Shown: piece by piece, positions 1 to 43,369 of the stretch
Position numbering within the stretch: the stretch's first letter is position 1
Layout: every line of letters begins with the position of its first letter
Source: Bacillus sp. ISL-55
GTDB lineage: Bacteria; Bacillota; Bacilli; Bacillales; Cytobacillaceae
Assembly (NCBI RefSeq): GCF_018613155.1
Contig: NZ_JAGGQU010000033.1
Span: 1-43,369 of the forward strand
Length of the DNA stretch: 43,369 nucleotides
Direction: 5' to 3'
The notes under the pieces: generated by a model
What the model saw: the letters and a program-made list of their open reading frames with translations, nothing else
The model's database searches: none
Told to the model about the DNA's origin: nothing
Translations under genes and position numbers: made by a program

Positions 1-32
1 TCCGCTTTAAGAACCGTCCCTTTTCTGCCGTT

Positions 33-983
33 CTAATCTTCAAATAAAAACTGATATTCTGTCCGCCCTGCATATTTTTCTTTTATTTTTTTCAGCGCTT
101 TCTCGTGAGCAATCGGCAGTGCTTCTTCTGCACTGGTCTCATAATCCGGCAGGACGCCTTGTCCCTCCCAATTTCCACCAGTGAACGGGCTGATCGATTT
201 TCCAGAGGGAATGAACAACCGTAATTTAGGTGTAACCTGATGATAGTTCCCTGGCTGAGCCCCGCCACCAGTACTTTCCCCGATAATGGTCGCCCTGCCT
301 GAGTGTTTGAGTGCGTATGCAAATAATTCTCCCGCTGAAAATGTCTTCATACTCGTCAAGATGAATACCGGTTTATCCAGATAAAGCTTCCCTGGCACAT
401 AGGGCTGTGTCCAGACCTGGGACGTCTTATTTTCGCTGCGATTGTAAAAGCTCTCGATGTGGGTCGGCTCTTTTAAAAGATAAGAGGCAATCAGTGCAAC
501 CATATAAGCACTCCCGCCAATATTCTTTCGCAAATCAATGATCAGGGCATCTGTGTGAGCGACAAAATTCATCACAGAAATGGCCGTCTCAGAAGCTTCC
601 GTCACAGCATTCATATCGTAAAAAACCCGCAAATCAATATAGCCGATATTTCCAGCCAATCGCTCTACCTTATGGAAGCCAAAGTTATTTTTCTCAGCGA
701 CCCGCTTATACTCATCCATCATCTCCTCAGACTCATCAGCCCCCTCATCCTGAAGCCATATATGCAGATGGTTATCACCATTAATGCACTGAATATCTTG
801 ATCAAAAAGTTCCTTGAATTCTTCATAGGTCTCAGCATCAAAATAATAACCATCCCTCATCCGGTGCTCCAAATAGCCACAAATGTCCTCCGCTACCTCA
901 GGATAAATATAATTTGCCCTCAACAATTCCATACTCTTGATCACAAAATGATGAAACTCGCTCTTCAAACTCAAAACATCCAC
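33..983 (-). CDS. S41 family peptidase, IRBP/tricorn-like, cytoplasmic
   Basis: This 316-residue protein looks like an S41 serine peptidase of the IRBP/C-terminal-processing type. The N-terminal ~90 residues resemble the helical domain that precedes S41 cores. The core carries the typical segment KTFSAGELFAYALKHSG followed by GESTGGGAQPG; the serine of TFSAGE is the expected nucleophile. No signal peptide or membrane segment is visible, so it probably acts in the cytosol, unlike CtpA/CtpB. The start is GTG at 983, chosen because AGGGAGG lies 8 bases upstream. The substrate cannot be read from the sequence. The stop lies 32 bases from the window edge. Confidence 0.85.
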   Translation of the reverse strand: MDVLSLKSEFHHFVIKSMELLRANYIYPEVAEDICGYLEHRMRDGYYFDAETYEEFKELFDQDIQCINGDNHLHIWLQDEGADESEEMMDEYKRVAEKNNFGFHKVERLAGNIGYIDLRVFYDMNAVTEASETAISVMNFVAHTDALIIDLRKNIGGSAYMVALIASYLLKEPTHIESFYNRSENKTSQVWTQPYVPGKLYLDKPVFILTSMKTFSAGELFAYALKHSGRATIIGESTGGGAQPGNYHQVTPKLRLFIPSGKSISPFTGGNWEGQGVLPDYETSAEEALPIAHEKALKKIKEKYAGRTEYQFLFED

Positions 984-1061
984 TGGAAGTCCTCCCTAAA
1001 ACAGTACTAGTATTTAAAGTTCAATAAGATCGCTGAAAATCCTTTGGTTTTCGAACACAAA

Positions 1062-1099
1062 CAAAAAAGTGCGTGAATCTTATCCAGACCCACGCACCC
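1062..1099 (-). terminator. Intrinsic terminator after the YiaA/B-type gene
   Basis: GTGCGTG (1069-1075) pairs with CACGCAC (1091-1097), and on the minus strand the hairpin is followed by a run of six T. It lies just past the stop of the 1111-1584 gene. Confidence 0.75.
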
Positions 1100-1110
1100 T
1101 CTGTATTCCA

Positions 1111-1584
1111 TCAATCTCTTTCTTTTGCTCTCTGTGTATCCCTGATATTCTTCTGAACGGTTATCGCTGCAAAGATACTAAGTACGAATGACATACCATA
1201 GAATCCCTTTTCACTTAAGATAATACTTCCGGCATTGTATAGACCGATCGCCATTAAGGAAATAGATACGATAAGCGCAAACCAGCTAATGCCATAATAA
1301 ATATTCGTAACTGGTATGTCCTCTTCCTTATCTCTTACTGCCTTTTGCAAGGATACCGGTGCATAGAGACCAAATACCAAGACGGCAAAATAATAGCCTT
1401 TTTCGTTCAGTTCCATCCCTGCATTGAATAAACCAATCAGATAACCGGAAACGCCAACTAACAGAGCTCCCCATGAAGCTCCCTTAAACGCTGCAGTAGG
1501 TTCTCCTTCTTTCCTTTCCACCTTCGCCTTTGGCTTTCTTTCTAAAGCTTTATCCAATGACACCTCATGCTCATTAGACATCAT
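1111..1584 (-). CDS. YiaA/YiaB two-helix family membrane protein
   Basis: The 157-residue product has a charged N-terminus of about 35 residues and then two copies of the same membrane module. Each module is a hydrophobic helix with G-L-(F/Y)-N-A-G, then EKG(Y/F)Y, then a second helix ending in QK-x-(V/I)-RD. This internal duplication is the hallmark of the yiaA/B two-helix domain family, whose function is not established. Four membrane helices are expected in the cytoplasmic membrane. Two ATG codons (1584 and 1581) lie directly behind GGGGGAGAG, so the exact start is uncertain by one codon. A terminator follows, so it is probably monocistronic. Confidence 0.8.
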   Translation of the reverse strand: MMSNEHEVSLDKALERKPKAKVERKEGEPTAAFKGASWGALLVGVSGYLIGLFNAGMELNEKGYYFAVLVFGLYAPVSLQKAVRDKEEDIPVTNIYYGISWFALIVSISLMAIGLYNAGSIILSEKGFYGMSFVLSIFAAITVQKNIRDTQRAKERD

Positions 1585-1734
1585 GTCTCTCCCCCAACTT
1601 AAACGAATATAAAAGCGCTACATTTTCCTAAATACATTATATATAAGTTGTTTACAAATAATAGATAAAATTGTTATTTTTTCAAAAAACTGCAGTTGGA
1701 ATATGGTCTATTTTTTAAAAAAAGGAGAGAACTT

Positions 1735-1890
1735 ATGAAGAAAAATTTACAAGCAAAAGGAAAGCCAGATTCTATTATGCAATCTAATTCAGGGACAGAT
1801 GCTGAACAAGTAAAACAGCAGATCCAGAAAGATGTGGCTGCTGGCCAAGGGGCCATGACGTCCCGAGAGGCAGGCTCCATGCGGGATTAA
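1735..1890 (+). CDS. Gamma-type small acid-soluble spore protein
   Basis: The predicted 51-residue protein is lysine- and glutamine-rich and contains TDAEQVKQQIQKDVAAGQGA. This strongly recalls the repeated TDAQQVR-Q-N-Q-AAGQGQFGTE motif of SspE-like gamma SASPs, but here there is one copy rather than two. Gamma SASPs are amino-acid stores of the spore core that germination protease does not use. The longer open frame from 1696 is rejected: AAAGGAGAG sits 7 bases before ATG 1735 and the extra 13 residues look random. A terminator follows at once. The gene marks the host as a spore former. Confidence 0.8.
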   Translation: MKKNLQAKGKPDSIMQSNSGTDAEQVKQQIQKDVAAGQGAMTSREAGSMRD

Positions 1891-1916
1891 AAAAACCACT
1901 TTGAGTGGCTTTTTCT
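1891..1916 (+). terminator. Intrinsic terminator after the SASP gene
   Basis: CCACT (1896-1900) and AGTGG (1904-1908), with flanking A and T runs, form a short hairpin followed by GCTTTTTC, directly after the TAA. Confidence 0.8.
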
Positions 1917-2042
1917 TTGGCAAAATTATCGCAGGACAATAACCTCAGCTGTATCCGGATTTTCCATGATTTGCTGCTCTGGACTATTTGTTTTAACATT
2001 AAAGGATGCAATTTAATTGAATGAAATGGTGAGGAGTATCTG

Positions 2043-2717
2043 ATGAACAACTACGTTAAAGCATTATATGAGGAAGCATTAAAACATCGGAATAGCTCGG
2101 AAGCAGCCAGGCTGTCTAAATACATGAGGAATCAATTTGAATATATCGGTTTGAGGGCTCCGCAGATGCAGGAGCTTTTCAAACAGCATGTGAAGACTCA
2201 TGGCCTCCCTGCAAAGGAGGATTTGCATGAGGTCATCACTTCCCTCTGGGAGCTGGAAGAACGAGAGATGCAGATTAGCGGGGCATACCTGTTAGATTTA
2301 ATGAAAAAACAGTTCACCGAAGAGGATCTCCCGCTTCTCAAATATATCATCACGACCAAGCCGTGGTGGGACACGGTCGACCATATTGCGAAAAAGCATT
2401 TCGGTTATTATCTTGAAAAATTCCCGCAGCATCGGCAGCCTATTATCGACAGTTGGATCGCCTCGGATAACATCTGGCTGATCCGTTCCTGCATATTATT
2501 TCAATTAGGCTACAAAGAAAGAACCGACGTGGCCATGCTCAAGGACATTATTTCAAGAACCTGCCATACAAACGAATTTTTCATCAATAAAGCCATCGGC
2601 TGGGCTCTGAGAGAATACGCTAAGCAAAACCCTGAGAAAGTATTTGAGATTACGAACAGACTTCCTCTTTCGAACTTAAGCCGAAGAGAAGCCTTGAAGC
2701 ATATTGGCAAAAAGTGA
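2043..2717 (+). CDS. AlkD-type DNA alkylation repair glycosylase
   Basis: The 224-residue all-helical HEAT-like protein belongs to the AlkD family, which excises N3- and N7-alkylated purines. As I recall them, the functional residues of Bacillus cereus AlkD are W109, D113, R148 and W187, and all four are found here at exactly those numbers: KPWWDTVD holds W109 and D113, NIWLIRSC holds R148, and IGWALREY holds W187. The full length and conserved residues argue for an active enzyme. GGTGAGGAG stands upstream of ATG 2043. A strong hairpin terminator follows and neighbouring genes do not extend the unit, so the gene is probably transcribed alone. Confidence 0.93.
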   Translation: MNNYVKALYEEALKHRNSSEAARLSKYMRNQFEYIGLRAPQMQELFKQHVKTHGLPAKEDLHEVITSLWELEEREMQISGAYLLDLMKKQFTEEDLPLLKYIITTKPWWDTVDHIAKKHFGYYLEKFPQHRQPIIDSWIASDNIWLIRSCILFQLGYKERTDVAMLKDIISRTCHTNEFFINKAIGWALREYAKQNPEKVFEITNRLPLSNLSRREALKHIGKK

Positions 2718-2727
2718 AGACAGATTA

Positions 2728-2768
2728 AAGGAGCACAGGGCATTTTATCCCTGTGCTCCTCTCACTTT
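2728..2768 (+). terminator. Strong intrinsic terminator after the AlkD-type gene
   Basis: AGGAGCACAGGG (2729-2740) pairs perfectly with CCCTGTGCTCCT (2749-2760), and the sequence CTCACTTTTC follows. Confidence 0.85.
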
Positions 2769-2800
2769 TCTATATAAAACAATGACCAGTTCGAAGAACA

Positions 2801-2920
2801 AAAAGCGCAAGCGCCTCGTTCAGCCCCGACAAGCGCTGGAGAGCCGCCCAATGAAGTCGTTCTTTGACTTCAATGGACGGATCGAAGCGACTCGAGGGGC
2901 TAGGCGCTGGAGCTGGATTA
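2801..2920. repeat. Folded intergenic repeat element (REP/MITE-like), about 120 bp
   Basis: This GC-richer stretch between two AT-rich gene ends folds on itself. At the centre CCGCCCAATGAAGTC (2844-2858) pairs at 13 of 15 positions with GACTTCAATGGACGG (2866-2880). The outer ends carry AGCGCCT/CAGCCCC on the left and GGGGCT/AGGCGCT on the right in inverted order. No long frame is convincing in it. I recall similar AGCGC-rich intergenic units in related Bacillaceae genomes, so it is probably one member of a dispersed family. That memory is not a database result. Confidence 0.6.
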
Positions 2921-2956
2921 AGAAAACTACATGCAGTTATCCACACCTAAATAATT

Positions 2957-3190
2957 TTATAATTTCCTTAACAAAAATAAAGTGACTCCGATAAAGGTAA
3001 AAAGGAAGAAAAACGGAGAACCCGTCATGCCAAAAGCTACCTCATTCTGAAGTGTATCAATACTTTCCCATGAGCCTTCGATATCTGGTGTATAGTTCAT
3101 TGTTTTAATGTAGCCAATCAGCAGCATGCCCACAAAATAGATCACATGAATGGCCATCGAAACAATTGCTGTATGAATAAATAGCTTCAT
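2957..3190 (-). CDS. Small membrane protein, two helices, unknown function
   Basis: The 77-residue product begins with a hydrophobic helix (residues 3-28). A polar loop of about 25 residues follows (NYTPDIEGSWESIDTLQNE), and a second helix (about 52-74) ends in the basic tail LRKL. The loop would face outside if the first helix enters with a short inside tail. GGGAGG lies 6 bases before ATG 3190. The gene ends right beside the folded repeat and starts 38 bases after the stop of the sigma-fusion gene, so it may be co-transcribed with it. I do not recognise a family. Confidence 0.6.
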   Translation of the reverse strand: MKLFIHTAIVSMAIHVIYFVGMLLIGYIKTMNYTPDIEGSWESIDTLQNEVAFGMTGSPFFFLFTFIGVTLFLLRKL

Positions 3191-3228
3191 TTTATGGCCT
3201 CCCTGTTATAAAAGGAACTTTTTGCGTA

Positions 3229-5286
3229 TCAGTCCAGCGAAATCTTCACCACATCATCCAAATATTTCATCGAGGTATACCCGTAAAGATCGAGTCTGGT
3301 AGGGATGACTTTGTTGCCATCTAACATTAAGATTATGTCGGTAACGAAATGACGTGGCTGTTCAATTTTATCATAATCGAATGTGGGTGATTTCATATCG
3401 TATTGAACCCCATTCTTATCCACGATCACACCTTCCGTTTCCATCCCTATCGATATTGGTTCATGTTCATTTTCACCTTCTCTTACAACATTAAGATGAA
3501 GTGTTTCAAATTTCCGGTTTTCAACTTCATGATTGCTGATGACCATGGTTGTGGGCTGGCCAATTTCTATTTTATCAATGCTGTTCGTACTTCCTGCATA
3601 TTCAAATGTCTGGGGAAAAGATTGACTCACATCCAGTTCGATGCTTTTATGATCTTGGAATGAAAAATAGACAGATTCAAATTGAACGGTAACGTCTTCC
3701 GGTTCTTCTCCCAAAAATGGATCGTAATACATTTGGAGTATTTGCCAATTGGCTTCAGGCTGTAAATAGTTATAGCCACCGCCAAACTGGTCCGGTTTCA
3801 CTTTTACATCGTCCACTTCCAAATCGGCAAAATGAATCCGATCGATTCTCTTTTCTTGCCTATCCATAGGAATACCATATTCCAAAAGCGTTGCTGTTGG
3901 GGCCATGATTAATTTATCGAGGCGAACCGGAACTCCTTCGATTTCTGCCTTTTCATTCAAGTCATATTCGATGGAAGGCTGCTTAGTTACCGGGACTTCG
4001 AATTTCCAATCACCTGTCTTAAATCCATTGCTTCTATAACCAAATCCCAGCCTTGGCTCTTGTTCATCGAGAGCAAGCTCCTGAATCCTTTCAATATTCA
4101 GTTTAAGAACGCCGCTATCTTCCTCAAGCGGCCGCAGTCCAACCACTCCGTAAAAAATATGCTTTTCCTTTTTATTCATCTCCGCTTTAAGGTCAGGAGG
4201 ATGATAACGCGGGTATATATCGTGTTTCATGAGTTCACTCTCATTTTCTATAGAAATTCCATCTTCCGAAAACATAACATATTGTTTATCCTCGTTTGTA
4301 TCTTCAATTTCATAAAAAACAAGTGTCTGATAGTCATCAGCAACGACGCCTTTGATTCTGATTTTCACACCATCGCTTTCCGCTTCCAGGTTCATCCTCT
4401 CGCCAAGGTCCTTTTGCAGGAAGGCTCGCAATTGCTCATTTTCTTCTGTCCATCCATAATAGACATTGGCAAAAGTGCCAGTAACGAAACCGATTCCGAT
4501 CACGAAGGCAAACACACTTGCAAAAATAAGTGCCATCCTCTTGCGCTTTTTACTCTTCTGCTTCCTATGCTTCTCCTTTTCCGCCAGACGCTCTTTGATT
4601 TTCGCGATAAAATTATCCGGCACAGGCAAATCATTCATCCACTCAGCATGATGCAACAACATCGTGACATCCTGAAAGGCAGCTAAATCCTCCTGGCATT
4701 CTGCGCACTTGTAAAGATGAATCTCGAACTCTATCTTCTCCGGCCGTTCCATCGTTTTTTCCAGATAATTAATGTAGTTCTTCTTATATTTCTTACAGCC
4801 ATTAAAAGATGTTCCAAACAGTTGTTTCCTGACCGACTGAGTTCCTGATAACAACAGGTCTTTCATTCTATCTACTGAAACTCGTAAAATATGCGCAGCT
4901 TCCTCCTGAGAGAACCCTATGCCATATGTAAGGACCATCGCTTCCTTTTCCTCTATTGGAAGCTGATCAAGTGCATTAAATAAATTCTGATGTGATGCAT
5001 TGTCATCCAATGCCGGCATCTCTTCGCCCGAAAGCTCCCGGCAGATATCGATAAAAATCGAAGCCACCCATAATTCGAATGAGGTTTCCCTTTTATATGA
5101 AGGCAATTCCTTATGCACCTTAACGATCGACCGGTAAAATAACTCCTCCATTTGCTGTTGATTTCGAAGGTAAAACCAGCCTAACGCATAAAACGATTGC
5201 TGATGGCGCTCGAACCAATCCACGACAGAATCTATCCCTTTTTCCTGAAAAGTTGTGATCGTAATGGAGTCCATCGCTGGGACCAT
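3229..5286 (-). CDS. Fused ECF sigma-like / zinc-finger anti-sigma-like transmembrane protein with DUF4179-type exterior
   Basis: The 685-residue protein joins parts that are normally separate. Residues 25-85 look like sigma region 2 (YALGWFYL... MEELF... SFELWVASIFIDICRE). Residues 103-157 look like sigma region 4 with a helix-turn-helix (LPIEEKEAMVLTY... SQEEAAHILRVSVDRMKDLL). Residues 160-205 contain H190-x3-C194-x2-C197, the zinc site of ZAS anti-sigma factors. A lysine-rich stretch leads into one membrane helix (251-273), and about 410 residues lie outside, resembling DUF4179/DUF5643-type exteriors. GGGGGG stands before ATG 5286. Region 2 lacks the acidic DAEDL of active ECF factors (here QQMEELF), so promoter melting is uncertain. 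The combined role is inference. Confidence 0.75.
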   Translation of the reverse strand: MVPAMDSITITTFQEKGIDSVVDWFERHQQSFYALGWFYLRNQQQMEELFYRSIVKVHKELPSYKRETSFELWVASIFIDICRELSGEEMPALDDNASHQNLFNALDQLPIEEKEAMVLTYGIGFSQEEAAHILRVSVDRMKDLLLSGTQSVRKQLFGTSFNGCKKYKKNYINYLEKTMERPEKIEFEIHLYKCAECQEDLAAFQDVTMLLHHAEWMNDLPVPDNFIAKIKERLAEKEKHRKQKSKKRKRMALIFASVFAFVIGIGFVTGTFANVYYGWTEENEQLRAFLQKDLGERMNLEAESDGVKIRIKGVVADDYQTLVFYEIEDTNEDKQYVMFSEDGISIENESELMKHDIYPRYHPPDLKAEMNKKEKHIFYGVVGLRPLEEDSGVLKLNIERIQELALDEQEPRLGFGYRSNGFKTGDWKFEVPVTKQPSIEYDLNEKAEIEGVPVRLDKLIMAPTATLLEYGIPMDRQEKRIDRIHFADLEVDDVKVKPDQFGGGYNYLQPEANWQILQMYYDPFLGEEPEDVTVQFESVYFSFQDHKSIELDVSQSFPQTFEYAGSTNSIDKIEIGQPTTMVISNHEVENRKFETLHLNVVREGENEHEPISIGMETEGVIVDKNGVQYDMKSPTFDYDKIEQPRHFVTDIILMLDGNKVIPTRLDLYGYTSMKYLDDVVKISLD

Positions 5287-5395
5287 AATTTGTTCCCCCC
5301 TTTTAACACGCTCTATCTCTAATTCTATTTTACCTTTAATTACCTATTATGCTAGTGATCTTTTTAAAAAGGGAATGCTGCCGAGATTGTGGTGC

Positions 5396-5554
5396 CTTTC
5401 GGATTGAACGGAACCCTTATAGAGGAGGAATCTCTTGCATAAGGGTCTCTTTCCGATTGAACGGGACCCTTAGAGAGGGGGAATCTCTTGCATAAGGGTC
5501 TCTTTCCGATTGAATGGGACCCTTATGGATCTCAAGTTGCTTGCATAAGGGCAT
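5396..5554. repeat. Tandem array A: three 53-bp units with an inner inverted repeat
   Basis: Units start at 5396, 5449 and 5502, an exact 53-bp step. Units 1 and 2 differ at only a few bases; unit 3 is diverged in its second half. Across each unit junction AAGGGTC (for example 5441-5447) faces GACCCTT (5465-5471) with 17 bases between, giving a hairpin or a two-fold protein site. The array fills the gap between the sigma-fusion start (5286) and the terminator of the diguanylate cyclase gene. No coding frame is credible in this gap. Confidence 0.85.
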
Positions 5555-5583
5555 CTTACGGATGATAATTCCTTATTTAACCC

Positions 5584-5615
5584 AAAAAAGCACTAGGGTA
5601 TGCCCCCGTGCTTTC
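5584..5615 (-). terminator. Intrinsic terminator after the diguanylate cyclase gene
   Basis: AAAGCAC and GTGCTTT enclose a GGG/CCC inner stem. Read on the minus strand the hairpin ends in a run of T, 7 bases past the stop at 5622. Confidence 0.75.
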
Positions 5616-5621
5616 AAATCT

Positions 5622-6698
5622 TTATAATGTTGAAATTTTATTTCTTCCTGTCCGTTTTGATGTATATAAGGTGTCGTCTGCTTGTTTGATGAATTCTTCT
5701 AAGCATTGAGTTGTTTCTAGATAGGTTGAGGCACCAAGGGAGATGGTGATCTTGATTTCCTTGCCATTTGGTAAGGAGAATCGATGATTTTCCACTATTC
5801 CCCGGAGGCGTTCTGCAATTTCCAGCGCTTGAGCATAGGAACAATTCTTTAATAACAGTGAAAATTCTTCACCGCCATTTCTTGAGACAATATCACTTGG
5901 GCGTGAGCAGCTGATTAACAGTCCTCCTAATTGCCTTAAAACTTCATCCCCTGCTTGATGACCATACGTATCATTGACCTTTTTGAAGTGGTCGATATCA
6001 ATCATTAGCAACGATAATTTTTCATTAAGCTCCTGGGCACTTTCTATACTTTCATTCAATGACGAATCGAACTGCCTGACATTATTTAACCCCGTAAGGA
6101 AATCTGTTGCCGATTGGTTTTTCAGCTGCATAAACATTTGGTTCGACTGAACGATATACCCTGCCAAAAAATACACCAAAACTCCCGATATGGTTGTAAT
6201 AACCCAATAGTTAACCAAAATTTGATACACTTGATCTGAAAATCCCATCAGATACAAAAAGCCGCATGAAATCGTAATTAAGCTAATTAATCCCATAACC
6301 GACCACTTAAAAAAGTCCGAACTCTTCACCTTTTTTTGGACCAGTGCGGCAAACACTGCAATAATAAACATTATGAGCACAGTGACTAGAAACGTTTCCA
6401 AACTCCCATCAAAAAATACTAGTCTGCTGATATTGATTATACTCGTGGCTACGAAAGCCGGCACGAACCCTCCATAAAAAGCAGACAGCAGGATCGCGAT
6501 ATGACGCAAGTCCATCATGATGACAGGAGTAATCTGGATACTAAAAGCCATTAACACTGAACCAAGTATTCCCGCCAATGCTCCAAGTTTCAACTTTTGA
6601 AGAGTTGTATCTATCTCCGGATTGCTTTTAAATAAACTACCGCCTATAAACAAAAATGTAATAACAAAACTAGCATGTATAAAAAAATCTTTCAGCAA
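5622..6698 (-). CDS. dgcK: Membrane diguanylate cyclase, LytS-YhcK-type sensor plus GGDEF (DgcK-like)
   Basis: The 358-residue protein has an N-terminal block of 5-6 membrane helices (about 1-190) of the 5TMR LytS/YhcK kind and a C-terminal GGDEF domain. It should make cyclic di-GMP from two GTP. The active-site loop reads RNGGEEF, an accepted GGEEF variant. RPSD, five residues upstream, is an intact I-site for product inhibition, so both catalysis and feedback look functional. Length and domain order match Bacillus subtilis DgcK (YhcK), about 359 residues. The start is TTG 6698 with AGGTGG 7 bases upstream. A terminator follows and no cyclic di-GMP target gene is adjacent. Confidence 0.88.
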   Translation of the reverse strand: MLKDFFIHASFVITFLFIGGSLFKSNPEIDTTLQKLKLGALAGILGSVLMAFSIQITPVIMMDLRHIAILLSAFYGGFVPAFVATSIINISRLVFFDGSLETFLVTVLIMFIIAVFAALVQKKVKSSDFFKWSVMGLISLITISCGFLYLMGFSDQVYQILVNYWVITTISGVLVYFLAGYIVQSNQMFMQLKNQSATDFLTGLNNVRQFDSSLNESIESAQELNEKLSLLMIDIDHFKKVNDTYGHQAGDEVLRQLGGLLISCSRPSDIVSRNGGEEFSLLLKNCSYAQALEIAERLRGIVENHRFSLPNGKEIKITISLGASTYLETTQCLEEFIKQADDTLYTSKRTGRNKISTL

Positions 6699-6990
6699 GG
6701 TAATACCACCTAAAACGTGAATTTCGACTTCCTTTTATAGAATACGAGATAAAGGACAATTTTACTATAAGTTTCCGGAGTTTTCCTGATACCGCTAACT
6801 AAAGTATAGGAAGGCCATCAATATAAACAGAGGGACGGTAAGGTACAATTTTACCTGAAACAACCTTTTAAGAATGTGGTCTTCTTCACTTTCAATTTAA
6901 CTAGCGATAATTTCCAGTTAGCAGAATTCTTATGTAAAAGTAATACACTTGGAGTGGAGTGATCGGTTCTAAAAGAGCTTGTCATTTGTG
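6699..6990. other. Intergenic stretch without a recognisable gene
   Basis: Between the diguanylate cyclase start and the promoter of the coiled-coil gene I see no credible frame on either strand and no strong hairpin. The phrase ACAATTTTAC occurs twice, near 6760 and 6848. Confidence 0.5.
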
Positions 6991-7019
6991 GTGACTTATT
7001 TTACTGGACTGGGTATAAT
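6991..7019 (+). promoter_or_regulatory. Likely sigma-A promoter of the coiled-coil gene
   Basis: GTGACT (6991-6996), a 17-base spacer and a perfect TATAAT (7014-7019) lie 29 bases before the ATG at 7048. Confidence 0.6.
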
Positions 7020-7047
7020 AAATTCATAAAGAAGGAGGTGAAATGAG

Positions 7048-7407
7048 ATGGAGAAAATATTGAATAAAATTCTAGACCGTTTGGATTCGTTCGACAAGCG
7101 CTTTGATTCTGTTGATGCACGTTTTGAGTCTATGGAGAATCGGTTGGGGTCTATGGAGAGCCGGTTTGGGTCTATGGAGAGCCGGTTTGGGTCTATGGAG
7201 AGCAGGTTGGACAATTTAGAAAATGGCCAGCAAACTATCCTTTCCGAACAGAGTGAAATGCGGAGGGAAATGGGATTTTATTATGGTACCTTGATGAAGA
7301 AGCTTGATGAAACGAAATCAGAACTATCGAGTGAAATCAAGCATGTCTCCAATGTTCAGAAACAGCATCAGGATGTTTTAGAGATACTGAATGAAAAACA
7401 GCAGTAA
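7048..7407 (+). CDS. Heptad-repeat coiled-coil protein with 21-bp in-frame DNA repeats
   Basis: The 119-residue hydrophilic protein is almost wholly coiled coil. Residues 1-60 run as 7-residue steps (LDSFDKR, FDSVDAR, FESMENR, LGSMESR and so on) with hydrophobic residues at fixed heptad positions. The four SMESR/SMENR steps come from near-identical 21-bp DNA units at about 7127-7210. No membrane segment or signal is seen. AAGGAGGTG stands before ATG 7048 and a good TATAAT promoter precedes it, so the gene is real. The function is unknown; it resembles the repeat-rich tail-fibre-like or cytoskeletal coiled-coil proteins of Bacillaceae in style only. Confidence 0.8.
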   Translation: MEKILNKILDRLDSFDKRFDSVDARFESMENRLGSMESRFGSMESRFGSMESRLDNLENGQQTILSEQSEMRREMGFYYGTLMKKLDETKSELSSEIKHVSNVQKQHQDVLEILNEKQQ

Positions 7408-7500
7408 GATTGTTCAATGCGCTCTCTTTAATATCCTTCTCACATAATACTTCTTAAGAATCCTCGAGAATACATTTGCTTTCCTTATTTTATCCAAAAC

Positions 7501-7553
7501 CAAAAAGTGCCTGTCCCCAGGTGCATCATCACTCCGGGGACAGGCACTTTTTA
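7501..7553 (-). terminator. Long stem terminator after the 556-residue protein gene
   Basis: AAAAAGTGCCTGTCCCC (7502-7518) pairs with the matching arm ending at 7552, with T runs on both sides. It can therefore stop transcription from both the coiled-coil gene and the minus-strand gene ending at 7559. The same stem sequence recurs at 20311. Confidence 0.85.
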
Positions 7554-7558
7554 TGTCC

Positions 7559-9229
7559 TTACTCTAACCCTTGGATCACTAACTCTTTCACTGGCAGGAA
7601 GGTTTCGCCGGTATCCATGTATTTGAGATTGAGCTGGTCGCCTTCTTTTACATAGATCGCCAGCGGGTTCGTTTCTGATGAAATGAGGTAGTTCTTTTTG
7701 TTATCCAGCAGGATCGAAACAATCGTGAAGTCGCCTGTTTTTTCTTTGTAGACGCGCAGCACGGTTCCGCTCGTTTGCTTTTCCTCTGCCTTCGAACTTC
7801 CATCCACTGTTCCGCCGCCATGCTGCAATGCGGTTTTATACTTTTTCAATGCTTCATTAGGAGTATTGCCAAACACCGAAATTTCCGGGTTTGCTGCCGA
7901 TACGATAAAGTAATTTTGCAGGAAGCCATTCGAATCAAGAACAGGCGTCAGCCAGCTTGCTTCTCCATAGAAATTGTAGAGAATCGGCATCTCGCCATGC
8001 CATTTTTTCTCGATGAACTTCTTCTCAATAATTTGCAGCGCCCCTTCAGAATCCATATAGGACTCTTCAAGATTGCCAGTATAGAAGGTCGCCTTCCCAG
8101 TCCTTGCGTTCGTCAAGGCATACCCAAGCATGGAGTCTACCCCTTCTTTCGGACTGGTAAAATCGGTGAAATAATACATATCGCCATTTTCATCAAAAAT
8201 TGGACTGACCTGGGCTTCGGTTCCTTCATCTGACGGAAGTTTTATATCCGTCTTGCCAAACACGCTGTTCCAATAGCCATGAATGTAATTACCATAATAG
8301 CTGTTCTGCAGACTCACAGCCTCGGGAGAAACAGCGCCGTCAATGAATTCTGGAACATCGGCCTGCGCATAGGATTCCGTTTTCCCAGAATCAGGATCCA
8401 CTACGACAACCCCTTTTACATCAAAACCATTCCTGGCTGAGATGAATTCACCGAAGGTCCTGATATAAAAAGGTTTGCCTTCATCATCGATCTCAAGCTG
8501 AGTGTCTCCATAGAAAATTGCCTCTGGATACTGCAAACGGATATGGCGTTCGACATTTTTATTGAAGAACGAAGAAGGTGTATAAACCATGTCTGTTTTC
8601 TTGAATTTTGGATTTGCTGATGAATCGGTAGCGCTGATTGTAAAATAACCCGGTGTGGACTTGCCGTTCCACCATTTGAAAAAGCCTGAGAATTCAACCG
8701 GAGCAATATAGACGTACTCTCCATTGACCTTCTGGATCTGCAGATTTCCGAGCTCATAATAACTCGTATTCGGAACCTGGCCGAATGCCTTTTTCATTTT
8801 ATTTCGTGCAAAATGCGGAGGGACACTCGCTGGTGTTTCCTTTTCATCAAAAGTCGAGATTTCCATCTTCTCCGCCATTTTCGCAGACTCATATTTTTCC
8901 TCTGCGTTAAAAAGAAAAGCGATCATAAAATACGCGCCCAATAGCAGGGTAAGCAAAAACAAGCTCCCCTTAATCATCCTTTCCTTGCCAGCCGCAAAAA
9001 AAGTGCCGGCAAACGTGATCACAATCGCAAACGGCCACAGAGAAGACAGGTTGCGGTCCAAATTAAACGCATAATAAAACGCAAAAGTCCCAACCGTAAA
9101 CAGGACAATCACAGCAATCAAAAAGGCAGATGTCATTTTCCTGTCCTTCTCTACCCCTTTAGAAAAAGGAGTAAGAATCAGAGCAGAAGCCAATCCAACC
9201 AAAAGAGCAAACAGAATGATATTTCCCAT
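7559..9229 (-). CDS. Uncharacterised membrane protein with large exterior domain
   Basis: The 556-residue protein starts with four closely packed hydrophobic helices (about 3-22, 33-56, 62-80 and 87-108) and continues as a soluble domain of about 440 residues. In it, segments such as PIFDENGDMYYFTDF and LTPVLDSNGFLQNYFIV read like repeated beta-rich PepSY-like or propeller-like strands. The last 60 residues (GTVLRVYKEKTGDFTIVSILLDN) look like a small OB- or SH3-like barrel. AAGGGGATT precedes ATG 9229 and a strong terminator follows. I recall homologues in other Bacillus genomes only as hypothetical proteins, so no function is offered. Confidence 0.8.
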   Translation of the reverse strand: MGNIILFALLVGLASALILTPFSKGVEKDRKMTSAFLIAVIVLFTVGTFAFYYAFNLDRNLSSLWPFAIVITFAGTFFAAGKERMIKGSLFLLTLLLGAYFMIAFLFNAEEKYESAKMAEKMEISTFDEKETPASVPPHFARNKMKKAFGQVPNTSYYELGNLQIQKVNGEYVYIAPVEFSGFFKWWNGKSTPGYFTISATDSSANPKFKKTDMVYTPSSFFNKNVERHIRLQYPEAIFYGDTQLEIDDEGKPFYIRTFGEFISARNGFDVKGVVVVDPDSGKTESYAQADVPEFIDGAVSPEAVSLQNSYYGNYIHGYWNSVFGKTDIKLPSDEGTEAQVSPIFDENGDMYYFTDFTSPKEGVDSMLGYALTNARTGKATFYTGNLEESYMDSEGALQIIEKKFIEKKWHGEMPILYNFYGEASWLTPVLDSNGFLQNYFIVSAANPEISVFGNTPNEALKKYKTALQHGGGTVDGSSKAEEKQTSGTVLRVYKEKTGDFTIVSILLDNKKNYLISSETNPLAIYVKEGDQLNLKYMDTGETFLPVKELVIQGLE

Positions 9230-9361
9230 AGAAAAATCCCCTTTTATTTTTGTCCTCTACATATACGAATCAACTGAGGTAAAGTTTCATGAGGATTATG
9301 TTGCAAGGAAAGCGTACGTAAAAAATTTGATGACCTTCAGGATGGTAAAACTTGGGCGAAC

Positions 9362-9454
9362 GTGCAATTAACATGTCTGAGCGTGCAATTATAGCTTATA
9401 TTGGTGCAATTATCCTACACCACAGCGCAAATATTAAAGATGACCGTGCAATTA
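9362..9454. repeat. 21-bp periodic repeat, five GTGCAATTA units
   Basis: GTGCAATTA occurs at 9362, 9383, 9404 and 9446, and a degenerate copy GCGCAAATA sits at 9425, giving an exact 21-bp step. Two helical turns separate neighbours, so all copies face the same side of the DNA. The rest of the 9230-9560 gap shows no other structure. A 97-residue open frame across it (9352-9645) is only the translated repeat and is not annotated. Confidence 0.8.
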
Positions 9455-9560
9455 TCGAGTGGAACGAACAGAATAATTTTTCCAGCTTATTTTTCAGCTT
9501 CGATTTTCAGCAATATGCAACTCCAATCGGGATATATCCATATTTAGTAGAACTAGTTAA

Positions 9561-9584
9561 GAAGCACGGATCAGTCCGTGCTTC
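9561..9584 (-). terminator. Hairpin after the MFS transporter gene
   Basis: GAAGCACGGA (9561-9570) pairs perfectly with TCCGTGCTTC (9575-9584). The T tract behind it on the minus strand is weak. Confidence 0.65.
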
Positions 9585-9600
9585 AACTCATCACCAACAG

Positions 9601-10794
9601 TTACTCATTTTCCTTTTTTTCAATAGAAATACTCCATATCGTTAACAGGATAGCCCCCAATACCATTACTGCTCCAATCCACGGTGTGTGGATCAATCCA
9701 ATCGAGTCAACAATTACTCCTCCGACAAACGCACCGATTGCGATTCCGAGATTGAAAGCTGCTATATTCATTGCTGATGCTACGTTAACAGCTGCTGGAA
9801 CATAGCGTTCTGCTAATCTAACAACCAATACCTGCAAGCCTGGTACATTCATGAACGCAAACATTCCCAGCAAGAAAATAGTAATGACTCCAGCCACCTT
9901 GAAGGGTGCTGTGAAAGATAAAATGACGAGAATGATGGCCTGGACAATGAACATCCATAATAATGCCTTTAATGGATTTCGATCAGCGGCTTTCCCTCCG
10001 ATGGCATTCCCAATCGCTACAGCAATCCCATATACCAACAGGATTATGCTCACGACTTTCGGGGCAAAGCCGGTTATCTCCTGAAGAATTGGAGTCAGAT
10101 AAGTGAATGCGACAAAGGTTCCGCCATATCCAAGAGCTGTAATCGCAAATGCCAGCAGCAAAGGCCCATTGCCCAATATTTTTAGTTGATCACTGAATTT
10201 TGCCGGCGGCGCAGGCTTAATATTTTTTGGTATAAGGATTGCACTTGCGATAATTCCTACTACACCTAATAATGCCACTCCCCCAAATGTCGCTCTCCAG
10301 CCGAACAGTTGGCCGATGAAGGTCCCAAGCGGCACACCAGTTACGGTGGCGACGGTCAATCCCGTGAACATAAAGGCGATCGCGCTTGCCCTTTTATCCT
10401 CAGGGACAAGGTCAGCGGCAATCGTCGAGCCTATTGAAAAGAAGACTCCATGAGAAAAGGCCGTGATGATCCTTGCTGCCAACAGCAGACCGAAGCTGGT
10501 CGAAATGGCTGCGATGGAATTTCCGATGATGAAAATGACCATTAAAGCCATAAGCAAGGTTTTGCGGCTCATTTTATTGGTCAAAGCTGTTAAAATCGGT
10601 GCTCCAAATGCTACACCCATCGCATATCCGGATATTAACAAACCAGCTAAAGTGATCGAGATATTGAGATCATCTGAAATCGTCGACAATAATCCAACAG
10701 GTACAAATTCAGTCGTACCGATTCCAAAAGCACTAATTGCCAAAGCCAAAAGGGATAGTGATCCCTTATTATTGTTTCGTGTATGTGAACTCAT
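9601..10794 (-). CDS. MFS drug/sugar efflux transporter, DHA1 AraJ/YtbD-like
   Basis: The 397-residue protein has twelve predicted helices and the DHA1 signature FGIGTTEFVPVGLL in helix 1. A loop with NKMSRKTLLMALM follows helix 2, and helix 5 carries the antiporter-type motif TVATVTGVPLGTFIGQLFGWRATF. These features place it with AraJ/YbcL/YtbD-type proton-coupled exporters. It is divergent from an HxlR-family regulator gene (11027), an arrangement I recall for ytbD and ytcD in Bacillus subtilis, so substrate-induced export under that regulator is likely. AATGGAGG precedes ATG 10794 and is embedded in a folded leader (10799-10885). The substrate is unknown. Confidence 0.9.
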   Translation of the reverse strand: MSSHTRNNNKGSLSLLALAISAFGIGTTEFVPVGLLSTISDDLNISITLAGLLISGYAMGVAFGAPILTALTNKMSRKTLLMALMVIFIIGNSIAAISTSFGLLLAARIITAFSHGVFFSIGSTIAADLVPEDKRASAIAFMFTGLTVATVTGVPLGTFIGQLFGWRATFGGVALLGVVGIIASAILIPKNIKPAPPAKFSDQLKILGNGPLLLAFAITALGYGGTFVAFTYLTPILQEITGFAPKVVSIILLVYGIAVAIGNAIGGKAADRNPLKALLWMFIVQAIILVILSFTAPFKVAGVITIFLLGMFAFMNVPGLQVLVVRLAERYVPAAVNVASAMNIAAFNLGIAIGAFVGGVIVDSIGLIHTPWIGAVMVLGAILLTIWSISIEKKENE

Positions 10795-10798
10795 AAAA

Positions 10799-10885
10799 AG
10801 GTATCCTCCATTGCAGTTTTTTAAGTTGACCAGTGAAGGCGCCTTTCACGTTTGACCAACATGAATGCAATTATGAAGGATACCT
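10799..10885 (-). promoter_or_regulatory. Nested inverted-repeat leader covering the MFS gene ribosome site
   Basis: In the minus-strand transcript AGGTATCCT (rc of 10877-10885) pairs with AGGATACCT (rc of 10799-10807). Inside this, ATTGCA pairs with TGCAAT, and GTGAA/TTCAC flank GGCGCC. The ribosome site GGAGG (rc of 10805-10809) lies within the closing stem, so the fold would hide it. Two TTGACCA copies (10826 and 10852) are also present. The element could act in RNA, as DNA operators, or both. Confidence 0.55.
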
Positions 10886-10896
10886 GATCGCTTGAG

Positions 10897-10969
10897 AAGT
10901 ACGCACTTTAAAGTTCCGTAGGCACCCCCAGGTGATATAGGCACCAAAAAGTGCCCTATACTACTTATA
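10897..10969. promoter_or_regulatory. Divergent control region with candidate HxlR operators
   Basis: AAGTACGCACTT (10897-10908) is a near palindrome. TAGGCACC is repeated at 10919 and 10938 and faces GTGCCCTA at 10951. CTATA-CTACT-TATAG (10955-10969) is a clean inverted repeat. TATAAT for the regulator gene lies at 10982-10987. HxlR proteins bind short dyads near their own promoters, so one or more of these is probably the operator. Which one is not decidable by eye. Confidence 0.45.
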
Positions 10970-11026
10970 GAAATGTAGGGTTATAATGACACTACAAACA
11001 ATCGGAAAGATAAGGAGGGTGTATTT

Positions 11027-11386
11027 TTGAAGAAATATAATATACCAGTCGAAGCAGCCCTCGAGGTCATCGGCGGGAAATGGAAAGTCGTCATTCTTTG
11101 CCATTTGATCGAAGGCAAGAAACGGACAAGCGAATTAAAAAAACTCATGCCCGGCATCACGCAAAAAATGCTCACACAGCAATTGCGTGAGCTGGAAGAA
11201 GATAATGTCATTTTACGAGAAGTCTATAACCAGGTCCCTCCTAAAGTCGAATATTCATTGACCGAATATGGATGGTCATTAAAAGGGATCTTGGATTCTC
11301 TCTGCACCTGGGGAGAGCAGCATATTGAGAAAAATCATCCGAATAAAGAGGATGTCTTGACCATACCTGAAACAGATGAAAGATAA
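11027..11386 (+). CDS. HxlR-family winged-helix regulator (YtcD-like)
   Basis: The 119-residue protein is one HxlR domain: VIGGKWKVVILCHL, then the recognition part TSELKKLMPGITQKMLTQQLRELEEDNVI, then the wing PPKVEYSLTEYGWSL. Many HxlR proteins sense electrophiles or quinones through a cysteine near position 6. Here that cysteine is absent, and the only cysteines are near 25 and 93, so the signal may differ. The start is TTG 11027 with AGGAGGG upstream. It is divergent from the MFS exporter and presumably controls it. A hairpin terminator follows. Confidence 0.88.
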   Translation: MKKYNIPVEAALEVIGGKWKVVILCHLIEGKKRTSELKKLMPGITQKMLTQQLRELEEDNVILREVYNQVPPKVEYSLTEYGWSLKGILDSLCTWGEQHIEKNHPNKEDVLTIPETDER

Positions 11387-11397
11387 TGTTATTAAGC

Positions 11398-11423
11398 GAG
11401 ACAGCGGGATATTCCGCTGTCTC
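11398..11423 (+). terminator. Hairpin after the HxlR regulator gene
   Basis: GAGACAGCGG (11398-11407) pairs perfectly with CCGCTGTCTC (11414-11423). No long T run follows, so it may also work by stabilising the 3' end. Confidence 0.65.
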
Positions 11424-11617
11424 ATAAAGTGTCAATTTTTCCAATCCAAGATTCACCCGAACCACCACCTTTTCCTGCAAGGTGCCTCTCCGCTCCATAA
11501 GCCTCAGGTCCTAGCATAATTTCAACCCTAAGCGCGTCGAATCAAATCACGGCCTTCACTATAATGTAAACACAAGCAAAAAAGCAGACTGACATTGTAA
11601 TGAAGGGGAATACCAAC

Positions 11618-12478
11618 TTGTTATCACATAAAGAAAGCTACAATGAAAAAATGGAAATCATTCTACACTTAGCCCTCAGTATCCTGTCATTATTTTTATT
11701 GATTGTGTTATTGCCTACTGTTCTGCCAATATATAAATGGCTTTACATAAGCGCTGTTATGACTGTTTTGTTAATCGATGGTTATTTCCTGATTACGAAA
11801 CAGGGAAACCTTCTGAAGTTCAACAGGATGGCATTATTTTATTTGACAGCTCTTTTGATTCTTGTTCTGGCAATTTTTTATATGACAAAAATCGTTGTTC
11901 TTACTGATACGTACGGATTTGAAGGAATGTTAAAAGAACATCTAAAAACAGCCAAATATATTTTCTTTTTCATCAGCTTTGCCCAACCAATCATCCTTCC
12001 GATTCCTGAAGCTGTTACCGTTCCAGGTGCGAGTGCTGTATTCGGGCCAGCTACTGCTGCGGCAATTTCTTTTCTTGGAACAATATTGGGGATAACAGCC
12101 ATGTTTTTTGCCGCCAGATACGGAGGAAGGAAATTTATTTCAAAACTGATTAAGGAAGAGCAGCTGCAAAAATACGATAAGTATGTCTCTAAAAATGAAA
12201 CATTGATCATGTTTTTATTATTCATCGTACCCATTCTTCCAGATGAAATCATTTGTGTAGGAGCAGGCATAGGGCAAGTATTACCAAAAAGGTTTTTGCT
12301 GATTGCCTCAGTCTCAAAGTTGATCACCGCAACCTTACTGGCATACTCAGTACAACTAGCAGCAGCGTTACCGATATCCGGTTCACAATTATTGATTGGG
12401 TTCTTGGCTACTGTTTTAATCTTCATTGGTATATCGTATTTATCAAAAAAAGCATTTAACAAGGAGCGAGGGATTTAA
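11618..12478 (+). CDS. TVP38/TMEM64 (VTT/SNARE-associated) family membrane protein
   Basis: The product has about seven membrane helices. The core PIPEAVTVPGASAVFGPATAAAISFLG followed by GRKFISKL and by FLLFIVPILPDEIICVGAGIG is typical of the VTT/TVP38 family. These proteins are linked to phospholipid movement across membranes, though the bacterial role is mostly inferred. I prefer TTG 11618 (286 residues) because AAGGGG lies 9 bases upstream; the frame itself opens at ATG 11600, which has no ribosome site. TATAAT at 11560 is a possible -10 box. An extra N-terminal pair of helices precedes the family core. Confidence 0.8.
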   Translation: MLSHKESYNEKMEIILHLALSILSLFLLIVLLPTVLPIYKWLYISAVMTVLLIDGYFLITKQGNLLKFNRMALFYLTALLILVLAIFYMTKIVVLTDTYGFEGMLKEHLKTAKYIFFFISFAQPIILPIPEAVTVPGASAVFGPATAAAISFLGTILGITAMFFAARYGGRKFISKLIKEEQLQKYDKYVSKNETLIMFLLFIVPILPDEIICVGAGIGQVLPKRFLLIASVSKLITATLLAYSVQLAAALPISGSQLLIGFLATVLIFIGISYLSKKAFNKERGI

Positions 12479-12540
12479 AACAAAGTAGAAGTAGGATTGA
12501 TTTGGATTAGCACTCAATGTCTCAATATCCCTCATCCCAT

Positions 12541-12572
12541 AAGAAAAGCACAGGGTACGTCCCCTGTGCTTC
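12541..12572 (-). terminator. Intrinsic terminator after the Gfo/Idh/MocA gene
   Basis: AGCACAGGG (12547-12555) pairs with CCCTGTGCT (12562-12570), and on the minus strand TTTTCTT follows. Confidence 0.8.
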
Positions 12573-12582
12573 TCATAAAAAA

Positions 12583-13569
12583 TCACTCAAACGGATATTT
12601 CAATCCCCATTGTTCGCGAATTTCATCCATCAGGTTCATAATTTTCAATGATTCATCCAACGGAACGACAGGACTCTCTAAAAGCCCCTGACTGAGACAT
12701 CTTCCTACTTCTTCTATTTCAAACGCATAACCAGCCGATTTTCTGTCATCGTTAAATGTCTCTACTTCCGCACCATCTTTATATAAGGTTGCGGATGTTG
12801 CCCGAAAGAATGCTGGAATCCGAATAGATCCTTCTGTTCCATGGATGTAAGCTTCGTCCGTTAAACCCACTCGAAATGAACCATTAAGGGTAGCGGTCTT
12901 TCCAGAAGGATAGGACATGATGATGGAAAATTGTTCATCAACGCCTGTTTCACCAATATGAGCAGTACTCAGAATCCTCTCCGGGTTTGTTCCGAAAATC
13001 ATTGATGCAAATGTAACTGGATAAATCCCTACATCGAGCAGCGCGCCTCCTCCAAGTGCCGGATTAAATAATCTTCCCTCAGGATCCCATGATGCTCGGA
13101 AGCCAAATTCTGCTTTTACCAAAAGGACGTCGCCAATTTCCCCACTGTCAATCCATTCTTTAACTTTAATAATCGGAGGCAGAAAACGTGTCCACATCGC
13201 CTCCATCAAGAAAAGCTTTTGATCTCTGGCAAATTGAATGATTTCTTCTAGTTCCCCGCTATTGATGGTAAAAGGCTTCTCGCAAAGCACAGCCTTACCA
13301 GCACGAAGACAAGCCAATACATTTTCCTTATGAAAAGGGTGTGGCGTCGCAACATAAATCGCATCCACATCCGGATCCTGCACCAGTTCCTCGTAGCTAC
13401 CATATGCACGGGAAACGCCATGCTCTTCCGCAAACTTTGCAGCGCTCTCTTTTGTACGTGACCCCACAGCAAGTTTTTCGGTATTTACAGCAAAGTTCAA
13501 ATCCCTAGCGAAAGCACTTGCTATGCCGCCTGTCCCTAAAATTCCCCATTTAATAGTTTTTTCACCCAT
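12583..13569 (-). CDS. Gfo/Idh/MocA family NAD(P)-dependent oxidoreductase
   Basis: The 328-residue protein opens with the dinucleotide-binding loop GILGTGGIASAFA. It also carries the hallmark EKPFTIN (KP motif, about residues 98-104) of the family. The C-terminal half has the substrate-sheet pattern LGGGALLDVGIYPV, where aspartate and the downstream histidine-type position bind sugar or diol substrates. It most resembles dihydrodiol dehydrogenase or sugar dehydrogenase members. No sugar transporter or kinase gene is adjacent, so the substrate is open. AAGGAGAGGG precedes ATG 13569 and a terminator follows, indicating a single-gene unit. Confidence 0.9.
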   Translation of the reverse strand: MGEKTIKWGILGTGGIASAFARDLNFAVNTEKLAVGSRTKESAAKFAEEHGVSRAYGSYEELVQDPDVDAIYVATPHPFHKENVLACLRAGKAVLCEKPFTINSGELEEIIQFARDQKLFLMEAMWTRFLPPIIKVKEWIDSGEIGDVLLVKAEFGFRASWDPEGRLFNPALGGGALLDVGIYPVTFASMIFGTNPERILSTAHIGETGVDEQFSIIMSYPSGKTATLNGSFRVGLTDEAYIHGTEGSIRIPAFFRATSATLYKDGAEVETFNDDRKSAGYAFEIEEVGRCLSQGLLESPVVPLDESLKIMNLMDEIREQWGLKYPFE

Positions 13570-13917
13570 GTATTAACCCTCTCCTTAATTAGCAATAGTA
13601 AGAAAAACACCTTGTTAATCCATTATACTATTATTATTTTTTGTTTGAATGTACCTTGGAAGAAAGGGATGGTTTCATCTCCCACTCTGGAGGAGAAATA
13701 ATAATAAACTTGCTAACCACCTATTGAGTTTAAATATAAGTTCCATCGTCCCCGTAGTTCAATAGAATAGGAGTATAAAAGATGAATAAAACGATTATCC
13801 TAGTTAAAGCTTTGAGTATTTAAATAAGCTATTGAAGACATAAACATTCTATTCCATGTTTGTCTCTCTCCTATTCATCAATTAAAATAAGATTAAATTA
13901 TTTGAAGAGGTCTGCCC
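13570..13917. other. Intergenic region before the TOTE gene with a tRNA-like fragment
   Basis: GTCCCCGTAGTTCAATAGAATAGGAG (13748-13773, split here as 5' GTCCCCGTAG and the D-arm-like TTCAATAGAATAG) resembles the first third of a tRNA, but nothing like an anticodon or T-arm follows. A tiny frame with a ribosome site (13782-13823, MNKTIILVKALSI) is seen but is weak. TAGGAG near 13767 and CTCCTAT near 13868 can pair. No larger gene is visible. Confidence 0.35.
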
Positions 13918-16269
13918 ATGAACCATAACAAATCTCTCGAAGACTGGATTGCAGAGTGCATTCAATTGAGAAATGAGAATGCCTACCTTAAAAGGCAAAT
14001 TGCTAGTCTTTTACAAAAGGAAAATCCAAAACTTAATATTATAAATGAACCTTATTTCATTACGAAACAATCCCCTCTTGAGGCAAAAGTACAGCTATAC
14101 AGAAGTCTTTTCAAAGGGAGACCGGACGTATATGCCCTTCGTTGGGAAGCAAAAGATGGCAGAGCAGGTTATTTGCCTGCTTGCGCCCATGAATGGGATC
14201 GACCGATTTGTCAAAAGCCAGAAATAAAATGTTCTGAATGCCTGAATCGTACTTTATTGCCTCTTACTAACCAGGTTGTTATTTCCCATCTAAACGGTGA
14301 GCATACAATTGGTTTGTATCCCATGCAGAAGGATGGCACGTGTTCATTTTTGGCTGTAGATTTTGACAAAGCTAACTGGCAAAAGGATGTCCAAGCATTC
14401 ATCCAAGTCTGTACCAATTTAGGATTGCCGTTTAGTATCGAGCGATCAAGATCAGGAAATGGTGCTCATGTTTGGTTTTTCTTTTCTGAGAAAATCGAGT
14501 CTAGTCTTGCTCGAAAGCTAGGCTATACCCTTCTGACAAAAACATTGGAGCATCACCACGAAATTGGCATGTCATCATTCGATCGTATGTTTCCCAACCA
14601 GGATACTCTTCCTAAAGGTGGATTCGGTAATTTAATTGCCCTTCCATTACAAAGACAGGCAGGTCTGCAAGGCAATAGCCTGTTTGTCGATGAGAATTTC
14701 AATCCTTATCCTGACCAGTGGATTTATTTATCCTCTGTAAAGAAGCTTTCTAAAAGAGAATTGATGAAATTCACCGATGATAGAAAATCACCAAGCCCTT
14801 TCTCAGTCAAGACAATTGACCTCGTCAAACCACTGGAAGCCTTTCCAGAGAGCATAACGGTACATATAAAAAACGGCCTTTATATTAATAAGCAATATCT
14901 GCCTTCGTCCCTTTTAGAAAAAATAATGACAACTGTTACTATTAAAAATCCCGAGTTCTATAAGGCTCAGTCTAGGAGACTGCCGACATCATCCATCCCA
15001 AGGGTAATCAAATGTTATACAGAGAATGAAAAATTTCTTATCCTCCCACGTGGCAGTAAGGCTGATTTAGACAAGTTGCTAGAGGATTCAGGAATTGAGG
15101 TTCTATACAAAGATGAAGCATTTGAAGGAGAGCCTCTCGAAACTCGATTCACTGGTCAACTGACATCCCAACAATCTGATGCCGTTTCTCAACTTCTGTT
15201 ACACGACAACGGTGTGCTGTCAGCCACTACCGGCTTTGGAAAAACAGTTACTGCGGCTGCGTTGATTGCAGAACGCAAGGTAAATACACTAATCATTGTC
15301 GATAAAACTCAACTGAAACAACAATGGATCAATCAACTTAAATCCTTCTTAACCTTACCTGAAAAGGAGATTGGCGAAGTGGGAGGAGGGAAACGGAGGA
15401 TTACTGGTAAGGTTGATGTGGTAACACTCCAAAGCCTCGCCTACAAAGGGGAAGTGAAGAGCTTTATCACCCAGTACGGACAAATCATAGTCGATGAATG
15501 CCACCATATTTCAGCCTTTACTTTCGAGCGAGTTTTAAAGCATGTACGAGCAAGATATGTTTATGGGCTAACAGCTACCCCTACCAGAAAAGATGGCTTG
15601 CATCCGATTATCTTTATGCAATGCGGACCAATCCGATATAAAGTCGATGCCAGAAGCCAGGCAAAAGTTCGTCCTTTTGTCCATAAACTTATCGTCAGGA
15701 CTACAAGATTCAGTTCTAAATCAGAAAACATCCAGGAGCTTTATAAACTTCTCTCAAAGGATGAAAAGCGTAACCAGATGTTATTTGATGATGTGTTACA
15801 TGCTCTTGAAGAAAAGCGTTCTCCTATCATTTTGACTGAGAGAATCGAACACCTGGAATATTTACATGATAAGTTCAAAGGCTTTGCTAAAAATATAATC
15901 ATGCTCTCAGGAAATGTATCTAAAAAGGAGCAAAAAGTCGCTTTAGATAGGCTTGTAAACACTTCTGATACAGAAGAACGCCTTGTCATCGCAACTGGAA
16001 AATATATTGGTGAGGGATTTGATGATGCACGGCTTGATACCTTATTTCTTGCTATGCCAATTTCTTGGAAAGGCACATTGCAACAATATGTAGGCCGCCT
16101 CCACAGGCTACATGATCAAAAGCAGGAAGTACGAGTATATGATTATGTAGATAAAAAAGTCCCCACACTTGAAAGGATGTTCGCCAAGAGACAGAGTGGA
16201 TATAAAACGATGGGATATGTTACAGCAGATCAAAATAAAGAGAATAACGAGCAGATGAGGTTGTTTTAA
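13918..16269 (+). CDS. TOTE-type archaeo-eukaryotic primase fused to an SF2 helicase
   Basis: The 783-residue protein has three parts. Residues 8-35 are a coiled coil. Residues 55-290 match the primase domain of TOTE conflict systems: a Cys/His cluster (C89, H91, C98, C105, C108), metal-binding D148-F-D150, S179-GNGA-H184, and the following FGNLIALPLQ. Residues 405-745 are a superfamily 2 helicase with TTGFGKT (437-443), DECH (526-529), TATP (552-555) and Q723-x2-GR-x2-R730. All catalytic positions are intact. The C-terminus is QMRLF, a sliding-clamp-binding pattern. No nuclease gene of a complete TOTE system is adjacent. GAAGAGG precedes ATG 13918. A priming and unwinding role in defence or repair is inference. 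Confidence 0.87.
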   Translation: MNHNKSLEDWIAECIQLRNENAYLKRQIASLLQKENPKLNIINEPYFITKQSPLEAKVQLYRSLFKGRPDVYALRWEAKDGRAGYLPACAHEWDRPICQKPEIKCSECLNRTLLPLTNQVVISHLNGEHTIGLYPMQKDGTCSFLAVDFDKANWQKDVQAFIQVCTNLGLPFSIERSRSGNGAHVWFFFSEKIESSLARKLGYTLLTKTLEHHHEIGMSSFDRMFPNQDTLPKGGFGNLIALPLQRQAGLQGNSLFVDENFNPYPDQWIYLSSVKKLSKRELMKFTDDRKSPSPFSVKTIDLVKPLEAFPESITVHIKNGLYINKQYLPSSLLEKIMTTVTIKNPEFYKAQSRRLPTSSIPRVIKCYTENEKFLILPRGSKADLDKLLEDSGIEVLYKDEAFEGEPLETRFTGQLTSQQSDAVSQLLLHDNGVLSATTGFGKTVTAAALIAERKVNTLIIVDKTQLKQQWINQLKSFLTLPEKEIGEVGGGKRRITGKVDVVTLQSLAYKGEVKSFITQYGQIIVDECHHISAFTFERVLKHVRARYVYGLTATPTRKDGLHPIIFMQCGPIRYKVDARSQAKVRPFVHKLIVRTTRFSSKSENIQELYKLLSKDEKRNQMLFDDVLHALEEKRSPIILTERIEHLEYLHDKFKGFAKNIIMLSGNVSKKEQKVALDRLVNTSDTEERLVIATGKYIGEGFDDARLDTLFLAMPISWKGTLQQYVGRLHRLHDQKQEVRVYDYVDKKVPTLERMFAKRQSGYKTMGYVTADQNKENNEQMRLF

Positions 16270-16292
16270 TAAACTCAATACACCATATATCC

Positions 16293-16321
16293 TTCTCATT
16301 TAGAATATTTTCCTATATAAT
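16293..16321 (+). promoter_or_regulatory. Candidate sigma-A promoter of an antisense RNA
   Basis: TTCTCA (16293-16298), 17 bases, then a perfect TATAAT (16316-16321) point rightwards, just past the stop of the primase-helicase gene. No plus-strand gene follows; the transcript would run into the 3' half of the minus-strand small gene. Confidence 0.5.
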
Positions 16322-16327
16322 GGATAT

Positions 16328-16456
16328 ATAAATAAAGAGAGAAGTGCTTCAACACTTCTCCCTGCAACCTCTACCGTCAGGGTGGTGGTTGTCATAATTA
16401 TCTTCGATGAGAACCACCCTTTTGCTTTCGACGGCCGCGGGTGGTTTTCTCTTTCT
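16328..16456 (+). ncRNA. Putative antisense RNA overlapping the 3' half of the small basic-peptide gene
   Basis: A start near 16328 is inferred from the promoter at 16293-16321. An end near 16456 is inferred from the perfect 8-bp stem AACCACCC (16412-16419) with GGGTGGTT (16439-16446), followed by TTCTCTTTCTC. The RNA would be about 125-130 nt and would cover roughly 60 nt of the coding end opposite it. Promoter and terminator are both read by eye; no expression data are available. Confidence 0.4.
16336..16361 (-). terminator. Terminator of the small basic-peptide gene
   Basis: GAGAAGTG and CACTTCTC enclose a six-base loop. On the minus strand TCTCTTTATTT follows, a fair T-rich tail. Confidence 0.6.
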
Positions 16457-16595
16457 CAAGAACTTTTCTCCGATAGACATGCGCACTAAGCTCACGCACA
16501 ACCCCCTTTAAAACTTCCTTGAGAAGATCGAGAATTGTCTCCATAGTTATCACCTCCTTATCCTTTAAGGAGAGGAGAATGACAACCAACCACCC
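16380..16595. repeat. 16-bp inverted repeats flanking the small basic-peptide gene
   Basis: GGGTGGTGGTTGTCAT (16380-16395) is the reverse complement of ATGACAACCAACCACCC (16579-16595) except for one bulged base. The two arms lie on either side of the 16398-16544 gene. In its mRNA the 5' leader can therefore pair with the 3' end, and the 3' arm can alternatively pair locally with GGGTGGTT. Confidence 0.75.
16398..16544 (-). CDS. 48-residue amphipathic, highly basic peptide (possible type I toxin)
   Basis: The peptide begins METILDLLKEVLKGVV, an amphipathic helix, and ends in a tail rich in Lys/Arg (RGRRKQKGGSHRR). The frame is open back to 16601, but AAGGAGGTGATAACT directly before ATG 16544 fixes the start. 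This ribosome site can be hidden by CTCCTT nine bases upstream of it, and the leader can pair with the 3' end. An extended -10 (TGATAGAAT, rc of 16619-16627) lies upstream. Tight structural control plus an antisense RNA is typical of type I toxins, but the peptide lacks the usual membrane helix. It may instead be an RNA-binding or mobile-element peptide. Confidence 0.6.
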   Translation of the reverse strand: METILDLLKEVLKGVVRELSAHVYRRKVLEKEKTTRGRRKQKGGSHRR

Positions 16596-16814
16596 ATACA
16601 ATATTCAGCTGCATTTATATTCTATCACTATATACCGCTCTGAAATTTTATCATTGTTCGACAAATTTCGTATAAAGACGCTAATCGTATAAGGGGCTGT
16701 CCTCCTCTTTCTCTACTTTTTTAATTCATTAGTCAGGCTGAATTTCAAGAAAGAATTGACGAATCTTCTTCAACAAAGAATGAAAGCATACGCTACATCC
16801 CCATGCTCATGTGG

Positions 16815-18020
16815 TCATTCTTCCATCTCCAGCTGAAATCCCTGAACTCTTAACTTCTTCTCCAGCTGCTCTATATGTTCATGGTCCTTCGTTTCAACTG
16901 ATAACTCCAGCTGAGCAAACCCTGGATAGATATGCTTGCCGATCCGGTTAAGGTTGACGGATTGGATGTTTGCGTTCAGTTCAGTTACAGAGCTCAGCAC
17001 TCTTTGCAGCTCTCCTGGCTTATCTTTTAAAGTGATCGTAAAATGGGCGAATCTCCCTGATTCAACGAGTCCGCGCTCAATGATCCGGGAGATAAAATTG
17101 ACATCCACATTTCCCCCGGTTAAAATAACGGCAACCTTCTTACCGCTAAGCTTCACTTTATCGTAAAGCAGTGCAGCAAGCGGGCTTGCACCGGATCCCT
17201 CGACCAGCAGCTTATTTCGCTCCAGGACAAGAAGCATGGTTCGGGCTATTTCCATCTCGTCCACACAGAAAATGTCATCAACATAATTTCTAATGATCTC
17301 AAAAGTCTTTAATCCGGGCTTCTGAACAGCGATTCCATCTGCCATCGTTGGGGCTGCTTCAACAGCGACTGGTCTGTTCTCTGTTAACGACTGTTTCATG
17401 CTTGGACATGCAAGCGTCTGGACTCCATATACCTTAATGTCCGGTTTCTTCTCTTTCACCGCTAACGCGACACCTGCAATAAGCCCTCCCCCGCCAACAG
17501 GGCAGACAATCGCCTCGACATCCGGCAGCTGATCAAGTATTTCCAAACCTACTGTTCCTTGTCCGGCAATGACTGCTTCATCATCAAAGGCATGGATAAA
17601 AGTGGCGCCAACTTTTTCTTTCAGCTCCAATGCAAAGGCAAGGGCTTCATCAAAAACTGCCCCTTCGAGTATGACTTCAGCTCCGTATTGCCGTGTTGCC
17701 AGCACCTTGCTGAGAGGCGCACCTTTCGGCATGACAATTGTGCACCGAATGCCAAGCATCTGGCAGGAATACGCCACACCCTGGGCATGGTTCCCGGCTG
17801 AAGCTGCCACAACCCCATTTTGAAGCTGTTCAGGAGGCAAAGATATTAGTTTATTATAAGAACCCCTAACCTTGAAGGACCCTGTCTTTTGCAGGTTTTC
17901 AAGCTTCAAATATACTTCATTATTCGAGAGATTGCTGAACGTTTTAGAGTAATCAAGAGGAGTCGTATGTACAATTCCCTTCATTTTTTCCCGCGCTAAA
18001 ATGACATCATCCAAGCTCAT
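16815..18020 (-). CDS. ilvA: Threonine ammonia-lyase (threonine deaminase) with C-terminal ACT domain
   Basis: The enzyme converts threonine to 2-oxobutanoate and ammonia, the first committed step to isoleucine. The 401-residue protein has the PLP lysine in TGSFKVRGSYNKL (K50), the phosphate-binding loop PVGGGGLIAGVAL (about 178-190) and a single ACT domain (about 325-400). It is therefore the medium form with one regulatory domain rather than the long form with two. A single ACT is consistent with effector control, isoleucine or valine being the usual ones. GGGGGACTGG precedes ATG 18020. ilvD lies 12 kb away with its own T-box; this gene shows no T-box in its short upstream region. Confidence 0.93.
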   Translation of the reverse strand: MSLDDVILAREKMKGIVHTTPLDYSKTFSNLSNNEVYLKLENLQKTGSFKVRGSYNKLISLPPEQLQNGVVAASAGNHAQGVAYSCQMLGIRCTIVMPKGAPLSKVLATRQYGAEVILEGAVFDEALAFALELKEKVGATFIHAFDDEAVIAGQGTVGLEILDQLPDVEAIVCPVGGGGLIAGVALAVKEKKPDIKVYGVQTLACPSMKQSLTENRPVAVEAAPTMADGIAVQKPGLKTFEIIRNYVDDIFCVDEMEIARTMLLVLERNKLLVEGSGASPLAALLYDKVKLSGKKVAVILTGGNVDVNFISRIIERGLVESGRFAHFTITLKDKPGELQRVLSSVTELNANIQSVNLNRIGKHIYPGFAQLELSVETKDHEHIEQLEKKLRVQGFQLEMEE

Positions 18021-18219
18021 TTCCAGTCCCCCTAATTCCCTTTAATTTCTTTTTATGTTGCTCAGGGAGAGGAAAAGTATGTAAATGGGGAATCGCGGGA
18101 TCACCCACTGTCTCACAAGTCCTCATATGCTTTAAACAAGAATCCTCTCCTCAATTACTGACCGCAAACAGTATGGTACAATGCTGAAAAGGGTTCATCC
18201 ATGGAGGAGGACGGGTAAA

Positions 18220-18624
18220 GTGGCATTTTTCATTTCCTTTATATTCATTGTGATTTCGGTATTCATTTCCCTCATTTTTAAAAATGAACTGGAGCGGATG
18301 TTCCTTAGCGGAAAGGAGTTTTTCGCTTTTCACATCTGCAATGGGCTGATCATCTTGATGGTGGCATTTGCTTCTCAGGCGGTTATGATAAGATATGTTT
18401 TCGAGCAGCCATTTCATATCATCAGGGATGTACTGATCCTCATCGCCATCATTTTACCTGTTTATATTTCCGGTCACTTAGCCTTTGAAAAATACAAAGC
18501 CGTCTACCGCAAATTTTCAGCCGCAGAGAACGGGAAAGTACTCGTACTGAACGAAAAGTATCTGAAAAAGAAAAAGCGGTTTAAAAGCCTCAAGCAGTAT
18601 AATGCCATGTCCAAGGAAGACTAA
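18220..18624 (+). CDS. Small three-helix membrane protein, unknown function
   Basis: The protein of 134 residues has three hydrophobic helices (about 2-20, 36-55 and 69-91) and a cytosolic, lysine-rich C-terminal tail of about 40 residues (KYLKKKKRFKSLKQY). The frame opens at ATG 18181, but I place the start at GTG 18220 because GGAGGAGG lies 9 bases upstream of it while ATG 18181 has no ribosome site. The positive tail fits a positive-inside topology. It lies divergent from ilvA, with a good terminator downstream. I do not recognise a family. Confidence 0.7.
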   Translation: MAFFISFIFIVISVFISLIFKNELERMFLSGKEFFAFHICNGLIILMVAFASQAVMIRYVFEQPFHIIRDVLILIAIILPVYISGHLAFEKYKAVYRKFSAAENGKVLVLNEKYLKKKKRFKSLKQYNAMSKED

Positions 18625-18635
18625 CTATAATATGT

Positions 18636-18669
18636 AAAAAGACAGCGAAACGGATTCGCTGTCTTTTTT
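18636..18669 (+). terminator. Intrinsic terminator after the three-helix protein gene
   Basis: AAAGACAGCGAA pairs with TTCGCTGTCTTT around a four-base loop, followed by TTTTTT. A close copy of the stem recurs at 23011. Confidence 0.9.
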
Positions 18670-18702
18670 AAGGTTTACTAAAGAACGCCCCACGTCTCAC
18701 AT

Positions 18703-19179
18703 TTACCCACTAATAGGCAGCACGGTGGAGTCTTTGATTCCCCTTAAAGCCAGACTTGTCTGGATCTTGGTGATCCCCAGTTCATTCAGCCCCCTGATGA
18801 ACATCTCCAGCCCTTTGCGATCTTTGCAGGCCACCTTTAACAGATAATCATACTCCCCGGTGAGGCAATGGCACTCTAAGACCTCTTCCATTCCATCGAG
18901 GGTCTCTTCCAATGATTCCAGCTTTTCTAACTGATGCATATTGGTGCTCATAAAAACAAAGCACAGTAAATCAAAGCCGAGCTTCTCGTGATTCAAAATC
19001 GCGACCTGCTTTTTGATATATCCTTCACCTTCGAGCCGCTTGATTCTGGCGTGAACGGCCGGCGCAGATAAATTCACTCGCTTCGAGAGTTCCAGATTGC
19101 TTAACTGAGCATCCTTTTGCAATAAATCCAGGATTTTAATATCCACATGATCCAAAACCTTGCTTACCACTGATTCCAC
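18703..19179 (-). CDS. Lrp/AsnC-family transcription regulator
   Basis: The 158-residue protein has the AsnC helix-turn-helix (DHVDIKILDLLQKDAQLS... ELSKRVNLSAPAVHARIKRLEGEGYIKK, about 10-60). A ligand-binding RAM domain follows (about 75-150: CHCLTGEYDYLLKVACKD). Such proteins form dimers and octamers and respond to amino acids. The start is GTG 19179 behind GGGGG. It is divergent from an EamA-type exporter (19387) across a very AT-rich spacer of about 200 bp, so control of amino-acid or metabolite export is the likely job. The effector is unknown. Confidence 0.92.
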   Translation of the reverse strand: MESVVSKVLDHVDIKILDLLQKDAQLSNLELSKRVNLSAPAVHARIKRLEGEGYIKKQVAILNHEKLGFDLLCFVFMSTNMHQLEKLESLEETLDGMEEVLECHCLTGEYDYLLKVACKDRKGLEMFIRGLNELGITKIQTSLALRGIKDSTVLPISG

Positions 19180-19386
19180 GGTTGAACCCCCTTTTTAAAA
19201 ATTAAAAACCCAGCGAAACAACGACCAGAATTTGAATATATTAAATTATATTTCTATTATACTTTTATTTATTTTGAATTAAATCAATTATACAAAATTA
19301 TCTTTTGTCATTTGCGGAAAATGTTAAAATAATTCATATAGCGTAAGTCATTGTGCACAATGGCTCTGATCAGGGGGCCAAATGAC

Positions 19387-20334
19387 ATGAAATATTATTT
19401 ACTATTACTTTTAACGAGCTTTCTTTGGGGCGGAAATTTTATCGTGGGGAAGACGCTTGTAGACCATGCTTCTCCAATTACCTTGACTATTTTACGATGG
19501 GCCATCGCGATCATCTGTCTGATTCCGCTTGTCTGGTGGAAAGAAAAAAAGCTGATCCCGCCAAAAGAATCCCTTCTGCCACTGTTTATAATGGGAGTCA
19601 CCGGGGTTGCCTTATTTCAGGCATTGCAATTCATGGCACTCGAAAAGACTTCGGCAACGAACGTTGGCTTGATCTCGACATTGAATATGTTTTCGATTGC
19701 GGCATTCTCTTTCTTTTTTTTAAAAGAAAAGATCAATAAACTTCAATTCCTTTCAATGATTCTCTCCCTATTTGGGGTTCTGCTCGTCCTTTCAAAGGGG
19801 AATTTGGATGTATTGTTTTCCTTGCAGTTTAATAAAGGCGACCTTTATATGATGGCAGCTGTGGGAATGTGGGGGATTTATTCGGTCAGCAGCAAGTGGG
19901 CGATGGCGACCGTTACACCGATGATGTCCATCCTCTACTCCGGTATTTTCGGCCTGCTCGTCTTGCTGCCTTTTTCCATCGATGATTTCACGGTAACCAA
20001 CTTGAATTCCTCCTTTATGCAAGGCATTTTATACACAGGCCTTGTCTCGACCGTGCTTTGTATGGTTCTCTGGAATATCGGAGTCAATAAACTGGGACCA
20101 AGCACTTCCGGGTTATTCCTTAATTTCAACCCCATCTTTACCGCTGTCCTGGCATTTGCTTTTTTAGGAGAGAACATGACCTGGATCCAGGCCGCTGGCA
20201 GCGTCATTGTAATTGCAGGCTGCTTGTTATTTACACTTTTGAAAAACAAGCCTGTCAGGTTCAGGGTTCCGGCTTCTGTCCGTATTTTATCCGGTGAAAA
20301 TAGCAAAACGAAAAAAGTGCCTGTTCCCCGATGA
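19387..20334 (+). CDS. EamA/DMT-family metabolite exporter
   Basis: The 315-residue protein has ten membrane helices in two EamA halves. Half one starts LLLTSFLWGGNFIVGK and half two starts GDLYMMAAVGMWGIYSVSSKWA. Drug/metabolite transporters of this kind usually export amino acids or related compounds. The frame opens further upstream, but ATG 19387 is chosen because AGGGGG lies 9 bases before it. The neighbouring divergent Lrp-type gene suggests amino-acid-linked control. The last ten codons (KTKKVPVPR) coincide with the terminator stem of the convergent ASCH gene, so the C-terminal tail is partly dictated by that hairpin. Confidence 0.9.
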   Translation: MKYYLLLLLTSFLWGGNFIVGKTLVDHASPITLTILRWAIAIICLIPLVWWKEKKLIPPKESLLPLFIMGVTGVALFQALQFMALEKTSATNVGLISTLNMFSIAAFSFFFLKEKINKLQFLSMILSLFGVLLVLSKGNLDVLFSLQFNKGDLYMMAAVGMWGIYSVSSKWAMATVTPMMSILYSGIFGLLVLLPFSIDDFTVTNLNSSFMQGILYTGLVSTVLCMVLWNIGVNKLGPSTSGLFLNFNPIFTAVLAFAFLGENMTWIQAAGSVIVIAGCLLFTLLKNKPVRFRVPASVRILSGENSKTKKVPVPR

Positions 20335-20342
20335 ACAGGCAC
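20311..20342 (-). terminator. Terminator of the ASCH gene, lying inside the end of the EamA gene
   Basis: GTGCCTGTTC (20317-20326) pairs with GAACAGGCAC (20333-20342). The T run appears only on the minus strand, so it serves the ASCH gene ending at 20344. It spans the stop codon of the EamA gene and shares its stem style with 7501-7553. Confidence 0.85.
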
Positions 20343-20343
20343 T

Positions 20344-20769
20344 CTATACCTCATACTCCCATAGCCCAAGCCTTCCTTTTGCCGGAATGAAGCTGTCCAG
20401 CATCTTCATATCGCGGACTTCCCAGACATACCCTCCCACTTTATAATCACCGAGGAAGTAGTCATTGCCTGATACCGTCCTTCCATCCTCCAACACAGCC
20501 CATGTCTCATTGTTTTCCATTACTCTCAAACAATTTTTAAGCTCGCAGACAGCAATGATGACGCCAGTTGGGAGATCCTCTGTCTTGTAGCCATGCTTTA
20601 AAAGCAGCGACTTGATGGCCACATGGCTGCAGACTCCCTTATCGATCTTTTTGCTGGTGTGAATCGCAAAAGGACCGCGATACTTCGTACTCCAGGACCT
20701 CGTTTCATATTGAGCTTCGCGCAGGACAAACAGACTCGCCCAGGGCTGAATCATCGATAACACCTTCAC
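20344..20769 (-). CDS. ASCH domain protein
   Basis: The 141-residue protein matches the ASCH fold: KVLSMIQPWASLFV, then YETRSWSTKYRGPFAIHTSKK, then GVIIAVCELKNC, ending in WEVRDMKMLD and GRLGLWEYEV. ASCH domains bind RNA or modified nucleosides; some cleave acylated cytidine, others act as coactivators. The start is set at GTG 20769, because AGGTGG lies a few bases upstream and family members begin MKVLS-x-QPWA. The open frame continues to 20817 without an obvious ribosome site. It is convergent with the EamA gene, with only 9 bases between the stops. Confidence 0.85.
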   Translation of the reverse strand: MKVLSMIQPWASLFVLREAQYETRSWSTKYRGPFAIHTSKKIDKGVCSHVAIKSLLLKHGYKTEDLPTGVIIAVCELKNCLRVMENNETWAVLEDGRTVSGNDYFLGDYKVGGYVWEVRDMKMLDSFIPAKGRLGLWEYEV

Positions 20770-20927
20770 TCCAATCACCACCTGCCTCAGAACAACTTTT
20801 TCTCTATAGCGTTCCACCGCAATCGCAAAAAAACACAGGACGTTTCTCCTATGTCTATTTCAGCTATTTATGGGTCGGTGGTAGATTGTTTCGAGTGATA
20901 CAGAAATCCCCTCCCATGCCCCAATAG

Positions 20928-22163
20928 CTATTTTCCGCAGCATTTTTTATACTTCTTCCCGCTTCCACAAGGGCAGGGATCGTTTCTTCCGGCTTTTTTC
21001 CTAGTGTTCATATCAATGACATTCGACGGAATCTGTGGGTGATTGAACGGCATAGCCGGTAATGGATTTAGGTGCTTTTTCTCTTTCCTTCGTAACTCTG
21101 TCGGGGTATAACCCTTCAATATCCACATGCGTGTATTGTTGTGGACGTTCAATACGTATCCGGTTAACTCCTGCATGAATTTCATGGAGGGAATCTCAAG
21201 CATGCTTTGTAAATAATCCGTCATCATTGAAGGGTCGGCATCCGAATTGATGATATTGATAAGTTGTAACGCGATTTCTTCAAGTACTTCTTCGGTCAGG
21301 TTATAGCACTCCGACAAGAACCGCAAGAACTTCACCATTTCCGGAGATTGATCAATAAAACCAGGTTCTCCTGCTTTTAATAGCTGTTTTTTTGTAAAAG
21401 GATAGTAATCTAAATCCGGTCTCGCCTCGTGTTCCTTTATGATATCTCCTGACTTAAGAATGCTGTCATTGGTGATATATCCACCATATGAATAAGGCAA
21501 AATTCTTATTTTTTGATAATAGTCTTCAGCTGAGGCAATGACGGCATAATATTTCCTGATATCAACATCACCCTCCGTAAATGCTTCAACCTTTTCAAGC
21601 ATTTCCGAAGACTTCATTACTCCATAGTAATAAATCATTCCGTGGACCAGCTTAACCCATTCTGTATTTTTGCGTATAGTGTCTTGCAACTTCACTTCGT
21701 CAATTTCTGAGAACACATCAATAATTTCTACCGGCACCATTAAATGCTTTTCCCCATCCTTTAAAACAGGAAACACCACTCCAGCGTCCCTGAGAGATGT
21801 AATCTTGGAGATCGGGAACCCATCATCCACTGGCATCAAACCGGCATTTTTGATGATCATTTTAATTAAATCGTATCTTTCCTTGTCGTAAGTTGACATT
21901 ATCTTGTCGAGCCGTGAAGGAATTATACGGGCCAGCTCCACAGCCAGTTCCGCTTTTTTCAAAGAACTCATTCCGCTCAGTCCAAGTTGCTTACGGATAT
22001 CGTCTAATTCGATTTTTGTCAGCATAGGCAAAGCATCAATCAGCCGGTACGGTTGGTCAACCTGTTTCCAGAGTCTTTCATCCTGTTTCATTTTTAGCCC
22101 CTGGTGATGCTGCTTCGCACGTTCCATTGCATTGATCAATTGATTCACTGTTTTTTGGTCCAT
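20928..22163 (-). CDS. SEC-C zinc-motif protein with N-terminal SAP/Rho-N-like segment
   Basis: The 411-residue protein ends in GRNDPCPCGSGKKYKKCCG, the SEC-C zinc-binding motif (CPCGSGK-x4-CC) also found at the tip of SecA. Residues 45-85 (LTKIELDDIRKQLGLSGMSSLKKAELAVELARII) resemble a SAP or Rho-N helix-extended-helix nucleic-acid-binding fold. The 300-residue middle is helical and has no family I can name. Start ATG 22163 is set by AAAGGAG six bases upstream; the frame opens earlier at 22211. Members with this layout are common in Bacilli as uncharacterised proteins. Zinc binding is known for the motif, and the target is unknown. Confidence 0.8.
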   Translation of the reverse strand: MDQKTVNQLINAMERAKQHHQGLKMKQDERLWKQVDQPYRLIDALPMLTKIELDDIRKQLGLSGMSSLKKAELAVELARIIPSRLDKIMSTYDKERYDLIKMIIKNAGLMPVDDGFPISKITSLRDAGVVFPVLKDGEKHLMVPVEIIDVFSEIDEVKLQDTIRKNTEWVKLVHGMIYYYGVMKSSEMLEKVEAFTEGDVDIRKYYAVIASAEDYYQKIRILPYSYGGYITNDSILKSGDIIKEHEARPDLDYYPFTKKQLLKAGEPGFIDQSPEMVKFLRFLSECYNLTEEVLEEIALQLINIINSDADPSMMTDYLQSMLEIPSMKFMQELTGYVLNVHNNTRMWILKGYTPTELRRKEKKHLNPLPAMPFNHPQIPSNVIDMNTRKKAGRNDPCPCGSGKKYKKCCGK

Positions 22164-22257
22164 AACTAACTCCTTTGCCCCATTTTTCTTGCAAAAGGGC
22201 AGCTTATTCATTAATAATACTATAACGATTTCAAATTCTGTTTTGAAGCCATAAACT

Positions 22258-22294
22258 AGTAAAAGCCCACCTCGTTTGAGATGCGCTTTTACTC
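22258..22294 (-). terminator. Terminator overlapping the end of the ParE-type gene
   Basis: GTAAAAGC and GCTTTTAC form the outer stem with a CCTC/GAG inner part. T-rich tails are present on both strands. It starts within the last codons of the toxin gene. Confidence 0.7.
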
Positions 22295-22615
22295 AATGTT
22301 CTCTTCTTCTGTGAATAACAACTTTAGGTAATCTCTTCTGGCATAAATAATTCTGTAGATTGAAACATATTCATCGTCTATTTTGTAAAAAACAATATAG
22401 TCCCCAAGTATTAAAAATCTGTAATCTGTTATAATATTCAGCTTTGATGATAACTCCAAACCAAGTCGCGGGAATTCTTTAAGCTGTTCATAACCCATTA
22501 TAATTTTTGATATCACGTTTATAGCAGCATCTGGGTTGAGGAGTTCCTTAGATATATATTCTTTAATTTCCTGCATGTCTTTTTTAGCGACAGGGTTAAT
22601 TCTCAACTTATACAT
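22289..22615 (-). CDS. ParE/RelE-superfamily toxin
   Basis: The 108-residue protein has the ParE-type order: INPVAKKDMQEIKEYIS, a helical pair with GYEQLKEFPRLGLEL, then DYRFLILGDYIVFYKID and the terminal strand VSIYRIIYARRDYLKLLF. The arginines of YRFL and YARRDY are the conserved family positions. ParE toxins poison DNA gyrase and RelE toxins cleave mRNA on the ribosome; the order of motifs favours ParE/YoeB-like proteins without settling which. The gene starts 5 bases after the antitoxin stop. Full length and intact, it should be active. Confidence 0.88.
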   Translation of the reverse strand: MYKLRINPVAKKDMQEIKEYISKELLNPDAAINVISKIIMGYEQLKEFPRLGLELSSKLNIITDYRFLILGDYIVFYKIDDEYVSIYRIIYARRDYLKLLFTEEENIE

Positions 22616-22620
22616 AGAAA

Positions 22621-22869
22621 CTATACTCCCAAATCAAATCTGACCTGATCTTCCGTTAGCCATTCATCTCCAGTTTTAATTGCTTTTTCAGCTTCCATTA
22701 GCTTTGAAAGCAATTGAATAGTCGCTTTACTTTTCTCATATTCTTCTATATCAATGATAGCATATTTCCCTCGGCCATTCTTCGTTAAAAAAACAGGTTC
22801 ACCTATAGAAATATCTTTTAAGACTTCATTGTAATTTCTCAAATCAGAAACAGGTTTAATATTTGGCAT
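22621..22869 (-). CDS. Phd/YefM-family antitoxin
   Basis: The 82-residue protein has the Phd/YefM DNA-binding fold: PVSDLRNYNEVLKDISIGEPVFLTKNGRGKYAIIDIEEYEK. An acidic C-terminal helix follows (EAEKAIKTGDEWLTEDQVRFDLGV) that would clamp the toxin. It is the first gene of a two-gene unit, as expected for a toxin-antitoxin pair that represses itself. Its ribosome site sits inside a perfect dyad (22873-22890). The gene and its partner lie between unrelated housekeeping genes and could be a mobile stability cassette. Confidence 0.88.
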   Translation of the reverse strand: MPNIKPVSDLRNYNEVLKDISIGEPVFLTKNGRGKYAIIDIEEYEKSKATIQLLSKLMEAEKAIKTGDEWLTEDQVRFDLGV

Positions 22870-22872
22870 AAT

Positions 22873-22890
22873 ATCAACTCCTTAGTTGAT
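22873..22890 (-). promoter_or_regulatory. Dyad enclosing the antitoxin ribosome site
   Basis: ATCAACT (22873-22879) and AGTTGAT (22884-22890) are perfect inverted repeats around CCTT. On the minus strand AAGGAG spans loop and arm and ends 9 bases before the ATG. It can serve as the operator for the antitoxin or as an RNA hairpin hiding the ribosome site. Confidence 0.6.
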
Positions 22891-23010
22891 GTTATTATAC
22901 CATTATTTTACTTAAAATTATACCGTGAATTTTACGACACTCTAGACAAAAAGACTATTCAGCGCACTACAATTTAAAGCACAAAAAATGACTGCTTTCC
23001 AAATGACATT

Positions 23011-23042
23011 TCAAAAAGACAGCGAAACTTTTTCGCTGTCTT
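23011..23042 (-). terminator. Intrinsic terminator of the lut operon
   Basis: AAGACAGCGAAA (23016-23027) pairs with TTTCGCTGTCTT (23031-23042); on the minus strand TTTTTGA follows. It lies about 60 bases past lutC. Confidence 0.85.
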
Positions 23043-23102
23043 ACAAGATTACATATTTTACGATTTACGGGACACAAGAACAGTCTTCACGTCCCGACTC
23101 TC

Positions 23103-23804
23103 CTAATCCACCAAAATATAAGTGGCTTTAACCGGTCCGTGGACGCCGACGATCAGGTTCATCTCGATGTCGGCGCTGTTGCTTGGGCCGGTGATGAAGC
23201 TGACGTAGGATGGGACGTCTTCGCCATTGGACTGTGCTTGATGGATATGTCTGGCCGCCTGGGTCATCCGAGGCACTAGGGTGCTTTTCGGTATGATGGC
23301 AATGAATGTCCTCGGCAGCAAGCTGATCGAGCGTCCATTGTCTTTTGTGTTGAACGATGTCACGGTGCCAGACTCGGCAAGTGTGATGTCACTGAATACA
23401 ATCCCAACATCAGCTCGTTCTGCAATCTTCTGATTTTCCTTGCCTAGTGCTGCTTCCCAAACATGGACATCGAGCTGATCTTTCTGTTCTTCAAAAAACT
23501 CAGTCACTCCATATTCCTGATAACGCGCATCTTTGGACGTGATGATTAATTTGCCTTCATAAGCCTCCAGCGTTTCGTTCAACACCTTTGCCAACCCGTC
23601 TCGGTCCGTCCGTTTAAAATCGGTATGGATGACTTTGCAATGTTTTTCAAGCACCTCGACCAATTCATCCTGGCTCATGCCTTTGAACACTTCATCCTGC
23701 GGGGTGACACTCCACTGAGGCCGCTCAACTCCTGCTGTCCTTCGCTCCCGCCCAAGTCTGGACGCCAGCTTATCTAAAAAGGCTTCTCGATTTTGGATGC
23801 TCAT
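23103..23804 (-). CDS. lutC: Lactate utilization protein C (LUD domain)
   Basis: The 233-residue protein is a stand-alone LUD domain, the third subunit of the LutABC complex that oxidises L-lactate to pyruvate. Typical segments are [31 protein letters not shown], the ALPR-like [12 protein letters not shown], and [21 protein letters not shown] near the end. Its ATG overlaps the lutB stop by four bases (ATGA), which ties their translation. It has no cysteine cluster, as expected, because the Fe-S centres are in LutA and LutB. Length is slightly below the 240 residues of the Bacillus subtilis protein, within the family range. Confidence 0.95.
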
Positions 23805-25225
23805 TTGGATTCACCGTCTTTCTGTCTTTGCTTGAACCATGAACGAAACGATTGTCCCTGTGGCGCATAAAAATCGCGTACATCCGTCCACGCTTTCAAT
23901 GGTCCCGGTCCGTTTTCAATCATCCCGTCTTTTGTCCATGGACCAAGAGCTGGTTTTGCCATTTTCGCACTCATATTATAAATCGACGGGTTAGAAGCCC
24001 ACGCTGCAAAACCTTTCATCATCAACTTTTCAGCTGTTGGGGCCATATTTTTTTCCACAATGATTTGGCGATGGCGGATCAGATGCTCATGCAATGGAAT
24101 TTTAACCGGACAAGCTTCGGTACACGCCGCACACAATGTCGATGCATATGGAAGCTCTTTATGATCCTCATAACCCTCCAATAGCGGAGTGATGACCGCA
24201 CCGATCGGGCCTGGATAAATCGAGTTATACGCATGTCCGCCGATATGACGATAAACCGGACAAGCATTGATACAAGCCGCACAGCGTATGCAATGCAAGG
24301 CAGACTGGAATTCCGTGCCGAGGATTTTAGAGCGGCCATTGTCAACAACAACCAGGTGGAATTCTTCCGGTCCATCAACCTCTTCATCAAGGCGTGCTCC
24401 GGTAAGCGCGGTAATATAGCTTGTTAGCTTCTGGCCAACTGCCGCACGTGTCAATAAGCTGACAAGGACCTCCATCTCTTCCCATGTCGGCACGATTCGC
24501 TCCATTCCCATCACCGTAATCACGGTATCCGGAAGAGCGGTTACCATTTCGGCGTTTCCTTCATTTGTGACCAGCGTGATCGACCCTGATTCTGCAATCG
24601 CAAAGTTACAGCCTGTCACGCCGACATCAGCCGCTAAAAAGTCCTGACGTAGCTGTTCACGGGCAAAGGCAGCCAGTTCTTCCGGCGTATCAGATCCGGT
24701 ATAACCTTTTTTCTTCGCAAAAGTCTCGCGGATTTGCTGTTTATTTTTATGCAGCGCAGGCGTTACGATATGGGATGGCGGATCTTCATCCAATTGCAGA
24801 ATCCACTCGCCAAGGTCCGATTCAACCACTTCAGCGCCGACTTCCTCAAGCGCTTTATTCAAACCGATTTCCTCGGTTACCATCGATTTCGCTTTCACGA
24901 CTTTTTTCGCTTGCTTCTTTATAATAATGTCTTTTACGTACTGGTTTGCTTCTTCCGCTGTCTCAGCAAAAAACACATGGCCGCCGCGTCTGGATACTTG
25001 CTCGCTTAATTGCTGCAGATAGTAATCGAGGTTTTCCAACGTATGGGTACGGATTTCTTCACCCAGGTTGCGCCAGTCCTCCCAGTTGCCAAGCTCCTCA
25101 GCCTGAGTGATCCGGCCAGTTCGGAATCTCCCTTGCGCGGAGGAAACAGCCTGCCGCATAAAATCATCTTTTATTCCTTTTTGGATACGCTCTTTATAAG
25201 GAACCTCGCCAATTTTGATGCTCAT
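23801..25225 (-). CDS. lutB: Lactate utilization iron-sulfur protein LutB
   Basis: The 474-residue subunit combines an N-terminal LUD-like half ([23 protein letters not shown], about 200-225) with a ferredoxin-type half. Two clusters are visible: [15 protein letters not shown] (about 307-320) and [13 protein letters not shown] (about 357-370), enough cysteines for two [4Fe-4S] centres. It passes electrons from lactate oxidation onward, probably to the respiratory chain. GGAGGGAAAAAAG precedes ATG 25225, 18 bases after the lutA stop. All motif cysteines are present, so the subunit looks functional. Confidence 0.95.
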
Positions 25226-25243
25226 CTTTTTTCCCTCCGTTTC

Positions 25244-25960
25244 TTAGTGAGTATTTAAAATCTCCGTGATATGAATGATCTTTACCTTTTTGCCTTCGCG
25301 CTCCATGCGGCCCCCGATATTCATCAAGCATCCCATATCCGCACCCACCAAGTATTCAGCTTGTGTTTCTGCCACGTGTCGAGACTTTTCACTCACCATC
25401 TCCTGAGAAATCACCGGGTTTTTGACTGCAAACGTTCCGCCGAAGCCACAGCAATCCTCTTCCCATGGCAGGTCAACCAGCTCAACACCTTTAACATTGC
25501 GCAACAGGATTTTCGGTTGTTCTTTTACACCAAGAAGGCGTTTCATATGGCAGGAAGAATGGAAGGTCACTCTTCCTTTAAAAGTCGAGCCCAAATCGTT
25601 AATGTCTAACACATCGACAAGGAACTCGGTAATTTCGTAACATTTAGCCGCAAAAGCTTTCGCTTCTTCTTCCCACTGAGGGTCTCCGGCAAAGATATGC
25701 GGATATTCCTTCAGCATGCTCACGCAAGATCCTGAAGGTCCAACGATATATTCCGAATGACGAAAAGCCTTCATCATTTGCTTCATCGATGCTTTCGCCT
25801 CTTCCAGATACCCACTGTTATAAGCAGGCTGTCCGCAGCATGTCTGCTCCATCGGATAATCCACTTCACAGCCAACTCTCTCCAGAATCTCAAGCGTATT
25901 TCTCGCCACATCCGCAAAGAGAATATCACTTAGACACGTACTGAATAATGAAACTTTCAT
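25244..25960 (-). CDS. lutA: Lactate utilization protein LutA (CCG domain)
   Basis: The 238-residue protein contains two cysteine-rich CCG domains: EQTCCGQPAYNSGY in the first half, and FHSSCHMKRLLG with PWEEDCCGFGGTFAVKN in the second. CCG domains bind an iron-sulfur cluster or a disulfide in heterodisulfide-reductase-like and GlpC-like enzymes. LutA is the first subunit of the three-part lactate oxidase system. GAGGTG precedes ATG 25960. The gene follows lutR by 38 bases with no terminator between, so lutR and lutABC probably share a transcript. Confidence 0.95.
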   Translation of the reverse strand: MKVSLFSTCLSDILFADVARNTLEILERVGCEVDYPMEQTCCGQPAYNSGYLEEAKASMKQMMKAFRHSEYIVGPSGSCVSMLKEYPHIFAGDPQWEEEAKAFAAKCYEITEFLVDVLDINDLGSTFKGRVTFHSSCHMKRLLGVKEQPKILLRNVKGVELVDLPWEEDCCGFGGTFAVKNPVISQEMVSEKSRHVAETQAEYLVGADMGCLMNIGGRMEREGKKVKIIHITEILNTH

Positions 25961-25998
25961 GTTTGTTCACCTCATGTAAAAATCAGCAAACGCGCGCT

Positions 25999-26706
25999 TT
26001 ACTCAATGTATTTAAAAAGTCGGTCCTGGACATTTTGTAAATGCTCAAGCATGGCTTGCCGCGCTTCGTTTGGCTGTCGGTTTTTAATTGCTTCAAAGAT
26101 TCGCCGATGCTCGGACTGCAAGTCATCAACGATATTTTCCGAATACAAGAGCACCTTTCGGGTTTCCTGTATCGTTTGTGAATTCAGCGCTGAAACGCTG
26201 CTCATCAGATTAATCAACAATTTGTTATGTGTCGCATTCGCGATCGCCACGTGGAAATCAAGGTCTGCTTGCGAAGCGAGGTCTTCATTTCCATTGGCAT
26301 GTTCCATTACGATCAATGCTTTTTCCATATCAAGCAAATCTTCTTCTTCGTGCACAGCAGCTGCCTGTGCTGCGGTGCCGATTTCTAAGATCTTACGGAC
26401 TTCGTATAGTTCCTTTACGTCTTCAAGCTTCATTAAGAAAGCGCTGGTAACAGGCAACTGGAATTTTGAAGGATCAAAGGAGTTCACAAACGTCCCTTCG
26501 CCCTGGCGCATTTTCACCAGCCCCATTGTCCGCAAACCACTTAACGCTTCCCTGATCGTGGAACTCCCAACGTCGAAGCTTTTCGCCAGCTTTTCGACTG
26601 AATCTAATTTATCACCTGGTTTTAACTCACCAGTTTTAATCAACTCAATGATCGAGTCAGCAACTTGTTCATAAACCTTTCTTGCTTGCACTCGTTTATA
26701 TGGCAT
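25999..26706 (-). CDS. lutR: GntR/FadR-subfamily regulator of lactate use
   Basis: The protein of 235 residues has an N-terminal winged helix (SVEKLAKSFDVGSSTIREALSGLRTMGLVKMRQGEGTFV). It is followed by an all-helical FCD ligand domain with the metal-site residues D(L)DFHVAIANATHN and H near the end (EHRRIFEAI). LutR of Bacillus subtilis represses lutABC and lutP and is relieved by lactate. I set the start at ATG 26706 because the ribosome site abuts the upstream ATG 26715 too closely; the longer form would have 238 residues. A candidate operator lies before lutP. Confidence 0.92.
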   Translation of the reverse strand: MPYKRVQARKVYEQVADSIIELIKTGELKPGDKLDSVEKLAKSFDVGSSTIREALSGLRTMGLVKMRQGEGTFVNSFDPSKFQLPVTSAFLMKLEDVKELYEVRKILEIGTAAQAAAVHEEEDLLDMEKALIVMEHANGNEDLASQADLDFHVAIANATHNKLLINLMSSVSALNSQTIQETRKVLLYSENIVDDLQSEHRRIFEAIKNRQPNEARQAMLEHLQNVQDRLFKYIE

Positions 26707-26784
26707 ATCCTTCATCTCCCATCTATTCCTTTTTATTATACAGAGAATTTAGCTCTCCGAAAGATAGTGGGACCTTTTGGCAGC

Positions 26785-28365
26785 TTAAAGAAAATTTAAG
26801 AAGATAAAACCAGACACTCCCGCAAGAATTCCATACAGAATCGCAGGCGCCAATGTTTTGCGAATGATTTCTCCCTCTTTACCGGACACTCCAACAACCG
26901 CACTCGCCGCAACGACATTATGCACACAAATCATGTTTCCTGCAGCTGCCCCAATGAGCTGGACGGCCAACACGATATTCGACTCAAGGCCAACGGCATC
27001 CGCGACATTGAATTGGATTGGCGAGAACGTTAGCGTTGAAACCGTTGCACTTCCAGTTATGAACGCTCCTAACTCACCAAGGAATGGAGCAACGAAGATC
27101 CAGACAGATCCCAGCGAGCCAGCAAAGGATTCCGCAATATACTGCGGCATACTGACTAGTTCATTGAGATTCATCCCCGAGTTAACAAACACTTGAACCA
27201 TTGAAAGCGTCGCAATCAAGGCAACTGATGTCATTTTCATCGTCGATAACGATTCTTTCGACGCATTGGTAAAGGTCTGGTACGATTTTCGCTGGAATAA
27301 GAACGCTAAAACTGCTGCAGCAGTAAGGATGGTTCCTGGAGAATACAAGAATTCCCAGGCTGATGTCACGCCCTCTACTCCTAAAATATTCTTCCAGGTA
27401 AAATCAATCGCTGTCCTCGTAAACTCTTTCAGCGCCGGAACAATTCGTGTGAGCAGCAATAAAAGGACAACGACAACATATGGCGACCAAGCTGTGACAA
27501 TGCTCATCTTTGACTTTTCCGTCGAAACAACAAAGTCTTTTCGCATCGCAGCTTTCCATTCAGTCTTCGGAAGCAAGAATCCTTTTTTTGCAGTAACCGT
27601 CGCTACCGCCAGAGTGATGAGCGCTGCAAGAATCGAAACAAATTCATGCCCGAAAAGGCTAGCTACCAGAAACGCACTGCCTGTGTAAATAAATCCAATC
27701 ATCAGTGTCCATGGAAGCATCGGCAACGCATCTTTGATACCGCTTCCAAAGAAGACCGTTAACACGACCATTAAAATGAATGGAATGAACGAACCCGCTA
27801 ATAGATCAAGACTCGTCACGGTAACGGCAATATCATGAAAAAACGGAGTGTCAGCACCTGGAATATTACTCAATCCCACTGCCACCGGTGTTCCCACCGC
27901 TCCAAACATGACCGCCGTACTGTCAGCAATCAACGCAATCGTCGCAGCCGCGATCGGTTGGAATCCTAGAGCCAGCATTAACGGCCCGGTAACCATCGCC
28001 GGCGTTCCAAAGCCTGCCGCTCCTTCAATCAGTGACCCAAATAAAAAGGCAACGATAATGACCTGCACACGCATGTCACCAGAAATACTTTGAAATCCCT
28101 GGTTAATCCGCACAACCGCTCCCGTATTCCGGAGCGTGTTCAACAACACCAAAGCACCAAATAAAATCCAAAGAATAGTCAGCGTTTTATGTACCCCTTG
28201 AAAAATCGACGCCAACACCACTTGTCCTTCCATCCCCCAAGTAGTAAGCGCTAACAAAATGACGATCAAAGAACTCAAGGCCATCCCCTTGGCCGCCGGC
28301 ATCCGCATGATCACAAGGAATAAAAACGGAGCGATAATCGCACTTAACGCAATCAACAATAACAT
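26785..28365 (-). CDS. lutP: L-lactate permease, LctP/LutP family
   Basis: The 526-residue protein has about 13-14 membrane helices. It shows family segments such as [39 protein letters not shown] and, near the end, [20 protein letters not shown]. It imports lactate with protons. It heads the lutP-lutR-lutA-lutB-lutC gene order, with 70 bases between it and lutR. GGGGGAAGG precedes ATG 28365, and a perfect dyad lies about 75 bases upstream. Glycolate could also be carried by this family, but the lut context favours lactate. Confidence 0.95.
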
Positions 28366-28437
28366 TTGATTCCTTCCCCCTAGTTGCTCATAAGCTTGAT
28401 AGTTTCATAGTTTTCATACACACTTTGACAGATATCT

Positions 28438-28452
28438 GGTCATCAGATGACC
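28438..28452 (-). promoter_or_regulatory. Candidate LutR operator upstream of lutP
   Basis: GGTCATC-A-GATGACC is a perfect seven-base dyad with one central base. FadR-subfamily GntR proteins bind short dyads with TGGT or GGTC edges. On the minus strand the next bases contain CTGTCA and, 16 bases on, TATGAA, a weak promoter that the dyad would adjoin. It is the only such dyad in the lut region. Confidence 0.6.
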
Positions 28453-28755
28453 TCACTATTTTTTCACACATTTTAGAAGAATTCAATAACAAAAATCACA
28501 AATTGGCAGAAAGATGTGATTTTGCCCCATTAAAATATTAAAACAAGAACAAACCTTCCGGGAAAGGAGCAAATCTTTTCCCCCTAATAAAAAAAGCATC
28601 CCGCAGGATACTGGATTCGTACATTCTAATTGATTAATAGTGGTTTTAGCACAACAGTTGCCGGTCACGAGAGACAAAGGGAAGGTTTTGTTAACCCACA
28701 AAACAACACATTATTACGTTTTAAGGGACACTTAAATCTTCCCATGGACCAATAC
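28453..28755. other. Intergenic stretch with a stray terminator, no gene seen
   Basis: The stretch separates the lut operator from the ruined hepT gene. A minus-strand terminator (28588-28612) lies inside, but a 72-codon frame covering it (28483-28701) has no family signal and is split by the hairpin. It may be transcript tail of the mntA-hepT unit. Confidence 0.5.
28588..28612 (-). terminator. Intrinsic terminator of the mntA-hepT unit
   Basis: On the minus strand AGTATCC pairs with GGATGCT (one G-T pair) around TGCG and is followed by TTTTTTT. The same stem style is found at 34182-34206. Confidence 0.75.
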
Positions 28756-29096
28756 CTATTCGATTTCTTTTAATAATCGTTCCACTTGTTTTTTTAATTC
28801 AGGTATCTTATTTTGGACAACATCCCATACAATACGATAATTGATTGAGAAGTACCCATGTATCATCATATCTCTCATTCCAGCCATCTATCTCTACTCA
28901 ATATGCGGATTGGCATTTCTAATTTCATCTGGGATATTCTTTGTTGCTTCTCCGATCACTAAAATATTATTTTCACCGCATCGGAGACTAATTCGTTATC
29001 TATTAAGTCGTCATAAGTTAATCCTTCTGTATACTTTAACACCTTATTAGCAGCGACTTTTATATCTTCCAGGAAGACTTTTGGCTCTCTATGCAT
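28756..29096 (-). pseudogene. hepT: HepT-like (DUF86/HEPN) toxin, broken by a frameshift and two stops
   Basis: Reading from ATG 29096 gives MHREPKVFLEDIKVAANKVL and continues to VSDAVKIIF, then a stop near 28960. In the +1/-1 frame directly after DAV the family sequence resumes as LVIGEATKNIPDEIRNANPHIE. It is then hit by two TAG codons where W and K are expected in the usual H-I-E-W-R-K, and continues MAGMRDMMIHGYFSINYRIVWDVVQ to TAG 28756. The RNase motif R-x4-H-x-Y is still readable as RDMMIHGY. The start overlaps the mntA stop by 8 bases and has AAGGAG upstream. The toxin should be inactive. Confidence 0.88.
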
Positions 29097-29388
29097 ACTT
29101 AGCACTCCTTAGGATGCTAGGCTTCAGTGCAGGCTTGATATCGTTGATAATAACTAAATCCACAGGTTTTTGGAAGGTATCTTCAAGATAAAACTTTAGG
29201 TCCATATAGTTATCAAAGGATAAATGAGAATCACTAAATTCAACAATCACATCAATATCACTGTCAGCTTTTTGCTCTTCACGGCTATACGATCCAAACA
29301 GGCCAATACGCTTAACACCGTATTTTTCACTCCATGAACTTAAATTTTCAGAGAATACATCAAGGATTTCTTGTTGGGATACCATCAT
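29089..29388 (-). CDS. mntA: MntA-type nucleotidyltransferase antitoxin
   Basis: The 99-residue minimal nucleotidyltransferase carries GS-x10-D-x-D: G32-S33, then D44-I-D46, with the third acidic residue at about D77 (KPVDLVI). In MntA/HepT pairs this enzyme adds AMP units to the tyrosine of the HepT R-x4-H-x-Y motif and silences the RNase. All catalytic residues are intact here although the toxin beside it is ruined. Two ATG codons (29388 and 29385) follow GGCGGTGAT. TATAAT on the minus strand near 29424 is a likely -10 box. Confidence 0.9.
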   Translation of the reverse strand: MMVSQQEILDVFSENLSSWSEKYGVKRIGLFGSYSREEQKADSDIDVIVEFSDSHLSFDNYMDLKFYLEDTFQKPVDLVIINDIKPALKPSILRSAKYA

Positions 29389-29461
29389 ATCACCGCCATC
29401 TTTACTTTTTTCAATTACTTACATTATAACATCCCTCATTTTATTTATTCTCCAGAGGAAG

Positions 29462-29493
29462 AAAAAAGCCTTGCTCTATGGCAAGACTTTTTT
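29462..29493. terminator. Bidirectional terminator between array B and mntA
   Basis: GCCTTGC and GCAAGAC form the stem with A6 on the left and T6 on the right, so it can work from either side. On the minus strand it would be the first good stop after ilvD and the array. Confidence 0.75.
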
Positions 29494-29529
29494 AAAAAAA
29501 TTAAAGCCATTCAATCACTTTTGTTATTC

Positions 29530-30320
29530 TTGACAGCTTTGGCCCCTTAACCTTAAAAGCTGTCACAATAACGTGGGTTTCTTGACAGCTTTGGCCTCTT
29601 AACCTTAAAACCTGTCAAAATAACGATGGTTTCTTGACAGCTTTGACCTCTTAACCTTAAAAGCTGTCAAAATAACGGTGGTTTCTTGACAGCTTTGACC
29701 TCTTAACCTTAAAAGCTGTCAAAATAACGAGGGTTTCTTGACAGCTTTGACCTCTTCACCCTAAAACCTGTCAAAATAACGTAGGAATCTTGACAGCTTT
29801 GGCCTCTTCTCCTTCAAACCTGTCAAAATAACGATGCTTTCTTGACAGCTTTGGCCTCTTAACCTTGAAACCTGTCAAAATAACGATGGTTTCTTGACAG
29901 CTTTGACCTCTTCTCCTTCAAACCTGTCAAAATAACGGTGGTTTCTTGACAACTTTGGCCTCTTAACCTTAAAAGCTGTCAAAATAACGTAGGAATCTTG
30001 ACAGCTTTAGGCTCTTCTCCTTCAAACCTGTCACAATAACGATGGAATCTTGACAGCTTTGCCCTCTTCTCCCTCAAACCTGTCAAAATAACGATGGTTT
30101 CTTGACAGCTTTGGGCTCTTAACCTTAAAAGCTGTCAAAATAACGATGGTTTCTTGACAGCTTTGACCTCTTCTCCATCAAACCTGTCAAAATAACGTGG
30201 GAATCTTGACAGCTTTACCCTCTTCTCCCTCAAACCTGTCAAAATAACGATTGTTTCTTGACAGCTTTGGGCTCTTAACCTTAAAAGCTGTCAAAATAAT
30301 TGAGGAATCTTGATAGCTTT
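29530..30320. repeat. Tandem array B: sixteen 52-bp palindromic units
   Basis: TTGACAG starts at 29530 and recurs every 52 bp (29582, 29634, and so on to 30258), with a decayed copy TTGATAG at 30310. That is fifteen full units and one partial, without a single inserted or lost base. Each unit holds TTGACAGCTTT facing AAA(G/C)CTGTCAA across about 14 bases, then the linker ATAACGATGGTTTC or a close variant. Two centre types alternate irregularly: TTAACCTTAAAAG (perfect arm match) and TTCTCCTTCAAAC (one mismatch). No coding frame is supported in this stretch of nearly 800 bp. Confidence 0.95.
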
Positions 30321-30330
30321 TGCCTCTTTA

Positions 30331-30457
30331 CGCTGGCTTCCAGCGCGCGTGACCAGCTCTCTGTGAATACGGAATCCCATTCCTCTACCTCGTCATCGAG
30401 TTATCTACTAAATTTCCAGGAACCTCGTCATCGAGTGATCTATTAAATTTTCAGTAT
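30331..30457. repeat. Hairpin and 35-bp direct repeat at the 3' end of ilvD
   Basis: CGCTGG-CTT-CCAGCG (30331-30345) is a perfect short hairpin without a T tail. CCTCGTCATCGAGT begins at 30388 and again at 30423, a 35-bp step, and the second copy runs into the last codons of ilvD. The first copy therefore looks like a duplicated ilvD gene end. Confidence 0.7.
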
Positions 30458-32110
30458 GCCACCTGTGCTTGCTGAGGTGACCAGCTTTGAATATCGAGCC
30501 AGATAGCCTTTCTTGATTTTCGGCTCTGGCTGTGTCCATTGAGCTTTCCGATCATTCAACTCTGCTTCAGGAACCTCCAGTGAAATGGTTCTTTCCTCTA
30601 AATCAATGAAAATAGGGTCTCCATTCCCCACAAACGCGATTGGTCCTCCTTCGGCCGCTTCCGGGGAAATATGGCCGATGGAAATGCCCCTTGAGGCACC
30701 TGAGAATCTGCCATCCGTAATCAGGGCGACCTTCTTTTCCAGTCCTCTTCCGGCAATGGCGGCTGTTGGCGCCAACATTTCCGGCATTCCCGGACCGCCT
30801 TTTGGTCCTTCATAGCGAATGACAACCACATGCCCTTCACGTACATCGCCACTTTCGATTCCAGCCAAAGCCTCATCCTGAGATTCGTAGACAATCGCTT
30901 CACCTTTAAAAGTCTTGATGGACGGGTCCACCGCTCCTACCTTGATGACCCCTCCATCTGGTGCGATATTTCCAAACAGAATCGATAATCCGCCGACAGG
31001 GCTATACGCCGTTTCCTTGTTGCGGATGACGTCACCATTTAACACTTCCGCATCCTTTACATTCTCGTAAAGGGACTTACCGGTGATGGTGATCCGGTCC
31101 GGGTGTACAGCTCCTTCCATTTCACAAAGCTGTTTGATAATCGCGCTGACACCGCCGGCATTATGGACATCCTGCATCGAATAATGGGAAGCCGGGCTGA
31201 TTTTAGACAAATAAGGAATCCGTTTAGCCACTTCATTAATCCGGCTCAAATCATAGTCAATTTCCGCTTCGTTCGCGATTGCCAGCGTGTGGAGCACCGT
31301 ATTTGTCGATCCGCCCATCGCCATATCAAGCGCAAAGGCATCATCAATCGTTTCCTTGGTGATAATGTCTCTCGGCTTAATATCCTTTTTTACTAAATCG
31401 ACCAAATGACGAGCTGCCTCATAGATTAATTTATGGCGTTCTTCAGAGGTCGCAACCAGCGTTCCGTTACCAGGTAGCGCGACTCCGAGCATTTCCATAA
31501 GTGAATTCATCGAGTTGGCAGTGAACATGCCCGAGCAAGAGCCACAGGTAGGACAGGCGTTCTTTTCGATATCCAGCAATTCCTCTTCAGACATTCTTCC
31601 AGATTGATAGGCACCGACGCCTTCAAATACTGACACGAGGGATAAAGGATCCCCTTTGCTGGACACACCCGCCTCCATTGGACCGCCAGAAACAAATACA
31701 GAAGGAACATTCGTCCTTACTGCCGCCATCAGCATCCCGGGTGTGATCTTGTCACAGTTCGGGATGTAGAAAACTCCATCGAACCAGTGGGCATTAATCA
31801 CGGTTTCAGCCGAATCTGCGATCAGCTCCCTGCTTGGCAAAGAATATCTCATGCCGATATGTCCCATCGCAATCCCATCATCGACCCCGATGGTATTGAA
31901 CTCAAACGGAATTCCGCCGGCCTCTCTGATCGCGTCCTTGACAACATCAGCGAACTGCCTCAAATGAACATGTCCCGGAATAATATCGATATACGAATTG
32001 CAAACGCCAATAAACGGCTTTTCAAGATCCTCTAATTTTACGCCGGTTGCATAAAGCAAGCTTCTATGTGGAGCGCGATCGACTCCCTTTTTAATCATGT
32101 CACTGCGCAT
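30443..32110 (-). CDS. ilvD: Dihydroxy-acid dehydratase
   Basis: IlvD dehydrates 2,3-dihydroxy-3-methylvalerate and its isovalerate analogue in isoleucine and valine synthesis. The 555-residue protein is full length. Iron-sulfur ligands are expected at C37 (IGVCNSYID), C119 ([11 protein letters not shown]) and C192 ([14 protein letters not shown]). The C-terminal half contains [12 protein letters not shown] and [24 protein letters not shown], where serine and metal-site residues lie. A T-box leader precedes it, so transcription rises when the cognate tRNA is uncharged. It stands alone rather than in a full ilv-leu operon. The stop is followed by a short direct repeat and a 16-unit tandem array, with no clear terminator between. 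Confidence 0.96.
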
Positions 32111-32195
32111 ACGAATTCCCCCTAGTTTTCATCTCTATGACGAACTGACCATTCAAAAAGTCTTCGTCATCCATTTCTCGTTTCCGGTTAAAAAA

Positions 32196-32478
32196 ATAAA
32201 AAAATCGCCCCTAAAATAGGGACGAGTTTAACTCGCGATACCACCCTAGTTCCGTCATGGAAAGAAAAATCCACTTTACGGCACTCCATCAACGTACAAT
32301 CATACGCATTCCTTTTAACGGCGGACTACCCGGCAATACTTACTAAAAGATTCAGCATCGCATCTCGGAGATGATTTTCGGATCAGTTCTGAACATCGGC
32401 TTGCACCATTTACCGACTCTCTGTAGAACAGGGCACTCATCTTACTCTTCTCGTCATCGACTTTGTTATCAAAAAATT
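32196..32478 (-). promoter_or_regulatory. T-box riboswitch leader of ilvD
   Basis: On the minus strand the T-box sequence AGGGTGGTATCGCGA (rc of 32233-32247) is followed by the terminator stem CGTCCCTA/TAGGGGCG and T7. Upstream, AGAGAGTCGG...GGTG...GCCGATG is the stem I distal part. GAACTGATCCGAAAA would be the 3' side of the specifier loop, in which ATC (isoleucine) is the best fit to the gene; this assignment is tentative. A consensus TTGACA (rc of 32512-32517) and TATAAT (rc of 32483-32488) lie before it, but 23 bases apart, which is too wide for a normal promoter. Confidence 0.88.
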
Positions 32479-32585
32479 ATTAATTATAAAACTATCAGCT
32501 GGCAAATAATTTGTCAAACTATTTTTAAAATTTTTATTAATTCATTTGCTTGATCAGAAGTCGAAATCATCTCCAGATCCCGTCA

Positions 32586-34004
32586 TTAGCCTGTCTCCTG
32601 GTCGCTCCTTAATTGTGTATAAATTTGCTGATAAGCTGACGCCTCGTTGACCATGCCCTTGTGCTGGTACATTTTGCACAGCTGCCTGACCGGAGCTGGG
32701 TCCGCCGGGTTGAGTTCCATTTCCCAGAAGAAGCATTCGATTGCTTGATCATATTGATGGAAATCTGCGTAAAATTGCCCCAATTCCATCATTCTGTCAG
32801 GATTCTCCATAAGAGTGGCCATTTCATTGAGTTTTCGGAGGGTGATAGAATGCGGAAAGTTTTTCTGAATCGGTCTCAGTTTTTTACAAACAACTGGCAG
32901 CTCATACCTCTCCATTAGCTTTGCTGTCAGCTGCAGAATTCTTTGCTCAGATTGCTTCGGGTCATTTTCCTGAGCAACTTGCTGATGGAGCAGCAAAAAC
33001 TCATCCATGTGAGATGCCACAAATTCTGCATCCATCTGCTTCCAAATTTCATTAAGAATCTGATGAAACTCCTCAGGCAGATCCTCTATGAATGGGAATA
33101 AATAAACGGCTGCTTTCTCATATTGCTTTTCTCTCATCAATTCTTCAATGAAAGTTCGGGATTCCGGTACCCATTTATATGGATTTATTTTTGCATAGGA
33201 TAAGGTCAGAATCCAATTTTCAAGGGGGATGTACTTCAAGGCCAACTCTGTCTGGCTCTTAACGGACTCAGAAGTCAGGTTCCTTTCGTCTTCCATCCAA
33301 AGCAGCAGGCCTTCTGCGTATCTTTCTTCGTTTTTTAATATCTTTGAAAGTATTTGATAATGTTCGGGGTTTTTTCGATTCATAAAGCAACGGAACTCTG
33401 CAAATATGGGGTCCTTCTTTTGGATTGCCGGTAAAGCTGAAGTAGTGTAAAAACTGGAATATGAGCTGTATTCCCTTGAATGGAGGAGATCACTGATTTT
33501 TTCCAAAGAAGGAGATATGTCGGACAAAAGATGGACCGATTGATATGCTTTGGAAAAACTGCCGTTTCTTCTGTAGTGGAAAAAGATTTTTTCGATGAGT
33601 TTGGAGAGCTGTTCAGTTGAGAAAAACGAGTCAAGCGCTGCGGCAATACATGGTATTTCAAGGAGGGAATAGTTGCGCTGGAGATGATGGAAGAGCTTGT
33701 TTTTTGCTGGTATGGCTAAAGCTGTCGCGGGAATGAGTACAGGCAAGAGCGGGTGCTTTTGCTCTAAGACGATCCCTTCATTCAGCACTTTATCAAGAAA
33801 TGAACCTTTTTGAATCTTTTCGAGTTGTTCACCATAGATCAGGTCATTTTTGTAGAAAATCAAATAGTATTTTTCGGTTAATTCCTTCTGGACCTCGGCG
33901 ACCATGAATCTGGCAAAAATCGCTGCCCGCACAATTTCTCCATTTACCATGACCCTATTAGATTTGAACGATATTTTTGTCGGCATTGTTAGTTCATTTC
34001 CCAT
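32586..34004 (-). CDS. TPR-like helical repeat protein, unknown function
   Basis: The 472-residue protein lacks signal or membrane segments. Residues 1-60 (PTKISFKSNRVMVNGEIVRAAIFARFMVAE) form a small mixed domain. The rest is helical, with tetratricopeptide-like pairs clearest at the end (MMELGQFYADFHQYDQAIECFFWEMELNPADPAPVRQLCKMYQHKG, about 405-455) and weaker ones before. TPR stacks hold partner proteins; the partner is unknown. AGGAGG lies 11 bases before ATG 34004, and a second ATG six codons later is possible. The gene is next to the ilvD T-box region but has no visible link to it. Confidence 0.75.
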   Translation of the reverse strand: MGNELTMPTKISFKSNRVMVNGEIVRAAIFARFMVAEVQKELTEKYYLIFYKNDLIYGEQLEKIQKGSFLDKVLNEGIVLEQKHPLLPVLIPATALAIPAKNKLFHHLQRNYSLLEIPCIAAALDSFFSTEQLSKLIEKIFFHYRRNGSFSKAYQSVHLLSDISPSLEKISDLLHSREYSSYSSFYTTSALPAIQKKDPIFAEFRCFMNRKNPEHYQILSKILKNEERYAEGLLLWMEDERNLTSESVKSQTELALKYIPLENWILTLSYAKINPYKWVPESRTFIEELMREKQYEKAAVYLFPFIEDLPEEFHQILNEIWKQMDAEFVASHMDEFLLLHQQVAQENDPKQSEQRILQLTAKLMERYELPVVCKKLRPIQKNFPHSITLRKLNEMATLMENPDRMMELGQFYADFHQYDQAIECFFWEMELNPADPAPVRQLCKMYQHKGMVNEASAYQQIYTQLRSDQETG

Positions 34005-34181
34005 GAAAAATTGAGCCTCCTATTGAATCGTATATTGTTTTCTATAGTTTAATTATACGTTACCCTTTTTAAAAAAGCTACGACACTCGAATGGCGGGGA
34101 CATGGGGACGGTGATGCTGTCCCACTCAAATTCTATTCCTACAATCGGCAGAACAATCTTCGAATATATTTGCAATTACAT

Positions 34182-34206
34182 AAAAAAAGCACCCCTAAGG
34201 ATACTT
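34182..34206 (-). terminator. Terminator of the 72-residue protein gene
   Basis: On the minus strand AGTATCC pairs with GGGTGCT (two G-T pairs), followed by TTTTTTT. It begins at the stop codon of the gene. Confidence 0.75.
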
Positions 34207-34423
34207 ATTTATATATTTTAAGCGGTTCAATGTTGATTTTTAAGACTACGGTTGCGGGATCATGAACCATATTTATTTTATCCACCACATATTCTTTCTT
34301 GTAGATCGTGACCGTATTACTGGCCCTCAATGCTGCAACATACTGCTCCCAATGCTTTACATTGGCACTTAAGAGACACTTGTCTTTCAGATAATAATCG
34401 ACTCTGTTTGGTGCTCGGTTCAA
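34205..34423 (-). CDS. Small protein of 72 residues, unknown function
   Basis: The product (start MNRAPNRVDYYLKDKC, end VVLKINIEPLKIYK) is mixed in charge and has no membrane segment. Its second half looks like three or four beta strands (NTVTIYKKEYVVDKINMV, ATVVLKINIEPLKIY). The start is TTG 34423 with AGGGGG 7 bases upstream, and a hairpin terminator sits right at the stop, both of which support a real gene. I do not recognise a family. It is separated by about 140 bases from another tiny gene on the same strand. Confidence 0.65.
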   Translation of the reverse strand: MNRAPNRVDYYLKDKCLLSANVKHWEQYVAALRASNTVTIYKKEYVVDKINMVHDPATVVLKINIEPLKIYK

Positions 34424-34499
34424 TTCTACACCCCCTTTTGATAGAGTTTATGAATCATATTATCTAATAATGACAAGCTGTTCACCGTTTCATCTTTTA

Positions 34500-34534
34500 A
34501 AAAGAAAAATCCATCTATTAATACAAGATGGACT
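34500..34534 (-). terminator. Terminator of the 55-residue protein gene
   Basis: TCCATCT (34510-34516) pairs with AGATGGA, and on the minus strand TTTTTCTTTTT follows. Confidence 0.75.
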
Positions 34535-34562
34535 CTCATTTGTCTGATATAAATTGATTCCG

Positions 34563-34730
34563 CTACAACCCGCCACAGTTTGGCGAATTATTTTGATCTC
34601 CCTCCATGTAATCCATGCCTTTTTCAACTGCTTCCAGTCCATGATCCGTTTGGCTGATTTCCAGCAACTCTTCGTTGAGGACCTCGTTTTTATTTCGCGG
34701 ATCTTGATGTGCCTTTTTGTTATCTTTCAT
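34563..34730 (-). CDS. Small hydrophilic protein of 55 residues, possibly forespore-expressed
   Basis: The frame MKDNKKAHQDPRNKNEVL continues NEELLEISQTDHGLEAVEKG and ends MDYMEGDQNNSPNCGGL. It is acidic, has no membrane segment and carries one cysteine near the end. GGAGG lies 6 bases before ATG 34730 (a second ATG at 34733 is too close). It has its own terminator, and a sigma-G-like promoter lies upstream. I do not recognise a named family. The size, composition and promoter recall minor spore proteins, but this is inference. Confidence 0.6.
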   Translation of the reverse strand: MKDNKKAHQDPRNKNEVLNEELLEISQTDHGLEAVEKGMDYMEGDQNNSPNCGGL

Positions 34731-34754
34731 CATTTGCCTCCAGAGTTTATTTTG

Positions 34755-34785
34755 TAGTATTCTCTCGGGGGTGAATGGTTATTCG
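34755..34785 (-). promoter_or_regulatory. Sigma-G/F-like promoter of the 55-residue protein gene
   Basis: On the minus strand CGAATA (rc of 34780-34785), an 18-base spacer and AATACTA (rc of 34755-34761) come close to the forespore consensus TGMATA-N17/18-CATNNTA. The -10 lies about 25 bases before the start codon. Confidence 0.4.
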
Positions 34786-34860
34786 AATTCAGGTAAGTCA
34801 ATGGGGCGACGCCCACAGAGTGCGTTCGAATGCTCCACCATGCTCCCAAAGTGGAGAGGA

Positions 34861-34909
34861 ATGATCGATTTAACTCTAATTATTGATCATGCGACCCTCA
34901 TGCTAAAAT
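34861..34909 (+). promoter_or_regulatory. Likely promoter of nos
   Basis: TTGATC (34883-34888) and an extended -10 TGCTAAAAT (34901-34909) are present with a short 15-base spacer. ATGATC (34861-34866) and GATCAT (34885-34890) form an inverted repeat overlapping the -35 box, a possible regulator site. Confidence 0.4.
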
Positions 34910-34943
34910 GATAATGAGATGACAGTAACAGGAGGATTCAGAC

Positions 34944-36029
34944 TTGGTTAATCAGTTGGTCATTGAAGCGGAAAGATTTATACGGAACTGTTATGGAGAA
35001 TTGCAAAAATCGGAGCAGGAAATCGAAGCAAGGATCGATTTAATAAAGCGGGAGATTTCTGAAACCGGGATTTATGAGCATACATTTGAGGAACTTGAAC
35101 ATGGAGCGAAGATGGCTTGGAGGAATAGCAACCGCTGTATCGGCCGTCTTTTTTGGGACAGCTTGACGGTGTTTGATGCTCGCGGTCTGCAAAAAGAAGA
35201 CGAAATAATCCATGCCCTGTTCCATCATATAGAATTTGCAACGAATCAGGGGAAAATCAGACCGGCAATCACCATTTTTAAGCAAAAAAAGAACGAGAAG
35301 GATTTTGTCCGTATCTGGAACCATCAGCTCGTACGGTATGCTGGGTATGAAACGGAATTGGGGATTCTCGGTGATTCTAGCTCTATTGATTTTACAAAAG
35401 TGTGTGAACAACTTGGCTGGAAAAGAGGGGGAACAGATTTTGATCTCCTTCCATTGGTTATTCAAGTCGACGGCAATCCGCCGAAATGCTATAGCATCCC
35501 CGAAAGCATAGTGCTTGAGGTCCCGTTGCGTCATGAGGAATTTGAATGGTTCGAAGATTTGGGATTAAAATGGTATGCCGTCCCGTTTATATCCGATATG
35601 AAGCTTGAAATTGGCGGAATTGAATATTCAGCAGCACCATTCAACGGCTGGTATATGGGAACAGAAATAGGTGCACGGAATCTGGCAGATGAAAACCGCT
35701 ATAATCTTTTGCCAAGAATCGCTGATCACATGGGATTGAATATGAAGAAAAATGCTTCCCTATGGAAAGATCGAGCCCTTATTGAACTTAATGCTAGTGT
35801 GCTCTATTCATTTAATGAAGACAGAGTGGCAATTGTCGACCACCATACTGCTGGAATGCAGTTCAAGGTTTTTGAAGAGAAGGAAAAGAACGCTGGAAGG
35901 AATTTGACTGGAGACTGGACCTGGCTGATTCCGCCAGTATCTCCTGCTACTACGCATATTTTTCATAAATCATATGAAAATGAGATCATAAAGCCGAATT
36001 ATTTTTATCAGGAGAAGCCTTATGACTAG
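34944..36029 (+). CDS. nos: Bacterial nitric oxide synthase, oxygenase domain only
   Basis: The 361-residue enzyme oxidises arginine to citrulline and nitric oxide. The haem-ligating cysteine is C65 in [11 protein letters not shown]. The arginine site and pterin region are visible in [27 protein letters not shown] and IVDHHTAG, and [19 protein letters not shown] is near the end. There is no reductase domain, as in other Bacillus enzymes, which borrow electrons from cellular flavodoxins or ferredoxins. The start is TTG 34944 with AGGAGG 8 bases upstream. Nitric oxide made this way protects against oxidative and antibiotic stress in related species. A terminator follows. Confidence 0.97.
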
Positions 36030-36039
36030 GGAGATAGAA

Positions 36040-36083
36040 GAGAACCACTAGCTGGAGTTTTCAGCCGCTTGTGGTTCTTTTTT
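36040..36083 (+). terminator. Intrinsic terminator of nos
   Basis: AGAACCAC (36041-36048) pairs with GTGGTTCT (36071-36078), followed by TTTTTT. Confidence 0.8.
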
Positions 36084-36111
36084 ATACATTATGACTTACC
36101 GATGTCCCCTT

Positions 36112-36894
36112 CTAACCCTGATCCGCCCAGCGCCACCACAATGCTGTTGCGAGCAAACCTGCCACACTCGTTACCAGGACAATCGCATAGCTGACGGGCT
36201 CGACCGCGATTTCACCGCTTCCATCGATCCCGCTTGCCAGCGCCGGAATGGACCATGGCACATATTGGCCGTAGCCGGTGGTGGCGATGATTTGCGCGAT
36301 CATCATCGTGATGATGATATACCCTAGAGGGGAGAGATAGCCTTTCCCAATCGTCGCGAAGAATCCGACTGGAGCAGAGAGCAGCAGGGTCATAACCGAG
36401 CAGACAAAGAAGACGTTTGCGCCCTGCTTCAGGATCTCAGCTGAATAGCCGGGGATGTCGACCAGATAGCCAACACCCAATGCTAAAAGAAAGACCAAAA
36501 CAGAAAGCAGCAGGCACCAAATAAATACCACAATGAATTTTGCCATCACGATATACTCACGCAAGATCGGCAAAGCCAGCAGATCCTTAATCGTCCGGTC
36601 GGAAAACTCCCGCCCAAAAATCCAGCTGGTCACAAAGCCGAAAGCCATCAGTCCGCCAATCGAAATAGCCTGGGCAATCAGTCCAAAAAACGATGGCCAA
36701 TCTGCTGCCCCCGCCAGCTGTGCTTTTGCAGAAATGATCCCCATATTCCGGGCATTGTCGGGATCCTTTAAAATATACATGAACAGCCCGCCGACAAATG
36801 GGATCATCAGGAGCGCAAGCATGGTAATGAGCGGAACCTTAGACCGAAAGAACTTCTTGCTCTCAACCGAAACAGCGATCGCCAATTCACGCAT
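36112..36894 (-). CDS. ABC-2 type transporter permease
   Basis: The protein of 260 residues has six membrane helices and the ABC-2 exporter layout. A cytosolic amphipathic N-terminus (ELAIAVSVESKKFFRSKVPLIT) comes first, and the coupling region contains GREFSDRTIKDLLALPI. I place the start at ATG 36894, because GGGGAGAA precedes it and it overlaps the stop of the ATPase gene by 8 bases; the open frame reaches 36909. With the ATPase it should form an exporter of a hydrophobic drug, peptide or lipid. The gene is last in a TetR-ATPase-permease operon and ends 82 bases from the convergent nos stop. Confidence 0.9.
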   Translation of the reverse strand: MRELAIAVSVESKKFFRSKVPLITMLALLMIPFVGGLFMYILKDPDNARNMGIISAKAQLAGAADWPSFFGLIAQAISIGGLMAFGFVTSWIFGREFSDRTIKDLLALPILREYIVMAKFIVVFIWCLLLSVLVFLLALGVGYLVDIPGYSAEILKQGANVFFVCSVMTLLLSAPVGFFATIGKGYLSPLGYIIITMMIAQIIATTGYGQYVPWSIPALASGIDGSGEIAVEPVSYAIVLVTSVAGLLATALWWRWADQG

Positions 36895-37822
36895 GGTTTT
36901 TCTCCCCATTCTCGATCATTCTTAAAAAATAGGCCTCCAGATTCTCTTTGTTCACTTTTAAAAGCGTGGGTGGACATCCTGCCTCAACGAGCCTCTCAGC
37001 GACCCGGTCAGGATGCAAGACCGCCACATCCTCCATCAACTCCAGGTAACTCCCCTCCAAAGTCGAAGTCACCTTAGGTTTGTATCCACTTTTCAACAGG
37101 ACCTCTTTCATCACTTCCCGCTGCCTTCCGTCGACAGCCAGCGTCTTTCTCAATTCGCCTTCAAGATGAGCGGTGTCCATCTTCCTGACCAGCCTGCCGT
37201 TATGGATTATGCCAATAGTGCTCGCCATCCTGGATACCTCATCAAGATTGTGACTCGAAACCAAAATCGTCACTCCCTCGTTCTCCGCCAGGCTCTTAAG
37301 CAGCTCCCTCACTTCGACAATGCCCGCCGGATCCAGACCATTCGTCGGTTCATCAAGAATCAGTATGTCCGGTCGATGAATCAGCGCCTTCGCGATTCCT
37401 AGGCGCTGTCCATTGCCCAATGAAAGATGCTTTGCTTTTACCGAAGCATACTTACCCAATTCCAGCAGATCCATGATCCAGGAAATCCGGCTTCGATCCT
37501 TCAAGCCTCGCAGCTTCCAGACAATCTCAAGATTCTCCTTCACCGTCAGTTCCGGGTAGGAATAAGGCGTTTCCACCATATAGCCAACATGATTCCAGAG
37601 CCCGACATTTCCCGCCTTCACCTTCTCGCCCATGATAAAAGATTCTCCTCTGGTCGGGGCAATCATGCCAAGCAGCATGCGGATCGTCGTTGTTTTGCCA
37701 GCTCCATTCAAGCCGATGAAGCCAAAAACCTCTCCCTTTTTCACCTGCAAATGAACTGAGTCGACCGCAATCGTTTTTCCATACACCTTCGTTAAATCAG
37801 ACGTGACAATCACATCGTTCAT
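36887..37822 (-). CDS. ABC transporter ATP-binding protein
   Basis: The 311-residue ATPase has Walker A GLNGAGKTTT (about 38-47), Q-loop region GYMVETPYSYPELTVKENLE, a signature written LSLGNGQRLGIA (the usual S-G-G-Q reads SLGNGQ), Walker B DILILDEPTNGLDP and switch histidine in VSSHNLDEV. The N for G change in the signature is also seen in other ABC-2 drug or bacitracin-type exporters. The C-terminal ~90 residues form the extra domain typical of that group. ATG 37822 lies inside the TetR gene end, with GGAGG upstream, so the two are translationally linked. Confidence 0.93.
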   Translation of the reverse strand: MNDVIVTSDLTKVYGKTIAVDSVHLQVKKGEVFGFIGLNGAGKTTTIRMLLGMIAPTRGESFIMGEKVKAGNVGLWNHVGYMVETPYSYPELTVKENLEIVWKLRGLKDRSRISWIMDLLELGKYASVKAKHLSLGNGQRLGIAKALIHRPDILILDEPTNGLDPAGIVEVRELLKSLAENEGVTILVSSHNLDEVSRMASTIGIIHNGRLVRKMDTAHLEGELRKTLAVDGRQREVMKEVLLKSGYKPKVTSTLEGSYLELMEDVAVLHPDRVAERLVEAGCPPTLLKVNKENLEAYFLRMIENGEKNHA

Positions 37823-38414
37823 CCTCTGAATCCTCCCCGATTAACTGCAATGCAACACCACGGATCAACATCTTCAAAGCCTGGTCGAATTGCTCCTCAC
37901 CAACCTCCTTCACGTGGAGCATACTCAGGAAAATCGCCCTTAAAGTAGCCGCCGCAACATGCGGATCACCCTTGATGGAAAAATCACTGAACAGTTTCTC
38001 TGCAAGCCGATCATCGAACGAGTGATGGCGGGCAATCTCCTCCTCGGGAATTTTCCTCATCAACACTTCTAACTCCCCATTCTGGATGAGATTCATCATG
38101 AAAGAATGCCTCACCCGCTGAAACAGATCAAAGATAAATTCAGTAAAAGCATCCGAATCCGTTGCACCTGATCCATCGAGGGCACTCATTCCCTCTTCCA
38201 TCAGAGAACCCTGAAAATCCTCAAGAACATGAAAGAACAACAGTTCCTTCGAAGCAAAAAACTGATAAAAAGCCCCCTTGGAAATACCCGCCAGCTGTAC
38301 AAGCTGATCAACCGTCGTTTTCTTCACACCATACCTGCCAAGACAATCCGCCGCCGCTTCCATTAGCCTCTTCCTAATCTGTTCCTTCTCACTCTCGGTA
38401 AAAGCAGTCGCCAT
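37797..38414 (-). CDS. TetR-family repressor of the ABC exporter operon
   Basis: The protein of 205 residues has the TetR N-terminal helix-turn-helix (IRKRLMEAAADCLGRYGVKKTTVDQLVQLAGISKGAFYQFFASKELLFFHVLE, about 10-62) and a variable helical ligand domain. ATG 38414 is chosen because GGAGAGGTG sits just before it; the frame opens at 38459. It is first in an operon with an ATPase and a permease and overlaps the ATPase gene by 26 bases. Self-regulation with relief by an exported compound is the usual pattern. No operator dyad stands out in the short upstream region. Confidence 0.92.
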   Translation of the reverse strand: MATAFTESEKEQIRKRLMEAAADCLGRYGVKKTTVDQLVQLAGISKGAFYQFFASKELLFFHVLEDFQGSLMEEGMSALDGSGATDSDAFTEFIFDLFQRVRHSFMMNLIQNGELEVLMRKIPEEEIARHHSFDDRLAEKLFSDFSIKGDPHVAAATLRAIFLSMLHVKEVGEEQFDQALKMLIRGVALQLIGEDSEDERCDCHV

Positions 38415-38558
38415 ATCCACCTCTCCAAACTGTATGACTGAATTTGTTTTTATAGTCATAGATTAACACAGAGTTGTTCAATCCTCAATAAAGAATGCAA
38501 TTTGTACTTTCCGGTATGAATCAACCCTTGTCCAGACAAACACCAGATTAACAAACAA

Positions 38559-38584
38559 AAGCACGGGAGCGTGCCCCGTGCTTC
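38559..38584 (-). terminator. Intrinsic terminator of the Bce-like transporter operon
   Basis: AAGCACGGG pairs with CCCGTGCTT around AGCGTGC; on the minus strand TTTTGTTTG follows. It abuts the permease stop. Confidence 0.8.
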
Positions 38585-38585
38585 C

Positions 38586-40526
38586 TTAAAGAGATTCCCG
38601 GATCACTTTCTTCGAATGAACGACTGAAAGGACCGCAAAAATCGAATACAATGCTGTATAAAGCCCCATGACAATCAGCATTGGCCACCACAGTTCGGTG
38701 CCGAAGAAGAACCAGCCGGATTTGACGGCGAAGTAGCTGTGCAGAAGGCCGATTGCTAAGGGGATGCCGAAATTGAATGCCTGTTTTGCCTGGATCCCTT
38801 TTAGCAAATCTCCCTGGGTGAAACCGAGTTTCCTTAAGATTGTATAATTCGGCTTCTCGTCTTCTGTCTGATCCATTTGTTTAAAATAAAGGATGCACCC
38901 AGACGTGACGAGAAAGGTCAGCCCGAGGAAACCGACAATGAACATGACAAGACCCATCTTTTTCTTTTGGATATTTTCATTGTCCAGGCGTGATTCGTTC
39001 CTAGCCGCTTCATGATACTTGTTTTCATTGAACAGTTCATTCGCCTTCACTAACTCATTCTCGTTTTCAATATTAATTCCAATATACAATGAAGGATCTA
39101 TTTGGATGGAAGGGTCCAGATCACTTTTTAGTTTCGTGAATACGGACTCATCGACTACAGCAACCGGAGAACCGCCGAAATAACGGGATACCGGATATTC
39201 CTTTTCCATTCCAATGTACTGCAAAGGAATACCACGTTCCTTTCCGATGATCTCAATCGGACCCGAATCTTTCATGGAGATGAATTTCATCATAATATCA
39301 CTGTAGCCAGTCAGATAAGCTTCATCCTTGCTCACTTCCCTTTGACCTTCAGACTTTTCGCTAATGACCGAAACGCCCATCGATTTAGGATCCTGGGTGT
39401 ACTCCTCCATCTTCAATCCGATGATTTCTTCTGCATTCATCACCGCCTGAAGAACCTCGATCCTTTTCTCCGTATACTCGATCTTCTTTGACTCCAATTT
39501 TTCCATAAAGTCAGCAGCAGACCCTTCATCAACAAAGGCAAAGTTTTCGGGAACTATATTTTTCGCACTCTGTTCTGCGGAATAATAGGAGATATAGCTT
39601 AACGACAATAAGCCAATCGCAAGCGCGGATACCGTCGTGATGATCGTTAACACCAACGCATTCGACTTCATCCTGAACATGATGGAGGATAACGACAGCA
39701 CTTCATTAATATTCAAATACCCATCTTTCTTTTTCCGGATGAGGTTGGCAATGAAGCTGACAGATCCTTTGTAAAACAGATACGTCCCGATGATGACCGA
39801 TGCTAAAATGAACACCATCGCGATGAAGAGTTCGTTCATTGTAGTGAAGTCCCCTTCGAACAACTTGGATGATACATAATACCCGATCCCGATTAGTGTA
39901 ATGCCAAGAATTCCGATCAACATCTCCCAAAAAGAGATCTTTTTTGCCCGGCCTTCAGCCTTTGAAACGACCCTGAACAATGATAGAATGCTTTGCCGTT
40001 TGATGAAAAGATAGTTTAACAGCAGCATCAACACATAGATGACCGTAAAAACGACCAGTGTCTGCACGAGGGCTTTTCCGGAAAAATGTAGCCTGGCAAT
40101 CCCTTCAACCTGGGTGACTTTGAACAAAATCATGATGATTAGCTTGGAAACTGAAAAGCCAAGGAAAACGCCCGCCAGTAAGGAGCCATAGTAAAGGAGG
40201 AAGTTTTCCACACTCAGGATCCTGAAGATTTTGCCCTTCGTCATCCCGACCAGCTGGAATAAGCCGATCTCCTTGCTTCTTCTTTTGATAAAAATGTTAT
40301 TGGCGTAGGTGAGAAATATCGCTACAATGCCGACGAGCAGAACAGATGCCGATTTAATGGCCGCCCCGCCTTTAATCGAACCCTTCGTTTCATGCATGGA
40401 CGGGTCATATTGAAGCGTGACAAAGGCGAAATACAGGGCGACACTGAACATCAAGGCAAAAACATACAGATAGTAATTTTTAAGGTTCTTTTTCAAATTG
40501 CGAAGAATCAGCTGATTAACGCTCAT
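38586..40526 (-). CDS. BceB-like ABC permease (FtsX type, ten helices)
   Basis: The protein of 646 residues has ten predicted membrane helices arranged 1 + 3 + 4... with the FtsX domain at both ends. A large exterior domain of about 200 residues lies between helices 7 and 8 (around 325-525). This is the hallmark of BceB-type permeases that recognise peptide antibiotics bound to cell-wall lipids. The cytosolic part contains [22 protein letters not shown], typical of the group. I place the start at ATG 40526, overlapping the ATPase end by 11 bases. It works with the ATPase, and as the true sensor for the histidine kinase. The peptide recognised cannot be read from sequence. Confidence 0.92.
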
Positions 40527-41277
40527 TATGCACACCGCCCAATACGCTCTGGGTCTTCATGATGTCCTTGAAAAATTCCTGTCTCGTCTGGTCACCTTTA
40601 TTCAATTCGGTGTAAATAAGACCATCCTTTATAAAAATAACCCGGCCGCAGTAGCTTGCCGCAACTGGATCATGAGTGACCATCAGAATCGTCGCCTGCC
40701 GTCTTTGATTCAAGTCACGCAGTTTATTCAACAGGTCTGAAGCCGATTTCGAATCCAGCGCGCCAGTCGGTTCATCCGCGAAAATGATGCTCGGGTCATG
40801 GATAAAAGCTCGTGCAGCGGACGTACGCTGCTTTTGCCCACCAGAAATTTCATTTGGATATTTATTCTTCAACTCCAGGATTCCGAGTTCAGTAGCAATC
40901 GCTTCAAACTTTTGATCCGCTTCCTTCTTAGGCGTCTTGCTGACGGAAAGCGGCAAAAGGATATTTTCCTTCACTGTCAGCGTATCGAGCAGATTGTAAT
41001 CCTGGAATAAAAAGCCCAGGTGCTCCTTGCGGAATTCTGCCAGCTGCTTTTCCTTCATCCCGGTAATCTCATTTCCTTCAATCTTGATCGAACCATTGGT
41101 GACTTTATCGATCGAAGAGAGGACATTCAAGAGCGTCGTTTTGCCTGATCCAGAGGCACCCATGATGCTCACGAACTCCCCTTTGAAAATTTTCAGGTCG
41201 AGCCCTTTCAGCACTTCCTGTTTATTGAACTTGTTTCCATATGTTTTATGAAGTTTGGCCGCTTCTAATAAAATCAT
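40516..41277 (-). CDS. BceA-like ABC ATP-binding protein
   Basis: The protein of 253 residues has Walker [14 protein letters not shown]-loop [22 protein letters not shown], signature [15 protein letters not shown], Walker [18 protein letters not shown] and switch H in MVTHDPVAA. These sequences are characteristic of the MacB/BceA group paired with FtsX-type permeases. ATG 41277 is chosen because AAAGGA precedes it; the frame opens two codons earlier at a GTG. A consensus TATAAT (rc of 41306-41311) and a dyad (41364-41381) lie upstream. They suggest that the transporter genes have their own inducible promoter, separate from the regulator genes. Confidence 0.95.
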
Positions 41278-41305
41278 GTTCACACATCCTTTCTATGATA
41301 GATTC

Positions 41306-41311
41306 ATTATA
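41306..41311 (-). promoter_or_regulatory. -10 box of the Bce-like transporter genes
   Basis: TATAAT on the minus strand lies 29 bases before the ATPase start. No good -35 box stands 16-18 bases upstream, as expected for a promoter that depends on an activator. Confidence 0.6.
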
Positions 41312-41363
41312 AAATCCTGCCTGTTTTCCTTCCTTCGATTCAGGTAACAAATCAGCAAAGGCC

Positions 41364-41381
41364 TGTGACATTTTTGTCACA
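41364..41381 (-). promoter_or_regulatory. Candidate BceR-type operator
   Basis: TGTGAC-ATTTTT-GTCACA is a perfect six-base dyad centred about 63 bases upstream of the TATAAT at 41306-41311. It overlaps the stop codon of the histidine kinase gene. Bce-type response regulators bind dyads of this general kind upstream of the transporter genes. Confidence 0.65.
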
Positions 41382-42381
41382 TGCCTGTTATCCGGACAAA
41401 ATCGTTGCTTTTAGGGAAGGTCAGCTTGAACGTGCTTCCTTTGCCTGGTGCCGATTCCACATCAATCCTGATTTTCAGTGTGTGCGCCGCTTTCCTGGCC
41501 AGATACAGTCCCATTCCGGTTGCTGCATGGTCCTGGTGATGGACTGTTGAGGTAAATCCCTTTTCAAAAATGCGCGGGAGGTCCCTGGAATCGATTCCCC
41601 TGCCGGTGTCGGCAATTTCGAGGGTGGTTTGCCCATCCTGCTGAGCGCTTTTTATTTGAATATCCGATGCTTCACTGTATTTCACGGCATTCGTCAGCAG
41701 CTGCCTGATGATAAACGCAAGCCATTTGGCATCCGTCATCACCTCTGTCGATTGCAGATCGATATCAAAGCCGATCCCTTTTTGGATGCACCACGACTGC
41801 AGCGTTTTGACCTCGCCAAAAATCACACTCTCCAAATCGGCCTGCTCTATGTATAAGTCATTTTCCATGAAAGGAATCCGTCTTTGATGCAGCTGCTGGT
41901 CCAGTAAAAGGTGAATCCGCAGCCATTCATAGGTCATTTCTTTTTTCAGTGTCAGGTCCTCAAGCCGGTCAATCATCAAACTCAAAGCCGTCAGCGGTGT
42001 TTTCACCTCATGGATCCAGGAAAGCAATTCATCCTTTTCCTCGTCCAGTATCCGTTCATTCTCGGAAACTGATTTTTTCAGCCCCTTGAAATGGCGGGCA
42101 ATGCTATCTGCAGTTATTTTTTCAAAAGGACTGAGGAATTCCCTGTTTGAAAAATCCAGAATATCCTCTGCTTCTTCAAGCTCCTGATAAAATTTCATTT
42201 CCTTTTGATAACGCATCACTAAAAAAATCACAAAAATGATCAGGGATAGAAAAATGTAATACAGAATCGACGTGAGCGCTACTGCGGAATCTATGGACGC
42301 GATGAAAACAGCAAGGAACTGAAGCAGCAAGAATAACAGGATCCAGCTCCGCCGTTCCTTTAGGTATGTCATGAACATCAT
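41377..42381 (-). CDS. BceS-like intramembrane-sensing histidine kinase
   Basis: The 334-residue kinase has two membrane helices (about 13-30 and 36-56) separated by only a few exterior residues, the mark of intramembrane-sensing kinases that listen to a Bce-type transporter. The phospho-acceptor is H124 in SWIHEVKTPLTAL. ATPase boxes follow: N-box FIIRQLLTNAVKYS, G1 EIADTGRGI, F-box GFTS and G2 GMGLYLARKAA. Its ATG overlaps the regulator stop (ATGATG). There is no PAS or HAMP domain. The stop codon lies within the candidate operator of the transporter genes. Confidence 0.94.
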   Translation of the reverse strand: MMFMTYLKERRSWILLFLLLQFLAVFIASIDSAVALTSILYYIFLSLIIFVIFLVMRYQKEMKFYQELEEAEDILDFSNREFLSPFEKITADSIARHFKGLKKSVSENERILDEEKDELLSWIHEVKTPLTALSLMIDRLEDLTLKKEMTYEWLRIHLLLDQQLHQRRIPFMENDLYIEQADLESVIFGEVKTLQSWCIQKGIGFDIDLQSTEVMTDAKWLAFIIRQLLTNAVKYSEASDIQIKSAQQDGQTTLEIADTGRGIDSRDLPRIFEKGFTSTVHHQDHAATGMGLYLARKAAHTLKIRIDVESAPGKGSTFKLTFPKSNDFVRITGM

Positions 42382-43079
42382 CCATTGTCCTCTTCGACAG
42401 CCATATATCCCTGCCCGACCTTCGTTTCAATTTTATGACCCAGCCCGAGTTCATCCAGCTTTTTCCGCAGTCGATTGACGTTCACCGTCAGCGTGTTGTC
42501 GCTGATGAACCGCTTATCATCCCACAAGCTGTTCATCACCTCATCACGGCTGACAATCTTGTTTTTCTGCTCAATCAGCAATTTTAATATGAATATCTCA
42601 TTCTTCGTCAATTCAATCCGGCCATTTTCATTTTCAACCGTATTTTTATCATAATCAATCGTCGCCCGGCACCAGGTTTTTAGCTGATTCTGCGTCGAAT
42701 TGTAATTATAGGCACGGCGCAGCATTGCCTGAATCTTGGCAATCAGCACATCAAAATGGAACGGCTTCTGGATAAAATCATCTGCCCCCAGCTGCATCGA
42801 CATCACCATGTCGGTTGGGTGGTCCCGTGAGGAAAGGAAAATAATCGGCACATTCGAATGCGACCGAATCATCCGGCACCAATGAAAACCATCAAACCTC
42901 GGCAGCTGGATATCAATAATCACCAGATCCGGCTTTATTTTGCTAAAATCACTCATCACATCACCAAAATCCGTAACCCCATACACCTCATAAGACCATT
43001 GCGTCAGACGCTCACGGATCTCATTGAACAACGACGCATCATCCTCAATCAGCAAAAGCTTCAACACCATTACCACCAC
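42378..43079 (-). CDS. BceR-like OmpR-family response regulator
   Basis: The 233-residue protein has a receiver domain with acidic pair ED at 12-13, phospho-acceptor D56 (LVIIDIQLP) and the lysine of IQKPF near 105. It also has an OmpR-type winged helix (TKNEIFILKLLIEQKNKIVSRDEVMNSLW... TLTVNVNRLRKKLDELG). It would switch on the adjacent transporter genes. The start is uncertain between GTG 43079 and ATG 43070; no strong ribosome site decides it. Together with the kinase it forms a two-gene unit directly upstream of the transporter genes. Confidence 0.93.
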   Translation of the reverse strand: MVVMVLKLLLIEDDASLFNEIRERLTQWSYEVYGVTDFGDVMSDFSKIKPDLVIIDIQLPRFDGFHWCRMIRSHSNVPIIFLSSRDHPTDMVMSMQLGADDFIQKPFHFDVLIAKIQAMLRRAYNYNSTQNQLKTWCRATIDYDKNTVENENGRIELTKNEIFILKLLIEQKNKIVSRDEVMNSLWDDKRFISDNTLTVNVNRLRKKLDELGLGHKIETKVGQGYMAVEEDNG

Positions 43080-43164
43080 ACTTCCACATCTATCACCTTT
43101 ATTTTAAAGGAAGTATTTTCTATATACCAGAATTAGTAGGGGGTGTGACAGGAGCAGATAGTTT

Positions 43165-43369
43165 AGGAGCGGGCTTATTGGTTACCTTTTTTCTTAGTTT
43201 CTGGGTTTTTCGGGCACCAATCGGCCTTATTGGTGACCTCTTTTTTCAGTTTCTGGATTTTTCGGGCACCAATCGGCTTTATTGGTGACCTCTTTTTTCA
43301 GTTTCTGAGTTTTTCGGGCACCAATCGGCTTTATTGGTGACCTCTTTTTTCAGTTTCTGAGTTTTTTGG
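43165..43369. repeat. Tandem array C: at least four 52-bp units, continuing beyond the window
   Basis: CACCAAT starts at 43215, 43267 and 43319, an exact 52-bp step. Each is followed after seven bases by ATTGGTG (43229, 43281 and 43333). A first, half-decayed unit shows ATTGGTTACC at 43177, again 52 bp earlier. The linker is ACCTCTTTTTTCAGTTTCTG and similar. The array begins about 90 bases upstream of the response regulator gene and is cut by the window end. Confidence 0.92.

Follow-up and report, generated by a model that had tools for sequence, protein, structure and literature searches.

Why do three tandem arrays of differing sequence on one contig of Bacillus sp. ISL-55 (NZ_JAGGQU010000033.1) share a step of 52–53 bp and one inverted repeat per unit? 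The contig stretch analyzed, 43,369 nt in all, is called the window below. Our best explanation, to which we give a probability of roughly 40%, is that the arrays are a DNA-level satellite coupled to replication, perhaps via hairpins on the lagging-strand template. We infer that the array acts as DNA and not as RNA.

Three Tandem Arrays in the Window

Array 1 (5396..5551, no strand assigned) belongs to the ATAAGGGT family, referred to as f4, and has 2.9 units at a 53-bp step according to TRF. An inverted-repeat scan found the dyad ATAAGGGTCTCTTTC-5-GAACGGGACCCTTAT in each of its units. Array 2 (29527..30328, minus strand) represents the GACAG family (f1) with 15.4 units at a 52-bp step (TRF; 86% matches, score 1084). 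It contains a TGTC-N19-GACA core, and its units repeat throughout without unique spacers, unlike a CRISPR array. Array 3 (43170..43366, minus strand) is of the ATTGGTGACC family (f5), with 3.8 units of 52 bp (TRF; 93% matches) and the dyad GGGCACCAAT-7-ATTGGTGACC in each unit, i.e., 10-7-10, from the same scan. It runs to the contig end, so the "four or more" copies of the initial annotation are a fair count. The purine-rich strand is the minus strand in arrays 2 and 3, which for array 2 is the leading strand by GC skew.

The existence of the three arrays and their common architecture, as first described, are thus borne out. This includes the single inverted repeat per unit, which was equaled by fractions of 0.00, 0.03, and 0.00 of 100 shuffled units for arrays 1, 2, and 3, respectively. 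The description of the arrays as unrelated is correct only in part: by our reading arrays 2 and 3 share the spacing of a GTC…GAC dyad, and each array is a member of a dispersed family of its own genome (32, 238, and 19 matches for arrays 1, 2, and 3).

Arrays 1 and 2 lie in gaps between minus-strand genes, as had been stated for all three; to the left of array 3 is an ORF of the minus strand, and to its right the contig ends. The neighbors of array 1 by Pfam are an ORF with a DUF4179 domain (3229..5286, minus strand; above cut-off, with sub-cut-off matches to DUF5643 and sigma-70 region 4) and a GGDEF diguanylate cyclase gene (5622..6698, minus strand). A terminator-like hairpin of the latter (5584..5611, minus strand, limits set by eye) stands between gene and array, which places array 1 outside that transcription unit. 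Array 2 adjoins ilvD, encoding dihydroxy-acid dehydratase (30443..32110, minus strand; Pfam). Here a terminator-like hairpin with a T-run (29468..29493, no strand, limits by eye) lies past the array as viewed from ilvD, so that array 2 is in the minority of arrays that are possibly transcribed and may be part of the ilvD 3′ UTR. Array 3 follows a response regulator gene (42378..43079, minus strand; Pfam), which adjoins a histidine kinase gene at 41377-42381. Rfam at the gathering threshold returned only a T-box in the whole window.

Period and Families

The proposal of an undescribed class of repeat fails, since the class had been published as the 52-nt satellites of Bacillus (Subirana and Messeguer, 2021; PMC8161180). 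The arrays belong to this class: like the satellites in the published account, they are non-coding, have a 51–53-nt step and are dispersed on the chromosome, and a single genome has several families with the same step. The published class asks for at least four repeats, and with 15.4 units array 2 exceeds this, while array 1 has 2.9 and array 3, cut by the contig end, 3.8.

A period of 51–53 bp was found for 22 of 31 TRF arrays in 546,504 bases from 19 congeners (stretches of up to 20 kb that were not picked for repeats, 10 of 28 surrounding ilvD). For the window's own genome, stretches other than C26 were picked around family matches, which biases family shares; with the three families used for choosing removed, 16 of the 34 arrays had this period. 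The sharp peak that had been anticipated is present in these samples, and the flat distribution named as the opposite outcome was not seen in the stretches sampled.

This genome has at least five families of array. The step is 53 bp in all 15 arrays of the ATAAGGGT family and 52 bp in 50 of 51 arrays of the TGTC-core families; the period is thus fixed within each family, but not for the class. Array location, terminator and strand counts here and below use genes called as greedy ORFs. By these calls a short predicted ORF contains the array in two of 86 cases, and the rest are non-coding. A few of the 52-bp arrays, nine of 86, have no significant dyad.

A Conserved Core With Paired Arms

These satellites have been called enigmatic, as their length is constant and their sequence variable. 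Subirana and Messeguer (2021) reported "no sequence conservation" between species, and the main text of that paper, as searched by term, does not speak of palindromes, hairpins, terminators, intergenic location, leading or lagging strands, or orientation (PMC8161180). Here, by contrast, we find a core, a paired 10-7-10 dyad and a polarity with the replication fork. TGTC-N19-GACA occurs once per 52 bp in three families of this genome. Of 397 genomes from the order, 69, belonging to 30 of 135 genera, have the two-unit pattern TGTC-N19-GACA-N25-TGTC-N19-GACA, with 615 matches in this genome; the reversed-pattern control gave one match, in G013. The published account notes that short signals occur together with their reverse, and five of its 27 listed consensi contain the exact N19 core (N17 one; N18, N20, and N21 none; shuffled mean 0.01). 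The statement of no sequence conservation therefore needs correcting; membership of the class is unaffected. In 400 kb of unselected stretches from five other genera there were four arrays of the step, all in G330 and one of them with the core, too few to say much about the share of the class that carries it.

In the largest group the unit has a 27-bp dyad composed of TGTC and six variable bases, an unpaired center of seven, six complementary bases and GACA. Across 98 non-redundant divergent arrays the six variable arm positions pair at 0.54–0.85 versus 0.28–0.44 expected and the next three positions do not pair, which gives the 10-7-10 dyad. Among 139 units from other genera, themselves picked for the core, pairing at four arm positions is 0.80–0.93 versus 0.30–0.42. 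Loci L121-L150 and L170-L249 had likewise been selected for having the core. Arms pair better within an array (4.01 of 6; 105 arrays) than when arrays of the same genome are compared with each other (2.89). Nine left-arm hexamers, some close to one another, were counted among ten well-paired arrays from this genome. Arms that drift freely while pairing is kept would explain why only the length of the units had seemed constant.

Orientation With the Replication Fork

Purines are concentrated on the leading strand in 75 of 82 arrays (four of 86 being excluded for weak GC skew), including 22 of 23 in convergent gaps and five of six whose tandem genes run against the fork. In an analysis that included the five-genera stretches, 19 of 88 arrays were dropped for weak GC skew. 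Array-free gaps lean the same way (223 of 340), and the fork-specific purine bias could be partly mutational.

The orientation of f1 follows the fork at 30 of 31 listed loci in G011; over six complete genomes, with local skew taken into account, it does so at 68 of the 72 listed. Checks of local GC skew covered all 20 loci of G015 and G018, where the replication origin is not at the contig start, and four others (the misfits in G011 and G016, one fitting locus from G011 and one from G009); for the other 48 the origin was taken as the contig start. Orientation by alignment is weaker for f4 (47/65), f5 (45/64) and a G330 family (17/26 listed loci), no better than gene orientation (597/768), with origins taken as contig starts. 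One of seven G330 misfit loci follows local skew by alignment. All replichore counts of f1, f4, f5, and G330 come from match listings clustered by hand. Fork orientation is thus very strong for the main family and weaker for the others. The hairpin is also more stable on the lagging-strand template in f1 (23/26) and f3 (9/9), but not in f4 (6/13), f5 (2/8), f2 (4/7), or the others (2/5).

Turnover at Orthologous Sites

The number of cores varies greatly between relatives: the three genomes sampled from one genus (g10) have 0, 90, and 100, and ten from the window's genus have between 63 and 615. Some orthologous sites have no array, and one carries another family. There one sequence has taken the place of another while the step hardly changed (53 versus 52 bp), which agrees with the turnover of sequence at a fixed period that had been suggested from the window; the extent of turnover was exaggerated, as the same families recur in congeners and 30 of the 135 genera sampled have one core in common. 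At two orthologous f5 sites, one to two degenerate units stand where this genome has six to seven; these may be seeds or remnants. For array 2, comparison with an empty site showed no clean junction, since the sequence next to ilvD in the congeners fails to align; the alignment of L011:9128 with G014 was likewise poor, and no insertion event was seen. The array is probably a dispensable satellite rather than an essential locus.

A Proposed Replication-Coupled Satellite and Its Alternatives

In the favored explanation, units stand head-to-tail in intergenic DNA, nearly all with one dyad each, and would form a row of hairpins when the lagging-strand template is exposed single-stranded. Such hairpins could let an array grow, be lost, or be copied elsewhere with its orientation to the fork kept, and a putative protein that recognizes the TGTC/GACA foot of the dyad would set the fixed spacing. 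No trans-acting factor was found. In its broader form, which is more speculative, Bacillaceae and their neighbors would have an unrecognized replication-coupled satellite system, in which a putative hairpin-specific factor recognizes this foot on the lagging template and spreads or anchors the arrays along the fork direction with a fixed step of five turns, leaving the arms free to drift if they pair. If the fork does read or propagate them, the arrays would represent a novel type of non-coding element in the chromosomes of well-studied bacteria. The hidden palindromic core and the shared replication direction make satellite function testable: core, dyad and fork orientation are handles that offer a bait sequence, a defined strand for probing and comparisons of related genomes that have or lack the core.

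Part of the geometry points elsewhere. The f1 stem lies outside the core and not inside it, so that hairpins leave the fixed core spacing of f1 unexplained. The arrays might instead be an oriented binding platform under selection, a possibility we regard as somewhat less likely, in which a putative protein binds half-sites on duplex DNA. A step of 52 bp is about five helical turns, and successive proteins would sit on one helical face. The direction would be read by whatever travels with the fork or along the chromosome (nucleoid organizer, translocase or fork-restart site). The half-site geometry is fixed at 23/29 bp in families with inner and with outer stems, and the right end is a lone half-site in five of six f2 arrays, which fits half-site binding on duplex DNA better. 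Array edges, 53 of 82, fall within 17 of 52 phases near half-site edges, a phase range chosen after the data were seen (the count leaves out arrays below 150 bp and three whose core could not be read; two arrays touch a stretch end). The fork polarity is also consistent with a platform. The very patchy distribution and the orthologous sites without an array or with another family argue against it, and several arm sequences per genome would demand several specificities. The SpoIIIE-type octamers, which we take to be GAGAAGGG and GAAGAAGG, are not enriched, with 0 and 5 copies in 24 kb of arrays versus 21 and 62 in 739 kb, and by eye the loci listed for G011 show no concentration at the terminus.

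RNA roles for the satellites, discussed by the 2021 authors (PMC8161180), would make the arrays small RNAs, sponges or 3′ UTR hairpins. The paired arms and the possible place of array 2 in the ilvD 3′ UTR would suit this, and satellite RNA has been reported from RNA-seq of B. coagulans (PMC8625621), yet where the arrays lie makes it an unlikely explanation. Among 45 cases in tandem gaps a terminator precedes the array in 27, follows it in six, does both in three, and is absent in nine. In tandem gaps f1 tends to be oriented in the sense of the genes (14 to 4), but the fork accounts for this tendency, given that arrays beside counter-fork genes and in convergent gaps follow the fork as described above. 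The balance of G-T versus A-C on the sense strand, about 16 to 11, is not significant per array.

Neutral processes would do without any trans-acting factor: slippage and hairpin-templated correction would keep the palindromes perfect, and strand-biased mutation would make the leading strand purine-rich. The degenerate f5 sites, a tendency of f1 G-T mismatches toward the leading strand, and the purine lean of array-free gaps are what one would expect from this. It does not account for a single core keeping its spacing in 30 genera, for the 52/53-bp step or for the orientation-specific alignment of f1, and we consider it improbable.

The least probable alternative is a REP/BIME-like palindromic element mobilized by a Y1 (RAYT or IS200) transposase: the enzyme is not required, as of 30 genomes chosen for having the core 27 have a Y1_Tnp match, as do 25 of 30 chosen for lacking it, with none in core-positive G006 (506 core matches), G014, or G155, and no core array lies within about 3 kb at 30 Y1 loci examined (one per genome, with more than 150 matches listed). 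Like REP/BIMEs with RAYT, the units are extragenic palindromes, several in a row, that shun divergent gaps; BIMEs, too, are reportedly kept out of these. They differ in being almost only tandem arrays of fixed step, with single units nearly absent, and by eye none has a GTAG foot. The IS200/IS605 family resembles the arrays in its hairpins and its documented preference for the lagging-strand template (PMC6006769), but the arrays consist of short units that carry no gene.

Two further candidates were rejected. A phage origin was set aside since 19 IMG/VR stretches have one two-unit place each, and at none of them does an intact third unit follow in step. Spread as single units finds no support, as TGTC-N19-GACA outside called arrays (22 in 1.35 Mb) is no commoner than other spacings (7 to 31). 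CGTC-tagged palindromic repeats, as described for Proteobacteria, Chlorobi, Bacteroidetes, Spirochaetes, and Thermotogae, are likewise palindromic and have no known dedicated transposase, but their stems, loops and tags differ from those seen here (PMC3733652).

Arrays with a 51–53-bp period

TRF recovered all three arrays proposed for the window, at 5396–5551 (53 bp), 29527–30328 (52 bp) and 43170–43366 (52 bp), the last of which reaches the end of the window. The window is one contig (C27) of a genome of 69 contigs and 4.52 Mb. Local DNA identity of this genome is 91–97% to Bacillus sp. ISL-37, 90–92% to M. boroniphilus (81% in one piece) and 91% to M. selenatarsenatis, and such identity to named records suggests that the host genome is a Mesobacillus.

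The initial annotation had also described one inverted repeat per unit and had called for a genome-wide scan for a period peak, and both points are borne out. Of 86 sampled arrays with a period of 51–53 bp, drawn from the own genome and from 15 of the 27 relatives sampled, 77 have an inverted repeat equalled by no more than 5% of shuffled units, and 9 lack a significant dyad. The period scan was run on sampled stretches. Stretches from 19 congeners, picked without regard to repeats, gave a period of 51–53 bp in 22 of 31 arrays, and those from the own genome in 16 of 34 once the families used for choosing stretches had been removed. The period is a family property, with a step of 53 bp in 15/15 arrays of the ATAAGGGT family (f4, array 1) and of 52 bp in 50/51 arrays of the TGTC-core families and 12/12 of the ATTGG family.

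A further 52-bp family (GCAGAAGG...TGCATTGCCC; sampled stretches L011:1352–1715, L016:6194–6317, L068:2128–2242 and, in genome G018, L099:1712–1965) keeps the step with no dyad, its inverted repeat being slight or absent. A 51-bp family at L079:12789–13206, with the dyad TATAGAA-3-TTCTATA, differs from the core families.

A common core and its dyad

The families f1 (GACAG, array 2), f2 (CGGACA) and f3 (GACATTT) have an identical TGTC/GACA gap of 19 bases and a return gap of 25 bases. A search of 397 genomes of the order, from 135 genera, for two successive units of this core (16 fixed bases) gave hits in 69 genomes and 30 genera; the own genome has 615 matches. The same pattern read backward matched once overall, in genome G013, and simple arithmetic gives a chance expectation of ∼0.001 per genome. 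A five-core pattern occurs in at least 113 stretches in GTDB contigs; the titles of the 80 listed are nearly all Bacillus or related genera, and Neobacillus, Mesobacillus, Robertmurraya, Cytobacillus, Litchfieldia, Heyndrickxia, Caldibacillus and Ureibacillus are among the matches listed. The exact N19 core is also present in 5 of 27 published consensi (coagulans (two), litoralis, thermoamylovorans and alkalitelluris). N17 yields one, N18, N20 and N21 yield none, and the shuffle mean is 0.01; with one mismatch allowed there are seven at N19 and three at N17. The ATAAGGGT family lacks the core, and solo cores are no more frequent than other spacings.

Core arrays also occur in records titled Chryseobacterium sp. 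ISL-80 (L170, L182; JAGGQZ01) and Sedimentibacter sp. SX930 (L224, L234; MUZD01). The identity of L182 to the ISL-55 genome reaches 91%, so the Chryseobacterium title is probably wrong. Stretches L342, L343 and L347 of genome G330 hold core arrays of 22 to 28 units that can be aligned on both strands.

Pairing was analyzed in 98 non-redundant arrays (reduced from 177), all with the core by definition and many at loci chosen by it. Within the core, pairing at six positions is 0.54–0.85 vs. 0.28–0.44 expected, and at the next three inward it does not exceed expectation; the core unit is a 10-7-10 dyad. Arm pairing reaches 4.01 of 6 inside one array vs. 2.89 between arrays of one genome. The array 3 family (f5) is likewise 10-7-10, with the feet GGTC or GGGC/GACC or GCCC. 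In f1 the stem runs outward from the core, unlike in the inner-stem families.

Location and turnover

The 75 arrays with two visible neighbors lie in 24 convergent, 45 tandem and 6 divergent gaps, a distribution different from that of all gaps ≥80 bp long (91, 385, and 161, respectively; p ∼2e-5). In the tandem gaps a terminator stands between gene and array in 27 cases, past the array in 6, at both places in 3 and at neither in 9; the numbers for 48 convergent sides are 23, 9, 5, and 11. Array 2 belongs to the possibly transcribed minority. At orthologous sites the array can be conserved, absent or down to one or two degenerate units. In one gap with 92% identical flanks the family has been swapped, ISL-55 having a 53-bp ATAAGGGT array and congener G007 a GACAG array of 52-bp step.

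Orientation relative to the replication fork

On the complete chromosome G011, f1 arrays switch strand between the first and second halves; 30 of the 31 listed conform. Across six complete genomes, with the origin assumed at the contig start, 64/72 listed f1 loci fit; local GC skew showed that four of the eight misfits agree with the local leading strand and four disagree, giving 68/72. Because the origin assumption does not hold in genomes G015 and G018, all their fitting f1 loci were re-examined, and 14/14 follow the local skew.

With families pooled, the purine-rich strand is the leading strand in 75/82 arrays, including 22/23 in convergent gaps, where transcription defines no orientation, and 5/6 where tandem genes oppose the fork; the figure for gaps without an array is 223/340. 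Genes are co-oriented with the fork in 597 of 768 cases at the sampled loci. Purine polarity follows the leading strand in window arrays 2 and 3, not in array 1 (purine 0.51), and in 57/69 core-chosen loci of named species. Orientation by alignment is weaker for f4 (47/65), f5 (45/64) and a G330 family (17/26 listed loci), all with origins assumed at contig starts; in G330, local skew rescued one of seven misfits checked.

Possible mechanism

Position outside transcription units, together with an orientation that tracks the fork and not transcription, points to a DNA-level process linked to replication. Single-strand folding beats the mean of 30 shuffles in 68/68 arrays, and in 46/68 the lagging-template strand folds more strongly (f1 23/26, f3 9/9, f4 6/13, f5 2/8, f2 4/7, others 2/5). 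Protein binding to half-sites on duplex DNA is a serious rival to such a replication-linked process, as half-site geometry is constant in inner-stem and outer-stem families alike and 5/6 f2 arrays end rightward in a lone half-site. Array boundaries fall near half-site edges, 53/82 within one third of phases, a range set post hoc with the data already seen.

The replication-linked process could be modeled on IS200/IS605 elements, for which PMC6006769 records insertion into the lagging template, and their enzyme would be dispensable. A required Y1 transposase was rejected, as Y1 is present in 27/30 core-positive and 25/30 core-negative genomes, genome G006 has 506 core matches and no Y1, and a core array adjoins 0/30 Y1 loci examined.

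Relation to published satellites

The idea of an undescribed class of repeat has to be given up, and the 2021 satellite paper was itself reportedly preceded by an earlier one in J Bacteriol. The arrays are members of the 51–53-nt class of Subirana and Messeguer, who in PMC8161180 describe 1886 arrays from 176 genomes of Bacillus, whose repeats are uniform in length, "with no sequence conservation" and with short signals conserved within species, and consider nucleoid proteins and small RNAs. PMC8625621 and PMC6749651 were also consulted. For the common core, dyad layout and fork orientation, no earlier report was found in the open-licence literature searched or by a term search of PMC8161180; they are apparently unreported within that literature, which is not proof of novelty.

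Other features of the window

A plus-strand ORF at 13918–16269 encodes helicase domains and a primase domain of the TOTE conflict system (Pfam, E 1.3e-101 for the primase), and is a probable defense-related gene. The 685-aa minus-strand ORF at 3229–5286 matches DUF4179 in Pfam, with DUF5643 and sigma-70 region 4 below their cut-offs, and judging by these domains is perhaps a sigma plus anti-sigma-like fusion. Tandem-repeat and ORF calls place a 21-bp array of 4.1 units at 7123–7208 (plus strand) within a 119-aa ORF, possibly encoding a seven-residue repeat; 21 bp is the second repeat length in published satellite work. The ilvD gene has a T-box leader upstream (32215–32466, minus strand). Its 3′ end carries a 35-bp duplication at 30387–30454, where four congeners have related duplications of 42–43 bp in 1.9 to 2.9 copies. 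The DNA adjoining ilvD in the window is unlike that of the congeners compared.
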